From Micractinium sp. NFX-FRZ (taxonomy: Eukaryota; Chlorophyta; Trebouxiophyceae; Chlorellales; Chlorellaceae): a DNA stretch of 64,000 nucleotides. The DNA lies in assembly GCA_029339195.1 (NCBI GenBank), contig JAPTJF010000096.1:93870-157869 (forward strand). The letters run 5' to 3'. A program made the translations under genes and the position numbers. The notes below the pieces were generated by a model. That model was not told the origin of the DNA and ran no database searches. It saw only the letters and a program-made list of their open reading frames with translations. Within the stretch, counting starts at the first letter, position 1. Every line of letters begins with the position of its first letter. This document shows, in pieces, positions 1-64,000 of the stretch.

Positions 1-3000
1 CAAGGAACGGATGACAGCACGCTGGGAGGCCTCCAGCGGCATGCAGCCACCACCGTGCTGTGGCGCCGCCCCCGGCAGAGGCGCCGCATCCTGTTGCACA
101 TGCTGCTGGAAAGCCGCCACCAACTCGCTGTGCTCCTGCACAGCAGGGCAGGCAGGTGGGATGGGCGAGGGAGCAGAGCAGGGGGCAGGGGCACAAATAA
201 ATGGGGAACAAAGTTCATATTGCAATGCGCTCATGATCAGCAGTGCAACAGGCAACCAATCACTGACACACCTGAAGCATGGCGAGCAGGGCGTCTGCAG
301 CCTGCCGAAGCTGCTGCGGCAGGGATCCAGGTTCGCAGCCATCAGGCAGCGCAGTGGAAGGCGCGGCCCCTTGCTCCTTCAGCGCTTGCCGCACGCGGTG
401 CACCGTGGCGTAGGCACTGCTGCGCAGTTCACGCAGCTCGCAGGCCTGCAGCTGCACCGACTCAAGCTGCGACTGCAGGGCCTGCAAGTGGAGGAAGGGC
501 AGCATTTTTAAATAACGAACGGGTGTGGGAGTAGCTGTTGCCAGGAACAGAGCAGCAGGAAAGGCGACCGTCATCATAAGCGATGACAACAAAAACCTGT
601 TCTTACCTGCTGCCGCGCCTGTGCCTCTGCATCTGCACGCGACAGGCATGCCTCCGCGTCCTGCTTGCCTGCCGCAGCTGAGCGACCCAGCTCATCCACT
701 TTAGCCTGCAGTGCGCAGCACTCGGCACGCAGCTGCTCCGCTGCTGGGCAGGTACATCCGGGGCTGTGATGCGACTGCTCAACAACTGCTGCCTGAGCCT
801 CCAGCTGCAGGGAACCAAACGAGAAAAACCGTTTAGCTGAAACGCAAAGGCGAGGAGCCCGGTCAGCTTGCAATGCAACGTGAAATCAAGCAAAACGAGC
901 GCACTGGCAAGCCCACCGCTCCCCTCACACACCACCACCACCAATTTCCGGCATCCCCACTGTCAGCTCACCTTGCGCTCTGCCTCCTGCATCCTGGCCT
1001 CAATAGCCGCCTGCTCCGCCTTGGCGGCCACTTCAGCCAGCCTGGAGGCAGCCAGCTGAGCTGTGAGCTCTGCCACCTGCTGCTGCTTAGCATCAGGCCG
1101 ACCGTAAGCCGCATCAGGGCTCGCATGCTCTGCTGGGCTGGCACTCTGTGCACCCGCTGCATCTGTCTGGGCACTGCTCGCCACCGTGGCAACAGCATCT
1201 GCGGGCGCTGCCTGGATAGCTGCGTTGCACTGGGCAGGCACGTCACACTGCACACCCTGAGTCTGCAGCTCTGGCATGGCTGCCTGCTGTGCGGCTGCTC
1301 CTGCAGCTGCTGCTGCTGCGGCTTCCTGCTCAACGGCGACTTGCTGCTCCAGAGCAGAGATGCGGCTAAGAAGAGCTCCCACGGCTGCGCCCACCTCTTG
1401 GCCCAGGCTTCCCTGCTGCATCTGGCCGGATGGGCTGCCTGCCCGTGCGCCAGGCAGGCCGGTTGCTCCATCAGCCCCTGCACTGGCCTGTGCTGGCGGC
1501 AGCTGTGCACCGCCACCGTGCTGCTCTGCTGCTAGCAGCGGCAGACCAGCCACTTGCTGCGCCACTGCCGTCAAGGTGCTGCGCACGGCTGCTGCCTCCT
1601 TTTGGGCTGCCGCCTCCCGCTCCACTGCTGCTTGCTCTGCCGCTGCCAGCTCTCCCAACTTGCACTTGAGCTGCTGCAGCAGCGCTTGCCCGTCCTCCAG
1701 CTCAAGGCGCAGGGAGTGAACCTGCAGTGGAGGAAGGGGAGCGCGCAAACCATTGTAACACTCAGCATTGCGAGACGCACGTTTCCCTGCCTCTGATTTT
1801 GCAGCGTAGCAGGCCATGCAGATGCCGGACAATGATGCGCGACGCATGCTGGCACTCGCCCCACCCACCTGCTGCTCCGCGCACATTCGCCCCTCCACAT
1901 TCTCCTGCAGCTGCACCTCGTTGTGCAGCACGGTGGCCTCCGCAACCTGCACCACTCAACGGAAGCAAATGCGAAGTAAACCACCCCACACATGCTGCAC
2001 ATGTGATAGCAAAATGCAAGACAATGAGGCAGGCAGTCACCCTGTCCCAATCACAGATGCCTGTGCCCAATATCCACCTTCAGCAGCTTTTCAAGTTGTG
2101 CAACCTGCTCCTGTGCGGCTTGCAGCTTGCCCGTGGCCATGGCAAGCTGTGCACTCAGCTCCGCTACCGCGTCTGCATCACTGCCGGCAGCGGAGGGCTC
2201 GGCTGGCAGGCCGCCTGCTGCTGCGCTGCGTGTGGCCTCCACCAGGGCTGCCTCCAGCCGCTCATTGGCTGCCTGCACGCTCGCATGGGCAAGTCGCTGT
2301 GGCTTCAGCAGGTAAGATCTGCGCCCCACTCCTGCCAGCTGCTTGCTTTGTCATGCACAATGGGCAACAACAAAACCAATATGCCTAGCGGCATGCGGCT
2401 CTGCAATTCCCAAGCACCCACCTCTAGTGCAGCGATGCGAGCGTCGGCAGGGCCCAGGCCAGCGCCATGGCTGCCACGCTGCGCCCGGTGCACCAGCTGC
2501 GCTTCCGCATGCGGCAGGCCCAGCAGCTGCGCCACGTGGCGCTGCAGCCCCTGCACCTCTGCCTCCCTCTGGGCCACCGCCTCATCACGCTCCACCAGCA
2601 TGGCTTGCACCTCATGTAGTGATTTGGCAGGGGCGCCAGCAGAGTTAGGATGTGCAAACCAAGGGCCGCAATGCATGTGTGCATGCCCGGTCCTATAGGC
2701 AGCTGAAGCAGGCGTCAACATGCATGCAATGGCACGGCAAGAACCTCAAATCCTCGTGCACCAGCACTCACCATGATGGCTGCGTTTGCTGCATCCACCG
2801 TGTCTGCGAGCGTCTGAAGCTGGCGGTGCGCATCCCCCAGGTCTGCCCGTGTGTCGCCCAGCTGCTGCTCCAGCGCCTGCACCTGCCGCCGCAGCGGCTC
2901 ACGCGCTGCCGCTTCCTCCTGCACAAGCCGAGGACCACACACAAGACGCCATATCGACGGTGTGCTGCCACACACGACCAAGCTGCAGCCCACCCGCACA

Positions 3001-4148
3001 AGCCCCAGTGCCCAGTGCGAATGCAGCAGTCCAACAGAACCATGCCTGACCCATCGCACCCCACCCGCGCACCCCACACACCCAACCCAGCTTGTCTTGC
3101 CAGCACCTGCAGCCGAGCGACCTCCTCCTGCAGCGCCGCCTCTGTGTCCACCCCCGCCGCCGCTGCGCGGTCAAGCTGCTGGCGCAGGCCTGCCTTGGAG
3201 TCAATCAGCTCCCGCACCCGCAGCTGGCTGTTCTGCAGCTGCTCCTGCGCAGCACCCAGCTCCTCCTTGTACTGCGCTGCCTCTGCCCGTGACTCTGCAT
3301 ATCGTGCCTCGAACTTCTCAATGACCTCGTCCTGAAGGAGGTGAGCAGAGGTGCATGGTGCACAGGGTGGGGTGTTCAGTCATGCAGAGCAAAGTGTCAT
3401 GCTGCACAAAGCAAGAGAGGAGCGCAGTTCTGCACTGCCTTCACTCATGGCATCCACCCCTTCCCCTTGTACACCGCCGCGCTGCAGTTCCCGGCAATAC
3501 ATGTGTTTTTGACCGGCAGTAATCTCCCTTGGCACCTTGGCACGCAACAGCTGCAGCACTTGGGCGTCACGGGCCCCCTGCAGGGCACGCTCCTGCTCCA
3601 GTGCTGTTTCCGCCAGCTCAACGGCACCCGGTGTGGCGTCCTCCAGCTGGCGCTGCAGGCCCTGCAGGATGCGCAGCTGCCCGTGGGCGGTCTCCAGCTC
3701 TTGCAGCGCGTCTGCCAGCCGCTCACGCAGCTGGCGGTTGGCACCCTGCAGCGGCACAGAGGGCATGGACGAGCACACCTGGCTCAGGGTGCCACAGCAA
3801 GCCTGCAACAAAGCAGCGAGGCCCTCTCCCCTGCCCGTTGCCGGAAAGCAGCACCGTATCAGCTGGGGGCCTTGCCTCTAAGCGCGCTGCCTGCGCCAGA
3901 GCCTCCTGCCGCACCGCTTCTCCGCTGGCGGTGGTAGCTGCAGCAGTCCCGCCGCCCCCGCCCGAGGCTGTCTGGGCGGCGTGCCGCATTGGCGAGCCAG
4001 CAGCGCGGACCGATGCAGCGCTGCCAGCGGAATGCTGGGATATCCCGCTTCCGCCGGGCTCTGCGCCTCTACGGGCCGATGCCAGCGCGCGCAGTTTTTG
4101 CAGTCTAGGCGCAGCCGGCCGCAACGTTTCGGCCGGCCCCGGAGGCAT
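1..4148 (-). CDS. Long coiled-coil protein, 3' end beyond the window edge
   Basis: The gene is read right to left, with the ATG at 4148. Exons can be traced at about 3876-4148, 3530-3748, 3110-3332, 2772-2922, 2422-2617, 2088-2308, 1800-1950, 970-1720, 607-805, 270-487 and 1-140. Almost the whole product is heptad-like and rich in Ala, Gln, Glu, Leu and Arg, for example RQLRERLADALQELETAHGQ and EEELGA-type stretches. There is no catalytic motif, kinase, kinesin or GRIP domain in the part seen. Such proteins are typically cytoskeletal, centrosomal, basal-body or golgin-type tethers, but the sequence does not decide between these. The N-terminal 91 codons are Ala/Gly/Arg-rich and probably disordered. 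Exon 1 appears to end at a GC donor (GAG|GCAAGG), which keeps phase 0 into the next exon. The stop codon lies left of base 1. Confidence 0.78.
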
Positions 4149-4906
4149 GGCGCTTTCTCAACTGCTGGCGACACGGGAGGACATCAGGCAGCTGCTGCCG
4201 GAAACTCAGAACGAAGCTCGAGCTTGACCGCCATTCAAACAGCTTTTGCAGCGTGTGTGTACATTTAGCGATACAGAGTAGCAAGAAGTAGGCCATGCCG
4301 TTGCCTGTGAAACCAGCCCACCCAACCGGCCAGCAGGGCGCCGCCGCCGCTGCCGCTGGACCATGCCACCCCGTCCGAAGGCTGCTAAGGGCGCACGCCC
4401 TCCAGCGCCAGGACAGCAGCACGGCCACATTACAAGTGAACATGGCGTAAATATGCATGAATCAACAGCTACAGGCTACCCCTGCTCTTCAAGCCTTTAC
4501 CGCGTCTCTCGCTCTCCCGTACAAGCAAGTACAAGTGCCTGTGGTCTGGCCCTCAAGAGGCGAGGCAACTCTTTTCACCCAAGTGGATCGAACTGTGCGC
4601 AATCAGATGCCGTCACCGAGGGAGTCTACCCCTGTTGGGCACCACAGCCTGCCTGGCCACACGCGCCACTGTGCCAGAAGAGACCTGGGCCAGATTCTGC
4701 CTTGAAGCCACACACTGGTTTTTAAAAATGGTTTGCTATCGAGCTGGAAGGCAGGCTGGTTGGATGCAGTGACTCATAAGGTTTCCGTCACGAGCACAAG
4801 AGCCAGAGCAGGAACAGATGTGCCACACGCGGGGCGGGCCGTCAGAAAAGTGTTGTGCGTTCAGTGTGCGCGGATTCTAGGGCTGGTACCGCCGTCGCCG
4901 CAGGGT
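4149..4906. other. Intergenic: promoter of the coiled-coil gene and 3' UTR of FGAM synthase
   Basis: No convincing gene is seen. The open frames here, including one at 4363-4725 on the plus strand, have no recognisable protein character. The right part should hold the 3' UTR of the FGAM synthase gene. On its strand a TGTAA motif (TTACA on plus, 4430-4434) is a possible but distant polyadenylation signal. The left part should hold the promoter of the coiled-coil gene. Confidence 0.5.
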
Positions 4907-7900
4907 TCATTGCCGCTGCGACTCGCTCCACTCGCGCGCATTCTGGAACAGCTGCAGCCAGGGGCCGGGGCTCTTGGCATCCAAGCCCAGCTCGGAGGGG
5001 AACCAAGGGTTCTGCCACATCATGAAGCAGCGCTCCGGGTGCGGCATCATTGCCAGGTGGCGCCCGTCGGGGGAGCACATGGCGGCGATGCCCTCGGGCG
5101 AGCCGTTGGGGTTGAAGGGGTACTGGTTGGTAGGGGAGCCCTCGCTGTCGCAGTACCTGCAAAGGTGGAGTTGCGAGATGGGCGACGCAGCGAGGCGAGG
5201 CGTGAAGCGGCAGCAGCGGTGCACGGACGACATCAGGCCCAGTGTAGTCATGACAGGCAGCCCGCGCAGGCCGCTGCCCGCCATTGCACCCGCAGGCACG
5301 ATCCCAAACCTGGTCTGCCCCAGGTGGCCTGAATTCTTTCTCAACCCACCTGATGGGCGCCAGGCAGTCCTTCATCACGCGCTGCTTCACCTCCTCGCTG
5401 GGGAAGTGCGCCTGGCCCTCGCCGTGCGCGCACCACACGCCGATCTGGGCGCCACCCATGCCCCGCAGCATGATGGAGGGGGAGTCCTCCTCGATCCGCA
5501 CCATGGTCCAGCGGGACTCGAAGCGGCCCGAGGAGTTGTGCACAAAGCGGGGCTGCACAGCGTCCTCCAGAAGGGCGGCGTCGGCGGGCCCCGTGGCGGG
5601 CACCCAGCCCAGCAGCGCCATGAGCTGGCAGCCGTTGCAGATGCCCAGGGAGAAGGTGTCGGCGCGGGCGTAGAAGGCCTGGAACTGGGCCCACAGGCGG
5701 TCGTTGAAGCGGATCGTGCCCGCCCACCCCTTGGCGCTGTCCATCACGTCGGCGTAGCTGCAGGGGAGGGGCAAGAGGGAGGAATTGGAGTGTTACTTGA
5801 GTGGATTTATACCAGTCGGGAGCAAACTGGCGGACGCAACTGAAGCCGCCTGCTCACAAAGCCGATGCCCTGGAACTGGCCCAGATGATGGAACTGGCCC
5901 AAATGACGCCATCCAGGTTGTCAAGAGCACCAACCCCTTCAGACCGAACGGCAGCACAGCAGCAGTGAACCCATCAGCCTACCTGAACCCTCCCACAAAA
6001 ACGATGCCCTGGAACTGGTCCAGGGTGACGGTGCCCGCCAGCAGATCGCTCATGTGCACGTCCCACGGCTCCATGCCCGCAGCGTACACAGCAGCCGCCA
6101 TCTCGCGGTCGCCGTTGCTGCCCTCCTCACGGAGGATGGCCACCTTCACCTTGCCTGCAATGGAGGGTGCCAAGGAGAGGGTGTGATGAGATCGACACAT
6201 GAGCTGAGGTGGGCAAGGTGTGGTGGCGTCACAAATGGTGATTGGAAGTTGTGGTGACAGCCCCGACAGCAGGACACCCCGAAGCAGCATGAGGAGTGAA
6301 ACACGCAGCGTGCATCAGCACTACTACGGCCCCATATGGGCAGCCACCCAGTCCCGCGCACCGCTGGCCGAGAGCTTGTCTGCAGGGGTCCAGGCGGGGG
6401 TGAAGGGCACGCGCCATTGTGGCGCGCGCCGGGCTGCCAGACCCGACTGCTCCGCCTCCACATTCTCCTCCGCGCACTGCAGCCGCTCCAGCTGGAAAGA
6501 CGTGGCCTCCCACACGTCGCGCAGCGCAGGCGTGGTGCCGCTGATCTGCTGCTGCCCGCCCACCGCGATGCTCACTGCATCCGTGGACTGGGTCTTGCCG
6601 ATGGCCGCGCAGGCCACGCCCGCTGCCTGATAGGCAGCCACCACCTCGGCCTCATGCTGGGGAGACACCTCAAGGACCAGGCCAAGCTCCTCAGCAAACA
6701 GGGCAGCCATGGGCTCGCTGGCAGGCAGGTCCACAGACACGCCGCAGTTGCCCGCAAACGCCATCTCCAGCACCTGTGGGCAGGGCGGGGCAGGGCGGGG
6801 CAGGTTAGGAGCGCATGTGGGAGAGCAGGGTCAGTGAGCAAGCGTCCAACACTTGTAGGTAGGCCGGGGAAGGACGGGCGGGTGGGAAGAGGGCACTGAG
6901 CATGGTGTGTCCAGAAAGCTGAGCTAGCAATGCGCGTGTGCAGCCCTCGGCAACCATCTGGTACGAGAGTAAACATAGACAACTCCACATGCACGTGCAG
7001 CCAGATCTGCAGACACGTGGCTTTACAGGCAACGCACCGCGGTGACCAGGCCGCCGTCGCTGATGTCGTGCCCCGCCAGCAGCTTGCCCTCCTCCAGCAG
7101 CTGCTGGGTCACATTGAAGGCAGACTTGAGGGTCTTGGGGTCGACATCAGGGGAGGCGTCGCCCACCTGCCGGGACGAGAGTAAAGCGCAGAGAGGGGGG
7201 TTGAGGTGGCAGGAAACGGCTGGGTGAGTGCCCACCAGGATGGGATGCACCAAGGCATGAGCGCCCGGTACGAGCTGTCCTGGTATAGAACAGCATATGA
7301 CCAGTGCCCTGCCTGCCTGCCTAAGCCAACCCTCCAGTACGTGGAGACCTGCACCAACAGCACACACACGTGTGCGAGCGCACGCACAACAAACCCGAAC
7401 CGAATACCGGCATGCAGACCTGTGCCAGCGCGGAGGCGCCCAGAACGCATTCAAGTATGCGTGTTGCGGTGTAAGGCCCTGCCTTGGCAGCACCAGCAAC
7501 CCTACCTACTAACAGTTCAGCCCTGCCCACCTGCATGTAGACCTGCGCCAGCGCGGAGCCGCCCAGGCGGCGCTGCCCTGCTCCCAGGTCGACGTGCAGC
7601 AGCGTGGAGGCTCCGGGGGCCTTGAGGTCGGGGGTGACCACCTTGGTGATGTCGGGGCAGGTGACGTAGGCAGAGACCACCAGGTTGCCCGGGGCCTTGA
7701 CGGTCTCGTTGCCTGCAGGGGAGGGGAGTGCAGGAGCCGCTGTGTTAGCATGGCAAAACAGGAGGAGTGGGGGTGATGTAGGCGGAGACCACCAGATTGG
7801 CGGGGGCCTTGCCGCCTCAACGCCTGCATCTCAAGGGGAGAAGGTGGGGAAGATGGGCCCGAGCGAGCAAGATTTGCTGCTAGGGATCAGCTAGTCTTGT

Positions 7901-10900
7901 AGTATATTCTGCTGCTACTCGAGACCAGCTAGCCTTCCACTGATTTGTATTGCTGCCGCCAGTTTTAACGCAGCATCCTGCTTGGACTAGGCTGATTTGA
8001 TGGCAACCCACCTGCCGCAGCCGCCATGGACAGGGAGTCCTTGCCGCCATCCACCGCCACCTCCAGCTCAATCATGGCGTCCCGCAGCGCCACCGCAGCG
8101 TCGTACATTGCTGCTCCCTCGCTGTCCATCTTGGCAGCGTACATCCAGTTCACTGCAACACAAAACGAGGGCACCAAGGCACTTTGCAGCCCAGGGGGCA
8201 TATGGTGCTTTCGGCAGGGCACACAGTTCACAAGCCGGGGAGAGATGCAGGGAGGCACGTGGGGGGATACTCCAAGGTTGGCCTACGAGGGCTGCCCTGT
8301 CCATATGCTCTACAGGAGTGACACACACAGGAGGCGCGCTGCCATACGAAGCTGAGGGGCCATGCAGTTGCCTGCTAACAGGAGGGCTGGGACTCACCGG
8401 AGGCCTTGACATCGCGCAGCGCGGTCACGCGTGCAAACACGAGGTTGGTGAGCGCCTCGCCCAGTGCCAGCCGCGCCATGGCCTTGGGGTCAATCAGGCC
8501 CTGCAGCAAGCCAGCCACAAAGGCGCCAAAACGCAGAATGAAAGCTCCTGTCGATACGGCAGGCGCCCAGCAAAACGGCTGGACAGCAGGGGCCAACATA
8601 TAGCAGCAACTTGGCAGTTCATGCCGCCACCTAGGATCGTGCAGCTGCCTTTCATCAGCGACGGCGCTCACCTTGAGCGGCTGCTCGCCGATGGCGGTTG
8701 CTGCGCCGGTGTAGCCAAAGTGTGTCTGCGCCATGACCGCCACGTCAGAGATGGGCAGCTGCAGGGGGCCGCAGCACTGCTGCTGCGCGATGAGGCCCGT
8801 CACGGAGCGGTCCACCTGCGGGTTGAAAGGGACGGGAAGAAAAACAGGTGGATAGTGTGTGGGCCCAACTTTAACAACATGATGCAGCCACTCTGCTCTC
8901 TGCGTCCTAGCTAGCCCGGTTCCCCGAGGCAGGCAGGAAGTCTCTGCCCAACAAAGGTTGTGAGGATCACAAGGTCGAAGCAGCACGGACCATACCCTTC
9001 GGCCGGTGCTTCACGGAGGCAGCATGCAAGTCGTGCAATCCCCCTGCCCACCTTGGTTGTGAGGAAGCGCTTCGAGCCGACGCCGGGCAGGCGCAGCACA
9101 CGGTCCAGCGCCTGGGCAGCGTCCGTGCCAGCCGGCAGCGACACAGCCGAGGTGGGCTCCGGCTTGCGGTCAAACCTGCCGGGAAGCGGGGACATGGGGG
9201 ACAGGGTGAAAAGGATGCCAGGAGAAGGGCTGGACTTGGGCGCATCTTCAAGGCACTCACAAAAGAAAGCTAGACGTGTGTGCAGGACAACGTGCACAGT
9301 AGCGGTCCCAGCAGAGCAACTGGCTCACACAACGCGCCCGCCCCCCTTCAAGCTTGAATCCGAGCTAGAGGTAAGGTTGGGCATGTCTCTCAGCAGCTTG
9401 ACCGGGTCCAGCCCCACCGCAACTCAAAGCACACGGGCCCAAGCCCAAAACGCCCGGATGCAGCACTCCCACGAAGGTCCGAATCCAAACTCACAGGGTC
9501 ATGACACACTCAGCCCCAGAGGCACACTATGAATGCATGTTATATGAAACCTACTTGAATGTCTTGTTGGGCATGTCTCCCAGCACCTTCTCCAAGTCCA
9601 AATCCACGGGGGTGGGGGTGCCCTCTGGCGCGTTGCGGTCCCTGAGCACCACCCGCCCGCTGCCGTCAATGGCGCCAATGACCTGCGCGGCGGGTTTGAG
9701 GAAGGGGGGGCGAGTGAGCAGCAGCGGCAGCAGCGGCGACAGCGACAGCAGCAGCCACAGTAGAAGCTGGGGCAGCCATGCCACTACATGTTTGGCACCA
9801 TACCAACAGCTGCTGCTGCTGGCAGCATCAAGCGTGTGCCCGTAACCCAACTTCTCCTAATCCCCCCCCCCCCCCCCCCCCCTCCCCCTTTGCGCATGAC
9901 GCAAGGCTGTCCTATAAAATGGGCTCAAGCAGAGGACGGGCCTCCCCTTCTCCCATCCGTATCCCAACACCAACTCAGTTGCCTCTTTGAAGCACCTGCA
10001 TGAGGCAGCGCTCGCGCTCGCAGATGGACTCCAGCAGGGCGCGTGCCTCGGGCTTGATCAGCAGGCAGTCGTTCTCCTGGTACTCGGCACCCCAGATCTC
10101 CAGCACGCTCAGCGTCTGCGGTGGTGGGGAGGAAGGTGTAGGCATGCGAGCGGTTAGCGCCCCAATCACCTCCCCTTCTTGATGTCAGCAGGGTCAGGTC
10201 AGTCGATAAAATCAACTTTCCCACACCGCCAGCATCCCGAGCTGTAGAAGTACCTGATCGCCCAGCTTGATGGCGCGCACGTCAATCTCCGCACCCAGCG
10301 GGTAGATGATCTCCTTGACCACGTTGCAGTTGCCGCCCGCGCCCTGCAGGGGAGGGGCAGCGGAGGGCGATATTTCGTGGCAAGGGGTTAACAAAACGCA
10401 GATGGCGCATCAGGGAGGCAGGGCCCCGCGCCGCGTGCTCCTTGAGACTGCGGCATCCTCTTACCCGCCGCCGCCGATCAATTTTTGGCTCATGACCTCA
10501 ACATAAAGCTCAGAACCACGGCGCACCTGGTCGTGGATCTGCTCAATAGGGTTCTTCTCCCCCAGCTCCACGCAGGCGCGCACCACGCGCCACAGCTTCT
10601 GGGACACCTCCGCATCGCCGCGCTGCACGCAGAGGGACAAAAGCAACGAGAACCTGGGTTTGTTTGCACGAGCCACAGCCTCTGAGACTTCTCCACGCTA
10701 TCGCACGGCACGCAGCACGAGCAGGCTGAGGGCCAGCAGCACAAGGTGAGGACACAGGCTTGCTAGTCTCAACAGCAGTGGTGCCGCCAGCAGCAGTCTG
10801 CCAAACAAGCTGTGCAACCACCCCCTTGTCTGGGCTGCGCCCTGCATGGCAAGCGGGCCACCACAGCAGCGCGCACGCCAGCCAGGCAGCCAGGCAGCCA

Positions 10901-13900
10901 ACCGTCCTTACGACACTAGTAAACATGCAACCACTGCACCCAACCACTGCACATGACCACCTGCACGGCATTGAAGTCGAGGTCTGCCGAGTTGGAGCCG
11001 GAGGGGACGGAGGAAGCGGCGCCGCCGCCCATGCCAATGCGGTACGCGGGGCCGCCAATCTTGACCACCAGCATGCCCAGGTCCGGGTCGTTCTTGTACA
11101 GGTGGCTGTGGTCGATCTGGCCCAGGCCACCGCTGCAGGAGCGGAATCGGGGGGAGAGTCGGAAGGGAAAGGGAGGTGAGACAGAGTGGGCAGAAGGTAG
11201 CGTAGGCTGAAAACGTTTGTACAGGGTGGTTGTGGTGGTTCTGGGCCAGGCTGCCGCTCCGAGTCCAAATAAATTGTTTCTAGGTCAAAATGCCAGGGCT
11301 AGAGGGCTGCGAGCATGCGCTGCACGGGTCAACCCGCTGCTGGCTGTTTGCGTACTTGGTGTCACACATTGATTTGCTGTGAGACAGACTGTTGGGCGAC
11401 ACCCAGCCAGAAAGAGTGAGCAGAACATGCACATGCAAGCACAGCCAAGGCCAGGCAGGATTCCGAACCAACCAAGGAAGCACGCAGGCAAGCGCACCTG
11501 AACATGATGGGCTTGATCCACTCGCGGCGCTCGCCGCCGGGCATGCGCTGCCCAAAGGTGCGCGTGTAGCCGCACACCAGCGGCTCCCCAAACTTGTTGC
11601 CATAGTCGGAGGCGCCGTTGGAGGCGTCAATCAAAATCTGGAGCGGCGGCGCCAGGCTGGCGGGGTACTCAAACGACTTGTCCTCCCAGGGAAGCTCGTA
11701 GCTGCAGGGGAGAGCACGGGGTGGTGGCAGGGGATGGCATCAGGGGGGATGGTTATTAACAAGGCTGCGAAGGGCAGCAGGGCAGACATCCTTTGGACAG
11801 GTGTAGCCAAACAGCTAGCCCTGCCTCTGAAAGGGAATTTCCCAGCTCTCCGCCTCTTCACGCACCCTCCATCTCAGCCCCGCATCACCCCACACACCCG
11901 TCCATGTGCAGGTTGCCCACGCAGTAGCCTGCGGTGGCCGCTCCCATGATGGAACCGATTCCGGTGGCATGGGTGTCGCGGATGCGCCCGCCTGCGCCGG
12001 TTTCGGCGCCTGGGTAGGGCGCCACAGCGCAGGGGAAGTTGTGGGTCTCGGCGGTCAGCAGCACGTCCCAGTCGCGCGCCTGCAGGAAGGTGGCGCTCGA
12101 ATTTGTTGGAGGTTGGAACAAAATTCAGGCCATGGTGCAGGCAACTGTATGGCTCTCTGCTGCGAGCATCCTGCACAAAAACACACGATTGCTGAGCAGG
12201 GAGTATGCAGCAGCACCAGTACGCGCAATGGGCAGAAAGAACAAGGGTGCAGCACAGAGAAGTGCTGCACGAAAAGTGCAGAGTCCTGCCCAGCAGCAAA
12301 GCAGGCTGCCGCACTCCCAAGCCAGCGCCACAGTGCACCCCTGCGAGCGTTGTTTGCCGGCTTGCCTGCGGCTCCAGCGCGGCGGGGCCGCCGGGGGTCG
12401 TGGGCAGCACGGGGGTGACGGGCCCTCCGCGAATCGCGGACGAGTTGTCCTTGAACCCGATCACAGAGTTGCCCTTGTTCACATCCAGCGTGGACTTGAC
12501 AATGTCAAACAGATTGTCTGGCATCTTCTCGCCGTCCACAAACAGGTCAGCCTTGAAGAACCAGTGCCTGCACACAGGCAAGCCAGCAGACGGGATGCCA
12601 ATTTAAAAGACAACCGGTGCAGACGGGCGTGGCAGGTACGAGTGTTGTCAGGCATGGCGCCGCTGCCGCTGCCGCCACACTGCCTGCCTTTTGCGCTGCG
12701 CCAGGTTGGGCAAGCATACAAGCCTCTGCGTGTTTGTTCTTCCGCCCCCACCCACCGGCTGTGCTCCGAGTTGGACTGGGCAATGTCAAAGAGCTCCACG
12801 TTTGTGGGGTTGCGCTTCATCTCCTCCCGGAACATGTTGGTGTAGTAGTCCAGGTCCCACTCGTCAAACGCCAGCCCCATCTCCTGCACAGTGTACAGAT
12901 AAGAGGACAACCAAATTCGAGCAATTGGGAAAAAAGCTACTGTTCGATGTCCTGCAGTAGCATGGACCCACCATTTCGGGCAATGTCTTCCACAGCTGAG
13001 CCCCGTATGTACCGCGTGGGTTGACTTGCAAAGCACCCTAATCTGCCTCCTCTCTACTTAGCTGGGCCTGTTGGGTGCACTTGCTGTACCCCTGCCCTTC
13101 CGTAGACGGAACCACCAGCCTCCATTCACCCTCCAAATCACTATTCAACTGGCCTGCGCACAGAGCACAGCATCCCTGCCATGGCACCCCTGGGCCTCCT
13201 CCCTTGCCACCCCCCTGCCTGCCAACGCATCCTGCACCGCGGTAAAGGAAACTGACCTTGTTGATGGCCTCCAGCGCGGCGCGCCCCTGCTCCATCACGG
13301 GGATGGTGGTCACGGGTGCGGGCACCATGTCGCTGGCAAAGGAGGTCAGGGCAGTGGGGTACACCTGCTCCGTCATGCGGTCGTGCACCAGGGCAGCAAA
13401 CTTGGCGCGCTCCTCGGGGGACAGCGGGGCGGAGCCCTTGAGCAGGTAGCGGCGGGACACCTCGATGCGGTCCACCTGGGAAGGAAGAGGGGAGAGAGGC
13501 AAGCGGGGAAGGGGGGAAAGGAGTAGGGCTGCTTAGCAGCGTGATGGCTCACCCACGCCCAGGCTAAGAGCTCAGCAACGCCAGGCATCACGCTGCACCC
13601 AGCAAGCGCCGCCAGATCTTGAGGACGGGCCTGGAAGCGACGGGATTGTCAGTCAGCTGGGCTTGATTAGGCCCCACAATAACTGGGCCATGTAGCCAGC
13701 CAGCTGGGCTTGATTAGGTCCCACCTTGGAGAGGCCGCATGAGGAGCAGATGGAGAGGGCGTTGGCGCACCAGGCAGTGCTGAAGCTCATGCGGGGGCCG
13801 ACCTGCCAGGGCGGGGGCGGGGTAGGGGCGGGTGGACGAGAGGCCGGAACCGTCAGTGTGGGAGAGGTGCGGAGTGCGAAGGCCGTGAAAGAGCATGCAG

Positions 13901-15505
13901 ATGCGATGCGGGATGCTTGAGCATGCGGGTGTGTACACTAATGCAAAGATGGCATGGGTGGGATACCCTTGCAGGCTCCTTTTCCGTGGAACCCACATCC
14001 ACAGTGGCGTCGTCGGCGCCATTCGTCCACCCGCCAAGGAGCAGCAAGAGAACACAACAGCCCACTGAATCGGCCTGAGCACACCTCCACAATGGCGTCG
14101 TTGGCACCCACAGAGGGGAACTCTGTGCCGGCGGTGAGCAGCTCCGGCTCAAAAGTCTCACGCAGCAGCCAGGCCAGCGTCTCCGCCTCCTCCGCTGTCA
14201 GAGGTGCGGTGGTGGAGATGTTGTAGCACTGCGGGGCAGGGTAGCAGGCGGGTCACGTGGATGTTGGAGTGTGTGCTATACACACTGCACCCACTGCACC
14301 GAGGAAAGGCACGGGCAGGGCAGGGCAGAGCAGCAGCAAGGCAGCGTGTGGGGCGCCAGGAGGAGCGCCCAGGAGGTGCCAGGGAGGGCAAGAGGCGACT
14401 GCGGCATGTCCAGTGCACATTTTCCCGGGGCTGCTGGAGGTGCATTGCAGCCAGTGAGCAAGCGGACAGAGGTGGCATGCAACCTGGGCAACCGGCCCAC
14501 TCACCAGCTCAGCATCGATGCCCACAATGCTCTTTGAGGCCTTTTCCTGTGCCTACAGTACATCAAGGCAGTAACAGTAGCGACATCGTCAGCCGGTGGG
14601 GCAAAGGGGGTCATATGTGCATGCTTGGGAAGCTGGCAGCAATATGCATGCATGCAACCAGCCGGACGGCAGGTAGAAGTGTTTATGGTGTTCCTGCGTG
14701 TGCGTCTGCTCCTGCTGTGCTCTGAATGACAAGCTGCAGCAGCAGGCGCGCACCTTGCGCAGCAGGGTCTTGGCCTTGGACGTGGTCAGCCCTGGGTAGC
14801 GATACAGCTGCACCACGCCGCTGCCGGTCTGCTGCAGCGTTTGCTGGGGAGCCGAGCCCTGCGCGGCGGGGCGCTGCAGATGGGCGGGAGATGACAGTGA
14901 GCACGGCTTGCTGTGCCCATCAGGCCCGCTAATGTCAATGCCAGAAAACAGACCTTCCTGTGTTATGACTTGATCAGAGAAGTAATCCTGAAGCATGCTG
15001 GCAAAAGGTAGCAGCCCAAAGCAAGGCGTCCAACCAACGTACCGAGGGCGTCTGGACCGCCTGCGTCGTCATGCCACTGCGGGCGGCACGGGCCTGCCGC
15101 CGTGGCGTTCCCACAATTTGCTGGCCTGCAGGCGTCCCAAACGAGGTGTAGTGAGTCCGATGCATTGGTGTGCAGGCTGATGAGAGAGGGCTGATACGAC
15201 CTGAGCGGGTGGGCAGGTGACGGCAGGCAGCAGGAACCCCAGCCGCCGCGCGCACCACTCAGGAAGACGGCACCCTTCGCCAGCGCCGCAGCGTGTGGTG
15301 CGCCCACGCGGGAGGCATTGCGGCGGACATTGGGCCTGCATAGAGCAGCAGGGGCGTGAACATGCATGAGAGCTCACAACGTGAACGGGATTGTGGCGAA
15401 AAGCGAAGCGCTCACCATTCCAATGCCATTGATGTCATTCCCTGCTCACCCGGCAGCCATGCTGCTGCACACCAGCCCGCCAGACGCCATAGTGCAGGCG
15501 CTCAT
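4907..15505 (-). CDS. PURL: Phosphoribosylformylglycinamidine synthase (FGAM synthase, large eukaryotic type)
   Basis: The enzyme converts FGAR plus glutamine and ATP to FGAM, the fourth step of de novo purine synthesis. About 25 exons encode roughly 1,300 residues, normal for the fused large form. The N-terminal domain (VVQLYRYPGL, about 14800-14870) is followed by the linker and synthetase core with QSNSEHSRHWFF (12560-12800), TAETHNFPC and GGRIRDTHATGIG (11930-12060). VDGGKDSLSM (8010-8060) and HDISDGG (7050-7090) come next. The C-terminal glutaminase has the nucleophile in GICNGCQLMALLGW (about 5600-5660) and the histidine/glutamate pair in MMPHPERCF (about 5020-5050). The first three exons (15450-15505, 15256-15335, 15043-15125) splice in phase. 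They give a 73-codon Ala/Ser/Arg-rich leader, consistent with plastid or mitochondrial targeting as in plants. Many introns contain decayed copies of adjacent exon edges. The gene shares its upstream region with the augmin-like gene. Confidence 0.96.
5854..6030 (-). repeat. Exon-edge duplicate, FGAM synthase (donor side)
   Basis: The exon end at about 5992-6030 and an intron segment at 5854-5910 share a direct repeat around CGATGCCCTGGAACTGG. The intron copy itself contains a second partial unit. It lies downstream of the exon in the direction of transcription. Confidence 0.75.
7409..7578 (-). repeat. Exon-edge duplicate, FGAM synthase (donor side)
   Basis: The exon end encoding LGGSALAQVYMQ (7531-7578) is mirrored by an intron segment (7409-7456) that would read LGASALAQVCMPV. 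The copy keeps the frame but has lost the functional donor. Confidence 0.8.
7661..7840 (-). repeat. Exon-edge duplicate, FGAM synthase (acceptor side)
   Basis: The start of the same exon (7661-7722, encoding NETVKAPGNLVVSAYVT) is copied in the preceding intron at 7772-7840. Roughly four fifths of bases agree by eye, including the region of the CAG acceptor. Confidence 0.85.
8942..9081 (-). repeat. Exon-edge duplicate, FGAM synthase (donor side)
   Basis: The exon end and donor at 9042-9081 (GSKRFLTTK followed by GTGGGC) match an intron segment at 8942-8985, about 100 bp downstream in transcription. Confidence 0.7.
9374..9607 (-). repeat. Exon-edge duplicate, FGAM synthase (donor side)
   Basis: Exon sequence encoding DLEKVLGDMPN (9565-9607) is repeated in the following intron at 9374-9417, where it would read DPVKLLRDMPN. 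The copy is in the same orientation, about 190 bp away. Confidence 0.8.
9862..9882. repeat. Poly-C tract (21 C, poly-G on the coding strand) in an FGAM synthase intron
   Basis: An uninterrupted run of 21 C is followed by T and five more C. It lies in the intron between the exons at about 9553-9683 and 9996-10116. On the transcribed RNA this is a G run that could form a quadruplex. It is also a likely length-variable or assembly-sensitive site. Confidence 0.9.
10577..10716 (-). repeat. Exon-edge duplicate, FGAM synthase (acceptor side)
   Basis: The exon start encoding GDAEVSQKLWRVV (10577-10632) has a decayed copy in the preceding intron at 10664-10716, reading CDSVEKSQRLWLVQ. Confidence 0.75.
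13654..13724 (-). repeat. Duplicated 5' splice-site segment, FGAM synthase
   Basis: The 24 bp starting at the donor of the exon ending SICSSCGLSK (13701-13724) recur at 13654-13677 with a single mismatch. The two copies are spaced 47 bp apart, so the intron carries two near-identical GTGGG(A/G)CC donors. Confidence 0.9.
13992..14111 (-). repeat. Exon-edge duplicate, FGAM synthase (donor side)
   Basis: The exon end at 14082-14111 (VGANDAIVE) is repeated at 13992-14022 in the following intron, reading NGADDATVDVG. Confidence 0.7.
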
Positions 15506-15760
15506 CGCGTCCTGCTCGGAGACACTTCCTTGAAGGGGAGGAGCGGATCCCCCAGTGCTGATGCACCGATTGCGCGGTCTGCAGGTCGCTCGCCAGGGTT
15601 CTTTCGATTACCTGTGCCAGCTGTGCCAGAGTGGCGGTCGCGCACTCAAAATAGTGAATGCCTGTGGCGCCTGTTCGATTGCTCAGAATCGCGGTGCATT
15701 GCCATCAACGTTCAGAAGAAAGAACGTTGGGCCGGGCTTGAACAATAGACACTGCCTCCA
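15506..15760. promoter_or_regulatory. Shared divergent promoter region, FGAM synthase and augmin-like gene
   Basis: Only 255 bp separate the two start codons, which point away from each other, so both 5' UTRs and promoters must fit here. No TATA box or other defined element stands out. Confidence 0.6.
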
Positions 15761-16751
15761 ATGTCGCACCCTCTGCTCGACTATTTGCCCCTTAGCAAGG
15801 CATCCACCAACTTCGCCGAGCTAGCAGACACCCTGGCCCAGGTGACAGCGGCCCTACGCCTGAGGGACACCCGACCGGCAGCATTGACGGCGGCGGCGCT
15901 GGCGGCGGCCGCTGGCGCGCACAGGGCGCAGGATGAGGAGGTGCGCCGGACAGTGAGGTCCACGTGCGGCTGGCCGCATCATACAGTTGCACGTTATTGG
16001 TGGCCTCTCATTATCGTGCGTTTCTGCACCTAGCCTGCAAATTGCTCAGCTGCTTGCCTTCCCGCCGCCGTTGCCCCCCTTGCACTGATAGGAGGCGGCC
16101 TTTGAGGCCAGCACCCACCTGGCGGCACAGACAGCAGCAGCACGGATAGTGCTGGAGCAGCTGGAGGAGCTGACGGCATCCCTGGATGCCGCAGCGGGGT
16201 GCTTGGCGGAGGAGGCGCGCACCCACACTGACATAGCGGCTGCCAAGCAGGCCAAGACGAGCAAGTACAAGGAGCAGCAGCGTCAGCTACAGGAGAAACT
16301 GCAGGCTGTTGGGTGCTGCCCAGAGGTGCGAGGGCAGACGGCGGGTTTACATGGCGGGGAAGTGGGGCATGCAGTCGGGGCTTGAGGAGCGCTGGCTGTG
16401 TGGCTGCCCGCTGTGGCGCGCATGCTGGCCCTTTGTCTCTGCACACGTGCCGTTCCTGCTCTCCTCTGCTCACTGGCCCCGCCCCTCCTCCGATGTATTT
16501 GCCCCTCCCTGCCGCCCATGACCCCTACGCCCTCCCACGCATGCGTGCAGTTGAACCAGGCGCACCTGCACGCACTTGGACGAAAGCGCACCCGTGTGCT
16601 GGCTGAGGTGCACAAGGCACAGGCGGAGCTGGAGCGGTTCCAGGGGCTGCCTGCAGATACAGTGGCAGCCAAGGCGGCGACGCTGGAAAAGCGGCAGGAG
16701 CTTGAGCGGCTGCGAGCGCGGCTGCAGGAGCACTTGACTGCGATGCAGTAG
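15761..16751 (+). CDS. Augmin (HAUS) subunit 1-like short coiled-coil protein
   Basis: Three exons, 15761-15940, 16092-16325 and 16551-16751, are all in phase 0 and give 204 residues. The protein is helical throughout: ELADTLAQVTAALRLRD, then a long coil, then LEKRQELERLRARLQEHL near the C-terminus. The pattern of the last 90 residues fits the C-terminal half of HAUS1/AUG1. A K-Y-K coil is followed by a short Gly-Cys-Cys-Pro-Glu break, then a coil leading into ERFQGLPADTVAAKAA, where plant AUG1 has a similar YQDLPPD motif. HAUS1 belongs to the eight-subunit augmin complex that recruits gamma-tubulin to existing microtubules. This protein is shorter than the usual 280 or so residues, mainly at the N-terminus. 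The assignment rests on recalled family pattern and could be wrong; a generic coiled-coil protein is the alternative. Confidence 0.6.
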
Positions 16752-17258
16752 GCACAAAGAGTGCTGAAGCAAATCAGGCGCCTGCCAAGCGGTTCGACCA
16801 TCTTGCCTCTGGTCGATCCTTGCCGCGTCGGTGAAACAGTGTCTCCGTGTTTTTAAATCCCATGCACCGCAACCGCTATAGTAGTGCCCTCCCTGCCAGC
16901 TAGGGTTCTGGGGTTCGGTCGGTTGACATTCAGGGCGCAGCCACTGCTGCACTGGCTGTGGAGCTGGCTGCCAAGCTCCATTCACTTGCTGAGACACTTG
17001 ATCCCTGCCTGTTCAAATCTCCCCTTATCCTGGGAGAAATGGGCCAATAGTTGAGGGAGCTCGGCAGGGCCCGGTGCTGTGCACCTGCTGTGATGGGCGG
17101 TGCTGCCAGTAGGGGTTCCGTTTGCACCATCGCGGTTGGGGTGCACACATCGAGCATCGCCACAGCGCATTGAGCTTCCCAGCCCGGTTCTTAGAGCGCA
17201 CGTGCTAGGGTAACAGGCGCGGCTTCGCGCCTTCGACCCTCTCCCCAGTTGTTCCGCG
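16752..17258. other. Intergenic, 3' UTR and promoter
   Basis: About 500 bp lie between two genes on the same strand. I see no further ORF with protein character and no TGTAA motif close to the stop at 16751. The right half should carry the promoter and 5' UTR of the RETICULATA-related gene. Confidence 0.5.
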
Positions 17259-20200
17259 ATGGCATCACTGCGAGTGATGGCGTCGGCTAGAATGCAGCCC
17301 ACCTGCTGCAACGCACCCCTGTCTCGCCGCGCCGGGGCAGGGCTTCGCCGCCCTCTGCCAGCACGGCGCGGCGTCTGCCGAAGCTCCGGGGACACAGGGG
17401 CGACGCCAGCGGTGGGTGGCGTGCCCCCCGGCAGCGGCAGCAACAACGGCGGGGGCGGCGGCGGTGACGGTGACGGCAAGGGGGACAACGGCAGCGGCGC
17501 CGCTGGCGGCGCGATCCTGGCTGGCCGTGCGCTGGAGACCCTGCCCGCAGGTGTGGGCGTGTGGGAAGCCGTGCTTGAGAGAAGGGGCTTGTGAAGAGCA
17601 AACACACAGTGCACCTGGCTGCTTGGGGAGGAAGCCAACTGCCATCAGGGCTACACTGTGACGACGTGCCGCCTTGGCCTGCCTGCAGAGCTGGCGGAGG
17701 CACTCAAGGTTGGCAAGCTGCCCGAGGAGATCCTGCAGCGTTTCCTGGACATGGACCGCAACCCTATCCTCTCCTGGCTCATGCGCATCGGGTGGGTTCA
17801 CGGGCGGGCAAGCACACAACAGCAAGCATGCATGTTGCCCCTGCCTGTGGGTTCCTTGGGCTGCCTTGCTTGACGTTGCGTGACGCCAGCGCAGCCGCCG
17901 TGCCTGCGTTACTTTCACGTGCTCTGGCGTCGCGGCCCCCTCCTTTCAGCCGACCGATATCCTTATCATGCACGTGCAGCCTGTCTTGATGTCTTTCTTG
18001 TTCCTTTGCGCACATGTTTTCCCCCGCAGCGGCTTCCGTGAGCGCCTGCTGGCTGACCCCGGCTTCATGATCAAGGTGGCCATCGAGGTGGGCATCGGCG
18101 TGTGCACCAAGACCACCGCAGGTGTGCACCTCCTTTCACAAGGGGCAAAGGGACCCATTGGTCTGTTGGGTGGGGAAAGAGAGGGATGGGGTGGTGTGGG
18201 CATGTTGGGTGAACATGCAGACAAGGTTGCTTTTGAGGCGGGCATCTCCGTGCATGAAGGCAGCTGCAGCTGGGTGCGTGTGAGCGAGGGGAGGAGGGGT
18301 TGAGTTGTGCCCACCCCATGGAGTGGAGTTTGGCTTGTTCACGGAGACCCATTGCAGGGGGGTGGCCATGGGGAGAACCGGGAAGTGCTGTAACAGTTGG
18401 AAGAAGATGAAACTCACGTGCGAAGGGCAGACACATGCAGATGAAACTCACGTGCCTCCTTGTGCACCTGCGAGCAGCGAAGCAAATTGCGACAATGAGC
18501 TACCATACACCCGTGGCCTTGTGCACCTATCCATGACACCCACACTCCCATGTGCAGAGTACACCAAGCGCGGCGACGATTTCAAGAAGGAGCTGGATTT
18601 TGTGTTTGCCAACCTGGTCATGTGAGCTTGGAGGGGCGGCCGGAAAGGGTCGCTGGCCGTTGTGTGAGCTGAACAGAGGGACTTAAAATACCGTGGGACG
18701 GCAACTTATATCCTCCGGCTGTGGGATGTGCACAGGTGCTGCAGAGGCATGCAGCCAGCCGGCTCCAGACCTTCCATTCTGGTTCACGACCCTGTGCGTC
18801 TGTGTCTCCCCATGCTGTCATGCAGGGCCGTCATCGCCGACTTCATGCTGGTCTGGCTGCCAGCACCCACTTTTGCAGCGTACGTAGCACAGTATCGGCA
18901 GTGGTTGCCTCAGTAGGATACTGGCAGCGGATGGCTCGATTGCTGTGTCCACTGCCCTGATCTGTGTCCACCACCATGACCGTTTGCACGTAAGCATGCC
19001 TTTCTCAACATGGGGCAGCACCCACCTTTGGCCTAGCCCGTCGTCTGCACGCCGGCCATTGCCAACAGCGCGTGGCCCTGCCCTCGCCGCTGCTGCTGCC
19101 CCCTTCTGCAGGGGTGCTGCCAAGGCGGGCGGCTTCAACCCCCTGGGCAAGATGTTTGCGGGCTGCCCCGATAACGCCTTCCAGAAGGTGCCCCCGGGCT
19201 ACGCGCCCTTCTCCTTTGGGCAGCGTGTGGGCGCTGTGGTGCGCAACGGTGAGTGTTTAATATGAACCCGGTCTGCCACAACTGATCACTCACTGTGTGG
19301 GCCCGGTGGTGTGGAGCGGTGATGGCGCCCGCCAGCTCCAGCCCCACAGGGCCGCAGCATGGTAGGAATCTTTCAAAGTGATAAAGGCACAGCGCACGGT
19401 GCATCCCGCTCAGGCATGCGGCGAGGCTGCTGCGAACATCGCTCATACAAAGAGCCACGCCCACCAGCGCTCCTGATGGCGCCTGCCTTGCTGCCCGCTT
19501 GCCCTGCCTCCATGCCTGCCTTGTAGGTATCAAGCTGTTTGGCGTGGGCTTCTGCGCCTCTCTGCTGGGCGTGGGCATCACCAATGGCCTGATGGGAGTG
19601 CGCCAGATCCTGGACCCCTCCTTCACGCCCCTCAACCCGCCCCAGGTGCAGCACTCACTGGTTCAGAGCGTGTGTTGCCGCGGATGCTTGGCTTGGGTCG
19701 CTGTGCATGCTCAGTGCGTAACTGCCGAGTGGCCACCTTGGCGCCTTAAGTTGCTGGACATCTGTGGGGCAAGCCCTGCGCTTGCACGGTGCTTTGGCGG
19801 GCCACAAGCGTCAGCGTGCACATCACTGGGCTGCTTCAGCTTGTACTTACGTCCCCGGTCCCTGTCCCGGCCCGCCCCCACGCTGTCTCAGGACGTGCTG
19901 GTGATGAGTGCTGCGTACGGCTCGTACATGGCATCCTCATCCAACCTGCGGTACCAGGTGCGGTACTGCTTGCCTTGACTCAGGCCTGCACAACTTAGCG
20001 TCACCCCCCATAAGGGGTGCTCTGCATCCAGCGTTCTCCCGGTGTCGTGCGTCTCGGGTTGTCTCCTGTGGGCGGCGTCATTTCCTTGCCTGCTCCGTCC
20101 ACCGGCTGACCTCTTACCCTTTTCTGCACCGTTCCTCTGCCCGCACAGATTCTGGCCGGCCTGGTTGAGGAGCGTGGCATTGAGGCCATTTTCAAGTCCA

Positions 20201-20552
20201 ACCCTGCCGCCTGCGCGGTGCTGTCCTTCATCGTGAGGTGAGGAGGCGGCGCTGGGGGAGGACCATCCAGTGTTACGACCAGTGCACACTGGGAGGTTCA
20301 GCAAGCGTATGTCATGTGACAGCAGCAGAAGGGGCACATGCACTGTGTTATGTCGCCTGCCACGACGGCCTGCCTGCCGCCACGTCACGCACTGGTTTCG
20401 TCGCACCCACATGCTCCCTGCATTCATCAAACGACTCCCTCCGTCTCAAACTTTCCCCATGTCATAGGACGGGCAACACGTTCCTGGGCTCCCTGCTGTG
20501 GGTGGACTACATTCGGCTGCTGGGCCTGCAAAAGGGGGGTGCCGGCCACTGA
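17259..20552 (+). CDS. RETICULATA-related chloroplast envelope membrane protein (DUF3411)
   Basis: About ten exons. Exon 1 (17259-17532) encodes an Arg/Ala/Ser-rich plastid transit peptide followed by a Gly/Asp-rich linker. The conserved body begins LAEALKVGKLPEEILQRFLD (17690-17790). It continues with LLADPGFMIKVAIEVGIGVC (18035-18110), KRGDDFKKELDFVFANLVM (18560-18625), DFMLVWLPAPTF (18838-18880) and GGFNPLGKMFAGCPDNAFQK (19130-19190). It ends with LFGVGFCASLLGVGITNGLM (19530-19595) and NTFLGSLLWVDYIRLLGLQ (20473-20532). These are the hallmark blocks of the RER family of plant and algal inner-envelope proteins, with about four hydrophobic segments. In Arabidopsis, loss of family members alters leaf mesophyll and plastid metabolite balance. 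The exact transport or structural role is not established. It converges on VPS18. Confidence 0.93.
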
Positions 20553-21226
20553 TGGAAAGCGGCCTTCAAACCCAACACGTGACCATCGGTGGACCAGATG
20601 CAATCACCTGTGGCTTTCGATGTGACCTCTGGTTTTCAGTGCCCAACTGTCATGGCTCCGACCTGTGTGATGGAGACTCTGGGCCCAATACGTGGCCAAC
20701 GACCCTGGTTTTGAACACACAACTGCCACTGCTCCTTTGTTCACTGCTCCTTTGTTCACTGCACAGAAACGACTGAGTCCGCGTGAGTGCTGCATGCACT
20801 GTACTGCCTGGGCTGACCGGGTTCCGCCCAACCGTACCTCACCCCTGTCTCTGTGTGCTGTTTTGTACCGTCAAGAATTCACCCTGCCCCTTGTGTTTGT
20901 GCCGCACTCCCTATTCCCGTGCCATCTGTTTGTTTTGCCGTTGTGTGCCCTTTCTTTGTCTGCATTAAGCTGTAGTTCACTGCTTCAGTGGACCAACGGA
21001 AAAGGCACTACGGAGGTTTGACAGAGGAAACGGCAAGGCAGAAAGGGCTCTGCAAGAGGAGGTCCCACAGGCCTTCATGAAGCACAATACAAAAAATGCA
21101 GCTTGCCACACGTTTGCAGCGATGGTGGCTGGTCACATCACCGTCAGGTGGCAGCCTGCCCCGCGTGCCCCGCCTATGTGCATACCTGATGTCACGTCGT
21201 GCTGTGCTCTCAGCTTCTGAAGCAGG
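20553..21226. other. Intergenic between convergent 3' ends
   Basis: This interval holds the 3' UTRs of the RETICULATA-related gene and of VPS18. No additional gene is supported. A short tandem of two 15-bp units (TGCTCCTTTGTTCAC type) sits at about 20729-20761. Confidence 0.5.
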
Positions 21227-24200
21227 CTACACTTGCCAGCTCTCTGCCTCCCCAGGCGCAATGAAGGGCTTCCGCAGCCCCGCAACCAGCATGCCCTCGC
21301 CTTCATACGGATCCTCCACCGCAATCTCCTCTTCCAGCTGCTGCCGCAGCTGCTCAACACTGGCCACCGGGGCATCTGCTGTGGCTGTCGCGGAGCTGGC
21401 ACCCTCCGTCACGCTGGACAGTCGCTCCACCAGCTTCTGAATGCGGCGCCGCTGCACCGCGGGCGCCAGCTCAGCCACCTCGGCACACAGGCAGCTGCCA
21501 TGGAAGGCGTTGCCGGTGGGGAACAGATAGAGCTTGGGCAGTGCGCCGCCGGCGGGGCCTGCTGAACTGGGCGGTGGCGCGTGCAGTGGGCGGCTGCAGC
21601 GGGCGCAAGGTTCTGAGCTGTCCAGGGCAGCGCTGCGATGCTCCAGCCGTGCCAAATCCTCCCTGCATAATGACAGCCAGCGACACGAGGTATGTGAGCA
21701 GCAGCAAGGTTGGCTGCAGCATGCGCAGGGCTTAAGCTGTCCAGAGGACGTTGCAATGCTCCAGCTGAGCCAGGTCGCCCTCTGCACACCAAGGCACCGA
21801 GTGGCAGCCACACGCGGAGACGACGCCTGGGTACCCAACGCACGGGAACCGAGTGGGCAACCACAGGGTTGCAGCAGCGTGGAGATGGCGCTTGGCACCA
21901 GACAGCTGGCCGGCCAGAGGCGCGCTGCACAACCTGCACAACCTCTTCTACTTAATGCCTTCTGGCTGCTGTGCTCAATGCACATGCACACATTGATGCG
22001 TGCACGCCAGCTGGCCCCACCTGATGGCCTGCACGGTGTGCGTGGCCTGCTTCATCTCCTGCTTCAGCTCCTCAATCTCCTGGTTGTACGCCTCCAACGA
22101 GCTGTAAGCGAAGATACCGGCGCAGCAGGGTGATGATGGGATGAGATTATGTGCAGGCAGGGCAACAGGCATCGCCTGGGCAGAGCAGGGCAGCAGGGCA
22201 GTGAGCAATAGCCGGGCAGGCAGGCTGGGCGGCAACATCGGGCCATCACAGTGCCTGGCACCAGCAGGGCACTCAGATGAGCTGCTCTAATGCTCAGTTG
22301 CTCTTGTGTTCAGCAGCACCCCAAGCCCACCTGCAGATGGCGTCCTTGAACGCGTCGATCTCCACAAAGTCGGGGAACAGCGGCAGGATGTCCTCAATCC
22401 TCACAGCCCCCTGGGCGCTCTCCAGCAGCGACGTCACTGCTCGGATGCGCGCAGGCTGCAGGGAGACGGAGCAGGGAGGCAGGCAGAGGGTGAGCCAGAA
22501 GCCCCACGAGAGAAAGGGAGCTCTCAATGGGACTCAAAAGCATGGTGAGGCTCACGGCCAGGGCCAGCAGCCCGTAAAGACAGTTCAGAATTCCTGCTGC
22601 AGACATCTACACCCACAGCCTGCAGCCCACCTCTGCCAGGGCAGGGCCCACAGCCCGTAAAGACAGCCCTCAAAGTCTGCTGCAGACATGCACACCTGCA
22701 GCTTGCAGCCTACCTCTGGGTGGCCGCCCTCTGCAGCGCCCCGCCCTATCATGTGGCGTGCAATGGCCAGCCAGAGCTTGCGGCTGAGCGACTCGTCACC
22801 CTCGGGCTGCCTGGCGATGCTGGCAGCCAGCTCGCCATCAAAGGTGAGGGCTAGCATCACAGCATCCTCGTACATGCCAACCTGGACAGCATTGATGATG
22901 GGAAAAGGCAGGACGGGTGAGTTGGCAAGCTTGAGGTACAATGGTGGGCAGCTTTCCGGCATCATGAGTGAGCCACGGCCCTACCTCGCAGAAGAGCGCC
23001 ACGCTGGCGCGCAGGCAGCCGCGGTCCCGAGCCAGCCGCAGGGCATGCACCGGGTCATAGAGCGGCCGCCCAATAGGGCTGCGTGCCGTGGTGAGGTACT
23101 CTAGCAGCTGCTGCTCCTGCAGGGGTTGAGGAACGTGGGGTAGCAATATCGTTGGTACAAGCACACCCAGACATTATTTGAGGTACCTACCAGCTGCTGC
23201 TCATTGATGTTAGGCACACTAACATGTTCAAAACGGGACGGCATGAACTGAGCAGGTACACCAACACCTCAGCCCTTCCCCACCCCTGCACTCGTGCCAA
23301 GCTTGCGGGGAGAGTGCCCGCTGCGCACCCTCCTCACCTGTGTGCAGTCAAGCGACAGCAGTGCCACAGCCAAGTTGTGCACAGCTGGATCCTCAGAGTT
23401 CAGGCGGCGGATGCAGAAGCGCACATACTTCAGAGCTTCTGCGCGGCCCTTGGTGCTGCCGCCTGGTTCACCAAAGTGCAGCAGCGCGGGCAGCAGCCGC
23501 CTGCAAGGAGCAGCAGCACAGGTGGCACAGCCAGTTTACGGCATCATATTGCGGATGCTGATTTTCTCGATTGCATCGAGGTTGCAGGTCAGAAACACAA
23601 GGGAGAAAGCAGGAACACACAGGATAGGCAGCACGCACCGGGGCTCTAGTGGTGGTTGCACATCCATCCATGCCTGCACTGTCAGCGCTGGCGCTTGCTC
23701 CACAAGCGCCGAGGCAAACTTATAGAAGAGCTCTTGGCTGACGCTGGGCTTTCGCAGCACCTCCAGCGCACGCTCAGCCTGGGGAGAAAGAGGGAGAGAG
23801 GGGCTGCGGTTAGTGTATGCGGTTAGTGTAAGCAATAGAGGGAAGGGAGGGAAAGCATCCTCTGCCAACTACATAACTTCGGGTGAGTTGTGATGAACAA
23901 AATTAATCCAAAAATCGCTTGCGCACACAAATGTTGGCATTCTCCAGGACCAGAAGTAGTCCCCAGTGATGCCCTCGCGCACATCCCATTGCAGTAGTAT
24001 TTCCACCCAACCCTGTGAACATTGCCAGCGCACACACACATGCCCTGGCCTTTGGCATGACAGTGCCTCCCCCCTCCCCACCCCGACACACACATTGCGC
24101 CGTTGCGGCAGATATTCCAGCAGGTTATGTGGACGTCACCTGTCCAGCAAACTCAAATTTGGCCACCGCTAAACATTCGAGGCAAATTCTGGGGTTACAA

Positions 24201-27200
24201 GCCCCTCACCTCGTGCCGCTGCAGCAGGTATTCCAGCAGGCTCTCCCAGTCGCCTCTGCAGCGCGCATAGTGCATGAGCTCATCCAGCCGGCCGTAGCCA
24301 GCCAGCAGGCCGATGGTGGTGCCTGGATCCAGCACGTCTACATACTTCTGTAAGAATGCACGTAGGCGCTCAACAGCCTGCAAACAGCAGTTTGGCAGTT
24401 TGCGATGGGGTGAGAGGTTTGGCAGGGGTAGGTGGCCTGTGGTGCCTGGGTTCAGCACGCCCGCAACCCTTCTTCAAACCAGCTCACACCTGCTCGACGG
24501 CCCGCACTCAGAGTGGCGTTTGCATGGATGGGCAAGCAGAGAAACAGGCTAGTGTACTCAACGCAGAGAGCCAGCCCCCAGGCCAGCCCAGCTCCTTGAC
24601 AACACCAACCATTCACCTGGCTGTAGCTGCTGCTGGCTTCACCAGGTGGCGGCTCCAGGGCCCCACTGGCAGCTGTCTCAAGCCCCGCATCGGGTTGCAG
24701 CAGCGCCCGGTTCAGCGTGTCCAGCAGGAGCTCAGTGAGCCAGGTGGCAACCATGGTCGCCTGCACGGACGATGGAACTTCATTAGTACTTGTTCGTCTT
24801 GTAAGGAAATCCATTAATCAGAGAGTCGTAGACAAAGGAGATCAGACGCACTGACACGCCTCGCGCATGCGCTGCATTGCAAAGGCTTTGTGCCAGGTGG
24901 CAACATGGCCTGCATGGGTGGAAAATGCCGGTGCACCAGGCACGCTAGACCAACGCCTACAAATATGCCTCAAAGCGTGGGCACAGTGAGCTGTGCCTTA
25001 CTGCTTCAGTGCATTGCTCGCAAGCCACTGCAGCCCCCACTGCAGGAAAAAACAGTTTCATTTTGTGCCAACCTGCGCCTTGTCATCCTGGCCCAGCGTG
25101 TCCAGCCGTGTCTGCAGGAAGGCCGCCACCGCCTCTGGCTCCCCAGTCTCCATCAGGCGAAGAGCGACTTCTTCGAAAGACGGCGTGCTGGAGGTGACCT
25201 GCATCATGAACAGTTTCCACTCCACGAGCACGTAAGTACGGTAGCATAGAGGGGGACACAGGCACGCTGGCAGCAAGACATTGATAGGCAGGCGGGCCCG
25301 CTCTCCCACTTTGCAGCGGGAGCAGATGCTGACGATTCCCCGTCGGACGGCAGAGCGGAAGCAAGCTGCCCACCTTTCCGTACAGCGCTGCCGCTTGCAC
25401 ATAGTCTCCCTCCTCAAACAGCGAAGCCGCCTCCGCAAGGTAGACCTTGTTGCGCTGGGCGGCGCTGCAACATGAGATGCAACAGGCAACAGCTGGGATG
25501 CGAGGGACAGCAGGGGCAGAGACATGGCAGCAGTTTGCAGGCTTCGAAAGCGCAAGGGCTGGCATCTCCAGCAACAGCGCGCAGCACAGACCTGCGGCAC
25601 TGCACCAGCGCTGCCCGGTAGTCCCCTTTGTCCAAGTAGACCCGCCACATGTCACGATCCTCGTCCGATGTGTCCATCTCCAAGGCATCGTCGCCTGCAT
25701 GGAGAGCACAACGAAGGAGAAATGCACACTTCAGTGCAGTCACCTGCACAAAGCATGCACGAACTGAACCTTGGATTGAAGGGTCACACTTGTTGAGGTT
25801 GATGTGGGACTCTGGCAAACACAACACAACACAAATGTGGGTGGACAATGCGATGCACAATCATCTGGCAAAGGAGGTAGAAAGGCAGTGTGGCACAGCA
25901 GCATGGTTGGCAGCCAGGTTGTGAATGAGCCTTTGCCAGGGGACCCAGCAGCAGCATCGGCGGCGGCGACGGCCACAATCGAGGCATGCATGCAACGATT
26001 GGTAGGCACATGCCCACCTGCTAGGACATAGATGTGTCCCACCAGCTGGTCTCGGCACAGGCCCAGCGGCATTGTGGCTGCGCCCCGCACGGGCACCGCA
26101 AACCGCTGCAACGGCACCTCCTGCACCACTGCCTTGCTGGTGCGATTGACGTACTGCAGCTTGCTGGGGTACAGCAGCACAAAGTGGTGCTGCGTCATGG
26201 CCTGCATGGGGCAGCACAGGTGGACGAGGAGCAGGGTTAGCAGATGAAGCAAAGGGAGGCACGCCTGAGGCACGCCTGCAGGGGGCAGCAGTGCAAAGTG
26301 GTACCCGCCATGGCCTGCAAACAAAGCAGTGGGACAGTCTGTGAAGATAAAGCACTTGGCTGGCGAGGACAGCCACAGGGAGCACCCGGGAGCAAGTGGG
26401 AATTCCATGATGGTACAGGCTAGTGAAGCGCACATGCCAGCGCACAGCACGCCCAACTTCATGCCCCATCTGCCACCTACCAGCGACAGCGGGCGCTCGC
26501 CAGAAGCGGCTGCTGCTGTCGCTCCTGCTGCTGCCGTAGCTGCTGCGCCCTGCTGCTGTGCGGTCTGCTGCAGGTGCAGCACAGCTGCCGGCAGCAGCTG
26601 GTGTCGCACGAGATGGTCTGCTGGGTCGGTGATGTTTGGGTCCAAATCCAGGCGTCCATAGTAGATACCCGAAGGTGACAGCACAGCAAACACCTCTGGC
26701 CGGGGCATGTCAAACAAGCCGCTTGCATCTGTCCAGGCCCCTGGGTCGGGCTGCTTTGTGGGGTAGAGCAGTTGCAGCTGGGCAGCACCCGTCTGGGTAG
26801 GCAGGTCGATGTGGCGCCCCTCGATCCCGCCTCCGCCGGCATCCTCTGAGTGCGCAGCAAACACGTCTTCGAGAGTGGGCCCGCCAGAGAAGGCATACAG
26901 TCGCGTGCCACACAGGGCCAGCACCAGCCGGCGCTCCGCAGACAGCGCCACCTGCAGCAGCAAGGGTCGCAGCCAGCCAGCAAGTCTGTCACCAGTATGT
27001 CACGGCTGCAAAATGCGGTGCCTGAGCTGGTGCAAGACCCCAGCCCTCCATGCCCTGCCCGCGACAACTGTGCTGGGCGAATTGCGGCAGCAAGTGACAT
27101 GACCATGGGGCCTCTCTGCGCCCCCTGCTACTGCTCACATGACGCTAACCCTTGCACCTGTGCCAACCAAGCCATGGACCACTCTTCCCCGTGCAGCTGG

Positions 27201-28404
27201 CACAGATTGACATACTGTATGCCATCACACCCCCAGCTGCTCCCAGCACCTATGCGCACCTGTGCCAACCCAGCGATGGGCCTCTTCCCCCTCTTCCCCG
27301 CGCAGCTGGCATACATTGCAGTACGCCGTCACACCCGCGGCTGCTTCCAGCACCTATGCGCACCTGTGACAACCCAGCGATGGGCCCCTCTTCCCCGCGC
27401 AGCTCGTGGAGCTGGCGCAGGCGCTCCTTCTTGCCCTCAGGCTCCACACTCAGCTCGTACAGAGCACCTGTGTCTGTCCCCAGCAGCGCCTCCCTGCATG
27501 GATAAAGGAGGCAAGCAAAGGATGCCAGGTTTGGGGGACGGGCTTGTGCTCCTTCTTCCCTTACCAAGCTGCCCGCCTCGCCCGTCAAACCCACCCGTCC
27601 CACTCCCTGATTGCACCCTTGTTCCTCACCCAAAGCTCTGCGCTCTCAGCACCGGGCTCCACGCCACGCTGGTCACTGCCAGTCCTTTGAGCTTGTGCAG
27701 CTGCCGTGATTTCTTCAGCCCCCCATCCACATAGTGCGTCTCCAGTGTGCCGCTGCTGCCGCCCGTCTGCATCGTCAGCAGCGCGTGCCGCCCGAGTGGG
27801 TCAACAAACAGGCGACGCACGTGCGCGTCGCTGCTGCGGCTGGCCTCAAGCTCTGCCACTGCATTGTGGTGGGCCGGGGAAGGCCAGGTGGGGTGAGCAC
27901 CTCAACAGGGTGGCGTGTGTGCTGGGCAGATGACAACTGAAGCAGGCAGGCAGGACTTGGCAGGCAGGCAGGCTAGCAGGCAGGCAGGGCCGGCAAAGCG
28001 GCAAGGCGCTGGAAATACACAGGCAGGGCAACAGGTAGCCATGCGCGTGGTTGCAAAGCAGACAGCGGCAGGCGGGGTGGCGGCAAGCGTGTGCGCAAGC
28101 TTCAACTCCAGCAGCCACCGTGTAGTGTGTGCTACCCACCTGTGCTGCTGTCACCCGCCAGGTCGTGGCGCAACAGGAAGTTGCGTGAGGTGGCCACAAA
28201 CAGGATGTCGTTGCATACAGTAAAGGCCACAGCATGGCCCCTTCCCCGGGCCAGGTACTCGGCCCGATGGTCTAGACCAAACAGATCGGTAGCCGGGGCG
28301 GCGGAAGGGGCGGCTACTCGGCTGCCGCTCAGGTCGCCTAGCCCGCCTAGTGCCTGCTCTGCCGCATCGGACAACGCTAGCTGAGCATTCCAGTCGTCCA
28401 GCAT
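21227..28404 (-). CDS. VPS18: Vacuolar protein sorting protein 18 (HOPS/CORVET core subunit)
   Basis: VPS18/Pep3 is a shared subunit of the HOPS and CORVET tethering complexes on late endosomes and the vacuole. The N-terminal propeller region begins around EYLARGRGHAVAFTVCNDIL and FLLRHDL (28150-28260). It continues through SVAWSPVLRAQSF (27630-27680), GTDTGALYELSVEPEGK (27430-27490) and GIYYGRLDLDPNI (26630-26680). The clathrin-heavy-chain-like repeat region includes DEDRDMWRVYLDKGDYRAAL (25610-25670), typical of plant VPS18. Near the C-terminus a coil (EEIEELKQEMKQATHTVQAIR type, 22025-22080) precedes a RING-like segment CARCSRP...FPTGNAFHGSC (21475-21625). Two of the usual RING ligand positions read Thr and Asn. 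The start is placed at MLDDWNAQL (28404); an in-frame ATG at 28557 would add about 50 low-complexity residues. Several introns carry decayed duplicates of exon edges. Confidence 0.94.
21588..21817 (-). repeat. Exon-edge duplicate, VPS18 (acceptor side)
   Basis: The start of the RING exon with its acceptor (21588-21695, EDLARLEHRSAALDSSEPC) is copied in the preceding intron at 21709-21817. That copy reads GDLAQLEHCN before a stop. It includes a decayed but still CAG-ended acceptor. Confidence 0.85.
22560..22720 (-). repeat. 82-bp direct duplication spanning a VPS18 donor
   Basis: Segments 22560-22637 and 22642-22720 align over their whole length. Each contains CCCGTAAAGACAG, CTGCTGCAGACAT and an AGGT(A/G)GGCTGCA donor-like junction. 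Confidence 0.9.
24097..24263 (-). repeat. Exon-edge duplicate, VPS18 (donor side)
   Basis: The exon end encoding LLEYLLQRHE (24213-24263) matches the intron segment 24097-24148 around GATATTCCAGCAGG. Confidence 0.75.
27154..27408 (-). repeat. Three tandem copies of an exon-donor junction, VPS18
   Basis: Units begin at about 27154, 27255 and 27359, with a period of 101-104 bp. The exonic copy ends LRGEEGPIAGLSQ followed by GTGCGC. The next intron copy repeats the exon end, the CAG|GTGCGC junction and the following intron sequence. The third copy has CAG|GTGCAA. Confidence 0.92.
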
Positions 28405-29169
28405 GGCTGCTGTTGCTTTCAGACGGTGTACAAGGGCGGCACCCCCACCTGCGGCGGGCAGCTGGGGGATGTGCGAGGGCGTCGGCGCACCGGCGGGCAG
28501 CGGGGGCAGCGGCAACAGAAGTCCTGTCGGCCCTCCACGCCGCCTGCTTGCTACCACACTCCAAGCGCTCGGCTGCCGTTTGCAGGGCAGGCAAATGGAA
28601 GGGAGCCGCTCACTTCTTCAAGCGATCCCGCGCAGGGGCGAAGCTCACTTCTTTAAGCTGACCTCAAACCATGTCGTCTTGTTTTGATCGTGTCGCACAG
28701 CGCGTGGTGGCGATGAAATGCAGTGAAAGTGAACAACCCTGGCCATCCTGGCGCCCGCCACCATGGCAACGCAAACATTTGCAAACAGCAAAGAGGGGGC
28801 TCCCCAATTCCGCAATTTGGGTTTGGCAGATCCGCGGTACGCCATGGCGACCTTGGCAAGCATCACGGTGGCAGCACCGCCTGCCGCCGCTGCTGGCAGG
28901 TGCGAAGGCTGCTGCTGGCTGCCTGGGCTTCGCTGGACCGCGGCTATCTATCTGAACATTGAATCACCGCGATGGGATCCGGGAGCACCACTCGAGTGTG
29001 TCAGCCCGTGATAGCCGCCACCGCCTCCCGCCACCGCCGCCGCTGATGTGCTGCCTGCCCATTTCAGGGCCATACTTGGCACCTACATTCAGACTCTACA
29101 TCCCTTCTCATTCTGCGCAGGGCTTCTGGTCGTGCGGTGCAGTCATCACGGGCGGCGCGCCCTGTGGCC
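28405..29169. promoter_or_regulatory. Divergent intergenic region, VPS18 and glucose-6-phosphate 1-epimerase
   Basis: About 765 bp separate the two start codons. It should hold both promoters and 5' UTRs, and possibly an unseen 5' non-coding exon of the epimerase gene, since a tcattctgcag-like acceptor lies at about 29110-29120. I see no gene here. In-frame extension of VPS18 to 28557 is possible. Confidence 0.5.
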
Positions 29170-32100
29170 ATGCCCGCTGCCCGCCGGCAGCAGCGGCAGC
29201 CCCTGCGTGGTCCTGCTGCGCTGCGCATGCGCACCCAGGCGGCCGCGGCCTCTGACACTGCCGATGTTGCAGCCCTGAACAAGAAGTTTGGCATCCCCGG
29301 ACAAGTGGAGGTGGTGTCGGGCCCTGGCGGCCTGCCGGTTGTGCGCCTCACCCACGTTTGCGGTGCGCAGCAACCCACCTGCCGGCCTCTGTTCTGCGGT
29401 TCGCACAGTTGGCACCTCTTCCCTCCTAACACACAGCCATTGCTGACAGCGACCCAGGTGCCCGCTCGCTCCTTTACAGGTGCTTCTGCCGAGGTGTCCC
29501 TCTTCGGTGGCTGCATCATCAGCTACAAGCAGCCCAGCGGCGACGAGGTGCTGTACATGCGCCCGGGTGCGTTGGTGGCAAGCGTGCTGCTGCTGGGTGG
29601 CGACGCTGTCCTCCTGCCGTGCCCGCCTCATGCCTGCCTCCCTTGCTCCGCGCTGCCTCACAACCTCGGCCCCATGGCACGGCCCTCACGCTACTCCAGA
29701 TGCCAAGAAGATTTTCGAGTCTGACAACCCCAAGAGCAAGCCCATCTCAGGCGGCATCCCACACTGCTTCCCCCAGGTGCCTTGACAGTGAGGCCAGGTG
29801 TCAGCGAGGCTCAAGTTACAGGGCCCTCTGCCCTGCAAGACTTAGCCATAGTTTTTGCTGTCAACTGAGAGTCTTTGACCAGGGCTACAGGGGCCATGTG
29901 TGGGCATTGAGCCTGCTGCCAAGAGTTTTCTTGCTCCACGGCCTCCGCCTCATGCCCGGGATTCCACTTGTTTCTCTCGCCGTCCTCTGGGCGCAGTTTG
30001 GGCCCAGCGACGCCATGCAGCAGCACGGGTTTGCCCGCAACGTGGACTGGTGAGCTGCTTTTCTGTTGCTGCCGTGGTTGCGCCTGCTGTCCTGCGCATG
30101 CTGTCGTGGCGAGACATGGAGGCGCATGTGCTTTGTGCCTTCAGTATGATTAACACATTGTTTGTTTGCCTGCCGCAGGGAGATTGCCAGCACTAGTGCA
30201 GATCTGCAGCCGGATGACCCAGACCCCGAGGTGTGTTTCATGCTGTGCTAGTGACAGGATCCTGCACTGGTAGCCTGGAGCGCGCTGTTTGTGCTTTCTA
30301 TCAAGGTTAGGGACATGCACTGGTGCATCCTGTGAAAGTTTTGAAGTTGAGTCAGGCATTTTCTTGGACAACGCAAATGTCCCTTAGACCGGCCAACTGC
30401 AACGTAAGTATGACAGGGGAAAGCGGCCGTCATTGGGGCATCCAGTGGGCGCCGCCCCTGCTGCCTGCCTGCAGGTCACGCTGGTGCTCACCGACAGCGA
30501 GTACTCGCGCAAGATGTGGCCCTACAAGTTCAAGGTTGCCTACAGCGTCGCGTTAGCAGGTGTGCAGAATTGCTGTCCAGTGCCATACCCACGGTCGTGC
30601 AGCCCCCCCTGGACAATGTGCAGCCCAGGACACGCCCTTCGAGCTGTCCAGTGCCATACCCACGGTCGTGCAGCCCTGAAATGGAGGCAAGCAGGTGTGC
30701 AATGAAACATTCGAGCTGTCCAGTGCCATACTTTCACTGTTTCAATTCCCGCATTACACAGAGCACACAGCAGGGCACATTCGTTCCTTTGTGTTGTGCT
30801 GCCTTGTGTGCTGAACTTGAATTCATGGGTTCAGAAGGGGGGATCATCAAGCCCCGGAGGGATGCATGACATGCATGCATGGCATTGTGCTGAATGCAGG
30901 GGCTAAAACAGAGGCATTGGGTCGAGTGGCAAAACTTCAGAGTGGGAGGCAAAGAATCAAGCAGGGCACAAGCACCCGTGCCTGGTAGTCGCGGCTGTGC
31001 ACGTTGTGCAAGGGGGGGACGCAGCGTGACTGGTGACAGAAAGCAAGCAGGCAAACGCATGAAAACTGATACAGGCAAAGGGGGGTTCAGGGCGGCAGAA
31101 AACACGCACACCCACAATGAATGGCATGAAGCAATTTGATTTTTGATTTGATTTGAACCGCCTGCCATTTGATTTGAACCGCCTGCCATTTGCCGCGACA
31201 CTTGCAGGCGAGCTGCTGCGGGCAGACATGCGGGTCATGAACACTGATGACAAGCCTTTTGAGTTCACGGCCGTGAGTGTCGCTTGCAGCCCAGAGCATG
31301 CACAAGTGCATGTGCAACGGTCCTCTGTGGAGGCTATGGATGCTCTGGCACTCCGCCACTTATGTTCAGCCTGCTCCTTTGTTCTGCCGCTGCACGGGGT
31401 GCTGGCCACTGTGATGCGTTCACCCAAACCCCAATCCTCACCCCAATCACCACAGGCGCTGCACTCCTACATCGAGGTGGCAGACATTGAGGAGGTGAGG
31501 ACGTCACAGCATGTGTGAAAAAACAAGAGGACCTGCTGTTAATGAACCCTAGCCCTGCTGCAGCAACAGCATTGCCTTGATGTAGTGAAAACAGTGCGCT
31601 GATGTCCTTGATGCGTGCCAAACAGCGAATGCCTGCTGCGTAGAGCCGTCTATACATGCCCCAAACTCAGCTGTCATGTCTGTTTCTCAAAGTGCAGGCC
31701 GCTGTCCTGGGGCTCAAGGGTTTGGAGTACCTAGACAAGGTGGGAACTGCCGCCGTCATGCTGTGCTTGGTGCTAGGTTGTTTCTAGAAGGCGGGTGCCA
31801 GCCAAAGCAAGAAGCACCACAGAGACACGCGCTATGAATCGTGAGAACGGGAAGGCACGTGGATACCATGAGTACAACATGTCACCTGCACTCCAATGCA
31901 GACTGTTGACCCCAAGAACCCAGCCAAGAAGACCGAGGATCGCGAGGAGGTGACCTTCTCTGGGCCCGTGGATAGGTGAGTTGTAAAGTCAGGAGCTAAA
32001 TATGCCACCTGCCTCGTGGTCCCAATGCATTATGCTAGAATGCTGCGCAGGTGCTGCAGGCATGGACTAGCAAGGCAAGCGCCCCTTCTTTGCCATCCAT

Positions 32101-32660
32101 GCCCCCCCTCTTCCTCTTCCTGCAGCGTGTACCTCAAGGCAAAGGACTTTGTGCAGCTAGATGTGGGGACCGGTAAGTGCTTGATTCTACCGTGGCCCTG
32201 TGGTCGGGTGCGCGCGCTTGGGTTTTGCTGACGCCTGGCAGTTGTTGCTGCGGCGGCGGCTGCCCCATGTGCCAGCAGCCAGTGCACTCCTTCATTCATG
32301 TCTGCAGGCGCGGCGGTGACCATCACCACCAACCACTGGTCGGATGTTGTGGTGTGGAGCCCATGGACGGCCATGCCCGACTGCTACCGCAGGTAAGTGT
32401 ACGAGTTTGGCGACCTGTGATGGGCAGTGTCGGTGTGGCGACCTGGGGTGGGCATGTCGAGAGCACCTCATTCTGTGAGGGCAGCCTTTTGGCTGCTTGC
32501 TTTTGTGACCGAGGTCGTTACACTGCTCATGCCTGCCCACATCGTTCATCCCTGCTGCAGCTTCTGCTGCGTGGAAAGCGCGCAGTTCAGCAGCCCAGTG
32601 AAGCTCGGCCCTGGCGAGTTCTGGCGCTCGCAGGCGGAGTGGTGCGTCAGGGACCTGTGA
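29170..32660 (+). CDS. Glucose-6-phosphate 1-epimerase (YeaD/aldose 1-epimerase superfamily), probably plastid-targeted
   Basis: This enzyme interconverts alpha- and beta-D-glucose 6-phosphate. About 13 exons are visible. The first encodes an Arg/Ala/Gln-rich leader ending near LRMRTQAAAASDTAD, a likely plastid transit peptide. Family blocks follow in order: SLFGGCIISYKQPSGDEVLY (29490-29560), SGGIPHCFPQ (29745-29775), FGPSDAMQQHGFARNVDW (29997-30050) with the conserved histidine, and LVLTDSEYSRKMWPYKF (30480-30533). Then come FTAALHSYIEVADIEE (31265-31495), the VEYLDK-type core LKGLEYLDK (31710-31740), TTNHWSDVVVWSPW (32325-32375) and FCCVESAQ (32562-32585). The last matches the VCVE block of the family. 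The stop is at 32658-32660. The ATG at 29170 is the first in the frame; a GTG at 29137 is upstream. The intron at 30560-31208 is unusually repeat-rich. Confidence 0.93.
30571..30731 (+). repeat. 71-bp tandem repeat at the start of an epimerase intron
   Basis: Copies at 30571-30605, 30642-30676 and 30713-30731 share GCTGTCCAGTGCCATAC. The first two continue identically through ACGGTCGTGCAGCCC. GCAGGTGTGC also recurs at about 30556 and 30691, so the repeat includes the exon-donor junction. Confidence 0.9.
31143..31190 (+). repeat. Short tandem repeat just before an epimerase acceptor
   Basis: Two perfect copies of an ATTTGATTTGAACCGCCTGCC unit sit directly upstream of the acceptor for the exon beginning GELLRADMRV. 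Confidence 0.85.
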
Positions 32661-32707
32661 GCAGTTTGATGGGACTGGAAACTGATTGCTGATGCGTGCG
32701 GGTTAGC

Positions 32708-32712
32708 TGTAA
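32708..32712 (+). terminator. TGTAA polyadenylation signal candidate, epimerase gene
   Basis: The green-algal polyadenylation pentamer TGTAA lies 48 nt after the epimerase stop codon and 146 bp before the start codon of the next gene. Confidence 0.5.
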
Positions 32713-32849
32713 CACAAACACAGAGCGTGTCAGTTCGGTAGCCGCCTGATACTGCACAGCGCCAGCCGGCGACAGCGGGGCGACGGCAGGGTCGACAGCT
32801 TTGAAAGCCTGCCTTGTTCCTGAATGCCTGATCTCTTCCTGAACGCCAT

Positions 32850-32888
32850 ATGGAGCGATGTCGCTTTTACACGGCTTCTCCACTGTAA
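32850..32888 (+). promoter_or_regulatory. Upstream ORF overlapping the CABIN1-like start codon
   Basis: A 12-codon ORF (MERCRFYTASPL, stop at 32886-32888) begins 8 nt before the predicted main ATG at 32858, in a different frame. It ends inside the first exon, so if the mRNA starts upstream the uORF would compete with the main start. Confidence 0.45.
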
Positions 32889-35800
32889 ACCGAGACCCGG
32901 CCGTAGAACAGGCACCCGGGGGCGGGCCGGAGGCGACTATCGAAGCCCGCGAGGCTCGCTGCATCGCAGACTATGAACGCGCTCTGGGCCTGCTCGCGCG
33001 ACGCGATGATTCCGCTCAAGTGAGTTCTGTTTTCGCAGAGTGATCGCGGGCCTCCTAGTCCAGCGGCTGCTCGGGAGCAGAGTGCGAGGGGCTGTTTTGG
33101 ACGCCACCTGAGCCTCCCCCCCCCTTGCGCTCCCTCCGCCACCACTGTCCTGCCTGCTGCCCGCCGCCGTCTGCCCTGCAGGAGGCGTTGCGAACGCTGC
33201 TGACAGAGCCGGTGGTTGCCGATTGTGCTACCGACCAGCTGCATCGCATCAAGTTTTTGGCCCTCAAAAACCTTGGAGACCTGCTGGCGCGGCAGTCTGG
33301 GGGCGTGCCTGATGCGCTGGCAGCCTATTGCGAGGCAACCGAGGTGGACAGCAGCGATGCACTGCTGTGGAACAAGCTGGGCACGCTGGTGGGTGGTGTG
33401 GTGGGTGTAGCTATTCTTGCTGATGCGTTGAAGAAACTGGGCTGTTGGTGGTGAAGCAAGCAAGCGCTGCTCTTTTGCTGCTGGCCATGCCTACCGGACT
33501 CTACCGTGCACCCCGCACGATTGTGGCCGCCCCGTTCCGCACCTCAAGCCGTGCTGCCCTTCTTGCGCTCCGCCCCATCTCAGGCAGCCGAGGCTGGTTA
33601 CTGGGCGGCAGCACGCACCGCTTTTGAGCGGGGGCTTGAGCTGGACCCCCAGCACCCGACAATGCCAGACAAGCTGCTGAGCCTGCTGCGCCACACTGGC
33701 GATGGGCCAGCAGCAGCCACCCTGGCGGCAGCGCTGCTGCGGCAGCACCCTCGGCATGCCGGCGCTGCGGCAGTGCTGGCTGCTCAGCGGCGTGGGGGCA
33801 GGCTATCGGCTGCTGGCGGTGCTGCGCTGCTGCAGTTGCCCCCCGCAGACACAGTGCCTGGGGCGGCCCCCCGGCTGCCTGCCCGGCACCACGACAGGGA
33901 GCGGCCACGCACCCTTGAGCAGCCCACCTGGCAGCAGCTGCTGCACCACTCGCTGCTTTTCTTGTCCAGCAACCGTCTGGCAGACGGCAGCCATGGGCAT
34001 GGCGGCTCTCTTGCCCATGCAGCAGCAGCCACAGCAGCAGCAGCGGCGGCGGCGGCGGCGCCGGCGGCAGCAGGGTCTCCTTTGGCTGCTGAGCGCAAGG
34101 GGACCCCTGCACTTGTGCGGTTCAATTACAAGCGCCTGACCCCAACGCCCTCTCAGCAGCCGACGGCAGCAGCAGTGAGTGCGGCAGCCACAGCTGCACT
34201 CACACAGATAGCCCAGCAGGCTGGTGCTGCGCTGCCAAAGCCTGCACCAGCAGCGGTACCAATGGCAGCGTCAGCAGCTGATGCAGCGCAGCAGGAACAG
34301 GGACAGGCAGCAGCAGAAGCACCGCAGGATCAATTTCCTGCGGTGGCAGCAGGAGCGGATGCAGCGTTGGCAGCAACGGCAGCAAGCGCGGCAGCAGCAG
34401 GGCAGGAGCCTTCGCCCGCAGCAGCGGCAGCAGCAGCAGGGCAAGCACAGTCGCCTGCGGTGGCAGCAGCTGAGCACAGCCCGGGGCCGCCTGAAGCTGG
34501 TGCTGCGACACCAGCAGTTCAGGCCGCTACCTGTACTCCCCTGGCAGGCTCAGCTGATGCTGTTGACGGCGCTGCGGTGGGCCCTGCCCCCGTGGCGCAG
34601 CAGTGCTCGCCTGCAGGATCGCCCGCAGCAGCTGATGAGGAGCAGGAGCAGCGGCATCCAAATGGCCGGGCCAGCGGCAAGCTCGAAGCACGTGCGACAC
34701 GGTCCAGGTGGGCAATACAGCAGCGCATGGCACCTGCATCATCCCTCCCCCCTGAGCAGCGCAGGCATCTGCCATTACACAGTCTGTGCCAGGCACTGCA
34801 TGCTGTTGGTGGCAGGCCCTGCACAGCCACACCCTTGCCAACTTTCCTGCACCCTTGCATGCAGGGCTGCAACCGGCAAAGCTGGCCTACCCCTGGTGCC
34901 TGCTTCACCCAGCGGTGACCAGCCAGTGTCGCCAGAAGAAGAAGCTCTGGAGCTGCTGGGCACGCTAGGCTCGCTGCTCAGCGCTGCACAGCCGCCCTCT
35001 TCAGCTGCCACCGTCACAGCCTCCCCCCTGCTGTCGTCGCCCGCCAAGGCTGGGAACGGGCTGACGGCTGGCGGCGGGGCTGGCGACGAGCGAGCTACGC
35101 AGCAGCGGGAGGAGGAGGAATCTGTGAAGGCTTTCATCAAGCAGCTCCCCGCCTACGGCGTGGGGCGGCATGAGCTGGCGCTGCTGTTGCTGCAGACGCT
35201 GGGCACGGCAAGCAGCGCAGCCCGTTTGGCACCACTTGTGCGGCAGCAGCTGCTGCAGGTGGCGCACCACGTGCAGCATGACAACTTGCACTTTTCCCCT
35301 GAGCTGTGCCTGGTGCTGGGAGAGCTGTTTGCTGATGCATCGGCGGCAGCTGCCCGCATGCCCGATGCCCAGCAAGGCGGCACGACAGCACTGGCACGCA
35401 CCGGCAGCGGCATCCAGGCAGCGACAGCTGCACACGTGAGCAGCATGCCCACAGCACCAGCAGCACGGTACATCAGCGGCACAGCCAAACGGTTAGCCAG
35501 TGGGCGTGGCAAGCGGGGCGAGCTCGATTCTGCCACGATGCAGCAGTCGGCACGGCTGTGGCTCTCGCGCTACCGCCTGGCGGCAGCAGAGGCGCAGCCT
35601 GCCACCTCAACAGATGCCGCCGTTGAGCGGCTCAGCGGCATGGCACGGTACTGGTGGGCCTCGGGGCGGTTGCTGGAGAGCAGCGCAGACATGGCGGCTG
35701 CCAGTGCGGCATACACGCACTGCCAGGACACCCTGAGGCTGCTAGGTGCGGTGCTGGGTGTGTGCCAGTCTTTTCCGTTTTATGCGAGGCCAGCCAGTGC

Positions 35801-38800
35801 AGCTGTTTGGATTTGAAGTGGCACCTGTGTCGACCATGCACGAATCTGAATTTTGGCACCTTCTCTTCAATGCAGGTGCACGGACCGTCTCCCTGCCGCA
35901 CTGCCAGGCCGACGCCCACATCAGCTTGGCTTCAGTGCATGCAAAGCAGGAGGCTCTTGAGCTGCACACTGTGTTATCAGACGCGCGCCAGTGCGCTCAG
36001 GATGGAGACCATGCTGCCGTCGTGGCAGCACTGGCGCCGGTGCTGCTCAGCTGCACAGGCAAGGAGCAGCAGATGCTGCAGCTGGACCAGGAGCAGTGGC
36101 TGTGTGGCATGCAGATGCTGTTGGCCGCGGCAGGCGCCAGCGGCGGCTGGGGTCTTGCGCTGCGGTGCCACTTGCGGCTGCTCAACGCGATGCTGCCGGC
36201 TGCGCCTGCGCAGCTGCTGGCGGTGGTGCAGGGCAAGGCAGAGGGAACGGAGGGCCTGGCAGCTGCTGAGGCCGCATCTGCGCTCCACATGGCAGCTGAA
36301 CAGCTCATGGTGCAGCGCTCATCTGCTGCCATCCTAGATGCTGCTGCTAGCTTTCTCCAGCACCACAAGGCAGCCCTAGCATTGGCACTGCCAGACACCG
36401 CCAGCAGCAGCAGCAGCAGTGGCGAGGGGCGCCCGCCTGGGGGGCAGCAGGCGCTGGCGTTACACCCCATGGAGCGTGCCATGTATGAGGAGGTGCAGCA
36501 ACAGTTGGCATTGGCGGTGGCCAGCTGTGGGACGTCATTGACAGCTGCGGGCCCTCAAGCTACCGAGTCCATTCTCAGCCTGAAGGTGGGAATACCTGTG
36601 GCATTGCTTGTATTGGCTGCGCAGGTTCTAGACCAGCCTCATTGGCAGCCCAAACGTGGGTTTCAGCACAGGCACTCACTTGGTTCAGTGCCATTACTGC
36701 TTTCTTTGGTGTTCCTATGTTGTTGATCCGCAGACCAACGCTACGCGCTCCACCATGTGCGATGCGGCCACGGCCCTTCTGCTCCTGGACAGCCTTGCAT
36801 CTGGCGCGGGGCAGCCAGCATCACCGGCAGCCGGGGTGCAAGCCGTGGAGCGGGCCCGGGATGTTGCCTGGCACCTCTGTGATGCGCTGGGGAACGTGCA
36901 GGCCCTCACCGAGCGGCGTGGGCGCTTCGTGCAGGTGCGCCCAAGCTCAAGCTTTCCCCAAGCGACCCTGTCCTAGTATTGGCCTAAGGCTTTCCTGGCC
37001 TGCTGCGTGCATTCATCTACATGCCATGCGTATGCGGTCCCTGGCCTGCTTGCCAGAGCGCCGTCAGTATACACACACCATGTATGTGCCGTTGCCTGCA
37101 GGCCTGCTTGTCAGAGCTGCAGGGCCAGCTGAGGCGGGTGGAGGCGCTGGGCGCGGCAGCAGCTGCTGCAACTGGCAGTGCCAGTGCCAGCACCACCCAC
37201 ACGAGCGCAGCAGCGGGGGATGCCGACACAGCAGATGTGGATGAGCTGCACACTACGCTGACAGGGGGATGCCAGCACTGCCTGTACTGGCTCTTTGGGC
37301 TGGAGCTTCCAGGATTGGACAAGCATGAAGAGTGGGGCGGCAAGTTTCAGGCAAGATGAGCTTTGATGGGTGCAGGGCAGCCGTACGCCGGCTGTGTCGT
37401 CTGCCTGGTTGAGGTCAACAAAGCCAGTTGCAACAGTTTGCTCATTTACCTAGCTGACATCCTTCTTTCCAAGCTTTGCTCGCTGCAGGCCAAAGGCAGC
37501 GGTGACGCAACCGCACGGCAGCTTTTCAGCCAGCAGGCCGTGGCAGCCATATGGCCGCTTGTTGAGCCCTATCTTCTGAAAGATGTCGAGCACGTGGCCA
37601 AGTACAAAGGTGCCAGATTGTATGTTTAAGTGTTGCAGTGATGCATGACATGCGCTTGCACACAGAAATGAACGTGTCGCACTTACCATTGTAGATTGTG
37701 ACTTCATGCACCGCCTGCCACCGCATTTTTATCATGTGCTGCCCACCCAACCCTGCAGGTTTCCTGCTGGCAGCAGCTGAGCACTTCAGGCAGCTGCCGG
37801 TGCAGCTGGCGGCCCGCTCCTCAGAAGCCTGGCGACAGCTGGCAGCCGCAGAGCCGCCTCACTTGCCTTGTCAGGAGCTGGATGGCCTCAGCCCTGAGAC
37901 GCCCATGCAGCGACTGCTGCAACTGGCTGTGTCAGCGCCTGCGGAGGCAATGGAAGTTGACAGGGATGCACCTGCTGCCGCTGCTGCTGGGCAGGACCAG
38001 GGGGAGGACGATGCCAGCATCAAGAACGTACGCCGCAGCCTGTATTATCTGCTGAGCGCCTTGCAGGATGCCGAGGTACGAGGGCGCAGTCGCCTGCTCT
38101 GTCTTTGGCAGTCATGTTCAGTAAGGGTGAAAGGGTTTCGCACATTTAGCCAGGGTTGACATGAGCAGTCGTGGTCCAAGTGGTGCGGTGTTCTCCTGCC
38201 ACTTGTTGTGTGTCCTCCTCCACCCCTAGATCATGCGGCCATGTGCCGCCTAATGTGCCAGCAGGGCAGCAACTCGGGCCAGGGTTTCGGGGGTTTCTTC
38301 CTGCTGACCTACTGTCGCCTGTTGTGTTCAACCGTTACAACCCATTAATCCCCCTTGCCGCTTGTGTGTCTGCAGGGCGGCAGCATTGAGAGCCTGCTGG
38401 ATGCAGAGGCCGATGCCGCTTTGGAGAGGCAGCTGCAGGCAGTCAAAGCAGACCTGGCATGCAACCCTGGCCGCTGTTCCAGCTGGGAGAGGCTGGCAGG
38501 GGACTACCATGGGGCAGCAGATGGCCTGCTGGTGGGTTTTCAAATCAGCATTATGGGGCAGCCATTGTGAGGCAGCTGATGGCTTGCTGGCGGCATTGAG
38601 AGTCTGTGTCATGGTGGCAGCGGATGGTCTGCTGGCCCATGTGGAAGCCGGGATCTCCTCGGTGTTCAGCATGTCATGCCATAGGAGGATATCGCCCTTG
38701 CTCATGGTCAACTAATGCCGCGATGCACTTATTACTGCCTCACATTATCTGCTGCAGGACGAGGCATGCAAGGCCATGCCACACAGGCAGTGGAAGCATG

Positions 38801-41800
38801 ACCGGGATCTGCAGAGCAGGTGCGATACGCATTCTTGGCATGCTATTTGTGAAGTTGCTCAATTTAGCGACAGTGCTTTGAACCTACATCATGTCACCCT
38901 CCCCTCTCCCGTGCACTGCCTCGCACACACGCAGAGTGCGGCTCTGGCGACGGCTGGCCTATTGGGCCGCTGCGGGTGCTTGGCTATCTGCGGACAGCGA
39001 TGACGTGCGCATGAGGCTGCTGGCTGCCTCAGGCTCCAGGTGTGCATATGAGTGTACCTACGATGCTGCCTGCTGCCTGCACGCGATCCACTCTCTGCTT
39101 GCCTGCATCGACCTAGCAAGCACTGGAGGAGAAGTGAATCTGCATAGTCAACCAAGTTGTAAGCGCAAGTTTTTCTGCACCACTATTTCCGCGATGCAGG
39201 CTGCTGGAGGGCGTGCTGCGCACGCTGCCCGTCCAGGACCCTTTGGGCAGCAGCACCGCCTGGCAGGAGGTCAAGGACAGCAGCGCTTACAAGGACAGTT
39301 GCCACCTGGCTGCCGAGGCGTTTGATGCAGCGGAGTCGATGATGGAGGCGCTAGACCGGGAGGACTGGGGGATACTGCTGGACCGTGCGCGCTGCCTGCG
39401 CAAGCTGCAGCAGCCGGCAGTCAACTGGCTGCCCATGATGGCGCGGGCCTGTTACTTTGCAAGCAGCGGCGATGGCGGTGTGTTGCTCTCACTGTACGCG
39501 CTGCACGCCAGCCGCATGCGCCTGCTGCTGGCCATGCCCTCGGCTGCACGCTGGGCAGGCGGCGGTGGCGAGTTGGCGCCAGTGGGGCGCAGCAGCCAGC
39601 GCGGACGCAGCAGCAGGCGTAGCCAGTCGGGTGCCGAGGAGGAGCGGACGCTGCTAGAGCTGGTGGGAAGCTACTGCTTCCTGCCCACCAGCAACATGTC
39701 GCTCAAGAGCCCCAGCCACCCCAGGCGTAGCCCGGCGGCACCGGATGCGGAGGCTGAGCGCCGAGCCGACTGGCGAGGCCTGCTGGAGGACTGCCGGGCG
39801 GCCATGCGGTGGTGCCTGGAGAAGGACAAGGGCTTCCACCGAGCCGCATACAGGTGGGCGACTTGCTTGCTTGTTTGAGTGTGTTGCCCATGTTTTGCAG
39901 CACAGACACGTTAGGCAGGGGCTTGACCGTGGTGACATGGGTACAAGTCGGCAGGATGGAAAGGTGGATCGTTGGAGGGAGGGGTGGTATTGTTTAAAAT
40001 GATCACATTCGTGCATTGCTGTGCTGTTCTCACGCTGTTTGCAGGTTGGCAGACTCACTGCAGCGGACGGGCAAGCCCCACAGGGCAGCGGCAGTGCTGG
40101 CGCCGTTTTTCAGTCGTGCCAAGCAGGTCTTTGTGACTGTGATGGCCCCTATCAAGGTGGGCACGTGTTCTCTGCGTGCTGGTGCAAAAGTGGTTATATT
40201 TGTGTTTTCCTGTTCTCGATGCCGGAATTGCGCAGTCACTTCAGGCTTTTGCAACTGTCATGGGCCCCATGCCGGTGCCCACTGTGTTTCCCCTGTTTGG
40301 GCGTGCCGCCTGGCTGCTGTCCTTCGTGCGTGTTTGCTTACCTTTGCTGCTCAGGTGCTCAGCTGCTCAGCTTTCCTGCACCTGCCTGCTCGCTTGCCCA
40401 AAGCAGGAGGCCAAGGTGGACGCAGGTGGCAAGCGTGGGCGTGGCCGCAAGGTGCAGCAGGGCGCTGCACAGGAGCAGCAGGAGACGGAGGAGGAGCTGG
40501 GGCCGGACTGCAACTGGGGGGAGCCTCCCGCCCGGCTGAGCAGCGTGGGCATGGAGGAGGATGAGGCCACCTTTGGCACGCGGCTGCGGTGAGCGCAGGC
40601 TGCATTCCAAATGCAGCACCTGACGGCTTCCTTGCTTGTTTCAAGGTCAACCTCACGCACACCATGCACACCCATTATTTGTGATGTGCCAGGAAGCACC
40701 TTCCCTTTGGCGTGCCACTGCATGAACAGTCATTCTTTCTTGGCCTTGTACCGCAGGAAGACGCTGCGCCTGTACTTCTCCTGCTTGGCTGATGCTGCGG
40801 CTGCCGCAGCCAGCGGGCAGGGCCCGGAGCCAGAGGCTGGGCGGCCACCGCCGTTGGAGGTGCTGCAGCAGGCGGCTGCCTACATCACCTCTCTGCCCAC
40901 TTCCATCAGCAAGGCATGGGAGGGCCTAGACAAGCTGGCCAGGTGAGCACAGTGCTGCACGGCCTGCATGGCAGGGCCGGCAGGGCCTGGCTGCACGGCA
41001 CACGTTTAGGAGGGCCCGCAGCAGTGCCTTGCTGTATGGCAGAGGTTTAGCACAGAGAGAATCCTCACTGCTTGGCTGTGCAGGAGGCAGCCTTCTTTCA
41101 AGGTAGCATAGCTGGTGGCTGCTTGCTTGCTTGGCGTGATGAAGCAGGCAGCCAACACGTGGTTTTGCTTGCTGACCCCCGCCGCACTCTTTACCGGATC
41201 TGGCGCCTGCAGGGGCCACTTCTTGATTGCGCTTGTGGCGTGCCTGTCCTCGCTGGAGCATCCGGAGTCGCTTCAGCAGCAGCAAGCGCCGTCGCCTCTG
41301 CCACTCGCCGCATCTCAGGGAGGTTTGCAGGGAGGTTTGCAAGGCCCCTCTGCCATGGAGCTGGATGGCCGTGAGGGGGAGCACCAGCGCCACCCAGCAG
41401 GCCAACAAACCCCAGGAGCAGCCCTGACTGCCGCAGCTGCGGCTGCTGGGGCCGCACCGCGGAGTGCCGCCCTCACATCGGCTGCACAGGCCACCCCGGC
41501 AGAGGGGGCAACGGCAGGCAGTGTGCGTGGCCTCTTGCTGCCCACGCCAGGCACGCAGGGTCGGCAGCAGCAGGCGGCGCAGATGCTGCAGGCTGCAGCC
41601 AGGCTGAGCGGCAGCAGGGCGGAGCCGGTGCTGGCCAGGGCACACCAGGTGAGCAAACGCCGGTTGCGTTTGACTCGGAGCCCACAGCAGCTGCGTGAAG
41701 CTGGAGTAGGGACAATTTTTGTGCAGTGTGGTAGTATGAAACCACATCTTCTTTCTGCACATGCTTGCAGGTGTTTAGTGACTACTCGATTCACTCTGAT

Positions 41801-44004
41801 GGAGATGACAAGTGGAGGAGCATTGCAGTGCCCAGCGTGCTGGAGGCGCTGAGGTAAGGGACTCTGACAATCTACATTTTCATTCGAATGGTGACTTATC
41901 TGATGGGCGGTAAACTTCGTCCTGTAGAAGTTGGCAGTACGTTTTCAGGGAGTATAATCTTGGTAGTAAAAACGCTGCTGTGTTGCATTGTTGTGACGGC
42001 GGCGCACAGGTACGGCTGACATTAGGTGCAGCACACCTGTTGATGCACTTACATCCCCCCCCCCCTCCCCCCATCCTTTGCTTACATCTTCCTCCACCTC
42101 TCCTGCGCAGCTCGAGCAGCTGCGTCATGCCGGGCGCTGAGGTGTTGCGGGACCTCAAGCAGGCGCCCCCTGGCGGCACCCCCTCGGGGCGGAGCCCCCA
42201 GTCAGACTTTATGTTCCGGCTGTTCAAGTGAGCTTGAGCTGTTCTTGCTGCTTTGCATGTACGTATGTCAACAATTGACATTGCCAGCATACATACGGTT
42301 GAATGCAAGGATTCCGCTACGACATCACTCTACTGCTGGTGACCACTGTTTTTTGCAGGCTGTATGCGGGGCTGTACGTGCGCCTCCTGCAGTACCAGGG
42401 CGCTGCCGACAAGCTGCTGAGCCTGCTGCAGACCATGAAGAAGCGGTGAGCAGAACATAGTTCCTCAATTGCTTTGCTGCACTTAGGTGCCTGCTGAGCG
42501 CACGCAAAGCTCCTGCTGGCTCGCTGCCTGTGCTGCCTCGAATGCAGCCGTGTGCATGATTCCAACAAAGCAGTTGGCATGCTTGATGCTGCTTACTTGA
42601 CATGTTCTACGACGTCTGTCTGCCCCTGCAGCATGCGCGGCCTCGGCGCGATGGAGCCGAGGCATGCCCGCTTCCTGCGCCGGCAGGCACAAGAGCTTTC
42701 AGAGGCCCTGTTGGGAGCACTGGAGGTGGGCTTGGCAGCGGCGGAGCGGGACGCAGCGACGATGGCAACGGCGCCTGCTGCTGCAGCTTCACAGGAACCA
42801 GGATGTGAGATGGAGATGGAGGGGACGGCAGCAGGAGCATATGGCGGCGCCCACGCAGAGCAGCGCCAGCAGCAGCAGCAGCAAGGCTCCCCGCTACCGC
42901 CTGCACAGGGGCAGGAGGCCTGTGGGGCTGCCTCACCAGGGCCGCCGGGCTCCGCTGAGCAGCGCCAGCAGCCTGTTGCACAGACCCCGGCAGCAGCTGC
43001 TGCTGGGATGCAGCGCGGTGCCACGCCGGGCACTGACATGCGGGCTGTGCTGGGCAGCCCCGGGGCGTTGCCGTCAATGGAGCAGCAGCAGCTGCAGGAG
43101 CGGAGCATCGCGCTGCTGCAGGTTGCGCACTCCTTTCAGAAAGACGTGGCTCGCTGGTTGCAGGTTGGTGGTGTTAGGGAACTGAGGGCAAGAATCTAGT
43201 GTGGGCTAATTTGCGTGGTGGGCTGTGCCAACCTTGCTTTTTTTTGCAGTTGGCCCTGGCTGCTGCAGCAGGTGGATCCTGACAACAGACTGCCGTGCTG
43301 CAGCTGCCCTGATTTTGGGGGTATGTCCTGGCTGCTGTGTCGGGTCGACTCTGACATGCCATGTTCCACCACGACTTGTGCAGATGTTGGGCGCAGCGGC
43401 AGGCAGCAGCAACAGCACGGCACGTGAGGACATGCGCGCACTTGGGAGCATGGGAGAGGAGGTTGTGCTGAGGTGAGCAGGCAAGGGATGGGGCATGGAG
43501 AGCGGGCGAGGGGCAATGATAGTGCTGTATGGAGGTCTCGACATGGCCAGTGCCCCACAGCAACAGGCTGGAACTGATTGCCTGCATTCTGCTCTGTGCA
43601 GGGCGTATCGCTTGCACGTGCGCTGCTTGGGGCACCCTCTGGCAGAACTCAGCATGAAGTCTAAGAACGAGCAGCTGAAGGCCGCGGATGAAGTTCTGAA
43701 GCAGTCCCGGCGACAGTCAAAGCAGCAGGGCCGCCAGCAGCAGCAGCAAGCAGGGGTTGCGGCTGGGCCAGCAGTGGTGCTGGCGCCTGTGCCTGAGGAA
43801 GATGAGGAGGCTGGTGCACGCAAGCGTGGTGCTGCAGGGTCAAGCGAGGCCCCGCCGCAGAGTACGCGGAAGCGCGCGCGGAGCGGTTCAGCACCCTCCC
43901 AGCAGAACGAGCAGCAGCAGCAGCAGCAGGAGCCAGCAGAAGACGCTGAGGTGGCGCTAGTGCTGCTGGATGCAGTTGCTGCCGCTGAGCATTCTGCAGA
44001 CTGA
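32858..44004 (+). CDS. CABIN1/HIR3-like TPR protein, putative HIRA histone-chaperone subunit
   Basis: About 22 exons encode roughly 2,000 residues. The N-terminal third has TPR-like helices: LKNLGDLLARQSGGVPDAL, then CEATEVDSSDALLWNKLGTL, then TAFERGLELDPQHPTMPDKL (33265-33690). This follows the start of human CABIN1 closely in order and spacing. A low-complexity Ala/Gln region follows (33780-34720). Plant-homologue blocks come later: MARYWWASGRLLESSADM (35640-35700), LSLYALHASRMRLLLAM (39485-39535), RWCLEKDKGFHRAAYRLADSLQR (39805-40065) and KTLRLYFSCLAD (40757-40795). The C-terminus (43603-44004) is basic and Gln-rich with an RKRARSGS nuclear-localisation-like stretch. CABIN1 works with HIRA and UBN1 in replication-independent H3.3 deposition. 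The stop TGA is at 44002-44004. Exon calls in 40000-43500 are approximate. No PP2B-binding motif was sought. Confidence 0.84.
38511..38636 (+). repeat. Triplicated exon end, CABIN1-like gene
   Basis: The exon end GCAGATGGCCTGCTG followed by the GTGGGT donor (38511-38536) has decayed intron copies at 38569-38592 and 38614-38636. These read ADGLLAA and ADGLLAH. Confidence 0.8.
40124..40300 (+). repeat. Exon-edge duplicate, CABIN1-like gene (donor side)
   Basis: The segment 40124-40182 around the donor (AAGCAGGTCTTTGTGACTGT onward) is repeated in degenerate form at 40242-40300. Confidence 0.65.
43255..43395 (+). repeat. About 70-bp duplication spanning an acceptor, CABIN1-like gene
   Basis: Intron segment 43255-43324 aligns with 43326-43395, which runs into the exon beginning ATGTTGGGCGCAGC. 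Both begin CCTGGCTGCTG. Confidence 0.7.
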
Positions 44005-44710
44005 GCATGCGTAGACTGACTGACATTGAACCAAAACTGACTGACACTTCTTGATGGTGCATGCCTGCTGTAAGAGCAACGCTTGCATGTATGGGCAGGG
44101 AGGAAGAACATGGAGATGCAAAGGCAAGGCGTCCAGTTGCAAATGCAACCAACATATTCGTCATTTGCCTTGCACGTGCTGACGTTGACATTTTTGCTTG
44201 CTGGCCTGGTGCACCATTCTGTTGGAGCTTTACCACACAGATGAAGTTGCATTAATGAGACGTCAAGCTGTGGCAGCGCCGTCAAGTTACATGGCCTGAC
44301 ACAGACAGGTGCAGTGCTAGAAGCCAGGGTGATGAAACAAGGAGGGTTTTTGCCGTCATGGTGTTGGGCAAGTGATGCGTCTCATGACGCCTTACAAGGC
44401 GTTCCAAGCCGGTTGTAGTGTACAGTAGCGGGTCACTGTGTTGCTGGCTGCAGCCCAAGGTTCATGAGGATAGCGTCTTCGCCATCCTGAAGGAGGAAGG
44501 GAGGGCGGCTGAGCTGTCAATCTCTGTCTTCTCAATCAAGCAGGGGTGGGATGGCAGCACCTTGCTGCCTCAGCAGGTCTTGGGTACGGTGAAGCCCCGG
44601 TGCAGTAGGCATCCCCCTTCTTTGCCAGCTTTCAAACTGCCAGGCAGCCAGGCTGTGCATTGACATGACCTGCTTAACCTCCCGCCTCCTTTGCTTCCCC
44701 CGCTGCGCTC
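44005..44710. other. Intergenic between convergent 3' ends
   Basis: A TGTAA at 44069-44073 lies 65 nt past the CABIN1-like stop. On the other strand, TTACA at 44392-44396 and 44287-44291 are candidates for the acetyltransferase. An 81-codon plus-strand ORF at 44418-44663 has no recognisable feature and is not called. Confidence 0.5.
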
Positions 44711-45768
44711 TCACCACCCCACCTGATAGTACTTTTTCCGTGTGCCCACGCGCTCAAAGCCAAGGGAGTTATACAGTTGCAGGGCCGCCTCATTGGAGAC
44801 GCGGACCTCCAGCAGCGCCACCTCCGCTTTGCTGCAACAGATAAAACAAACCTACGGCTTTGGCACAGTTGAAGGCATCACAAAACGAGCTCACTGCGGG
44901 TGAGAAGTCAAAAAGGCACATCGTGTCACCGCAGGCAGCAGTCACCCGGCTCTGAGCGCATGGGCCAGCAAGTGGCGGGGGCGGAGGGGTGCGCAAGATA
45001 GAGCAACGCCTAACAACTGGTGCATGCCTCCCCACCTATGCAGCTCAATCAGTGCGATGAGCAGGGCGCGAGCATGCCCCCGCCGCCTGTGGTGTGGGTG
45101 GCACGCCACATTCAAGATATGAAGCTCGCCAGGCACCCGCCAGCCCACCGCCCAAGCAATGGGGCCGCTCCCCTCGTCCACAACAAGCACAGTGGCCCGC
45201 TCCCGAGTCAACTCTGCCTGCAAACGTTTTTAGGCATGGAATGGAGCAAAGGAAGCTATTTGTTTCTCAGACACAAAGAAGGCTGTAAAATCTTTGGCCT
45301 GCTGCAAGCAATTTTGGCTTCATGGGGCGCTCCATGCTCATATCAACTGCGCCTACCGGGCCCACCATCCAGCCAGCCGGTGAAACTAACCTCGACTTGC
45401 TGGCGACTCCAGGTGGAGCCTTCTTCTGCTGTGAGCTCTTCCAGAACGCACAGCTGCTCCAGGTCTGAGGCCCCTGCCTGCCGGATCGCCCTGCCAAGTG
45501 TGCCGCCGCCGCCGCTCACCGTGCCGCCGCTGCTGGGGGCGCTTCCGCCTGCTCGCTGTGCATCTGCTGCGTGTACATCTATACTGCTGCTGTCTTCTGA
45601 AGCGTCCTCGGTGCTGTCTGTGCTCGCTGCGCAGCGCAAGTGCTGACGGCGAGCCGGATACCGTCCTCCGCATGTTCTAGCGCTTTCGAGCCCATCGCAA
45701 TGTCGTTGCTGCCGAGCTGGATGCAGCCAAACAGAGCGGAGCGCCTTCACACATGCCACCGCTGCCAT
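44711..45768 (-). CDS. GNAT-family N-acetyltransferase, RimI-like, probably plastid-targeted
   Basis: Three exons, 45391-45768, 45036-45217 and 44711-44831, close in phase to 226 residues. The first 50 or so residues (MAAVACVKALRSVWLHPARQ onward) are Ala/Arg-rich without acidic residues, as in plastid transit peptides. An acidic Ser/Asp linker follows. The GNAT fold is clear: an N-terminal receptor segment (AIRQAGASDLEQLCVLEEL), the beta-4/acetyl-CoA block ELHILNVACHPHHRRRGHAR with the R/Q-x-x-G-x-A motif as RRRGHA, and the C-terminal block LLEVRVSNEAALQLYNSLGF typical of RimI/NAA enzymes. The likely role is protein N-terminal or lysine acetylation in the plastid; the substrate cannot be told. 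The start codon lies only 140 bp from the stop of the upstream gene. Confidence 0.92.
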
Positions 45769-45908
45769 CTCTCTGCTCTGCTCCGCTCCTCGCTCCTTTG
45801 CACGCCCAAAATACACCGATAATACACAAATCCTTGCGAAAATGGTTGAGGACAAATGGCGCGCTGCAAAGCAAGGTGAACGCCGCTGACAGCGCCGAGG
45901 GCGGCGCT

Positions 45909-48900
45909 TCACCCCGCTGCGCTCGCTGCAGGTTCCCCGGCTGCAGCACGCTCGCCCCCTGCCCCAGCCATCTGTTCTTCTGGTGCCGCTGGCTGAGGCA
46001 GCAACGGCATCTGCACAGCCAGCATCGCTGCCTGCAGCTCCTCCACCGACAATGTCGGCGCCGCCTGCGCTGCTGAGTCCAGCGTCAATGCCGCGGCATT
46101 GGGTGCTTGCTGAGCGTCGACGGCTGCCCCCGACGCCGCAAAGCCGCCCACTCCTGCCACATCAGGCGGAAGGCTGGCTGGCACTGTTGCGCCTGCTGGT
46201 GCACCCTCCACACCTGGCGCGTTCAGAAGCGCTGTGAAGCCGCCCATTCCAGCATCCAAGCCAGCTGCCGCTGCGCCCTCCGCAAAAGCTTGCATGGGCG
46301 GCAGCGGCAGCGGAGGTAAAGGAGCACTCCCTACCGCCATGTCCCTGCACAGTGGGTGGAAGTGTGTCATCGAAGGTGTCCGACATCAAAGGGCAGCGCC
46401 ACAGGGGCAGCTTGCAGGCTCAGTTGCAGTTGTCTGCTCATTGTGCACCACCGTCCCGCCATGCGCCGCGCTCCTCCCCCCGTGCTGCCAGAGTTCGAGC
46501 ATCTGCTACCCTGAGTACCTTTTAAACGGGCCGCCCCCTGTAACTTTCTCCGCCCGCCCAGCCCACCTGATCTCCTCATTCTTCAAATCTCCCAGGTCTG
46601 CCCACTCAAATGACTCATCCTCCTGCCCCGCATTGTACGTCAGCTGGTGCTCCCCAGTCTCCGCGTTGTAGTCTGAGATGGTCGCCGTCCACCAGCCGCC
46701 TGCAGCAGGCAGGCAAAATTCTAAGCGGCAGCATGTTGGCTCCGCTGTATTTGCTGCAAGCAAGCAAGCACTGTGAAGCACTGAGGCGGAGAGGGAGGGG
46801 ATGCAGCAGCAGCAGCAGCGGCGGAGGAAGCAGCAGCAGCAAAAGCGTATGAGCTTTACTAAGCTTCCCGGCTTATTATGTTCCAAAGCCTCCCCCCTCC
46901 CCCCCCACACCCCCCCGCTCCTCACCTTCCTCCTCCCAGAAGCGGTGCACCACGCGCCCCACTGCCAAGGGGCCCAGCCCTCGCAGCATCTGCCCGACCT
47001 CTCCAGGCGGCAGCGGCATGTCGACACCGGCAGCACCCTGTGCCCCCGCCGGCAGCGGCATGGGCGGCAGGCCTGCTGCCCAGCCTTGCTGGGACGCGTC
47101 CACTACAGGCAGCACCGGCAGCGAGGCAGCAACGCTGGGGTCCAGGGGCGCCTGAAAAGCAGCTGCTAAGCTCTGCACAGGGCAGCGGCAGCGGGGTGAG
47201 GGAGAGCAAAGTGGTTCTTTTTCAGGTGCTGACGACGCACAGTGGCAACATTGCAGCACGGGATGTCGTGATGCCGACCAGTTCTGCTGACATTGTGCGT
47301 CTAGCAGCAGCTATCCCAGCAGCCCTGCCAAACACGCATTGCAGCATGCCACAACCACAGCGCAGCACAGCATGACGTACCGCCAGGAAATCATCCTGGC
47401 CCTGCCCCGCAGAGTCGGCCGCTGTGGACGACTTGTGCTTGAGCCGGCTGCTCCCACGCATGGGTCGCTGGCCGCGCCCGCCGCCCGCCGGCAGGTCGCT
47501 GCCCTGGCTGCTGGTGGGCTTGGCAGCGCCACGGCCGCTGGGCACCGGTGTGCTGTAGTCCAGGCCTGACATGGGGGACGGTGGGAGAGCGGGGGGCAAG
47601 CAGGCGATGCCGGTGGGCATAACGCGATCGTCACCCGGGCAGGTGGGATCAGGTGAAACACACAGTGCTGTGTAACCGCAGGCAACGCCACTGCTAACGT
47701 AAGCCGAGAATATGCCCCTACTCAGCATCCCACCTGGGATGCTGAACTTGGTGCGGGAGGGATCTGTGAGGAACTCGCTCTCGGGGGCGCAGCCCGCCGC
47801 CAGGTCGCGCTCGTACTGCAGGGTTGAAGGCGTGGAGCAAAGTTCAGCAACTGAGCATGTCTTGCAAGACTGTGGCAGACCGTCCACACACCCTTGCATG
47901 GCACAGCCCTGCCTCCAGCATGCCAGGCCTTTTCTTTGTGTATTGCGCATGTCACCGTTGATCTCAACCAACCACATTGGTTTCAGGGCTCACCTGCCCG
48001 CAGGCCAGGTACGACTCAAAGTCCAGCAGGCAGCGCTCGTAGTTGAGCCGCATGTTAAAGGAGGCGGAGGTCTGGCCAGTTAGGTCCAGAGGCAGGCAGC
48101 GGCAGATCTCCTTCCACTGCTTGCCACCGGTGACCGTCTCGTACCCGCCACGCTCCATCACCGCCCAGAACACCTGCGGGGGAGGAAGGTAGAAGTGAGT
48201 CGAGAGTGGCAGTGGTCGGTCGGGCACTAAGTGTGCATACGATGCAGGACCTCGTAACAGCCCGGAACGCCTGCAAGTGAGGGGAATCGGGAGGTGTAAA
48301 CAGGCAACAAACGTAACCGCCTTGGATAACCGGCTTTCACTGCCCAGAAACCGAACCAGGTCAGGGGCAACAGGTGCCGGTTCAACGCTCTAACATGCCC
48401 CACCCCAAGTGATTGCCCTAGCCACTTCACGTCATCCAGCTTTGCTGCCCCGTCATCCTGTGCCACCACAAAACCCAGCTGGGCGCACTGAACCGTGTAT
48501 AAGTCCGGCAATGAGCAGCCGATGGCCATCTTGAGTTCAGACAGCTGCTTGGAATATAACAGACGGCAAAATAGTTGCCCTGCCGTCACCAACTTACCGT
48601 GTACAGGTCCAGCTCGTGGTGTGCAAAGATGGGCACCTTGAAGCGGCCCTTGAGCCCGCGATAGAAGTTCGTGAGCATTGTGATGAAACTGTCGGAGCTG
48701 AGCGGGCGCAGCAGGTCCAAGATCTCCTGCAGAGGTGGAGCAGGAGCGAGAAAAGCTTGAGGCCAGGCAGTCTGTGGTTCTGACAGGCTCTTACAAAGCA
48801 TCAGCGCCCACGCGAAACAGGGACCAGGAGCAACTGATGGCAACAGGTAGCACCGCCCACCTGGGAAACCTCTTGCCCGGGGTGCAGGGGCTGCACAGGG

Positions 48901-51900
48901 GCGGCCGCGCCGGCTGCGGGCGTGTACTGGTGCTGCTGTTGCGCCGCTGGCGCCGGGGGCAGCGGAACAGCAGGTGCCACCAGGTGATCATGCAGCTGCA
49001 GCGGCTTGCCATGCACTGCCTCGTTGAAAGTTGACTCCTCCTCAGCGCCTTCCTGCACCGCAAAGCATGAAGTTGGTGACACATCATCACACGGCCGTAC
49101 ACAACCTGCGCGGACGCCAGCTGAGCGTACACACCGGCGTTGGGCAGCACCAGGCACATGCCGCTGCTTCCTTGCCTGCTGGTGGTAGCTCAACAGCTGC
49201 AGCGACCGCTCCGCCTGCTTCTGCAGCTGCTCGGCATGCTCTGCTGCCGTGTCGCCGTCCTCCCCAGTGCTCCTGCAAACAGGCACACACAGTTGCAGTG
49301 TATGTCAAGGAGACACGATGCGTAGCGGTACTGCCCTGGGCCGTCCCCCGCCAGTGCATTACACCAAGGGTTACCGGCCCAGCCAGACCCACCTGCGAGA
49401 GCTCTGCCGTGCCCGAGCCGCACGCGCCGCCGCCGCCTGCATCCGCCGCGCCTCCTCAGTGCGTCGCCGCTCCTCCTCTGGATCCACCTCAACCTCCCAG
49501 GGGCTAACTGTCTCTGCCTCCCCTGGCACAGCTGCATAGAAAGGGGCGCACGAACGCGGTGGTGTGTAAGGTGTGAAGCAGGAAAGGGAGCGATCTTCTA
49601 GGGGTACGCCGGTTTAGCCCCTTTGGCATTTGAACGGCGTCCAGACAAAGGTGGTGGGTTGTGAAGGCCGCCAGTCAGAGCTGAGCAACAGGGTCAAGGT
49701 AGATGCGTGAGGTAATTATAAATGGCAGGCGTGCAGCTTCCAGTGGAAAGCACAAAGGGCACCCAAAGCATGGCCCTGGGCTGCCATTGCCCTCTGCTCC
49801 CTGCCTTCGTTGAAACTGACCAGTGCGCTCCCTCACAGCCGCACGCTGCCTTACCTCTGTCCCACTGCACCACCAGCGTCTCCCAGGGGTCATACCGCTC
49901 CTTCTCTTCAAAGGGCGCTTCCTTGCTGGGCTGCCTCGCTTTGACGTCCAACACGGTGCCCTTGTACCACACGCCACCTGCAGCAAGGAAGCAGTTGAAA
50001 ACAACCTCTAGGAGCGTGGACGTGCATGTGCTTTCAAGCAGAGGAAAAAGCAAGCGCTGGGAAGGAAGACACTACGGAGTAGCAGCAGGAAGACATGTGC
50101 GCATGTTTGACGTGTCATAACAGCAGTCCGCAATGTCAGTGGGTCTGTCAGTGGGTCCTCCCTCCAGCCCCCCAGCCATCACCCCGGTCCCACCAAACCC
50201 GCCTGGACAACCTGCCCCTAAACAAGATGCGGAAGCAGCCCACCCCAAGACCCTGCCCCACCTGTCTTGACCCGCTTGTGCGTCTTGCGGGACACCTGCC
50301 CGCCAAAGAACATGCGGAAGCGGTCGCCAGGCTGCCACAGCACGCGCATGTTCTGGATGTACAGCTCCGCCTTGATCACGTATTCTGGCAGGGAGTTGTC
50401 AATGGCCACCGGAATGACCAGGTCCTGCAAAGAATGATAGATGCATGATGGTTCTAAAAAGAGGTATAACGTCGGGCATGCAACTCTGCCTTGCTCACGT
50501 GTGTTCTGGCAGCAAGTTTAAAAAATGCATAGCAATACGTGGCTGTGGTTGTAATCCTCCCCAGTACCTGCGTTGGCAACCGGTGAAGCGGGCCGTGCTT
50601 GGCGGGGCGCAGGATGAGCCAGGCTACCGGCCAGCGGCGGGCTGCATCGTCTGCCTCGGTGTGCTCCAGGTCAGCATCGTCCGCCAGGTGGCGGCGGTAC
50701 ACCACACTACAGCAGCAGGGCGAGGAGGGGAAAGGATACTTGGTCATGATCTGCCTCAGTATGCTCCACGTTCAGCAATGTCCAGCAGGTGGCAGCGGTG
50801 CACCATACTCCAAGAAGCAATTGAGCAGAGAGGAAGAGGACCAACGTCAGGGCCTTTGGCTGGAGTGGAACGAGATAGTTGGAATTTCATCACCCGGAAA
50901 TTCATAACTTGCAAGGCACCATTAGGTTGTAAGCAACAGGAAACCATCCACCAACGTTGCATCACTTCCGAGCAGCAGCACCGCAGCTCACCTGCGCACT
51001 GTGTAGCGTTCCACCGGGCGCATGGCCAGCGCTCGCTGGCGCAGGCCATCCCAGCACGTCTGCAGCGCTGCTTTCTTGCTGTCCTGAACAGTGGGAGCCA
51101 GCTGCACAGCTCCAAACGGCACTTGCGCTGTTGCGCTGCGTGCGCGCTGCTGGCTGATGGCGCCCTCCCCCTCCTGCATGCTGCCAGCCTCCAGCTCACT
51201 GCCTGATGGCCCCGTCTGTGTGCTGGTAGCTGGCACAGCGCCTGCCTGTGTATCTATCGGCATGTCACAGCTGGCCCCTGGTGCAGCGGCAGCCTGTTGT
51301 GCCTGCACAGCGCTGCCAGCCACCTGCTGCTGCTGCTGCTGCTGCTCATCCCCTTCAACCTCCATCTCGTCTGCCGCTTCGCTGCTGCCAGCCACTGCTG
51401 CTCCTGGCTCCACCTTCACTGCCAGTTTGCTTGCAGGCTCGCCTCCAGGAGGCGCCGAGGCCGGTGCCAGGCCCAGCAGCTGCATGTACCTGCAGGGAGC
51501 ACGAGTGCACCAAAAAGTACATTTTTATCAGCGTAGCAGAGTGCCAACAGCAGAGATGCAAACTGCCCAACAGCAACTGTAAACCCTGCAGTCTCAGCGA
51601 GCGCCGCAGGACCGCTTGCCTGTCGATGTGCCGCAGCAGGCCGGCTCGCATCACGACCACGTTCTCGCCGGGGTACGGGAAGAACAGCGGGCACTGCGCC
51701 TCGATCGCATACTTGAGGAAAGCCTGCGAGCACGAGTGCGTTGAGTGCCTAAGGGGTAAAACCGCAAATCAATAGTGCAACTGGAGGGCATGGCTGACTG
51801 CCGAACTTGCAGCATGCTGTGGGAAGTTGCAGCTTGTGTATTTGCAGCTTGATGAACCAGCATACTGCGAGCACCAAAAGCCATGCAGGGCTGCATCACA

Positions 51901-54900
51901 TGGAGGCACCTGGCGTGGTAGCAGATCCGGGGCGGCGTGCACGTGTTGCTGCAGCGCTGCAGTGTAGAGCATCATGTCCCGCAGGTCCCCGCAGGCAGAC
52001 ACCGCCCTGCAAAGTTTGCCAGGGCAGGCAAAGTCGAGAGTTTGCTCAGGCTGCAAACAGTGACGAGGGCAATGCAGAGCAGCACATAGGCTGGTGCCAA
52101 CCCTAGAAACTTGAAGATATTTTAATCAAGTGCGGCTGCTCCTCTGCACACGCCCACACCCATCAGAGCCCCGAGCACGCACCTGGACCACGGCAGGTGC
52201 CACAGGTCTGCCCACTCCTCGCTCAGCCGCCCCTCATCTGCCAGCTGCTTCTCTGCTGACAGCAGGGCACGCCCCATGTCTGCTGCATTGGCGCCCTGGA
52301 TGGCCTCACAGATTGCCAGGTGCTGCTGCAGCACGTCCGCGCCCTGCATAGAGGCGCGAGCAACGGTAAACGGGCCATGAGTGGCATTCATGACGTAGTG
52401 CAGGCAAGGGCTCACACCATATGCCATGTGGTGGTGGTTCAAACCTTGTCAGTTACGCCCGTGCCGCTCGTTATGGTGCTGCTGTGAAGCCATGCAGGGC
52501 TGGTGGACATGCGCCGGTGCGTCACCAGTAGCAAAGCATGCGGCAGCTGGCCTTGTTGGCCAGACAGGCAGGCACCTTGCGGCAATGCATCCACTGCCAG
52601 CTGGATGCGCTGGCCAGAGGGTGCGACAGCGCAGCAAGCGCGGCACGTGTATGGCAGCACAACTTGCCTTGAACCACACGGGCACAGCGCCCAGCAGCGC
52701 ATCCACTGCCATCAAGATGCGCTGCTCAGCAGGTGCCAGCAGCCCAACCTTGCTGGTGTTCCACTCGCCACGCAGGAAAGGCGCGACCTGGAGGCAGGGG
52801 CAGCAGAGAGCCAGAGAGTGAGGGGGGCGCTCAGGCAAGGAGCATGCAGCAGGGCACATGGCAGTGCTCCTTGCCCGCAGCCCGTTCAACACTGAAGCAG
52901 GTTGAGACTCAGACAACTCTATGGGCTCAGCTTAAACTGTGGGATGCACCAGTGTCGGTAGCCATCTACATCTATGCGCAGTCACTCTAGCTGGCAGCCG
53001 GCGAGCGCAGCTAGTGCAATCTGACTGTGTTCCTCCTCCCCCAGCCCGCTCAACACAACCAGCAGCGGCATCTGGCAGCTTTGGTCCTCACCAGTGTGCG
53101 GTAGCCATCAGGTCGCAGCGAATCCAGCTCAGAGCCAGCCAGCAGGCGCTGCTGCCGCCCACTGGCGCGCGGCAGCGGTATGGAGCGCAGAGCGCGCAGC
53201 AGCGGTGCCTCCACCACCACAGTGGCCTGCTCCAGCCACTGCCGCAGCCTGGGGATTTGCTCGCCTGTGAAGGGAGGGGAAACACACACAAGCGGCCCGT
53301 CAGGGGGTCATGTTTGGAGGCTGATCAGCACACATGCTCAGCATTACAAGCACTTGAATCTCAGCAGTGTTTGAATGCATGGCATGCTTGCGTTGCGGCC
53401 CCGAACGATCCACCTACCCCACGCCATCCCACATGCCCCACGGCTTTGCGGCTGCTCACCTTCGTACCACCCCCACGCCTGCCCCTCCAGGTCTTCCACA
53501 TAGACTCGAAAAGCGCCCGCCTGGCGCCCAAAGCACCAGTACCGCCTGCCACGCAGGTCTGTGCCCAGCGGCCGCCGCAGCCCCATGCGCCGCTGCTGCA
53601 GCCAGGCCGCCCATTCAGCGGCTGTGGCTGGTGCTTGCGTGGCCGCCTTGTCCGGCTGCTGTGCCTGCTGCTGCTGCTGCGCGCCGCTGCGTGCTGTGCA
53701 TGCTGAGGCGGAGGGCGCTTCGGAGCCGGCCCGGCCGTGGCCCTCGCCGCCGCCTGCCTCGCTGCCCTCGCCGGCCGGCGCTACCTGAACAGACACCGAA
53801 GGCGTGGCCTGCCGAGAGGCGGCCACGTGGACCCCTTGAGGTGGCAGCAGCTGCTGCAGGGTTGTTGCCGCTTCTCCATCTGAGTCCTCATCGCCCGGCC
53901 CACCAACATCCTTGCCGCCTGGCAAGATGCCTTCCTTGCTGCGCCGGGCTGCGGCATACGCATCCAGCCTGCTGTTCAGCTCCGCCTGCATCTGCTCAGA
54001 CCCCAGCGCCAGCCGCACCAGTGCCGACAGCAGCTGCGAAGCAGTAACAGGCAGCACAATTGTGTTGGTTGGCAGAAGTTCAGCAGCCGCAGCAACATAG
54101 CAGGGGCCAAGCTGAGCAGGGCGGGAGGAGGCAGAGCCGGTGCAAGGACACAGTAGTGCGTTAAGAACACCTCAGACACTTCTATACTAGCTTGACAGCT
54201 CTGCACCCAATTCACAAACGGCTAGTGACAGCCAAGGCATGTGCAAGAGCAGCCTGAGAGCTCACCCTGATGCGCTCCTCAACCGACAGATCCTGGAAGT
54301 CGCCATACCCCAGCTTGATCGCCACAGCCCGGTCCTCAATGTCCGCATCGGCAAACTGCCAGATTGCGTTGCATGCGCGCTCCGGCCAGGGAAGCGGGTT
54401 CTGCAGGTGGAGGCAGAACGATATAAGTTTGTGCAAGAAAGCGCCCGGGCAGCAGGTTGTGCAGGTGTGGGAGGAGGGTTGCACAAGCATTCCAGCCAAG
54501 GCAGTGGGTCTGCAGATGGGAGAGAGAAGAAAGGGAGTTGTGCGAAGTAGGCAGGGAAGCGGGTTTCGCAGGTGGGGGAGGGAAGGGAAGGGGTTACGTA
54601 AGTGAGGTACAGGCCAGGGCGGCAGGTTATGCGGGTGCAGGGCTTGGGCAGTGCAGTGTGCAGGAGGCAGGGCGGCAGGGGTTAGCAGCGCAAGATGGTG
54701 GAACGTTAACTCCATGCTGTTGGCCCTGCCTCTAGTGCAGATTGAGATGGCAATATCACAAAGGGGCAGAAGAATCGCAGGCAGAGCAGCTCAAGGCTGA
54801 CACACGAGCACACAACAAGCAGGGTCCGCCCACGCCACCCACCTCGTTCTCCTCGCTCTGCAGCTTGGCAGCACGCGGCTGGTCACCTGCAGTGGCTTTC

Positions 54901-57900
54901 CCAAGGGCCACTCGCAGCAGGGCACAGCACACATCCCGCAGCAGCGCGCCGCTGGGGGCGTAGTCGCGGTCGAGCGGCACCAGCCGGCGTGCCGCCTCAG
55001 GGGTCAGCCCATACTTCTCCTGCAGCTGCTGTGCCTGCTGCTGTGCCGCCTGGTCCGCTGCCTGCTGGCCGCCCACCCCTCCTGCTGCTGCGGCGGCGGC
55101 CGAAGTGCGGTGCGGCGGCTGGCTGGACTTGGCAGAGACGCTGACTTTGAAGCGCAGCGGCGCCTGGGCAGGCGTGCCGTCGTCCTGCGACTGCGGGCAT
55201 GGTGTGCGGCCCACGCGGATCAAAATGAGTGCACGACGGCACGGCATCACCAACGCCTGGGCAGCTAAGGCAAGACCAGCTTGCGCCTGCATCATGGTCA
55301 CGCCCACAAAGACACCACGCAACAAATCGAGACAGGGCACGCACCTGCACACTCGCATCTGCAACTGGCGGCGTGGGTTGATGGCAGGCTCGCTGACAGT
55401 GATGTTTTCTTGACCTTACCAAACAGCAACATCACCACAAAAACACAACAATTTCGCATACTCACGTGTTGCTGTGACTGGCGACGCGGCTTGATGGCAG
55501 GCTCATCAACAATAAAGTCTTCTGAGGCGTGGCGCGTCCAGGACCCAGCAGTCGCCCGGCGGGGTCGCCCAGACTCAATCACAGCGGGTGGCGCGTGCTC
55601 CTGCTGCTCCGACTGCTGCGCTGCCACCTGCTGCTCCTGCTGCTCCTGCTGCTCAGACTGCTGTGCTGCCACCTGCTGCTCCTGCTGCTCAGACTGCTGT
55701 GCTGCCACCTGCTGATCCTGCCGCTCCGGCTGCTGCGCTGCCAGGTGCTCCTGCTGCTCTGATTGCTGCGCTGCCATCTGCTCCTGCTGCACTGCCTCCA
55801 TATGCGACTGCGACTCTGGTGCCCCGACACCCTCCTGTGCAGGCCGCTGTTCCTGCTGCGTTGCGTGCCCAGGCAATGACGCAGGTTGCGTGCCGCCTTG
55901 CTCAGCAGGTGACGCTGCCTGCGGCTCTCCGCCTGCCACAGCAGGCTGCTGCTGCTGTTCTCCTGGCTCCTGCTGCTGCTGCTGCTGCTGCTGCTCGGCC
56001 GCTGACTGCACCTCACCCTCACCAGCAGCCGCTGCCAAAACGCCCCCCGCCTCAACTGCATGAGCAGAGCGGAGCACAAAATCAAGCGCCTGCCTACTGC
56101 ATCCAGAGTGGCCCGTACTGCATCCCACACAGTTGTGTTCTGATCACCACACTGCACGCCAGCGTATTGCAACAACGTGGTACGCACCTTTCCAAGCTGC
56201 CAGGGCAGCGGCTGCTGCGGGCACCACTGGCGCAGGGCGCGCCACACGCGGGCCAGGATGGACTGCTGCCTCCAGGGCGGACAGGGAGCACGGCGGCAAC
56301 TGCAGCAGCTCACTGAATGCCTGCAACATGAGATGTGGCAGGGTACGGAGCAGGGCAGTTTTAGAGTAAACAATGGCTAACGTCGCTGGCACAGCAGTGG
56401 TCACATACAACCCCCCAGCTATTCGAACATTTCACTAGCGCTTAGTACCACAGCACCACAGCCTCAGTGGAGGGCTCCCTGCACGTACCTGTGTGAACTC
56501 CCAGACCATGAGCAGGTCGGGCACGCTCGCTGGCGGCACTCTGAACCCAGTGCGGTTGGGCTCCGGCGACGGGCCGCGTGCTGCGTCCGCGGCCGCCTCT
56601 GCCGCTGCTCGCGCCTCGGCCTCTGCAGACAACACGGCAGCGTGCGCTTAGGATTAAGCAGCTTAACTGCCGTGTGAAAATGCTTTGGGCCTTAGAACGT
56701 GGGCCTCAACACATGCACGTGCCATTTGCGCCGGGACCTACCTGCCCGCTGCTTCTCCTCCTCAGCTGCTCGGCGCTGCAAATATTTGACACGCTGCCAG
56801 GCCCGCCGCCGCGCCCTGCCCAAGTTGCCGCCCTCCTCGTCAGCGTCCGGGTCTGCAAAGGCAGTAACAGAGGGGACCACAGCAGCATATCAATACTCCA
56901 GTGCAGCCACAGCGGCAACAGGCTGCCCAGCACAGGCAGCGCTCTTCATCCGCCTCCGGTCCGCACTTAGCAATGGGCAGCGGTGCGATGCAACACAACT
57001 GCACGGCAGTGCATCGCAGCTTTGTGTCACAGGCCGCACTTCACAGGTTGCTCGGCAAGGCGGGAGGCTCAGCTCAGCACAGGCCGACCACAGCCAAGCA
57101 TGGGATGGCTGGCGCCAAAGCGACCCAACGCAACACCCAGACCTGGACCTCGAGAGACCCCCCCAGTTCTCGGCTGCAAAAGCGGAGCCCAGCTTTCAAC
57201 TCAGGGCCTCACTCCATCCCAGGCCAGACCTGAGAGTTGGAAATCCTCGGGCACTTCCTCTCCATCACTCAGGTGATCCATCTCTCCTCCTTCAAAGACT
57301 GACAGGTCAGCCATCGAGGCAGCAGCCGACCCCAAAGCTGCAGCGCCCGCAAACCGCACCCCTTTGCTGCCGGCAGCGCCATGGAAGGTCTGCAGCGGTG
57401 GCAGGCCCAGCAAGCAACACCAACATACATCGTGCATTGTGAGTGAAGAAGACACACCAGGGAGGTGGACGCAAACGTGTGCACAGAACTGCGGAAGGGG
57501 CCCACTGCATGGGTGCTCCCGCTGTGACACTGGCAGGCAACGTGGCCACCCACCTTTGCTTTCTTGGGCTTGGCAGGCCCTGCAGCGCCTGCGGCCCGCT
57601 TTGCACCGCCACCTCGACGCTGTGCCATCCCCAGGCTGGCCTGCACATGAGCACAATGTGGTATGTGATGCCCACTGACGTGTTCGCACGGGAGGGAGCG
57701 GCAAAAGCAAGGCTCTTGGGGGCAGGCAGCAGCAAGTATGGCAGCAGTCAGGTTGCAGTGCCGTGCCAAGGCTGACAGCAGCAACCCACCTCCACGTGTG
57801 CTGCCGCAGCTTGCTTGGTTGCTTCAAACAGCGCGGCATAGCGGGGCGACGGCTCAAGTAGCTTGTACCATGCATGGGGGGAGACCGCCCAGAGGGTGAT

Positions 57901-58404
57901 TGCCTGCCCGGCCGCGCTACGCTCCACCACCCAGTCCACCAGCGGCGCAGTCACTACAGCGTGACCAGGCACGGCAGCAGCCTGCGCCCCACTAGCCGCC
58001 TGGGGAGGCACCAGCTGGCCAGTGAGGACTAGATGCCCCGGCTGCAGGCTGTGCAGCGGCTGAAGAGACCCGGCTGAAGTGACCTCAACGCTGGTCAGTA
58101 GCCGCAGCGGCAGTTCCGCGCCCTCTGCATGCGCACCCACAGAAGGTTCAATGCTCACTGGGGGTGATGGCACAGAACTGAGAGAGACCAAGCCGAACAA
58201 CTGCGCAGGGTTCACTTTCAAGATGGTGGCGGGTGGGCGGCGGCGGCAGCGGGCGGCAAGAGAGGAGGAACGGCGCAGCGGCGGGGAGTGCTGATCAAGT
58301 CTTGCACCAACATATCTGCGAAATAGGGGCCCGAGGCTTCCAGGGCTGCGAACACCCGCACCTGCCGAGAACGAAAACTCGCCCGGCACCGCTCCCTCAT
58401 TCAT
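45909..58404 (-). CDS. Giant chromatin protein with DDT, WHIM, auxin-response/PHIP-like, ARID and Tudor/Agenet-like domains
   Basis: About 29 exons, all minus strand, give about 2,100 residues. From the N-terminus, a region ends WYKLLEPSPRYAALFEATKQ (57800-57860). The DDT domain is VPPASVPDLLMVWEFTQ plus AFSELLQLPPCSL (56260-56550). A Gln/Glu/Ser-rich tract lies at 55466-56056. WHIM blocks are WPERACNAIWQFADADIEDR, GYGDFQDLSVEERIRV with LSALVRLALGSEQMQAEL (53980-54400), and RRPLGTDLRGRRYWCFGR (53520-53590). An auxin-response/PHIP-like module has QPGDRFRMFFGG, GVWYKGTVLDV, YDPWETLVVQWDRG and VSPWEVEVD (49480-50425). The ARID is at 47994-48727 (MLTNFYRGLKGRFKVPIF, FWAVMERGGYETVTGGKQW, RLNYERCLLDFESYL). 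A Tudor/Agenet-like repeat is WWTATISDYNAETGEHQLTY (46620-46700). DDT/WHIM proteins partner ISWI remodellers. A split into two genes near 51500 cannot be excluded. Confidence 0.74.
50647..50811 (-). repeat. Exon-edge duplicate, DDT/WHIM/ARID gene (acceptor side)
   Basis: The exon start encoding VVYRRHLADDADLEHTEADD (50647-50710) is copied almost base for base at 50746-50811 in the preceding intron, ending LNVEHTEAD. Confidence 0.88.
52571..52742 (-). repeat. Exon-edge duplicate, DDT/WHIM/ARID gene (donor side)
   Basis: The exon encoding LAPAEQRILMAVDALLGAVP (52682-52742) has an intron copy at 52571-52632 reading VAPSGQRIQLAVDALPQGA. Confidence 0.88.
54384..54579 (-). repeat. Triplicated acceptor with exon start, DDT/WHIM/ARID gene
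   Basis: The true acceptor and exon start (54384-54412, NPLPWPE) is repeated upstream at 54492-54520 and 54551-54579. Each copy has a C(A/G)-ended pyrimidine tract followed by an ACCC(G/A)CT(T/G)CC block. Confidence 0.78.
55349..55525 (-). repeat. Exon-edge duplicate, DDT/WHIM/ARID gene (donor side)
   Basis: The exon end encoding DFIVDEPAIKPRRQSQQH (55466-55525) is repeated in the following intron at 55349-55412. That copy would read ITVSEPAINPRRQLQM, again followed by a GTG. Confidence 0.88.
55567..56000 (-). repeat. In-frame Gln/Glu/Ser tandem repeats in the DDT/WHIM/ARID gene
   Basis: Within one exon the peptide unit VAAQQSEQQEQ recurs four to five times (55600-55780) with variants such as LAAQQPERQDQQ. 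A run of eight Gln lies at 55970-55995. The unit is about 36 nt, based on CTGCTGCTC-type codons, and is a likely length-polymorphic, disordered region. Confidence 0.85.
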
Positions 58405-58770
58405 TGCATCCGCGGCTTCAATTCACTCCAGCATCTTGAAATAAAGCTGCTAGAACCGAGGGCGAGGTGGACAGAGCGCAAGAACGCTCAATTGATGAGC
58501 CAAACTTTCGCTCGTTCAGGCGACAGCTGCGCCCGCTGTTTACGTGTTTACGCGCCAGCTGTTTACGCGCCAGCAGATAAAGCGATGGCCCGCGCCAGTG
58601 TAAAACACACCAGCCCACCTGGCGGGCGCTTGGCGGCGGCTGGGCGGCACATGCTGGCCCCCCATCTATGCTGGGTCCCCAACTTGGACCCCAGCTTGGA
58701 CACAGAGAGCATCGAGGCTGACATTCGTTACATTTGCTCAGCTATGAAACCCTTGATGGTGATTGCACAG
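58405..58770. other. Intergenic: DDT gene promoter and sulfotransferase 3' UTR
   Basis: Both flanking genes are on the minus strand. A TGTAA motif (TTACA on plus at 58728-58732) lies 39 nt past the sulfotransferase stop. The remainder should hold the promoter of the large chromatin gene. Confidence 0.55.
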
Positions 58771-61127
58771 CTATCGTTGCCCTCGCCGCCGCGCCACAAC
58801 AGCCGCGCCACTGTCAACGACTCCTGCCGCTGTGCCATAGCGCAGCTTGAGCGCGTCTGCGCCGTAGTGATGCTGCACCTGAGGGTAGCATGCTGCGTGC
58901 TGCCCCTCAAAATACTCGGTCGGCGAACAGTACTGCTCTTGAGCTACCGAATGCCCTGCGGCTGCAACAGCAGCAGGGGGAGGAGAAGAAACACCTTCGA
59001 ATGAGGCTCACCCTCTCTGTGCGCTTGGTGTGCAGCCTCCCTGTCCTAATAACCTGATTGCGAAGCTGACACTGGAACATGCAACCTACCTGACTCATTG
59101 CATCCACGCCCGTTCACGTTGACCAGGCTGCCCTCCAGCGGCTTCACCTGCACCAGAAAGGAAAGGCAAGGCAAAGCAGGTGATGAACAGTAGGCTGGAA
59201 GGCCAGGCCCCTGACCATGGCAGGGTCCCGCCCCGTCGCAGCTGCTACTAACAGCAACTGCCTCGCTGCCTGCTCTCACATTCAATCCCCGCTTTGGGCT
59301 GAGTTTCGACCTGTGGCACCTCTTCTCCAACTTCTGGAGCACCACCTCATGTCCTCTTCAAGGTGACCACCCCAGCCAACCGTTTTGTCCTTTGTAACAC
59401 ATCACTACCAAATCACTCACCGGAGGGGCCTCCGGAGGCCGCCGCTTCTCCAGCTCCTGCAGCACGAGCCCCAGGTCCTCATCAATGTGCTCCACTCGCC
59501 CGATGAAGTCCACCGCCCAGCCGCCGCCCTCGGTCACGATGCATTGCTGCTGCGGCTGGATGTGCACGTACACAAAGTTGCGTCCCTTCCTGCAGGTGGC
59601 AGAGGAGGGGACCGGGTGGCATATGAGCAGGAGCCAGCAAAAGCTGCATCTGGTTATAGACGCCCCGGAAACTGCGGCCCTGGCATGTTTGAGGGGTAGT
59701 GGGGTGGAAAAGGAGGAGAGCAGTAGCGGGCGAAAAAGGGCGAGGAGAGCAGGGGAGTCGGAGGGTGGAGTAAGCCTACGCTGGCAACAACTGCGCTGGG
59801 GTCCCCCTGTGCGGCAGGTTGGCACTTATGTGCCGAGCTTCATCCTACAAAGCCTGCGAGACACGCAAAAGGAGCGTCAGGAATCCACCCACACCGTGCA
59901 TGCGAAGCCCCCATCCGAGCCCGGTGCCTCCCGCTCACTTCTTGCACTGCTCATCGCCCATGCACTCCTCTGCAAAGCCAGTGGGGTCTGCGCAGAACTT
60001 GTTCCAGTTGTAAGCTGAGCTGGCAGGGCCGCCCAGCGCCAGCTGGCGCATCATCATCTTGTAGCTGCTCACGGCGCGCTGGTACGGGTTGCGCACAAAC
60101 GTGACCACAAAATATTCGCTCCACAGCTTCTCCAGCTCGCCCACTGTTTTGGCCTGCATCGGGGCATGCCGTGGGGGGGGGTTGGACAGTATCATTTGGG
60201 AGTGGATGCGGGCGCCGGAGCAGCGCCTGCAGAGCTTGTGCGCCGCACTGCCAAGCTGCATTCTGGCTGACATCACCTGCAATGGCATCCCTGCATGGCA
60301 TATTGCCCTGCCCCACCCACCTGGAACAGCTCGAAGCTGAGGGCCTTGCGTGCAGCATCATCCTCGCTAGAGTTGGTGGCCTTGCTGCAACCGCCAAAGT
60401 GGCAGAACAGGCTGCTGGAGGCGGTTTTGGCATGGCGCAAGAATAGCACCTTGTACAGGTGGTTGACGTACACCTGGCACCCCGTATAGATGGGCAGCGG
60501 CGGCGGCAGCTGGCCTGCAGCACAATTGGTGTGCAGGGGGCAGGTGGCAGATGAAGGTGGTAGGCTGTTGGACAGCGTCTGCCAGCGAACTGTGCTGGCA
60601 CCAGAAAGGCATCGCATGAAAACGAATGAAGATTACCCATGAAAATGAATGAAGATTACTCTGTGGCTCAACATGCATAAACCTCACGGCAGCTGTGGAT
60701 CGGCACTCTTCTCCCTGCCTGTGTGCTCACCCTCTGCGACCATGCGCTCCCGCTCTGCCAGCCACGTCTGCAGCCGCTGCTCCCGGAACGACTTGAAGTC
60801 GGGATGCCAGTTGCGAAGGTCAGCTGGCCCCTCCTTCTTCACAAAGCCGTGCACTGCAGCCCCTGCAGTGACGGCGCCCACCATCCCCACTGCACTGTCT
60901 GCCCTCTCCAGTTCTGCCGCCAGCTCTGTCGTCGCCCGCCGCGTGCCGCTGCTGCCTGCCAACTGCTGCTCCTCCTCCTGCGGCTGCTGCTGCCCCGCCG
61001 CATTACCGGTCGTTCCGCTGTGAAGTGGGCGCCGTGCCCAGGTGAGGAGGACAAGAATTAGGCCTGCAGGCAGGAACAACCTGCGGTAGCTCGCACTGGA
61101 GCGTGCCCGAGCTTGGGGAGGCCGCAT
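58771..61127 (-). CDS. Type II membrane sulfotransferase (Sulfotransfer_2-like)
   Basis: Six exons close in phase to 407 residues: 60731-61127, 60321-60514, 59939-60153, 59421-59589, 59090-59147 and 58771-58961. The protein has a short basic cytoplasmic tail, one hydrophobic anchor (LFLPAGLILVLLTWA, residues about 17-32) and a Gln/Glu-rich stem. A lumenal catalytic domain follows. The PAPS 5'-phosphosulfate-binding segment is VLFLRHAKTASSSLF, and the 3'-phosphate segment is FFVRNP-like, FVRNPYQRAVSSYKMM. The last exon ends with YPQVQHHYGADALKLRYG, matching the usual C-terminal Tyr/Asp block of Golgi carbohydrate sulfotransferases. It should transfer sulfate from PAPS to a glycan in the Golgi; the acceptor is unknown. 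An in-frame ATG at 61253 would add 42 residues before the anchor, so 61127 is preferred. It is divergent from the fucosyltransferase-like gene. Confidence 0.9.
59313..59486 (-). repeat. Exon-edge duplicate, sulfotransferase (donor side)
   Basis: The exon end encoding DEDLGLVLQELEKRRPPEA (59433-59486) has a copy in the following intron (59313-59363) reading VLQKLEKRCHR in one frame. Confidence 0.8.
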
Positions 61128-61314
61128 GGCAGCTTTGTGCAGGGGATGCGCGATGGGAAGCAGAGCAGCGAGTAAGTTTACAAAGTCAGAACCACCACTT
61201 GCTGACTGGGCATGCATGCGCCTCCCTCCAGTGTGTTCTCCTGCAACCCGCATTTGAAAGTCGAGTATCCCAGCAGTTCATGAGCCGGGTGGTATCGGTC
61301 TAAACGGGCCAGCC
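61128..61314. promoter_or_regulatory. Compact bidirectional promoter, sulfotransferase and O-fucosyltransferase-like genes
   Basis: Only 187 bp separate the two divergent start codons, so the two glycan-modifying genes probably share regulatory DNA. No defined element is recognisable. Confidence 0.6.
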
Positions 61315-63576
61315 ATGCGCCAGCTGCTGTTCAGCGCAGCCTGCTGGTTGCTGTTCGGCGCGGCCTGCTGCTGCCAAGGAGCACATCTGCCGCATGACGC
61401 CGCAGCTTTGCTAGGCCGGCGATTTGGCGGTGGCAACAGTGGCGCCGACAGCGGCGCAGCGGCCCTGTTTGCCAGCGGCAGTGCGCGTGGCCTGGTGATT
61501 GACGGCCGCCGCTACCGCCTGCAGATGCGCTACACCGCTTGCACAGGGCTGGTGAACCAGCAGTACAGCCACATCGCGGCCTTCACGCTGGCCGCGGCGC
61601 TGGGCGTGAGCGAGGTGCACCTGCCGCCGGCAGCAGTCCGCGACAGCTTTGGTCACAAGTTCAGTGTGCACCAGGAGCAGAACCAGATGCAGTGGTTCCC
61701 CGCACGCAGCGGCTGCCTGCTGGACGTGGAGAGGCTGCAGCGCACATGGGCTGCGCTGGGCATCAGAGTGCACGAGGTGGGTGCTGGGTGGCTGAAGTGG
61801 GGCCTGCATGCAGTGGTGGTTGGGCGAGGCTAGCTTGGGACTTGCGGAATGCTGCCGCCGGTAACCATGCACCTGCTGGCTAGGCTGGCACTTTTTATGC
61901 AAAGGGCGCGTTGCAGCGTTCCTTCTTTTTGCATTGGTGCATGCAACCCTGGGCCCGCCCGCTCATCAGTCGCGGCCTTCCGCCTCCCTGCCCCCTCCCC
62001 GCCCACCCGTTGTCCTCGTTTCCCCCTGTGCGCCCCTGCAGCCGCAAACACTGCTGCCCTTCCCAGACCTCATGTTCCCCGCCGGAGCTTTCCAGCTGGT
62101 ACCCCTGCCTGGGATCGACCCTCGGGCCGTGGTGCGAGTGGATGGCGTGTACCTAGCAGGCCTGGACCTGCATCAGTTGGTGGCTCACGTGCACGAGTCG
62201 GCAGAGCGCCACCTGGCGCGCATGAGCCGCGCCTTCCCAGGCCTGCAACTGGACGAGCTGCTGCTGGAGCTTCCCTGCACCTTCTTTGCGCTGCACACCG
62301 CCAGGTGGGTGGCCGATGGCCAGACGGTAGCAGCATGGGGCATGGAGCGGTTGCAGATGCTTCAATGCCTAAGGCACCGCTCAGGCCTGCCCTTTGTTTG
62401 CTCCTAGGCCGCTGCCGTGCTTCGAGGCTCACACTCACTGCCTTGGCTCAGATGACGCACAAATCCCCGCTCTTTATGCTGCAGCATGCTTCCCGTGGTC
62501 AGCCAGGTGGCGGCCACGCTGCACTTCAATGCAAACCTGGAGTACCTGGCAGACCGTGTGGTGTCCTACATCACACGGGATGGGCGCCGCAAGTTCAACG
62601 GTGGGTGCTGCTGGAGGGAGCTCCCTGTGCTGCCTGCCCCCTGCGCTGCTTGCCTCCCCCCGCCTGTGCCCTGTGCTGGACTTCTCCCCGCTTTGCACCC
62701 TTACAGGCACGCATGCGTACCTGCATGTGGGGCAGACGCAAGCAAAGTGGGTCATCATCCCACCTGCCTGCACTGTTGCGCCCTTACTCTCGCCCCGCAC
62801 TGCAGGCGCGCACCTGCGTGTGGAGAAGGACGCTGCCGAGTGGTTCATCATCCTGGGCGGCTCGGGGGTGGTCTGGAAGATGTACCGTGACAAAATGCAG
62901 GAGGCAGGGTTTGAGCCCACCCTGCCGCTCTTTGTGGCCACAGGGCTGCTGTCGTACGGAGCGGAGCTGGAGTTCCAGGGGGGTGCAAACATGCTGGTGC
63001 AGAACCACCTGTGCAGCGAGGTGCTATACAAGGAGCAGTATGTGCCCGTTTTCGAACTCCAGCGTGAGTTGTGTGTGTGTGTGGTGGGGGCAAGGGGAGC
63101 GGGGGCACAGTGGGGAGGCAGGTGGTGGAGTTGACATTGGCAGGAAACGTGGCTGGAACCTCGACAGGGAATTTGGTGCGTGACGTAACTGGCAAGCGGC
63201 AGGTGCTTAGAAAGCAGCAGGCAGGGTCGTGGTCGCCACTCATGGGCCTCGCACTGGCAGGTGGGCTTGGGCCAGATTCATTGCAAAAGGCCTGGCGCAT
63301 GCTTAGATGCTGTTTCCGCCATCCGGTTTGTCCCGTTATACCCCTGCAGGTCTGAACTCAGAGCAGCTTGCGCTGCTGGACTTCTTGATCTTGGCCCGGG
63401 CGGAGAAGTTTGTGGGGTTTGGGCCCAGCACATTCAGCACATACCTGAAGGAGCACCGCACGCTGCATGGGAGCCCTGCCAGCCAGAGCTGGCTGGTGAA
63501 TGCCAGCAAGATCGGCACAGACGAAATCTTTGCGCACTCGGCACAAGTAGCGCTGCGATCCTGGAGCGGACAATGA
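61315..63576 (+). CDS. GDP-fucose protein O-fucosyltransferase-like enzyme (PF10250 type), secretory pathway
   Basis: Five exons close in phase to 441 residues: 61315-61776, 62042-62304, 62485-62600, 62806-63063 and 63350-63576. The N-terminus MRQLLFSAACWLLFGAACCC is a signal peptide or anchor. The first core block, MRYTACTGLVNQQYSHIAAF with ALGVSEVHLPPA, corresponds to the GG-x-N-Q-x-x-x-x-x-A block of O-fucosyltransferases. The second, AHLRVEKDAAEWF (62806-62845), is the HLRfE-D motif that lines the GDP-fucose site in the family, with Val for Phe. The C-terminal block ARAEKFVGFGPSTFSTYL matches the conserved region near the C-terminus. Acceptor specificity cannot be told. TGTAA at 63608-63612 is a good polyadenylation signal. 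The intron before exon 4 carries a decayed copy of that exon's start. Confidence 0.9.
62707..62862 (+). repeat. Exon-edge duplicate, O-fucosyltransferase-like gene (acceptor side)
   Basis: The start of exon 4 with acceptor (62806-62862, GAHLRVEKDAAEWFII) is preceded by a decayed copy at 62707-62766. That copy follows TTACAG and reads GTHAYLHVGQTQAKWVII. The true exon is the one that keeps the HLRVEKD motif. Confidence 0.88.
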
Positions 63577-64000
63577 CTTGCGTCCGTGCACATCCGGATT
63601 GTACTCTTGTAACAACACCCTGGTATTTCACTCCCTCCCCGAGTCTCAACAATTAGCCAGTTTTACAGACAGGACCATCCATCTGCCTTAGACGTAGGCA
63701 GTGCAGACAGTCATGGGGCATGTGCGGGTGGCAATGGCTGGATCAGCCCCTCACCCCATCCGCCAAGATAGCGGCAGTTCAGAGGATCCAGGACGGTGCT
63801 GCACCTGCTGTCCATTGCGGGTCACAACTCCACCACCCTATGTTAGGTGACGCTAGGCGCTTTGTGCGCCTCAGCTTGGTACAGTAGGGAATCCAGTGCT
63901 GCCACCACTGCGGCAACGGGCAGTGCATGTGTTGCATGCCGATGTGGCACCGTGCACGTGGGGCATCCGGCGCCCTCTCTCTTCAAGCACCCATCGGCCC
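63577..64000. other. 3' UTR and intergenic DNA to the window edge
   Basis: The TGTAA polyadenylation candidate is at 63608-63612, 32 nt after the stop. Beyond it I see no ORF or RNA gene up to the window end. Confidence 0.5.

Follow-up and report, generated by a model that had tools for sequence, protein, structure and literature searches.

To our knowledge, the source of the DNA that introns gain after their birth is poorly known. Tandem duplication of an AGGT-containing segment has reportedly created introns, in work by Hellsten in 2011 and by Gao and Lynch in 2009, and patch-mediated insertions are said to have been found in rice by Vaughn and Bennetzen in 2014. Introners are families of similar elements. 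The small duplications left by break repair sometimes carry filler, and we know of no description in which they prefer exon edges.

In the sections cited here, a study of potato RdRp describes a duplication that spans the end of an intron and the start of an exon, and another of 83 bp inside an intron, in one gene where the copying of the whole unit gave a new intron and an inserted exon (PMC4974935). The cited part of Rogers and Bendich (2025) concerns direct repeats at intron borders, 4-30 bp long (mean 11.4), that pair the two intron-end regions (PMC11782384), and that of a third study deals with small tandem duplications arising from break repair through Pol alpha-primase/CST (PMC8355091). 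Here we describe copies of exon edges within introns that, on predicted gene models, are local, direct, edge-anchored, mostly spaced and mostly neutral-looking in their decay.

Gene models and repeat events

The sample comprises 264 kb from a Chlorella-like green alga: the window, by which we mean the whole 64-kb stretch of DNA under study, and 20 loci of 10 kb each from other contigs of the same genome. Gene models are ab initio predictions over these 264 kb, made without RNA support; a first, one-strand gene finder fused genes and was replaced. Because the gene finder bars stops within exons, stop-free proteins are no test of the models, and several very short introns are probably copies that it called exons (for example at L018 and L015). 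All three proteins scanned against Pfam (FGAM synthase, aldose epimerase and sulfotransferase) match the expected families, and the VPS18-like, CABIN1-like, DDT/WHIM-like and fucosyltransferase-like names come from the initial annotation or from reading the predicted proteins. The counts below take the 607 introns of at least 60 nt among 643 predicted.

Local repeats were collected with a diagonal scan, a BLASTN self-comparison having yielded few. There were 222 merged repeat events (score at least 16), of which 219 were placed in genes and aligned and 120 had a gapped score of at least 17: 71 junction, 31 intron-only and 17 exon-only events and one other. We kept the 65 of 71 junction events that fall in the intron next to the exon edge concerned and dropped the remaining six.

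Exon-edge copies in adjacent introns

For each exon, the 45 nt at its end or start were compared with its own intron and with three length-matched introns from other loci. Over the 264 kb and both sides, a score of at least 14 was reached in 79/1,214 own-intron comparisons and 10/3,642 controls (donor side, 33/607 vs 3/1,821; acceptor side, 46/607 vs 7/1,821), and at a score of at least 16 the counts were 25/607 vs 0/1,821 for donors and 30/607 vs 2/1,821 for acceptors. Own introns thus clearly exceed length-matched foreign introns, the comparison on which the initial annotation had staked its claim. Chance and composition are further ruled out by distant-pair and inverted controls, and 95% of exon windows and 93% of intron windows get through the low-complexity filter. 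A scan that uses no gene models finds a large excess of local direct repeats at distances under 300 bp, with a local rise at 80-130 bp; this holds for the window and for the 200 kb on the 20 other contigs.

Copies stay close to their source. Adjacent exons match in 56/2,194 comparisons and exons one to four ranks off in 7/6,968 (2/2,000, 3/1,816, 0/1,666 and 2/1,486 at rank distances 1 to 4), and over all event classes (d 30-350, score at least 18) direct repeats number 133 and local inverted ones 2; the adjacency and direct orientation of small tandem duplication are therefore both present. The median spacing between copy and exon is about 100-112 bp. Patches mostly stop at splice signals, taking in no more than 18 nt of intron in 52/65 events, and in 20/65 the alignment excludes the junction itself.

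A readable exon-edge copy is present in 54/607 introns, or ~9% (about one in eleven). The recurrence, two-sidedness and varied decay first seen in the window extend to the whole sample, with events in 15 of the 21 loci and none in six (unevenness p 0.12), 30 donor and 35 acceptor junction events, and copy identities from 0.73 to 1.00. The estimate of about twenty introns in the window is also borne out, 25/155 scoring at least 14 and 19/155 at least 15. The supposedly unusual density is not, since 18/155 window introns and 36/452 elsewhere carry events, which makes the window ordinary for this genome.

Copies in the window

Repeats sit where the initial annotation had placed them, from the first at 5855-5884 to the last at 62715-62760, with an epimerase triple at 30572-30731. 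There are 20 strict window events, spaced 83-206 bp, in FGAM synthase and sulfotransferase and in the VPS18-like, CABIN1-like, DDT/WHIM-like and fucosyltransferase-like genes. In FGAM synthase (minus strand), donor-side patches lie at 5855-5884 (copy of exon end 5994-6023, in intron 5758-5982; 139 bp, 90% identity), 7406-7443 (exon end 7529-7566; 123 bp, 89%), 9376-9410 (exon end 9566-9600; 190 bp, 83%) and 13994-14020 (exon end 14082-14108; 88 bp, 85%). Acceptor-side patches in the introns of the same gene lie at 7772-7828 (exon start 7660-7717; 112 bp, 82%) and 11217-11258 (exon start 11094-11134; 124 bp, 85%), and an acceptor-side pair, 10584-10632 and 10667-10715 (83 bp, 73%), scores 18 in the exon-edge test and stands outside the strict list.

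The VPS18-like gene, also on the minus strand, has an acceptor-side intron patch at 21712-21772 (exon start 21592-21654; 118 bp, 82%), a donor-side one at 24091-24124 (exon end 24207-24240; 116 bp, 82%) and a three-patch exon-end array at 27154-27404 (intron 26952-27363; spacings 97 and 109), whose two inner spacers resemble each other (z 13.6) and whose outer flank is unlike them (z -1.0). A tandem-type 83-bp duplication spans a donor junction at 22556-22635 (minus strand), with its partner at 22639-22718 (80%). On the plus strand, the epimerase exon end and donor at 30643-30676 has an identical 34-nt copy 71 bp upstream (30572-30605) and an identical 22-nt match 72 bp downstream (30710-30731), and the CABIN1-like intron copy 38610-38635 repeats exon end 38508-38532 on the donor side (103 bp, 92%), with a second copy in between.

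Further minus-strand copies include a donor-side patch in a DDT/WHIM-like intron at 50205-50236 (exon end 50290-50321; 85 bp, 90%), a tandem-like acceptor-side copy at 50745-50819 (exon start 50645-50717; 101 bp, 81%) and donor-side intron patches at 52582-52633 (exon end 52694-52746; 112 bp, 79%) and 55359-55391 (exon end 55472-55504; 113 bp, 85%). Five patches of acceptor plus exon start form an array at 54368-54641 (minus strand), four of them in intron 54401-54842, in steps of 52-65 bp and with spacers unlike one another. The sulfotransferase intron copy 59319-59365 (minus strand) repeats exon segment 59442-59489 on the donor side (123 bp, 81%) and ends 21 nt before the junction, and the fucosyltransferase-like intron carries an acceptor-side patch at 62715-62760 (plus strand; exon start 62808-62853; 93 bp, 82%).

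Spaced patches and whole tandem units

Tandem duplication, as first proposed for the window, accounts for part of the set: 14/65 junction events are whole units, two equal copies with similarity across the period, and 51/65 are short spaced exon-edge patches, the dividing line being an aligned length/spacing of at least 0.65, a cut picked post hoc that favours small spacings. The 51 patches have a median spacing of 112, aligned length of 41 nt and identity of 0.86; copies of the tandem type lie closer together (median about 85, counted from the event list), partly as an effect of the cut. The spacer is mostly unlike the copy's outer flank, and this includes most young patches. In 47/51 patches the junction-side end lies at most 20 nt inside the exon, and 34% of simulated uniform templates lie further in (KS p 1e-4).

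For patches at least 88% identical, intron-side identity is down to 0.30-0.33 at 20-30 nt, against a background of about 0.28. A neutral tandem simulation of the acceptor side gives an aligned length/spacing of 0.97 at this identity, and the observed medians are 0.38 for acceptors (n 15) and 0.32 for donors (n 9). A neutral tandem model would need divergence in the intron parts to be about tenfold faster, or more, than in the exon-copy pairs. Patch-type events number 51 between exon and intron and at most 14 between intron and intron, the latter restricted to d of at least 45; uniform copying with the measured detection power predicts about 72 intron-intron patches, so that these are at least five times rarer than predicted. 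Whole tandem units show no such exon bias (14 junction, 10 intron-intron).

Flank tests covered 56/65 events, and intron-side similarity reached p of at most 0.05 in 9 of the 56, where about 3 are expected by chance. These nine include the youngest patch, at L018 (32/32 identical), and two at 0.90-0.91 identity (L010:8236 and L021:1672), and the spaced class is thus partly made of tandems. The outer flank is unlike the inner spacer in 11/11 arrays tested (z at most 1.7), and the inner spacers are mutually alike in 4/9 comparable arrays, so some copies arrived as patch-plus-spacer units. Composition just outside the copies, at an old junction or not, gave p 0.14 and 0.10 (n 21 and 18).

Intron creation and intron length

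The initial annotation invoked AGGT-segment duplication as a means of creating introns. Repeat spacing comes within 3 nt of the intron length in just 3/65 junction events, and the median ratio of spacing to intron length is 0.40, which argues against such an origin here. The in-register donor-acceptor signature scores at least 16 in 2/607 introns vs 0/1,821 controls and at least 14 in 5/607 vs 3/1,821, the two clear cases being introns of 156 nt (L002, minus strand) and 91 nt (L005).

Intron growth through copies is plausible. Introns that hold an event tend to be longer (median 253.5 vs 214.5, p 0.023), though longer introns also offer more room for a copy. The L011 patch, which by eye carries L011-type bases, is absent from the paralog L023, where the gene finder also places an intron; the patch is thus younger than the split of the two genes or was lost in L023. 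The two introns align poorly at the patch site.

Decay of the copies and their splice signals

Copies mostly decay like non-coding DNA. Differences are spread nearly flat over the codon positions (104/749, 111/751 and 132/749), and gaps in patches are of 1 nt (33/38) or 2 nt (5/38), although 3-nt gaps were unlikely to be seen because the alignment charges every gap base. Silent codon changes number 85 vs 63.9 expected and stops 3 vs 8.7 expected (p 0.022); silent changes on the exon side account for at least part of this mild silent excess, and weak constraint on the copies may also contribute. Copies therefore lack the intact frame and marked silent bias of alternative exons. Constraint or gene conversion acting on the patch was rejected, since in four arrays with alignable spacers the patches of intron copies (0.82-0.93) diverge no slower than the spacers (0.81-0.89); in five other arrays copy-copy patch identity is 0.65-0.86 and spacers are unlike, so this rejection draws on few cases.

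The splice dinucleotide is kept in many copies (AG in 23/35 acceptor and GT in 17/30 donor copies), and the acceptor copies that retain it have scores similar to those of real sites (median 7.1 vs 6.7). In all, 28/65 intron copies hold a splice site scoring above the lower quartile of real ones, a warning for gene finders. Cryptic acceptors near real ones showed no excess over the antisense strand.

Discussion

These observations could be explained, at about even odds in our estimate, by short-range copying of exon edges into the adjoining intron followed by neutral decay, beside ordinary tandem duplications. An exon-edge segment of about 25-60 nt, running from the junction inward and often including the splice signal, would serve as template and would be copied repeatedly as a direct repeat into the adjacent intron, landing about 80-135 bp further out. 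Its source may be error-prone short-range synthesis or repair, either fill-in of a staggered break that adds filler or a short-lived switch of template. Such a copy would be tolerated because it sits in the intron and leaves the true splice signals untouched; it would then decay as non-coding DNA while protein selection keeps the exon partner recognisable, and random tandem duplications would occur alongside. We infer the repair or replication origin, the newness of the intron copy and the reason for the exon-edge preference. A repeat, an unrelated spacer and a repeat, as left by staggered-break filler, fit most of the 51 patches, but this structure predicts neither the exon preference nor the tight junction-side ends, and we know of no repair process that prefers exon edges.

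A rival account, which we consider rather unlikely, is that plain tandem duplications of ~100 bp occur everywhere and that those crossing a junction survive by splicing, with only the exon half staying readable, so that exon-edge copies are a by-product of geometry and selection. The direct orientation, the strict adjacency, the nine events with retained intron-side similarity and the whole units without strong bias are all compatible with it; whole units also reach into the exon about as far as patches do (on a reading of the event list), and the cited sections on potato document a junction-crossing tandem duplication (PMC4974935). Against it, simulated young copies are alike over the whole unit and the observed ones are not, outer flanks are unlike inner spacers in every array tested, even if some inner spacers are alike, and tandem-type spacing is shorter, partly from the cut. 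Repair in the adjacent intron guided by nascent or partly spliced transcript fragments that end at splice signals would account for the exon preference and the patch ends, but an RNA template gives no reason for copies to stay in the adjacent intron, about 100 bp away, and copies of joints between spliced exons show no clear excess (8/2,798 vs 2/1,122); we regard this route as highly improbable, and spliced mRNA as template was rejected on the same joint count. Exchange between haplotypes, with exons alike and introns unlike, fits in shape and is disfavoured by 93-97% patches beside unrelated flanks (L021:4286, L015:7811, L011:3171) and by the weak silent bias. Five DNA queries of the own genome revealed no second haplotype: three match only themselves, and the hits of the other two are 106 bases at an exon with 91% identity, a self-overlap of 118 bases and three short stretches of 43-70 bases.

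Selection that keeps the copies as decoy or alternative splice sites is improbable: the retained dinucleotides, the acceptor scores, the surplus of silent changes and the shortage of stops speak for it, and the frame-breaking gaps, the flat codon positions, the four arrays and the alignments that exclude the junction speak against it. It is barely credible that AGGT duplications or break-repair direct repeats made these introns, given two clear cases and spacings that so seldom match intron length. Equally hard to credit is an artefact, whether from chance or low-complexity matches, a faulty assembly or mistaken gene models; the predicted models and their suspect short introns leave some room for one, but the controls, the filter, the Pfam matches and 75-90% identity with frameshifts, unlike haplotype duplicates, argue otherwise.

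With about one intron in eleven bearing a readable copy, one could date and count the sources of intron sequence and compare them among strains, and the greater number of spaced copies from exon edges than from intron interiors calls for a mechanism coupled to, or filtered by, splicing. A bolder and quite unlikely extension is that copying coupled to splicing or transcription stamps segments ending at splice signals ~100 bp outward, so that introns would grow and renew largely from their own exon edges, with their long base-composition gradients as the fossil of the process.

Compared with known systems, AGGT intron gain shares the local direct duplication in a gene and the splice signals within the duplicated piece, but there the new intron is reportedly as long as the repeat spacing, whereas here the intron is mostly longer and the copy decays inside it. 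Introners likewise affect introns genome-wide, yet in the present set every copy resembles its own exon, and a search for introner-like families with four stretches containing introns found those stretches themselves and short matches of 43-118 bases only. Break-repair duplications, in the cited part of PMC8355091 and in rice, are similarly small, local and direct. Set against the cited account of potato RdRp (PMC4974935), the present sample has 65 junction events in 264 kb, and mostly the exon-edge patch alone is repeated. The intron-border repeats in the cited part of PMC11782384 are also direct and near splice sites, whereas the repeats here are mostly 25-60 nt and pair one exon edge with a stretch inside the same intron. 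The titles and abstract openings found, with subscription journals mostly outside their scope, describe no spaced exon-edge copies in introns. Beside the local direct duplications known so far, most of these copies stand apart as spaced exon-edge patches that look like neither plain tandems nor newly made introns.

Sample and gene models

The genome containing the window comprises 66.07 Mb in 838 contigs, and our sample consists of the window and 20 loci of 10 kb, one per contig (264 kb in total). The window's predicted epimerase is 76% identical to a protein of Micractinium conductrix, 75% to one of Chlorella vulgaris, 72% to one of C. ohadii and 80% to one further protein; judged by these identities, the source organism is a Chlorella-like alga. 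A two-strand gene finder, started from a generic consensus and trained on the 264 kb itself, returned 57 genes with 700 exons and 665 introns. All exon edges discussed here are its predictions, and its trained splice profiles settled on GTGNG-like donors and TGCAG-like acceptors. A Pfam scan covering three of the nine proteins predicted in the window found FGAM synthase, aldose epimerase and sulfotransferase, all three as expected. In-frame stops are present in only one of the 57 genes, a rarity that is no test of the models since the finder bars stops within exons. Across the window and the 20 loci, this model, which has no UTRs, assigns 57.5% of the DNA to introns, 36.6% to coding sequence and 6% to regions outside genes.

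In the window, long CAG/CTG-type tandem repeats at 55596-55790 and 34013-34470 appear in the proteins predicted for the DDT/WHIM-like and CABIN1-like genes as stretches rich in glutamine or alanine. The predicted FGAM synthase gene contains 21 consecutive C at 9862-9882, where slippage or sequencing trouble is likely.

Exon-edge copies are local and direct

A scan made independently of any gene model revealed a large excess of direct ungapped repeats less than 300 bp apart in the window, with a hump at 80-130 bp, and the same excess and hump are found in the other 200 kb. The initial annotation had described decayed copies of exon edges in the adjoining introns, and this description withstood the comparison with controls that the annotation itself had named as its refutation: at a score of at least 14, 33 of 607 donor-side exon edges match their own intron (controls, 3 of 1,821), as do 46 of 607 acceptor-side edges (controls, 7 of 1,821). 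At a score of at least 16, the edge of the adjacent exon matches the intron in 56 of 2,194 comparisons, versus 7 of 6,968 for exons one to four ranks further off. Inverted local copies are almost absent, with 2 hits versus 133 direct events at a score of at least 18, the latter figure including all classes, exon-only events among them.

An exon edge is paired with an intron in 71 of 120 well-aligned events, and 65 of these junction events fall in the intron that touches that very edge (30 donor, 35 acceptor). In 51 of the 65 the aligned length is less than 0.65 of the spacing; these patch-type events have a median spacing of 112, aligned length of 41 and identity of 0.86. From the splice junction, or close to it, the patches extend into the exon; more than 20 nt out on the intron side mean identity is about that of background, even for patches at least 88% identical. 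Intron-side similarity is absent from the patches at L021:4286 (33 aligned bases, 97%), L015:7811 (51, 94%) and L011:3171 (58, 93%), locus and position being given for each; it is present in three counter-examples, the youngest patch, in L018 (32 of 32 identical), and two patches at 0.90-0.91. Many intron copies retain the splice signal (AG in 23 of 35, GT in 17 of 30), and acceptor copies that retain AG have splice scores like those of real sites.

A paralogous locus, L023, matches L011:3265-3369 at 91% identity with its exon at G000:C335, 46363-46468. The two exons differ in length by single bases, and the L023 intron is shorter, aligns poorly and lacks the patch; L023 is possibly a pseudogene or affected by assembly errors.

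The mismatches that separate a copy from its exon are distributed across all three codon positions (104 of 749, 111 of 751 and 132 of 749; p 0.11), and the gaps within patches are of 1 nt (33) or 2 nt (5), longer gaps being disfavoured by the scoring. Silent changes (85 versus 63.9 expected) and stops (3 versus 8.7 expected) both count against a purely neutral reading, but in our judgement silent changes on the exon side, themselves expected, explain most of the silent excess and stop deficit.

Discussion

The initial annotation linked the copies to tandem duplication, which can create or lengthen introns, and saw in them an apparent genome-wide mode of intron growth. Duplication that creates introns is hardly represented among them, with spacing equal to intron length in only 3 of 65 junction events and a donor-acceptor in-register signature prominent in 2 of 607 introns. 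Growth of existing introns is plausible: introns with an event are longer (253.5 versus 214.5 nt), but longer introns also give copies more room. Across the window and the 20 loci, the 346 introns that reach 200 nt or more display smooth base-composition gradients of about 150 nt that extend far beyond splice signals. Between 10 and 180 nt past the donor G drops from 0.39 to 0.26, and pyrimidines climb from 0.49 to 0.72 across the 180 nt up to the acceptor; recurrent outward copying would have this outcome, as would splicing signals.

Plain tandem duplication fails for most events. When simulated tandem duplications spanning real acceptor junctions were decayed neutrally and detected identically, copies at least 88% identical aligned over 0.97 of the spacing; the observed medians at that identity are 0.38 for acceptors (n=15) and 0.32 for donors (n=9), and a fit would need a rate of divergence in intron parts about tenfold or more that of exon-copy pairs, versus a neutral expectation of twofold. 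Some intron-side similarity remains in 9 of 56 events, where chance alone would give about 3. None of 11 multi-copy arrays has an outer flank similar to its inner spacer, and in 4 of 9 the inner spacers are mutually alike; these four consist of three patches alternating with two spacers, followed by unrelated intron. Uniform short-range copying fares no better: templates lie deeper than 20 nt in the exon in 4 of 51 events versus 34% under that process, and at most 14 intron-only patches, several of which are low in complexity or close to junctions, were observed versus the roughly 72 it predicts by our own product. Whole tandem units do occur, 14 at junctions and 10 inside introns; a young 74-bp duplication at about 467-614 of L021, entirely intronic and 96% identical over the full unit, is of this ordinary class. 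The copies thus seem to be of two kinds, small tandem duplications that arise at random and a more numerous class of exon-edge patches, divided here by a cut picked after data inspection.

For the exon-edge patches, we propose that error-prone DNA copying, local and direct, would leave a patch of the exon edge in the adjoining intron, where it would be tolerated and subsequently decay. The intron copy would then be the younger member of the pair, and repair or replication its probable maker; mature mRNA as template found no support in a test for copies of spliced joints. The preference for exon edges may reflect selection against copies carrying the full splice module, template switching seeded by splice-signal words or participation of nascent RNA.

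Within the portions of the open-access literature covered, spaced, exon-edge-only copies inside existing introns are not described at such frequency, and the searched passages of the Auxenochlorella genome paper, which gives intron lengths, make no mention of exon-edge copies (PMC12636532). Other papers treat intron gain by tandem duplication as established (PMC3443670), describe a duplication crossing a junction in potato RdRp (PMC4974935), report short direct repeats close to the two ends of introns (PMC11782384) and trace small tandem duplications to break repair (PMC8355091).
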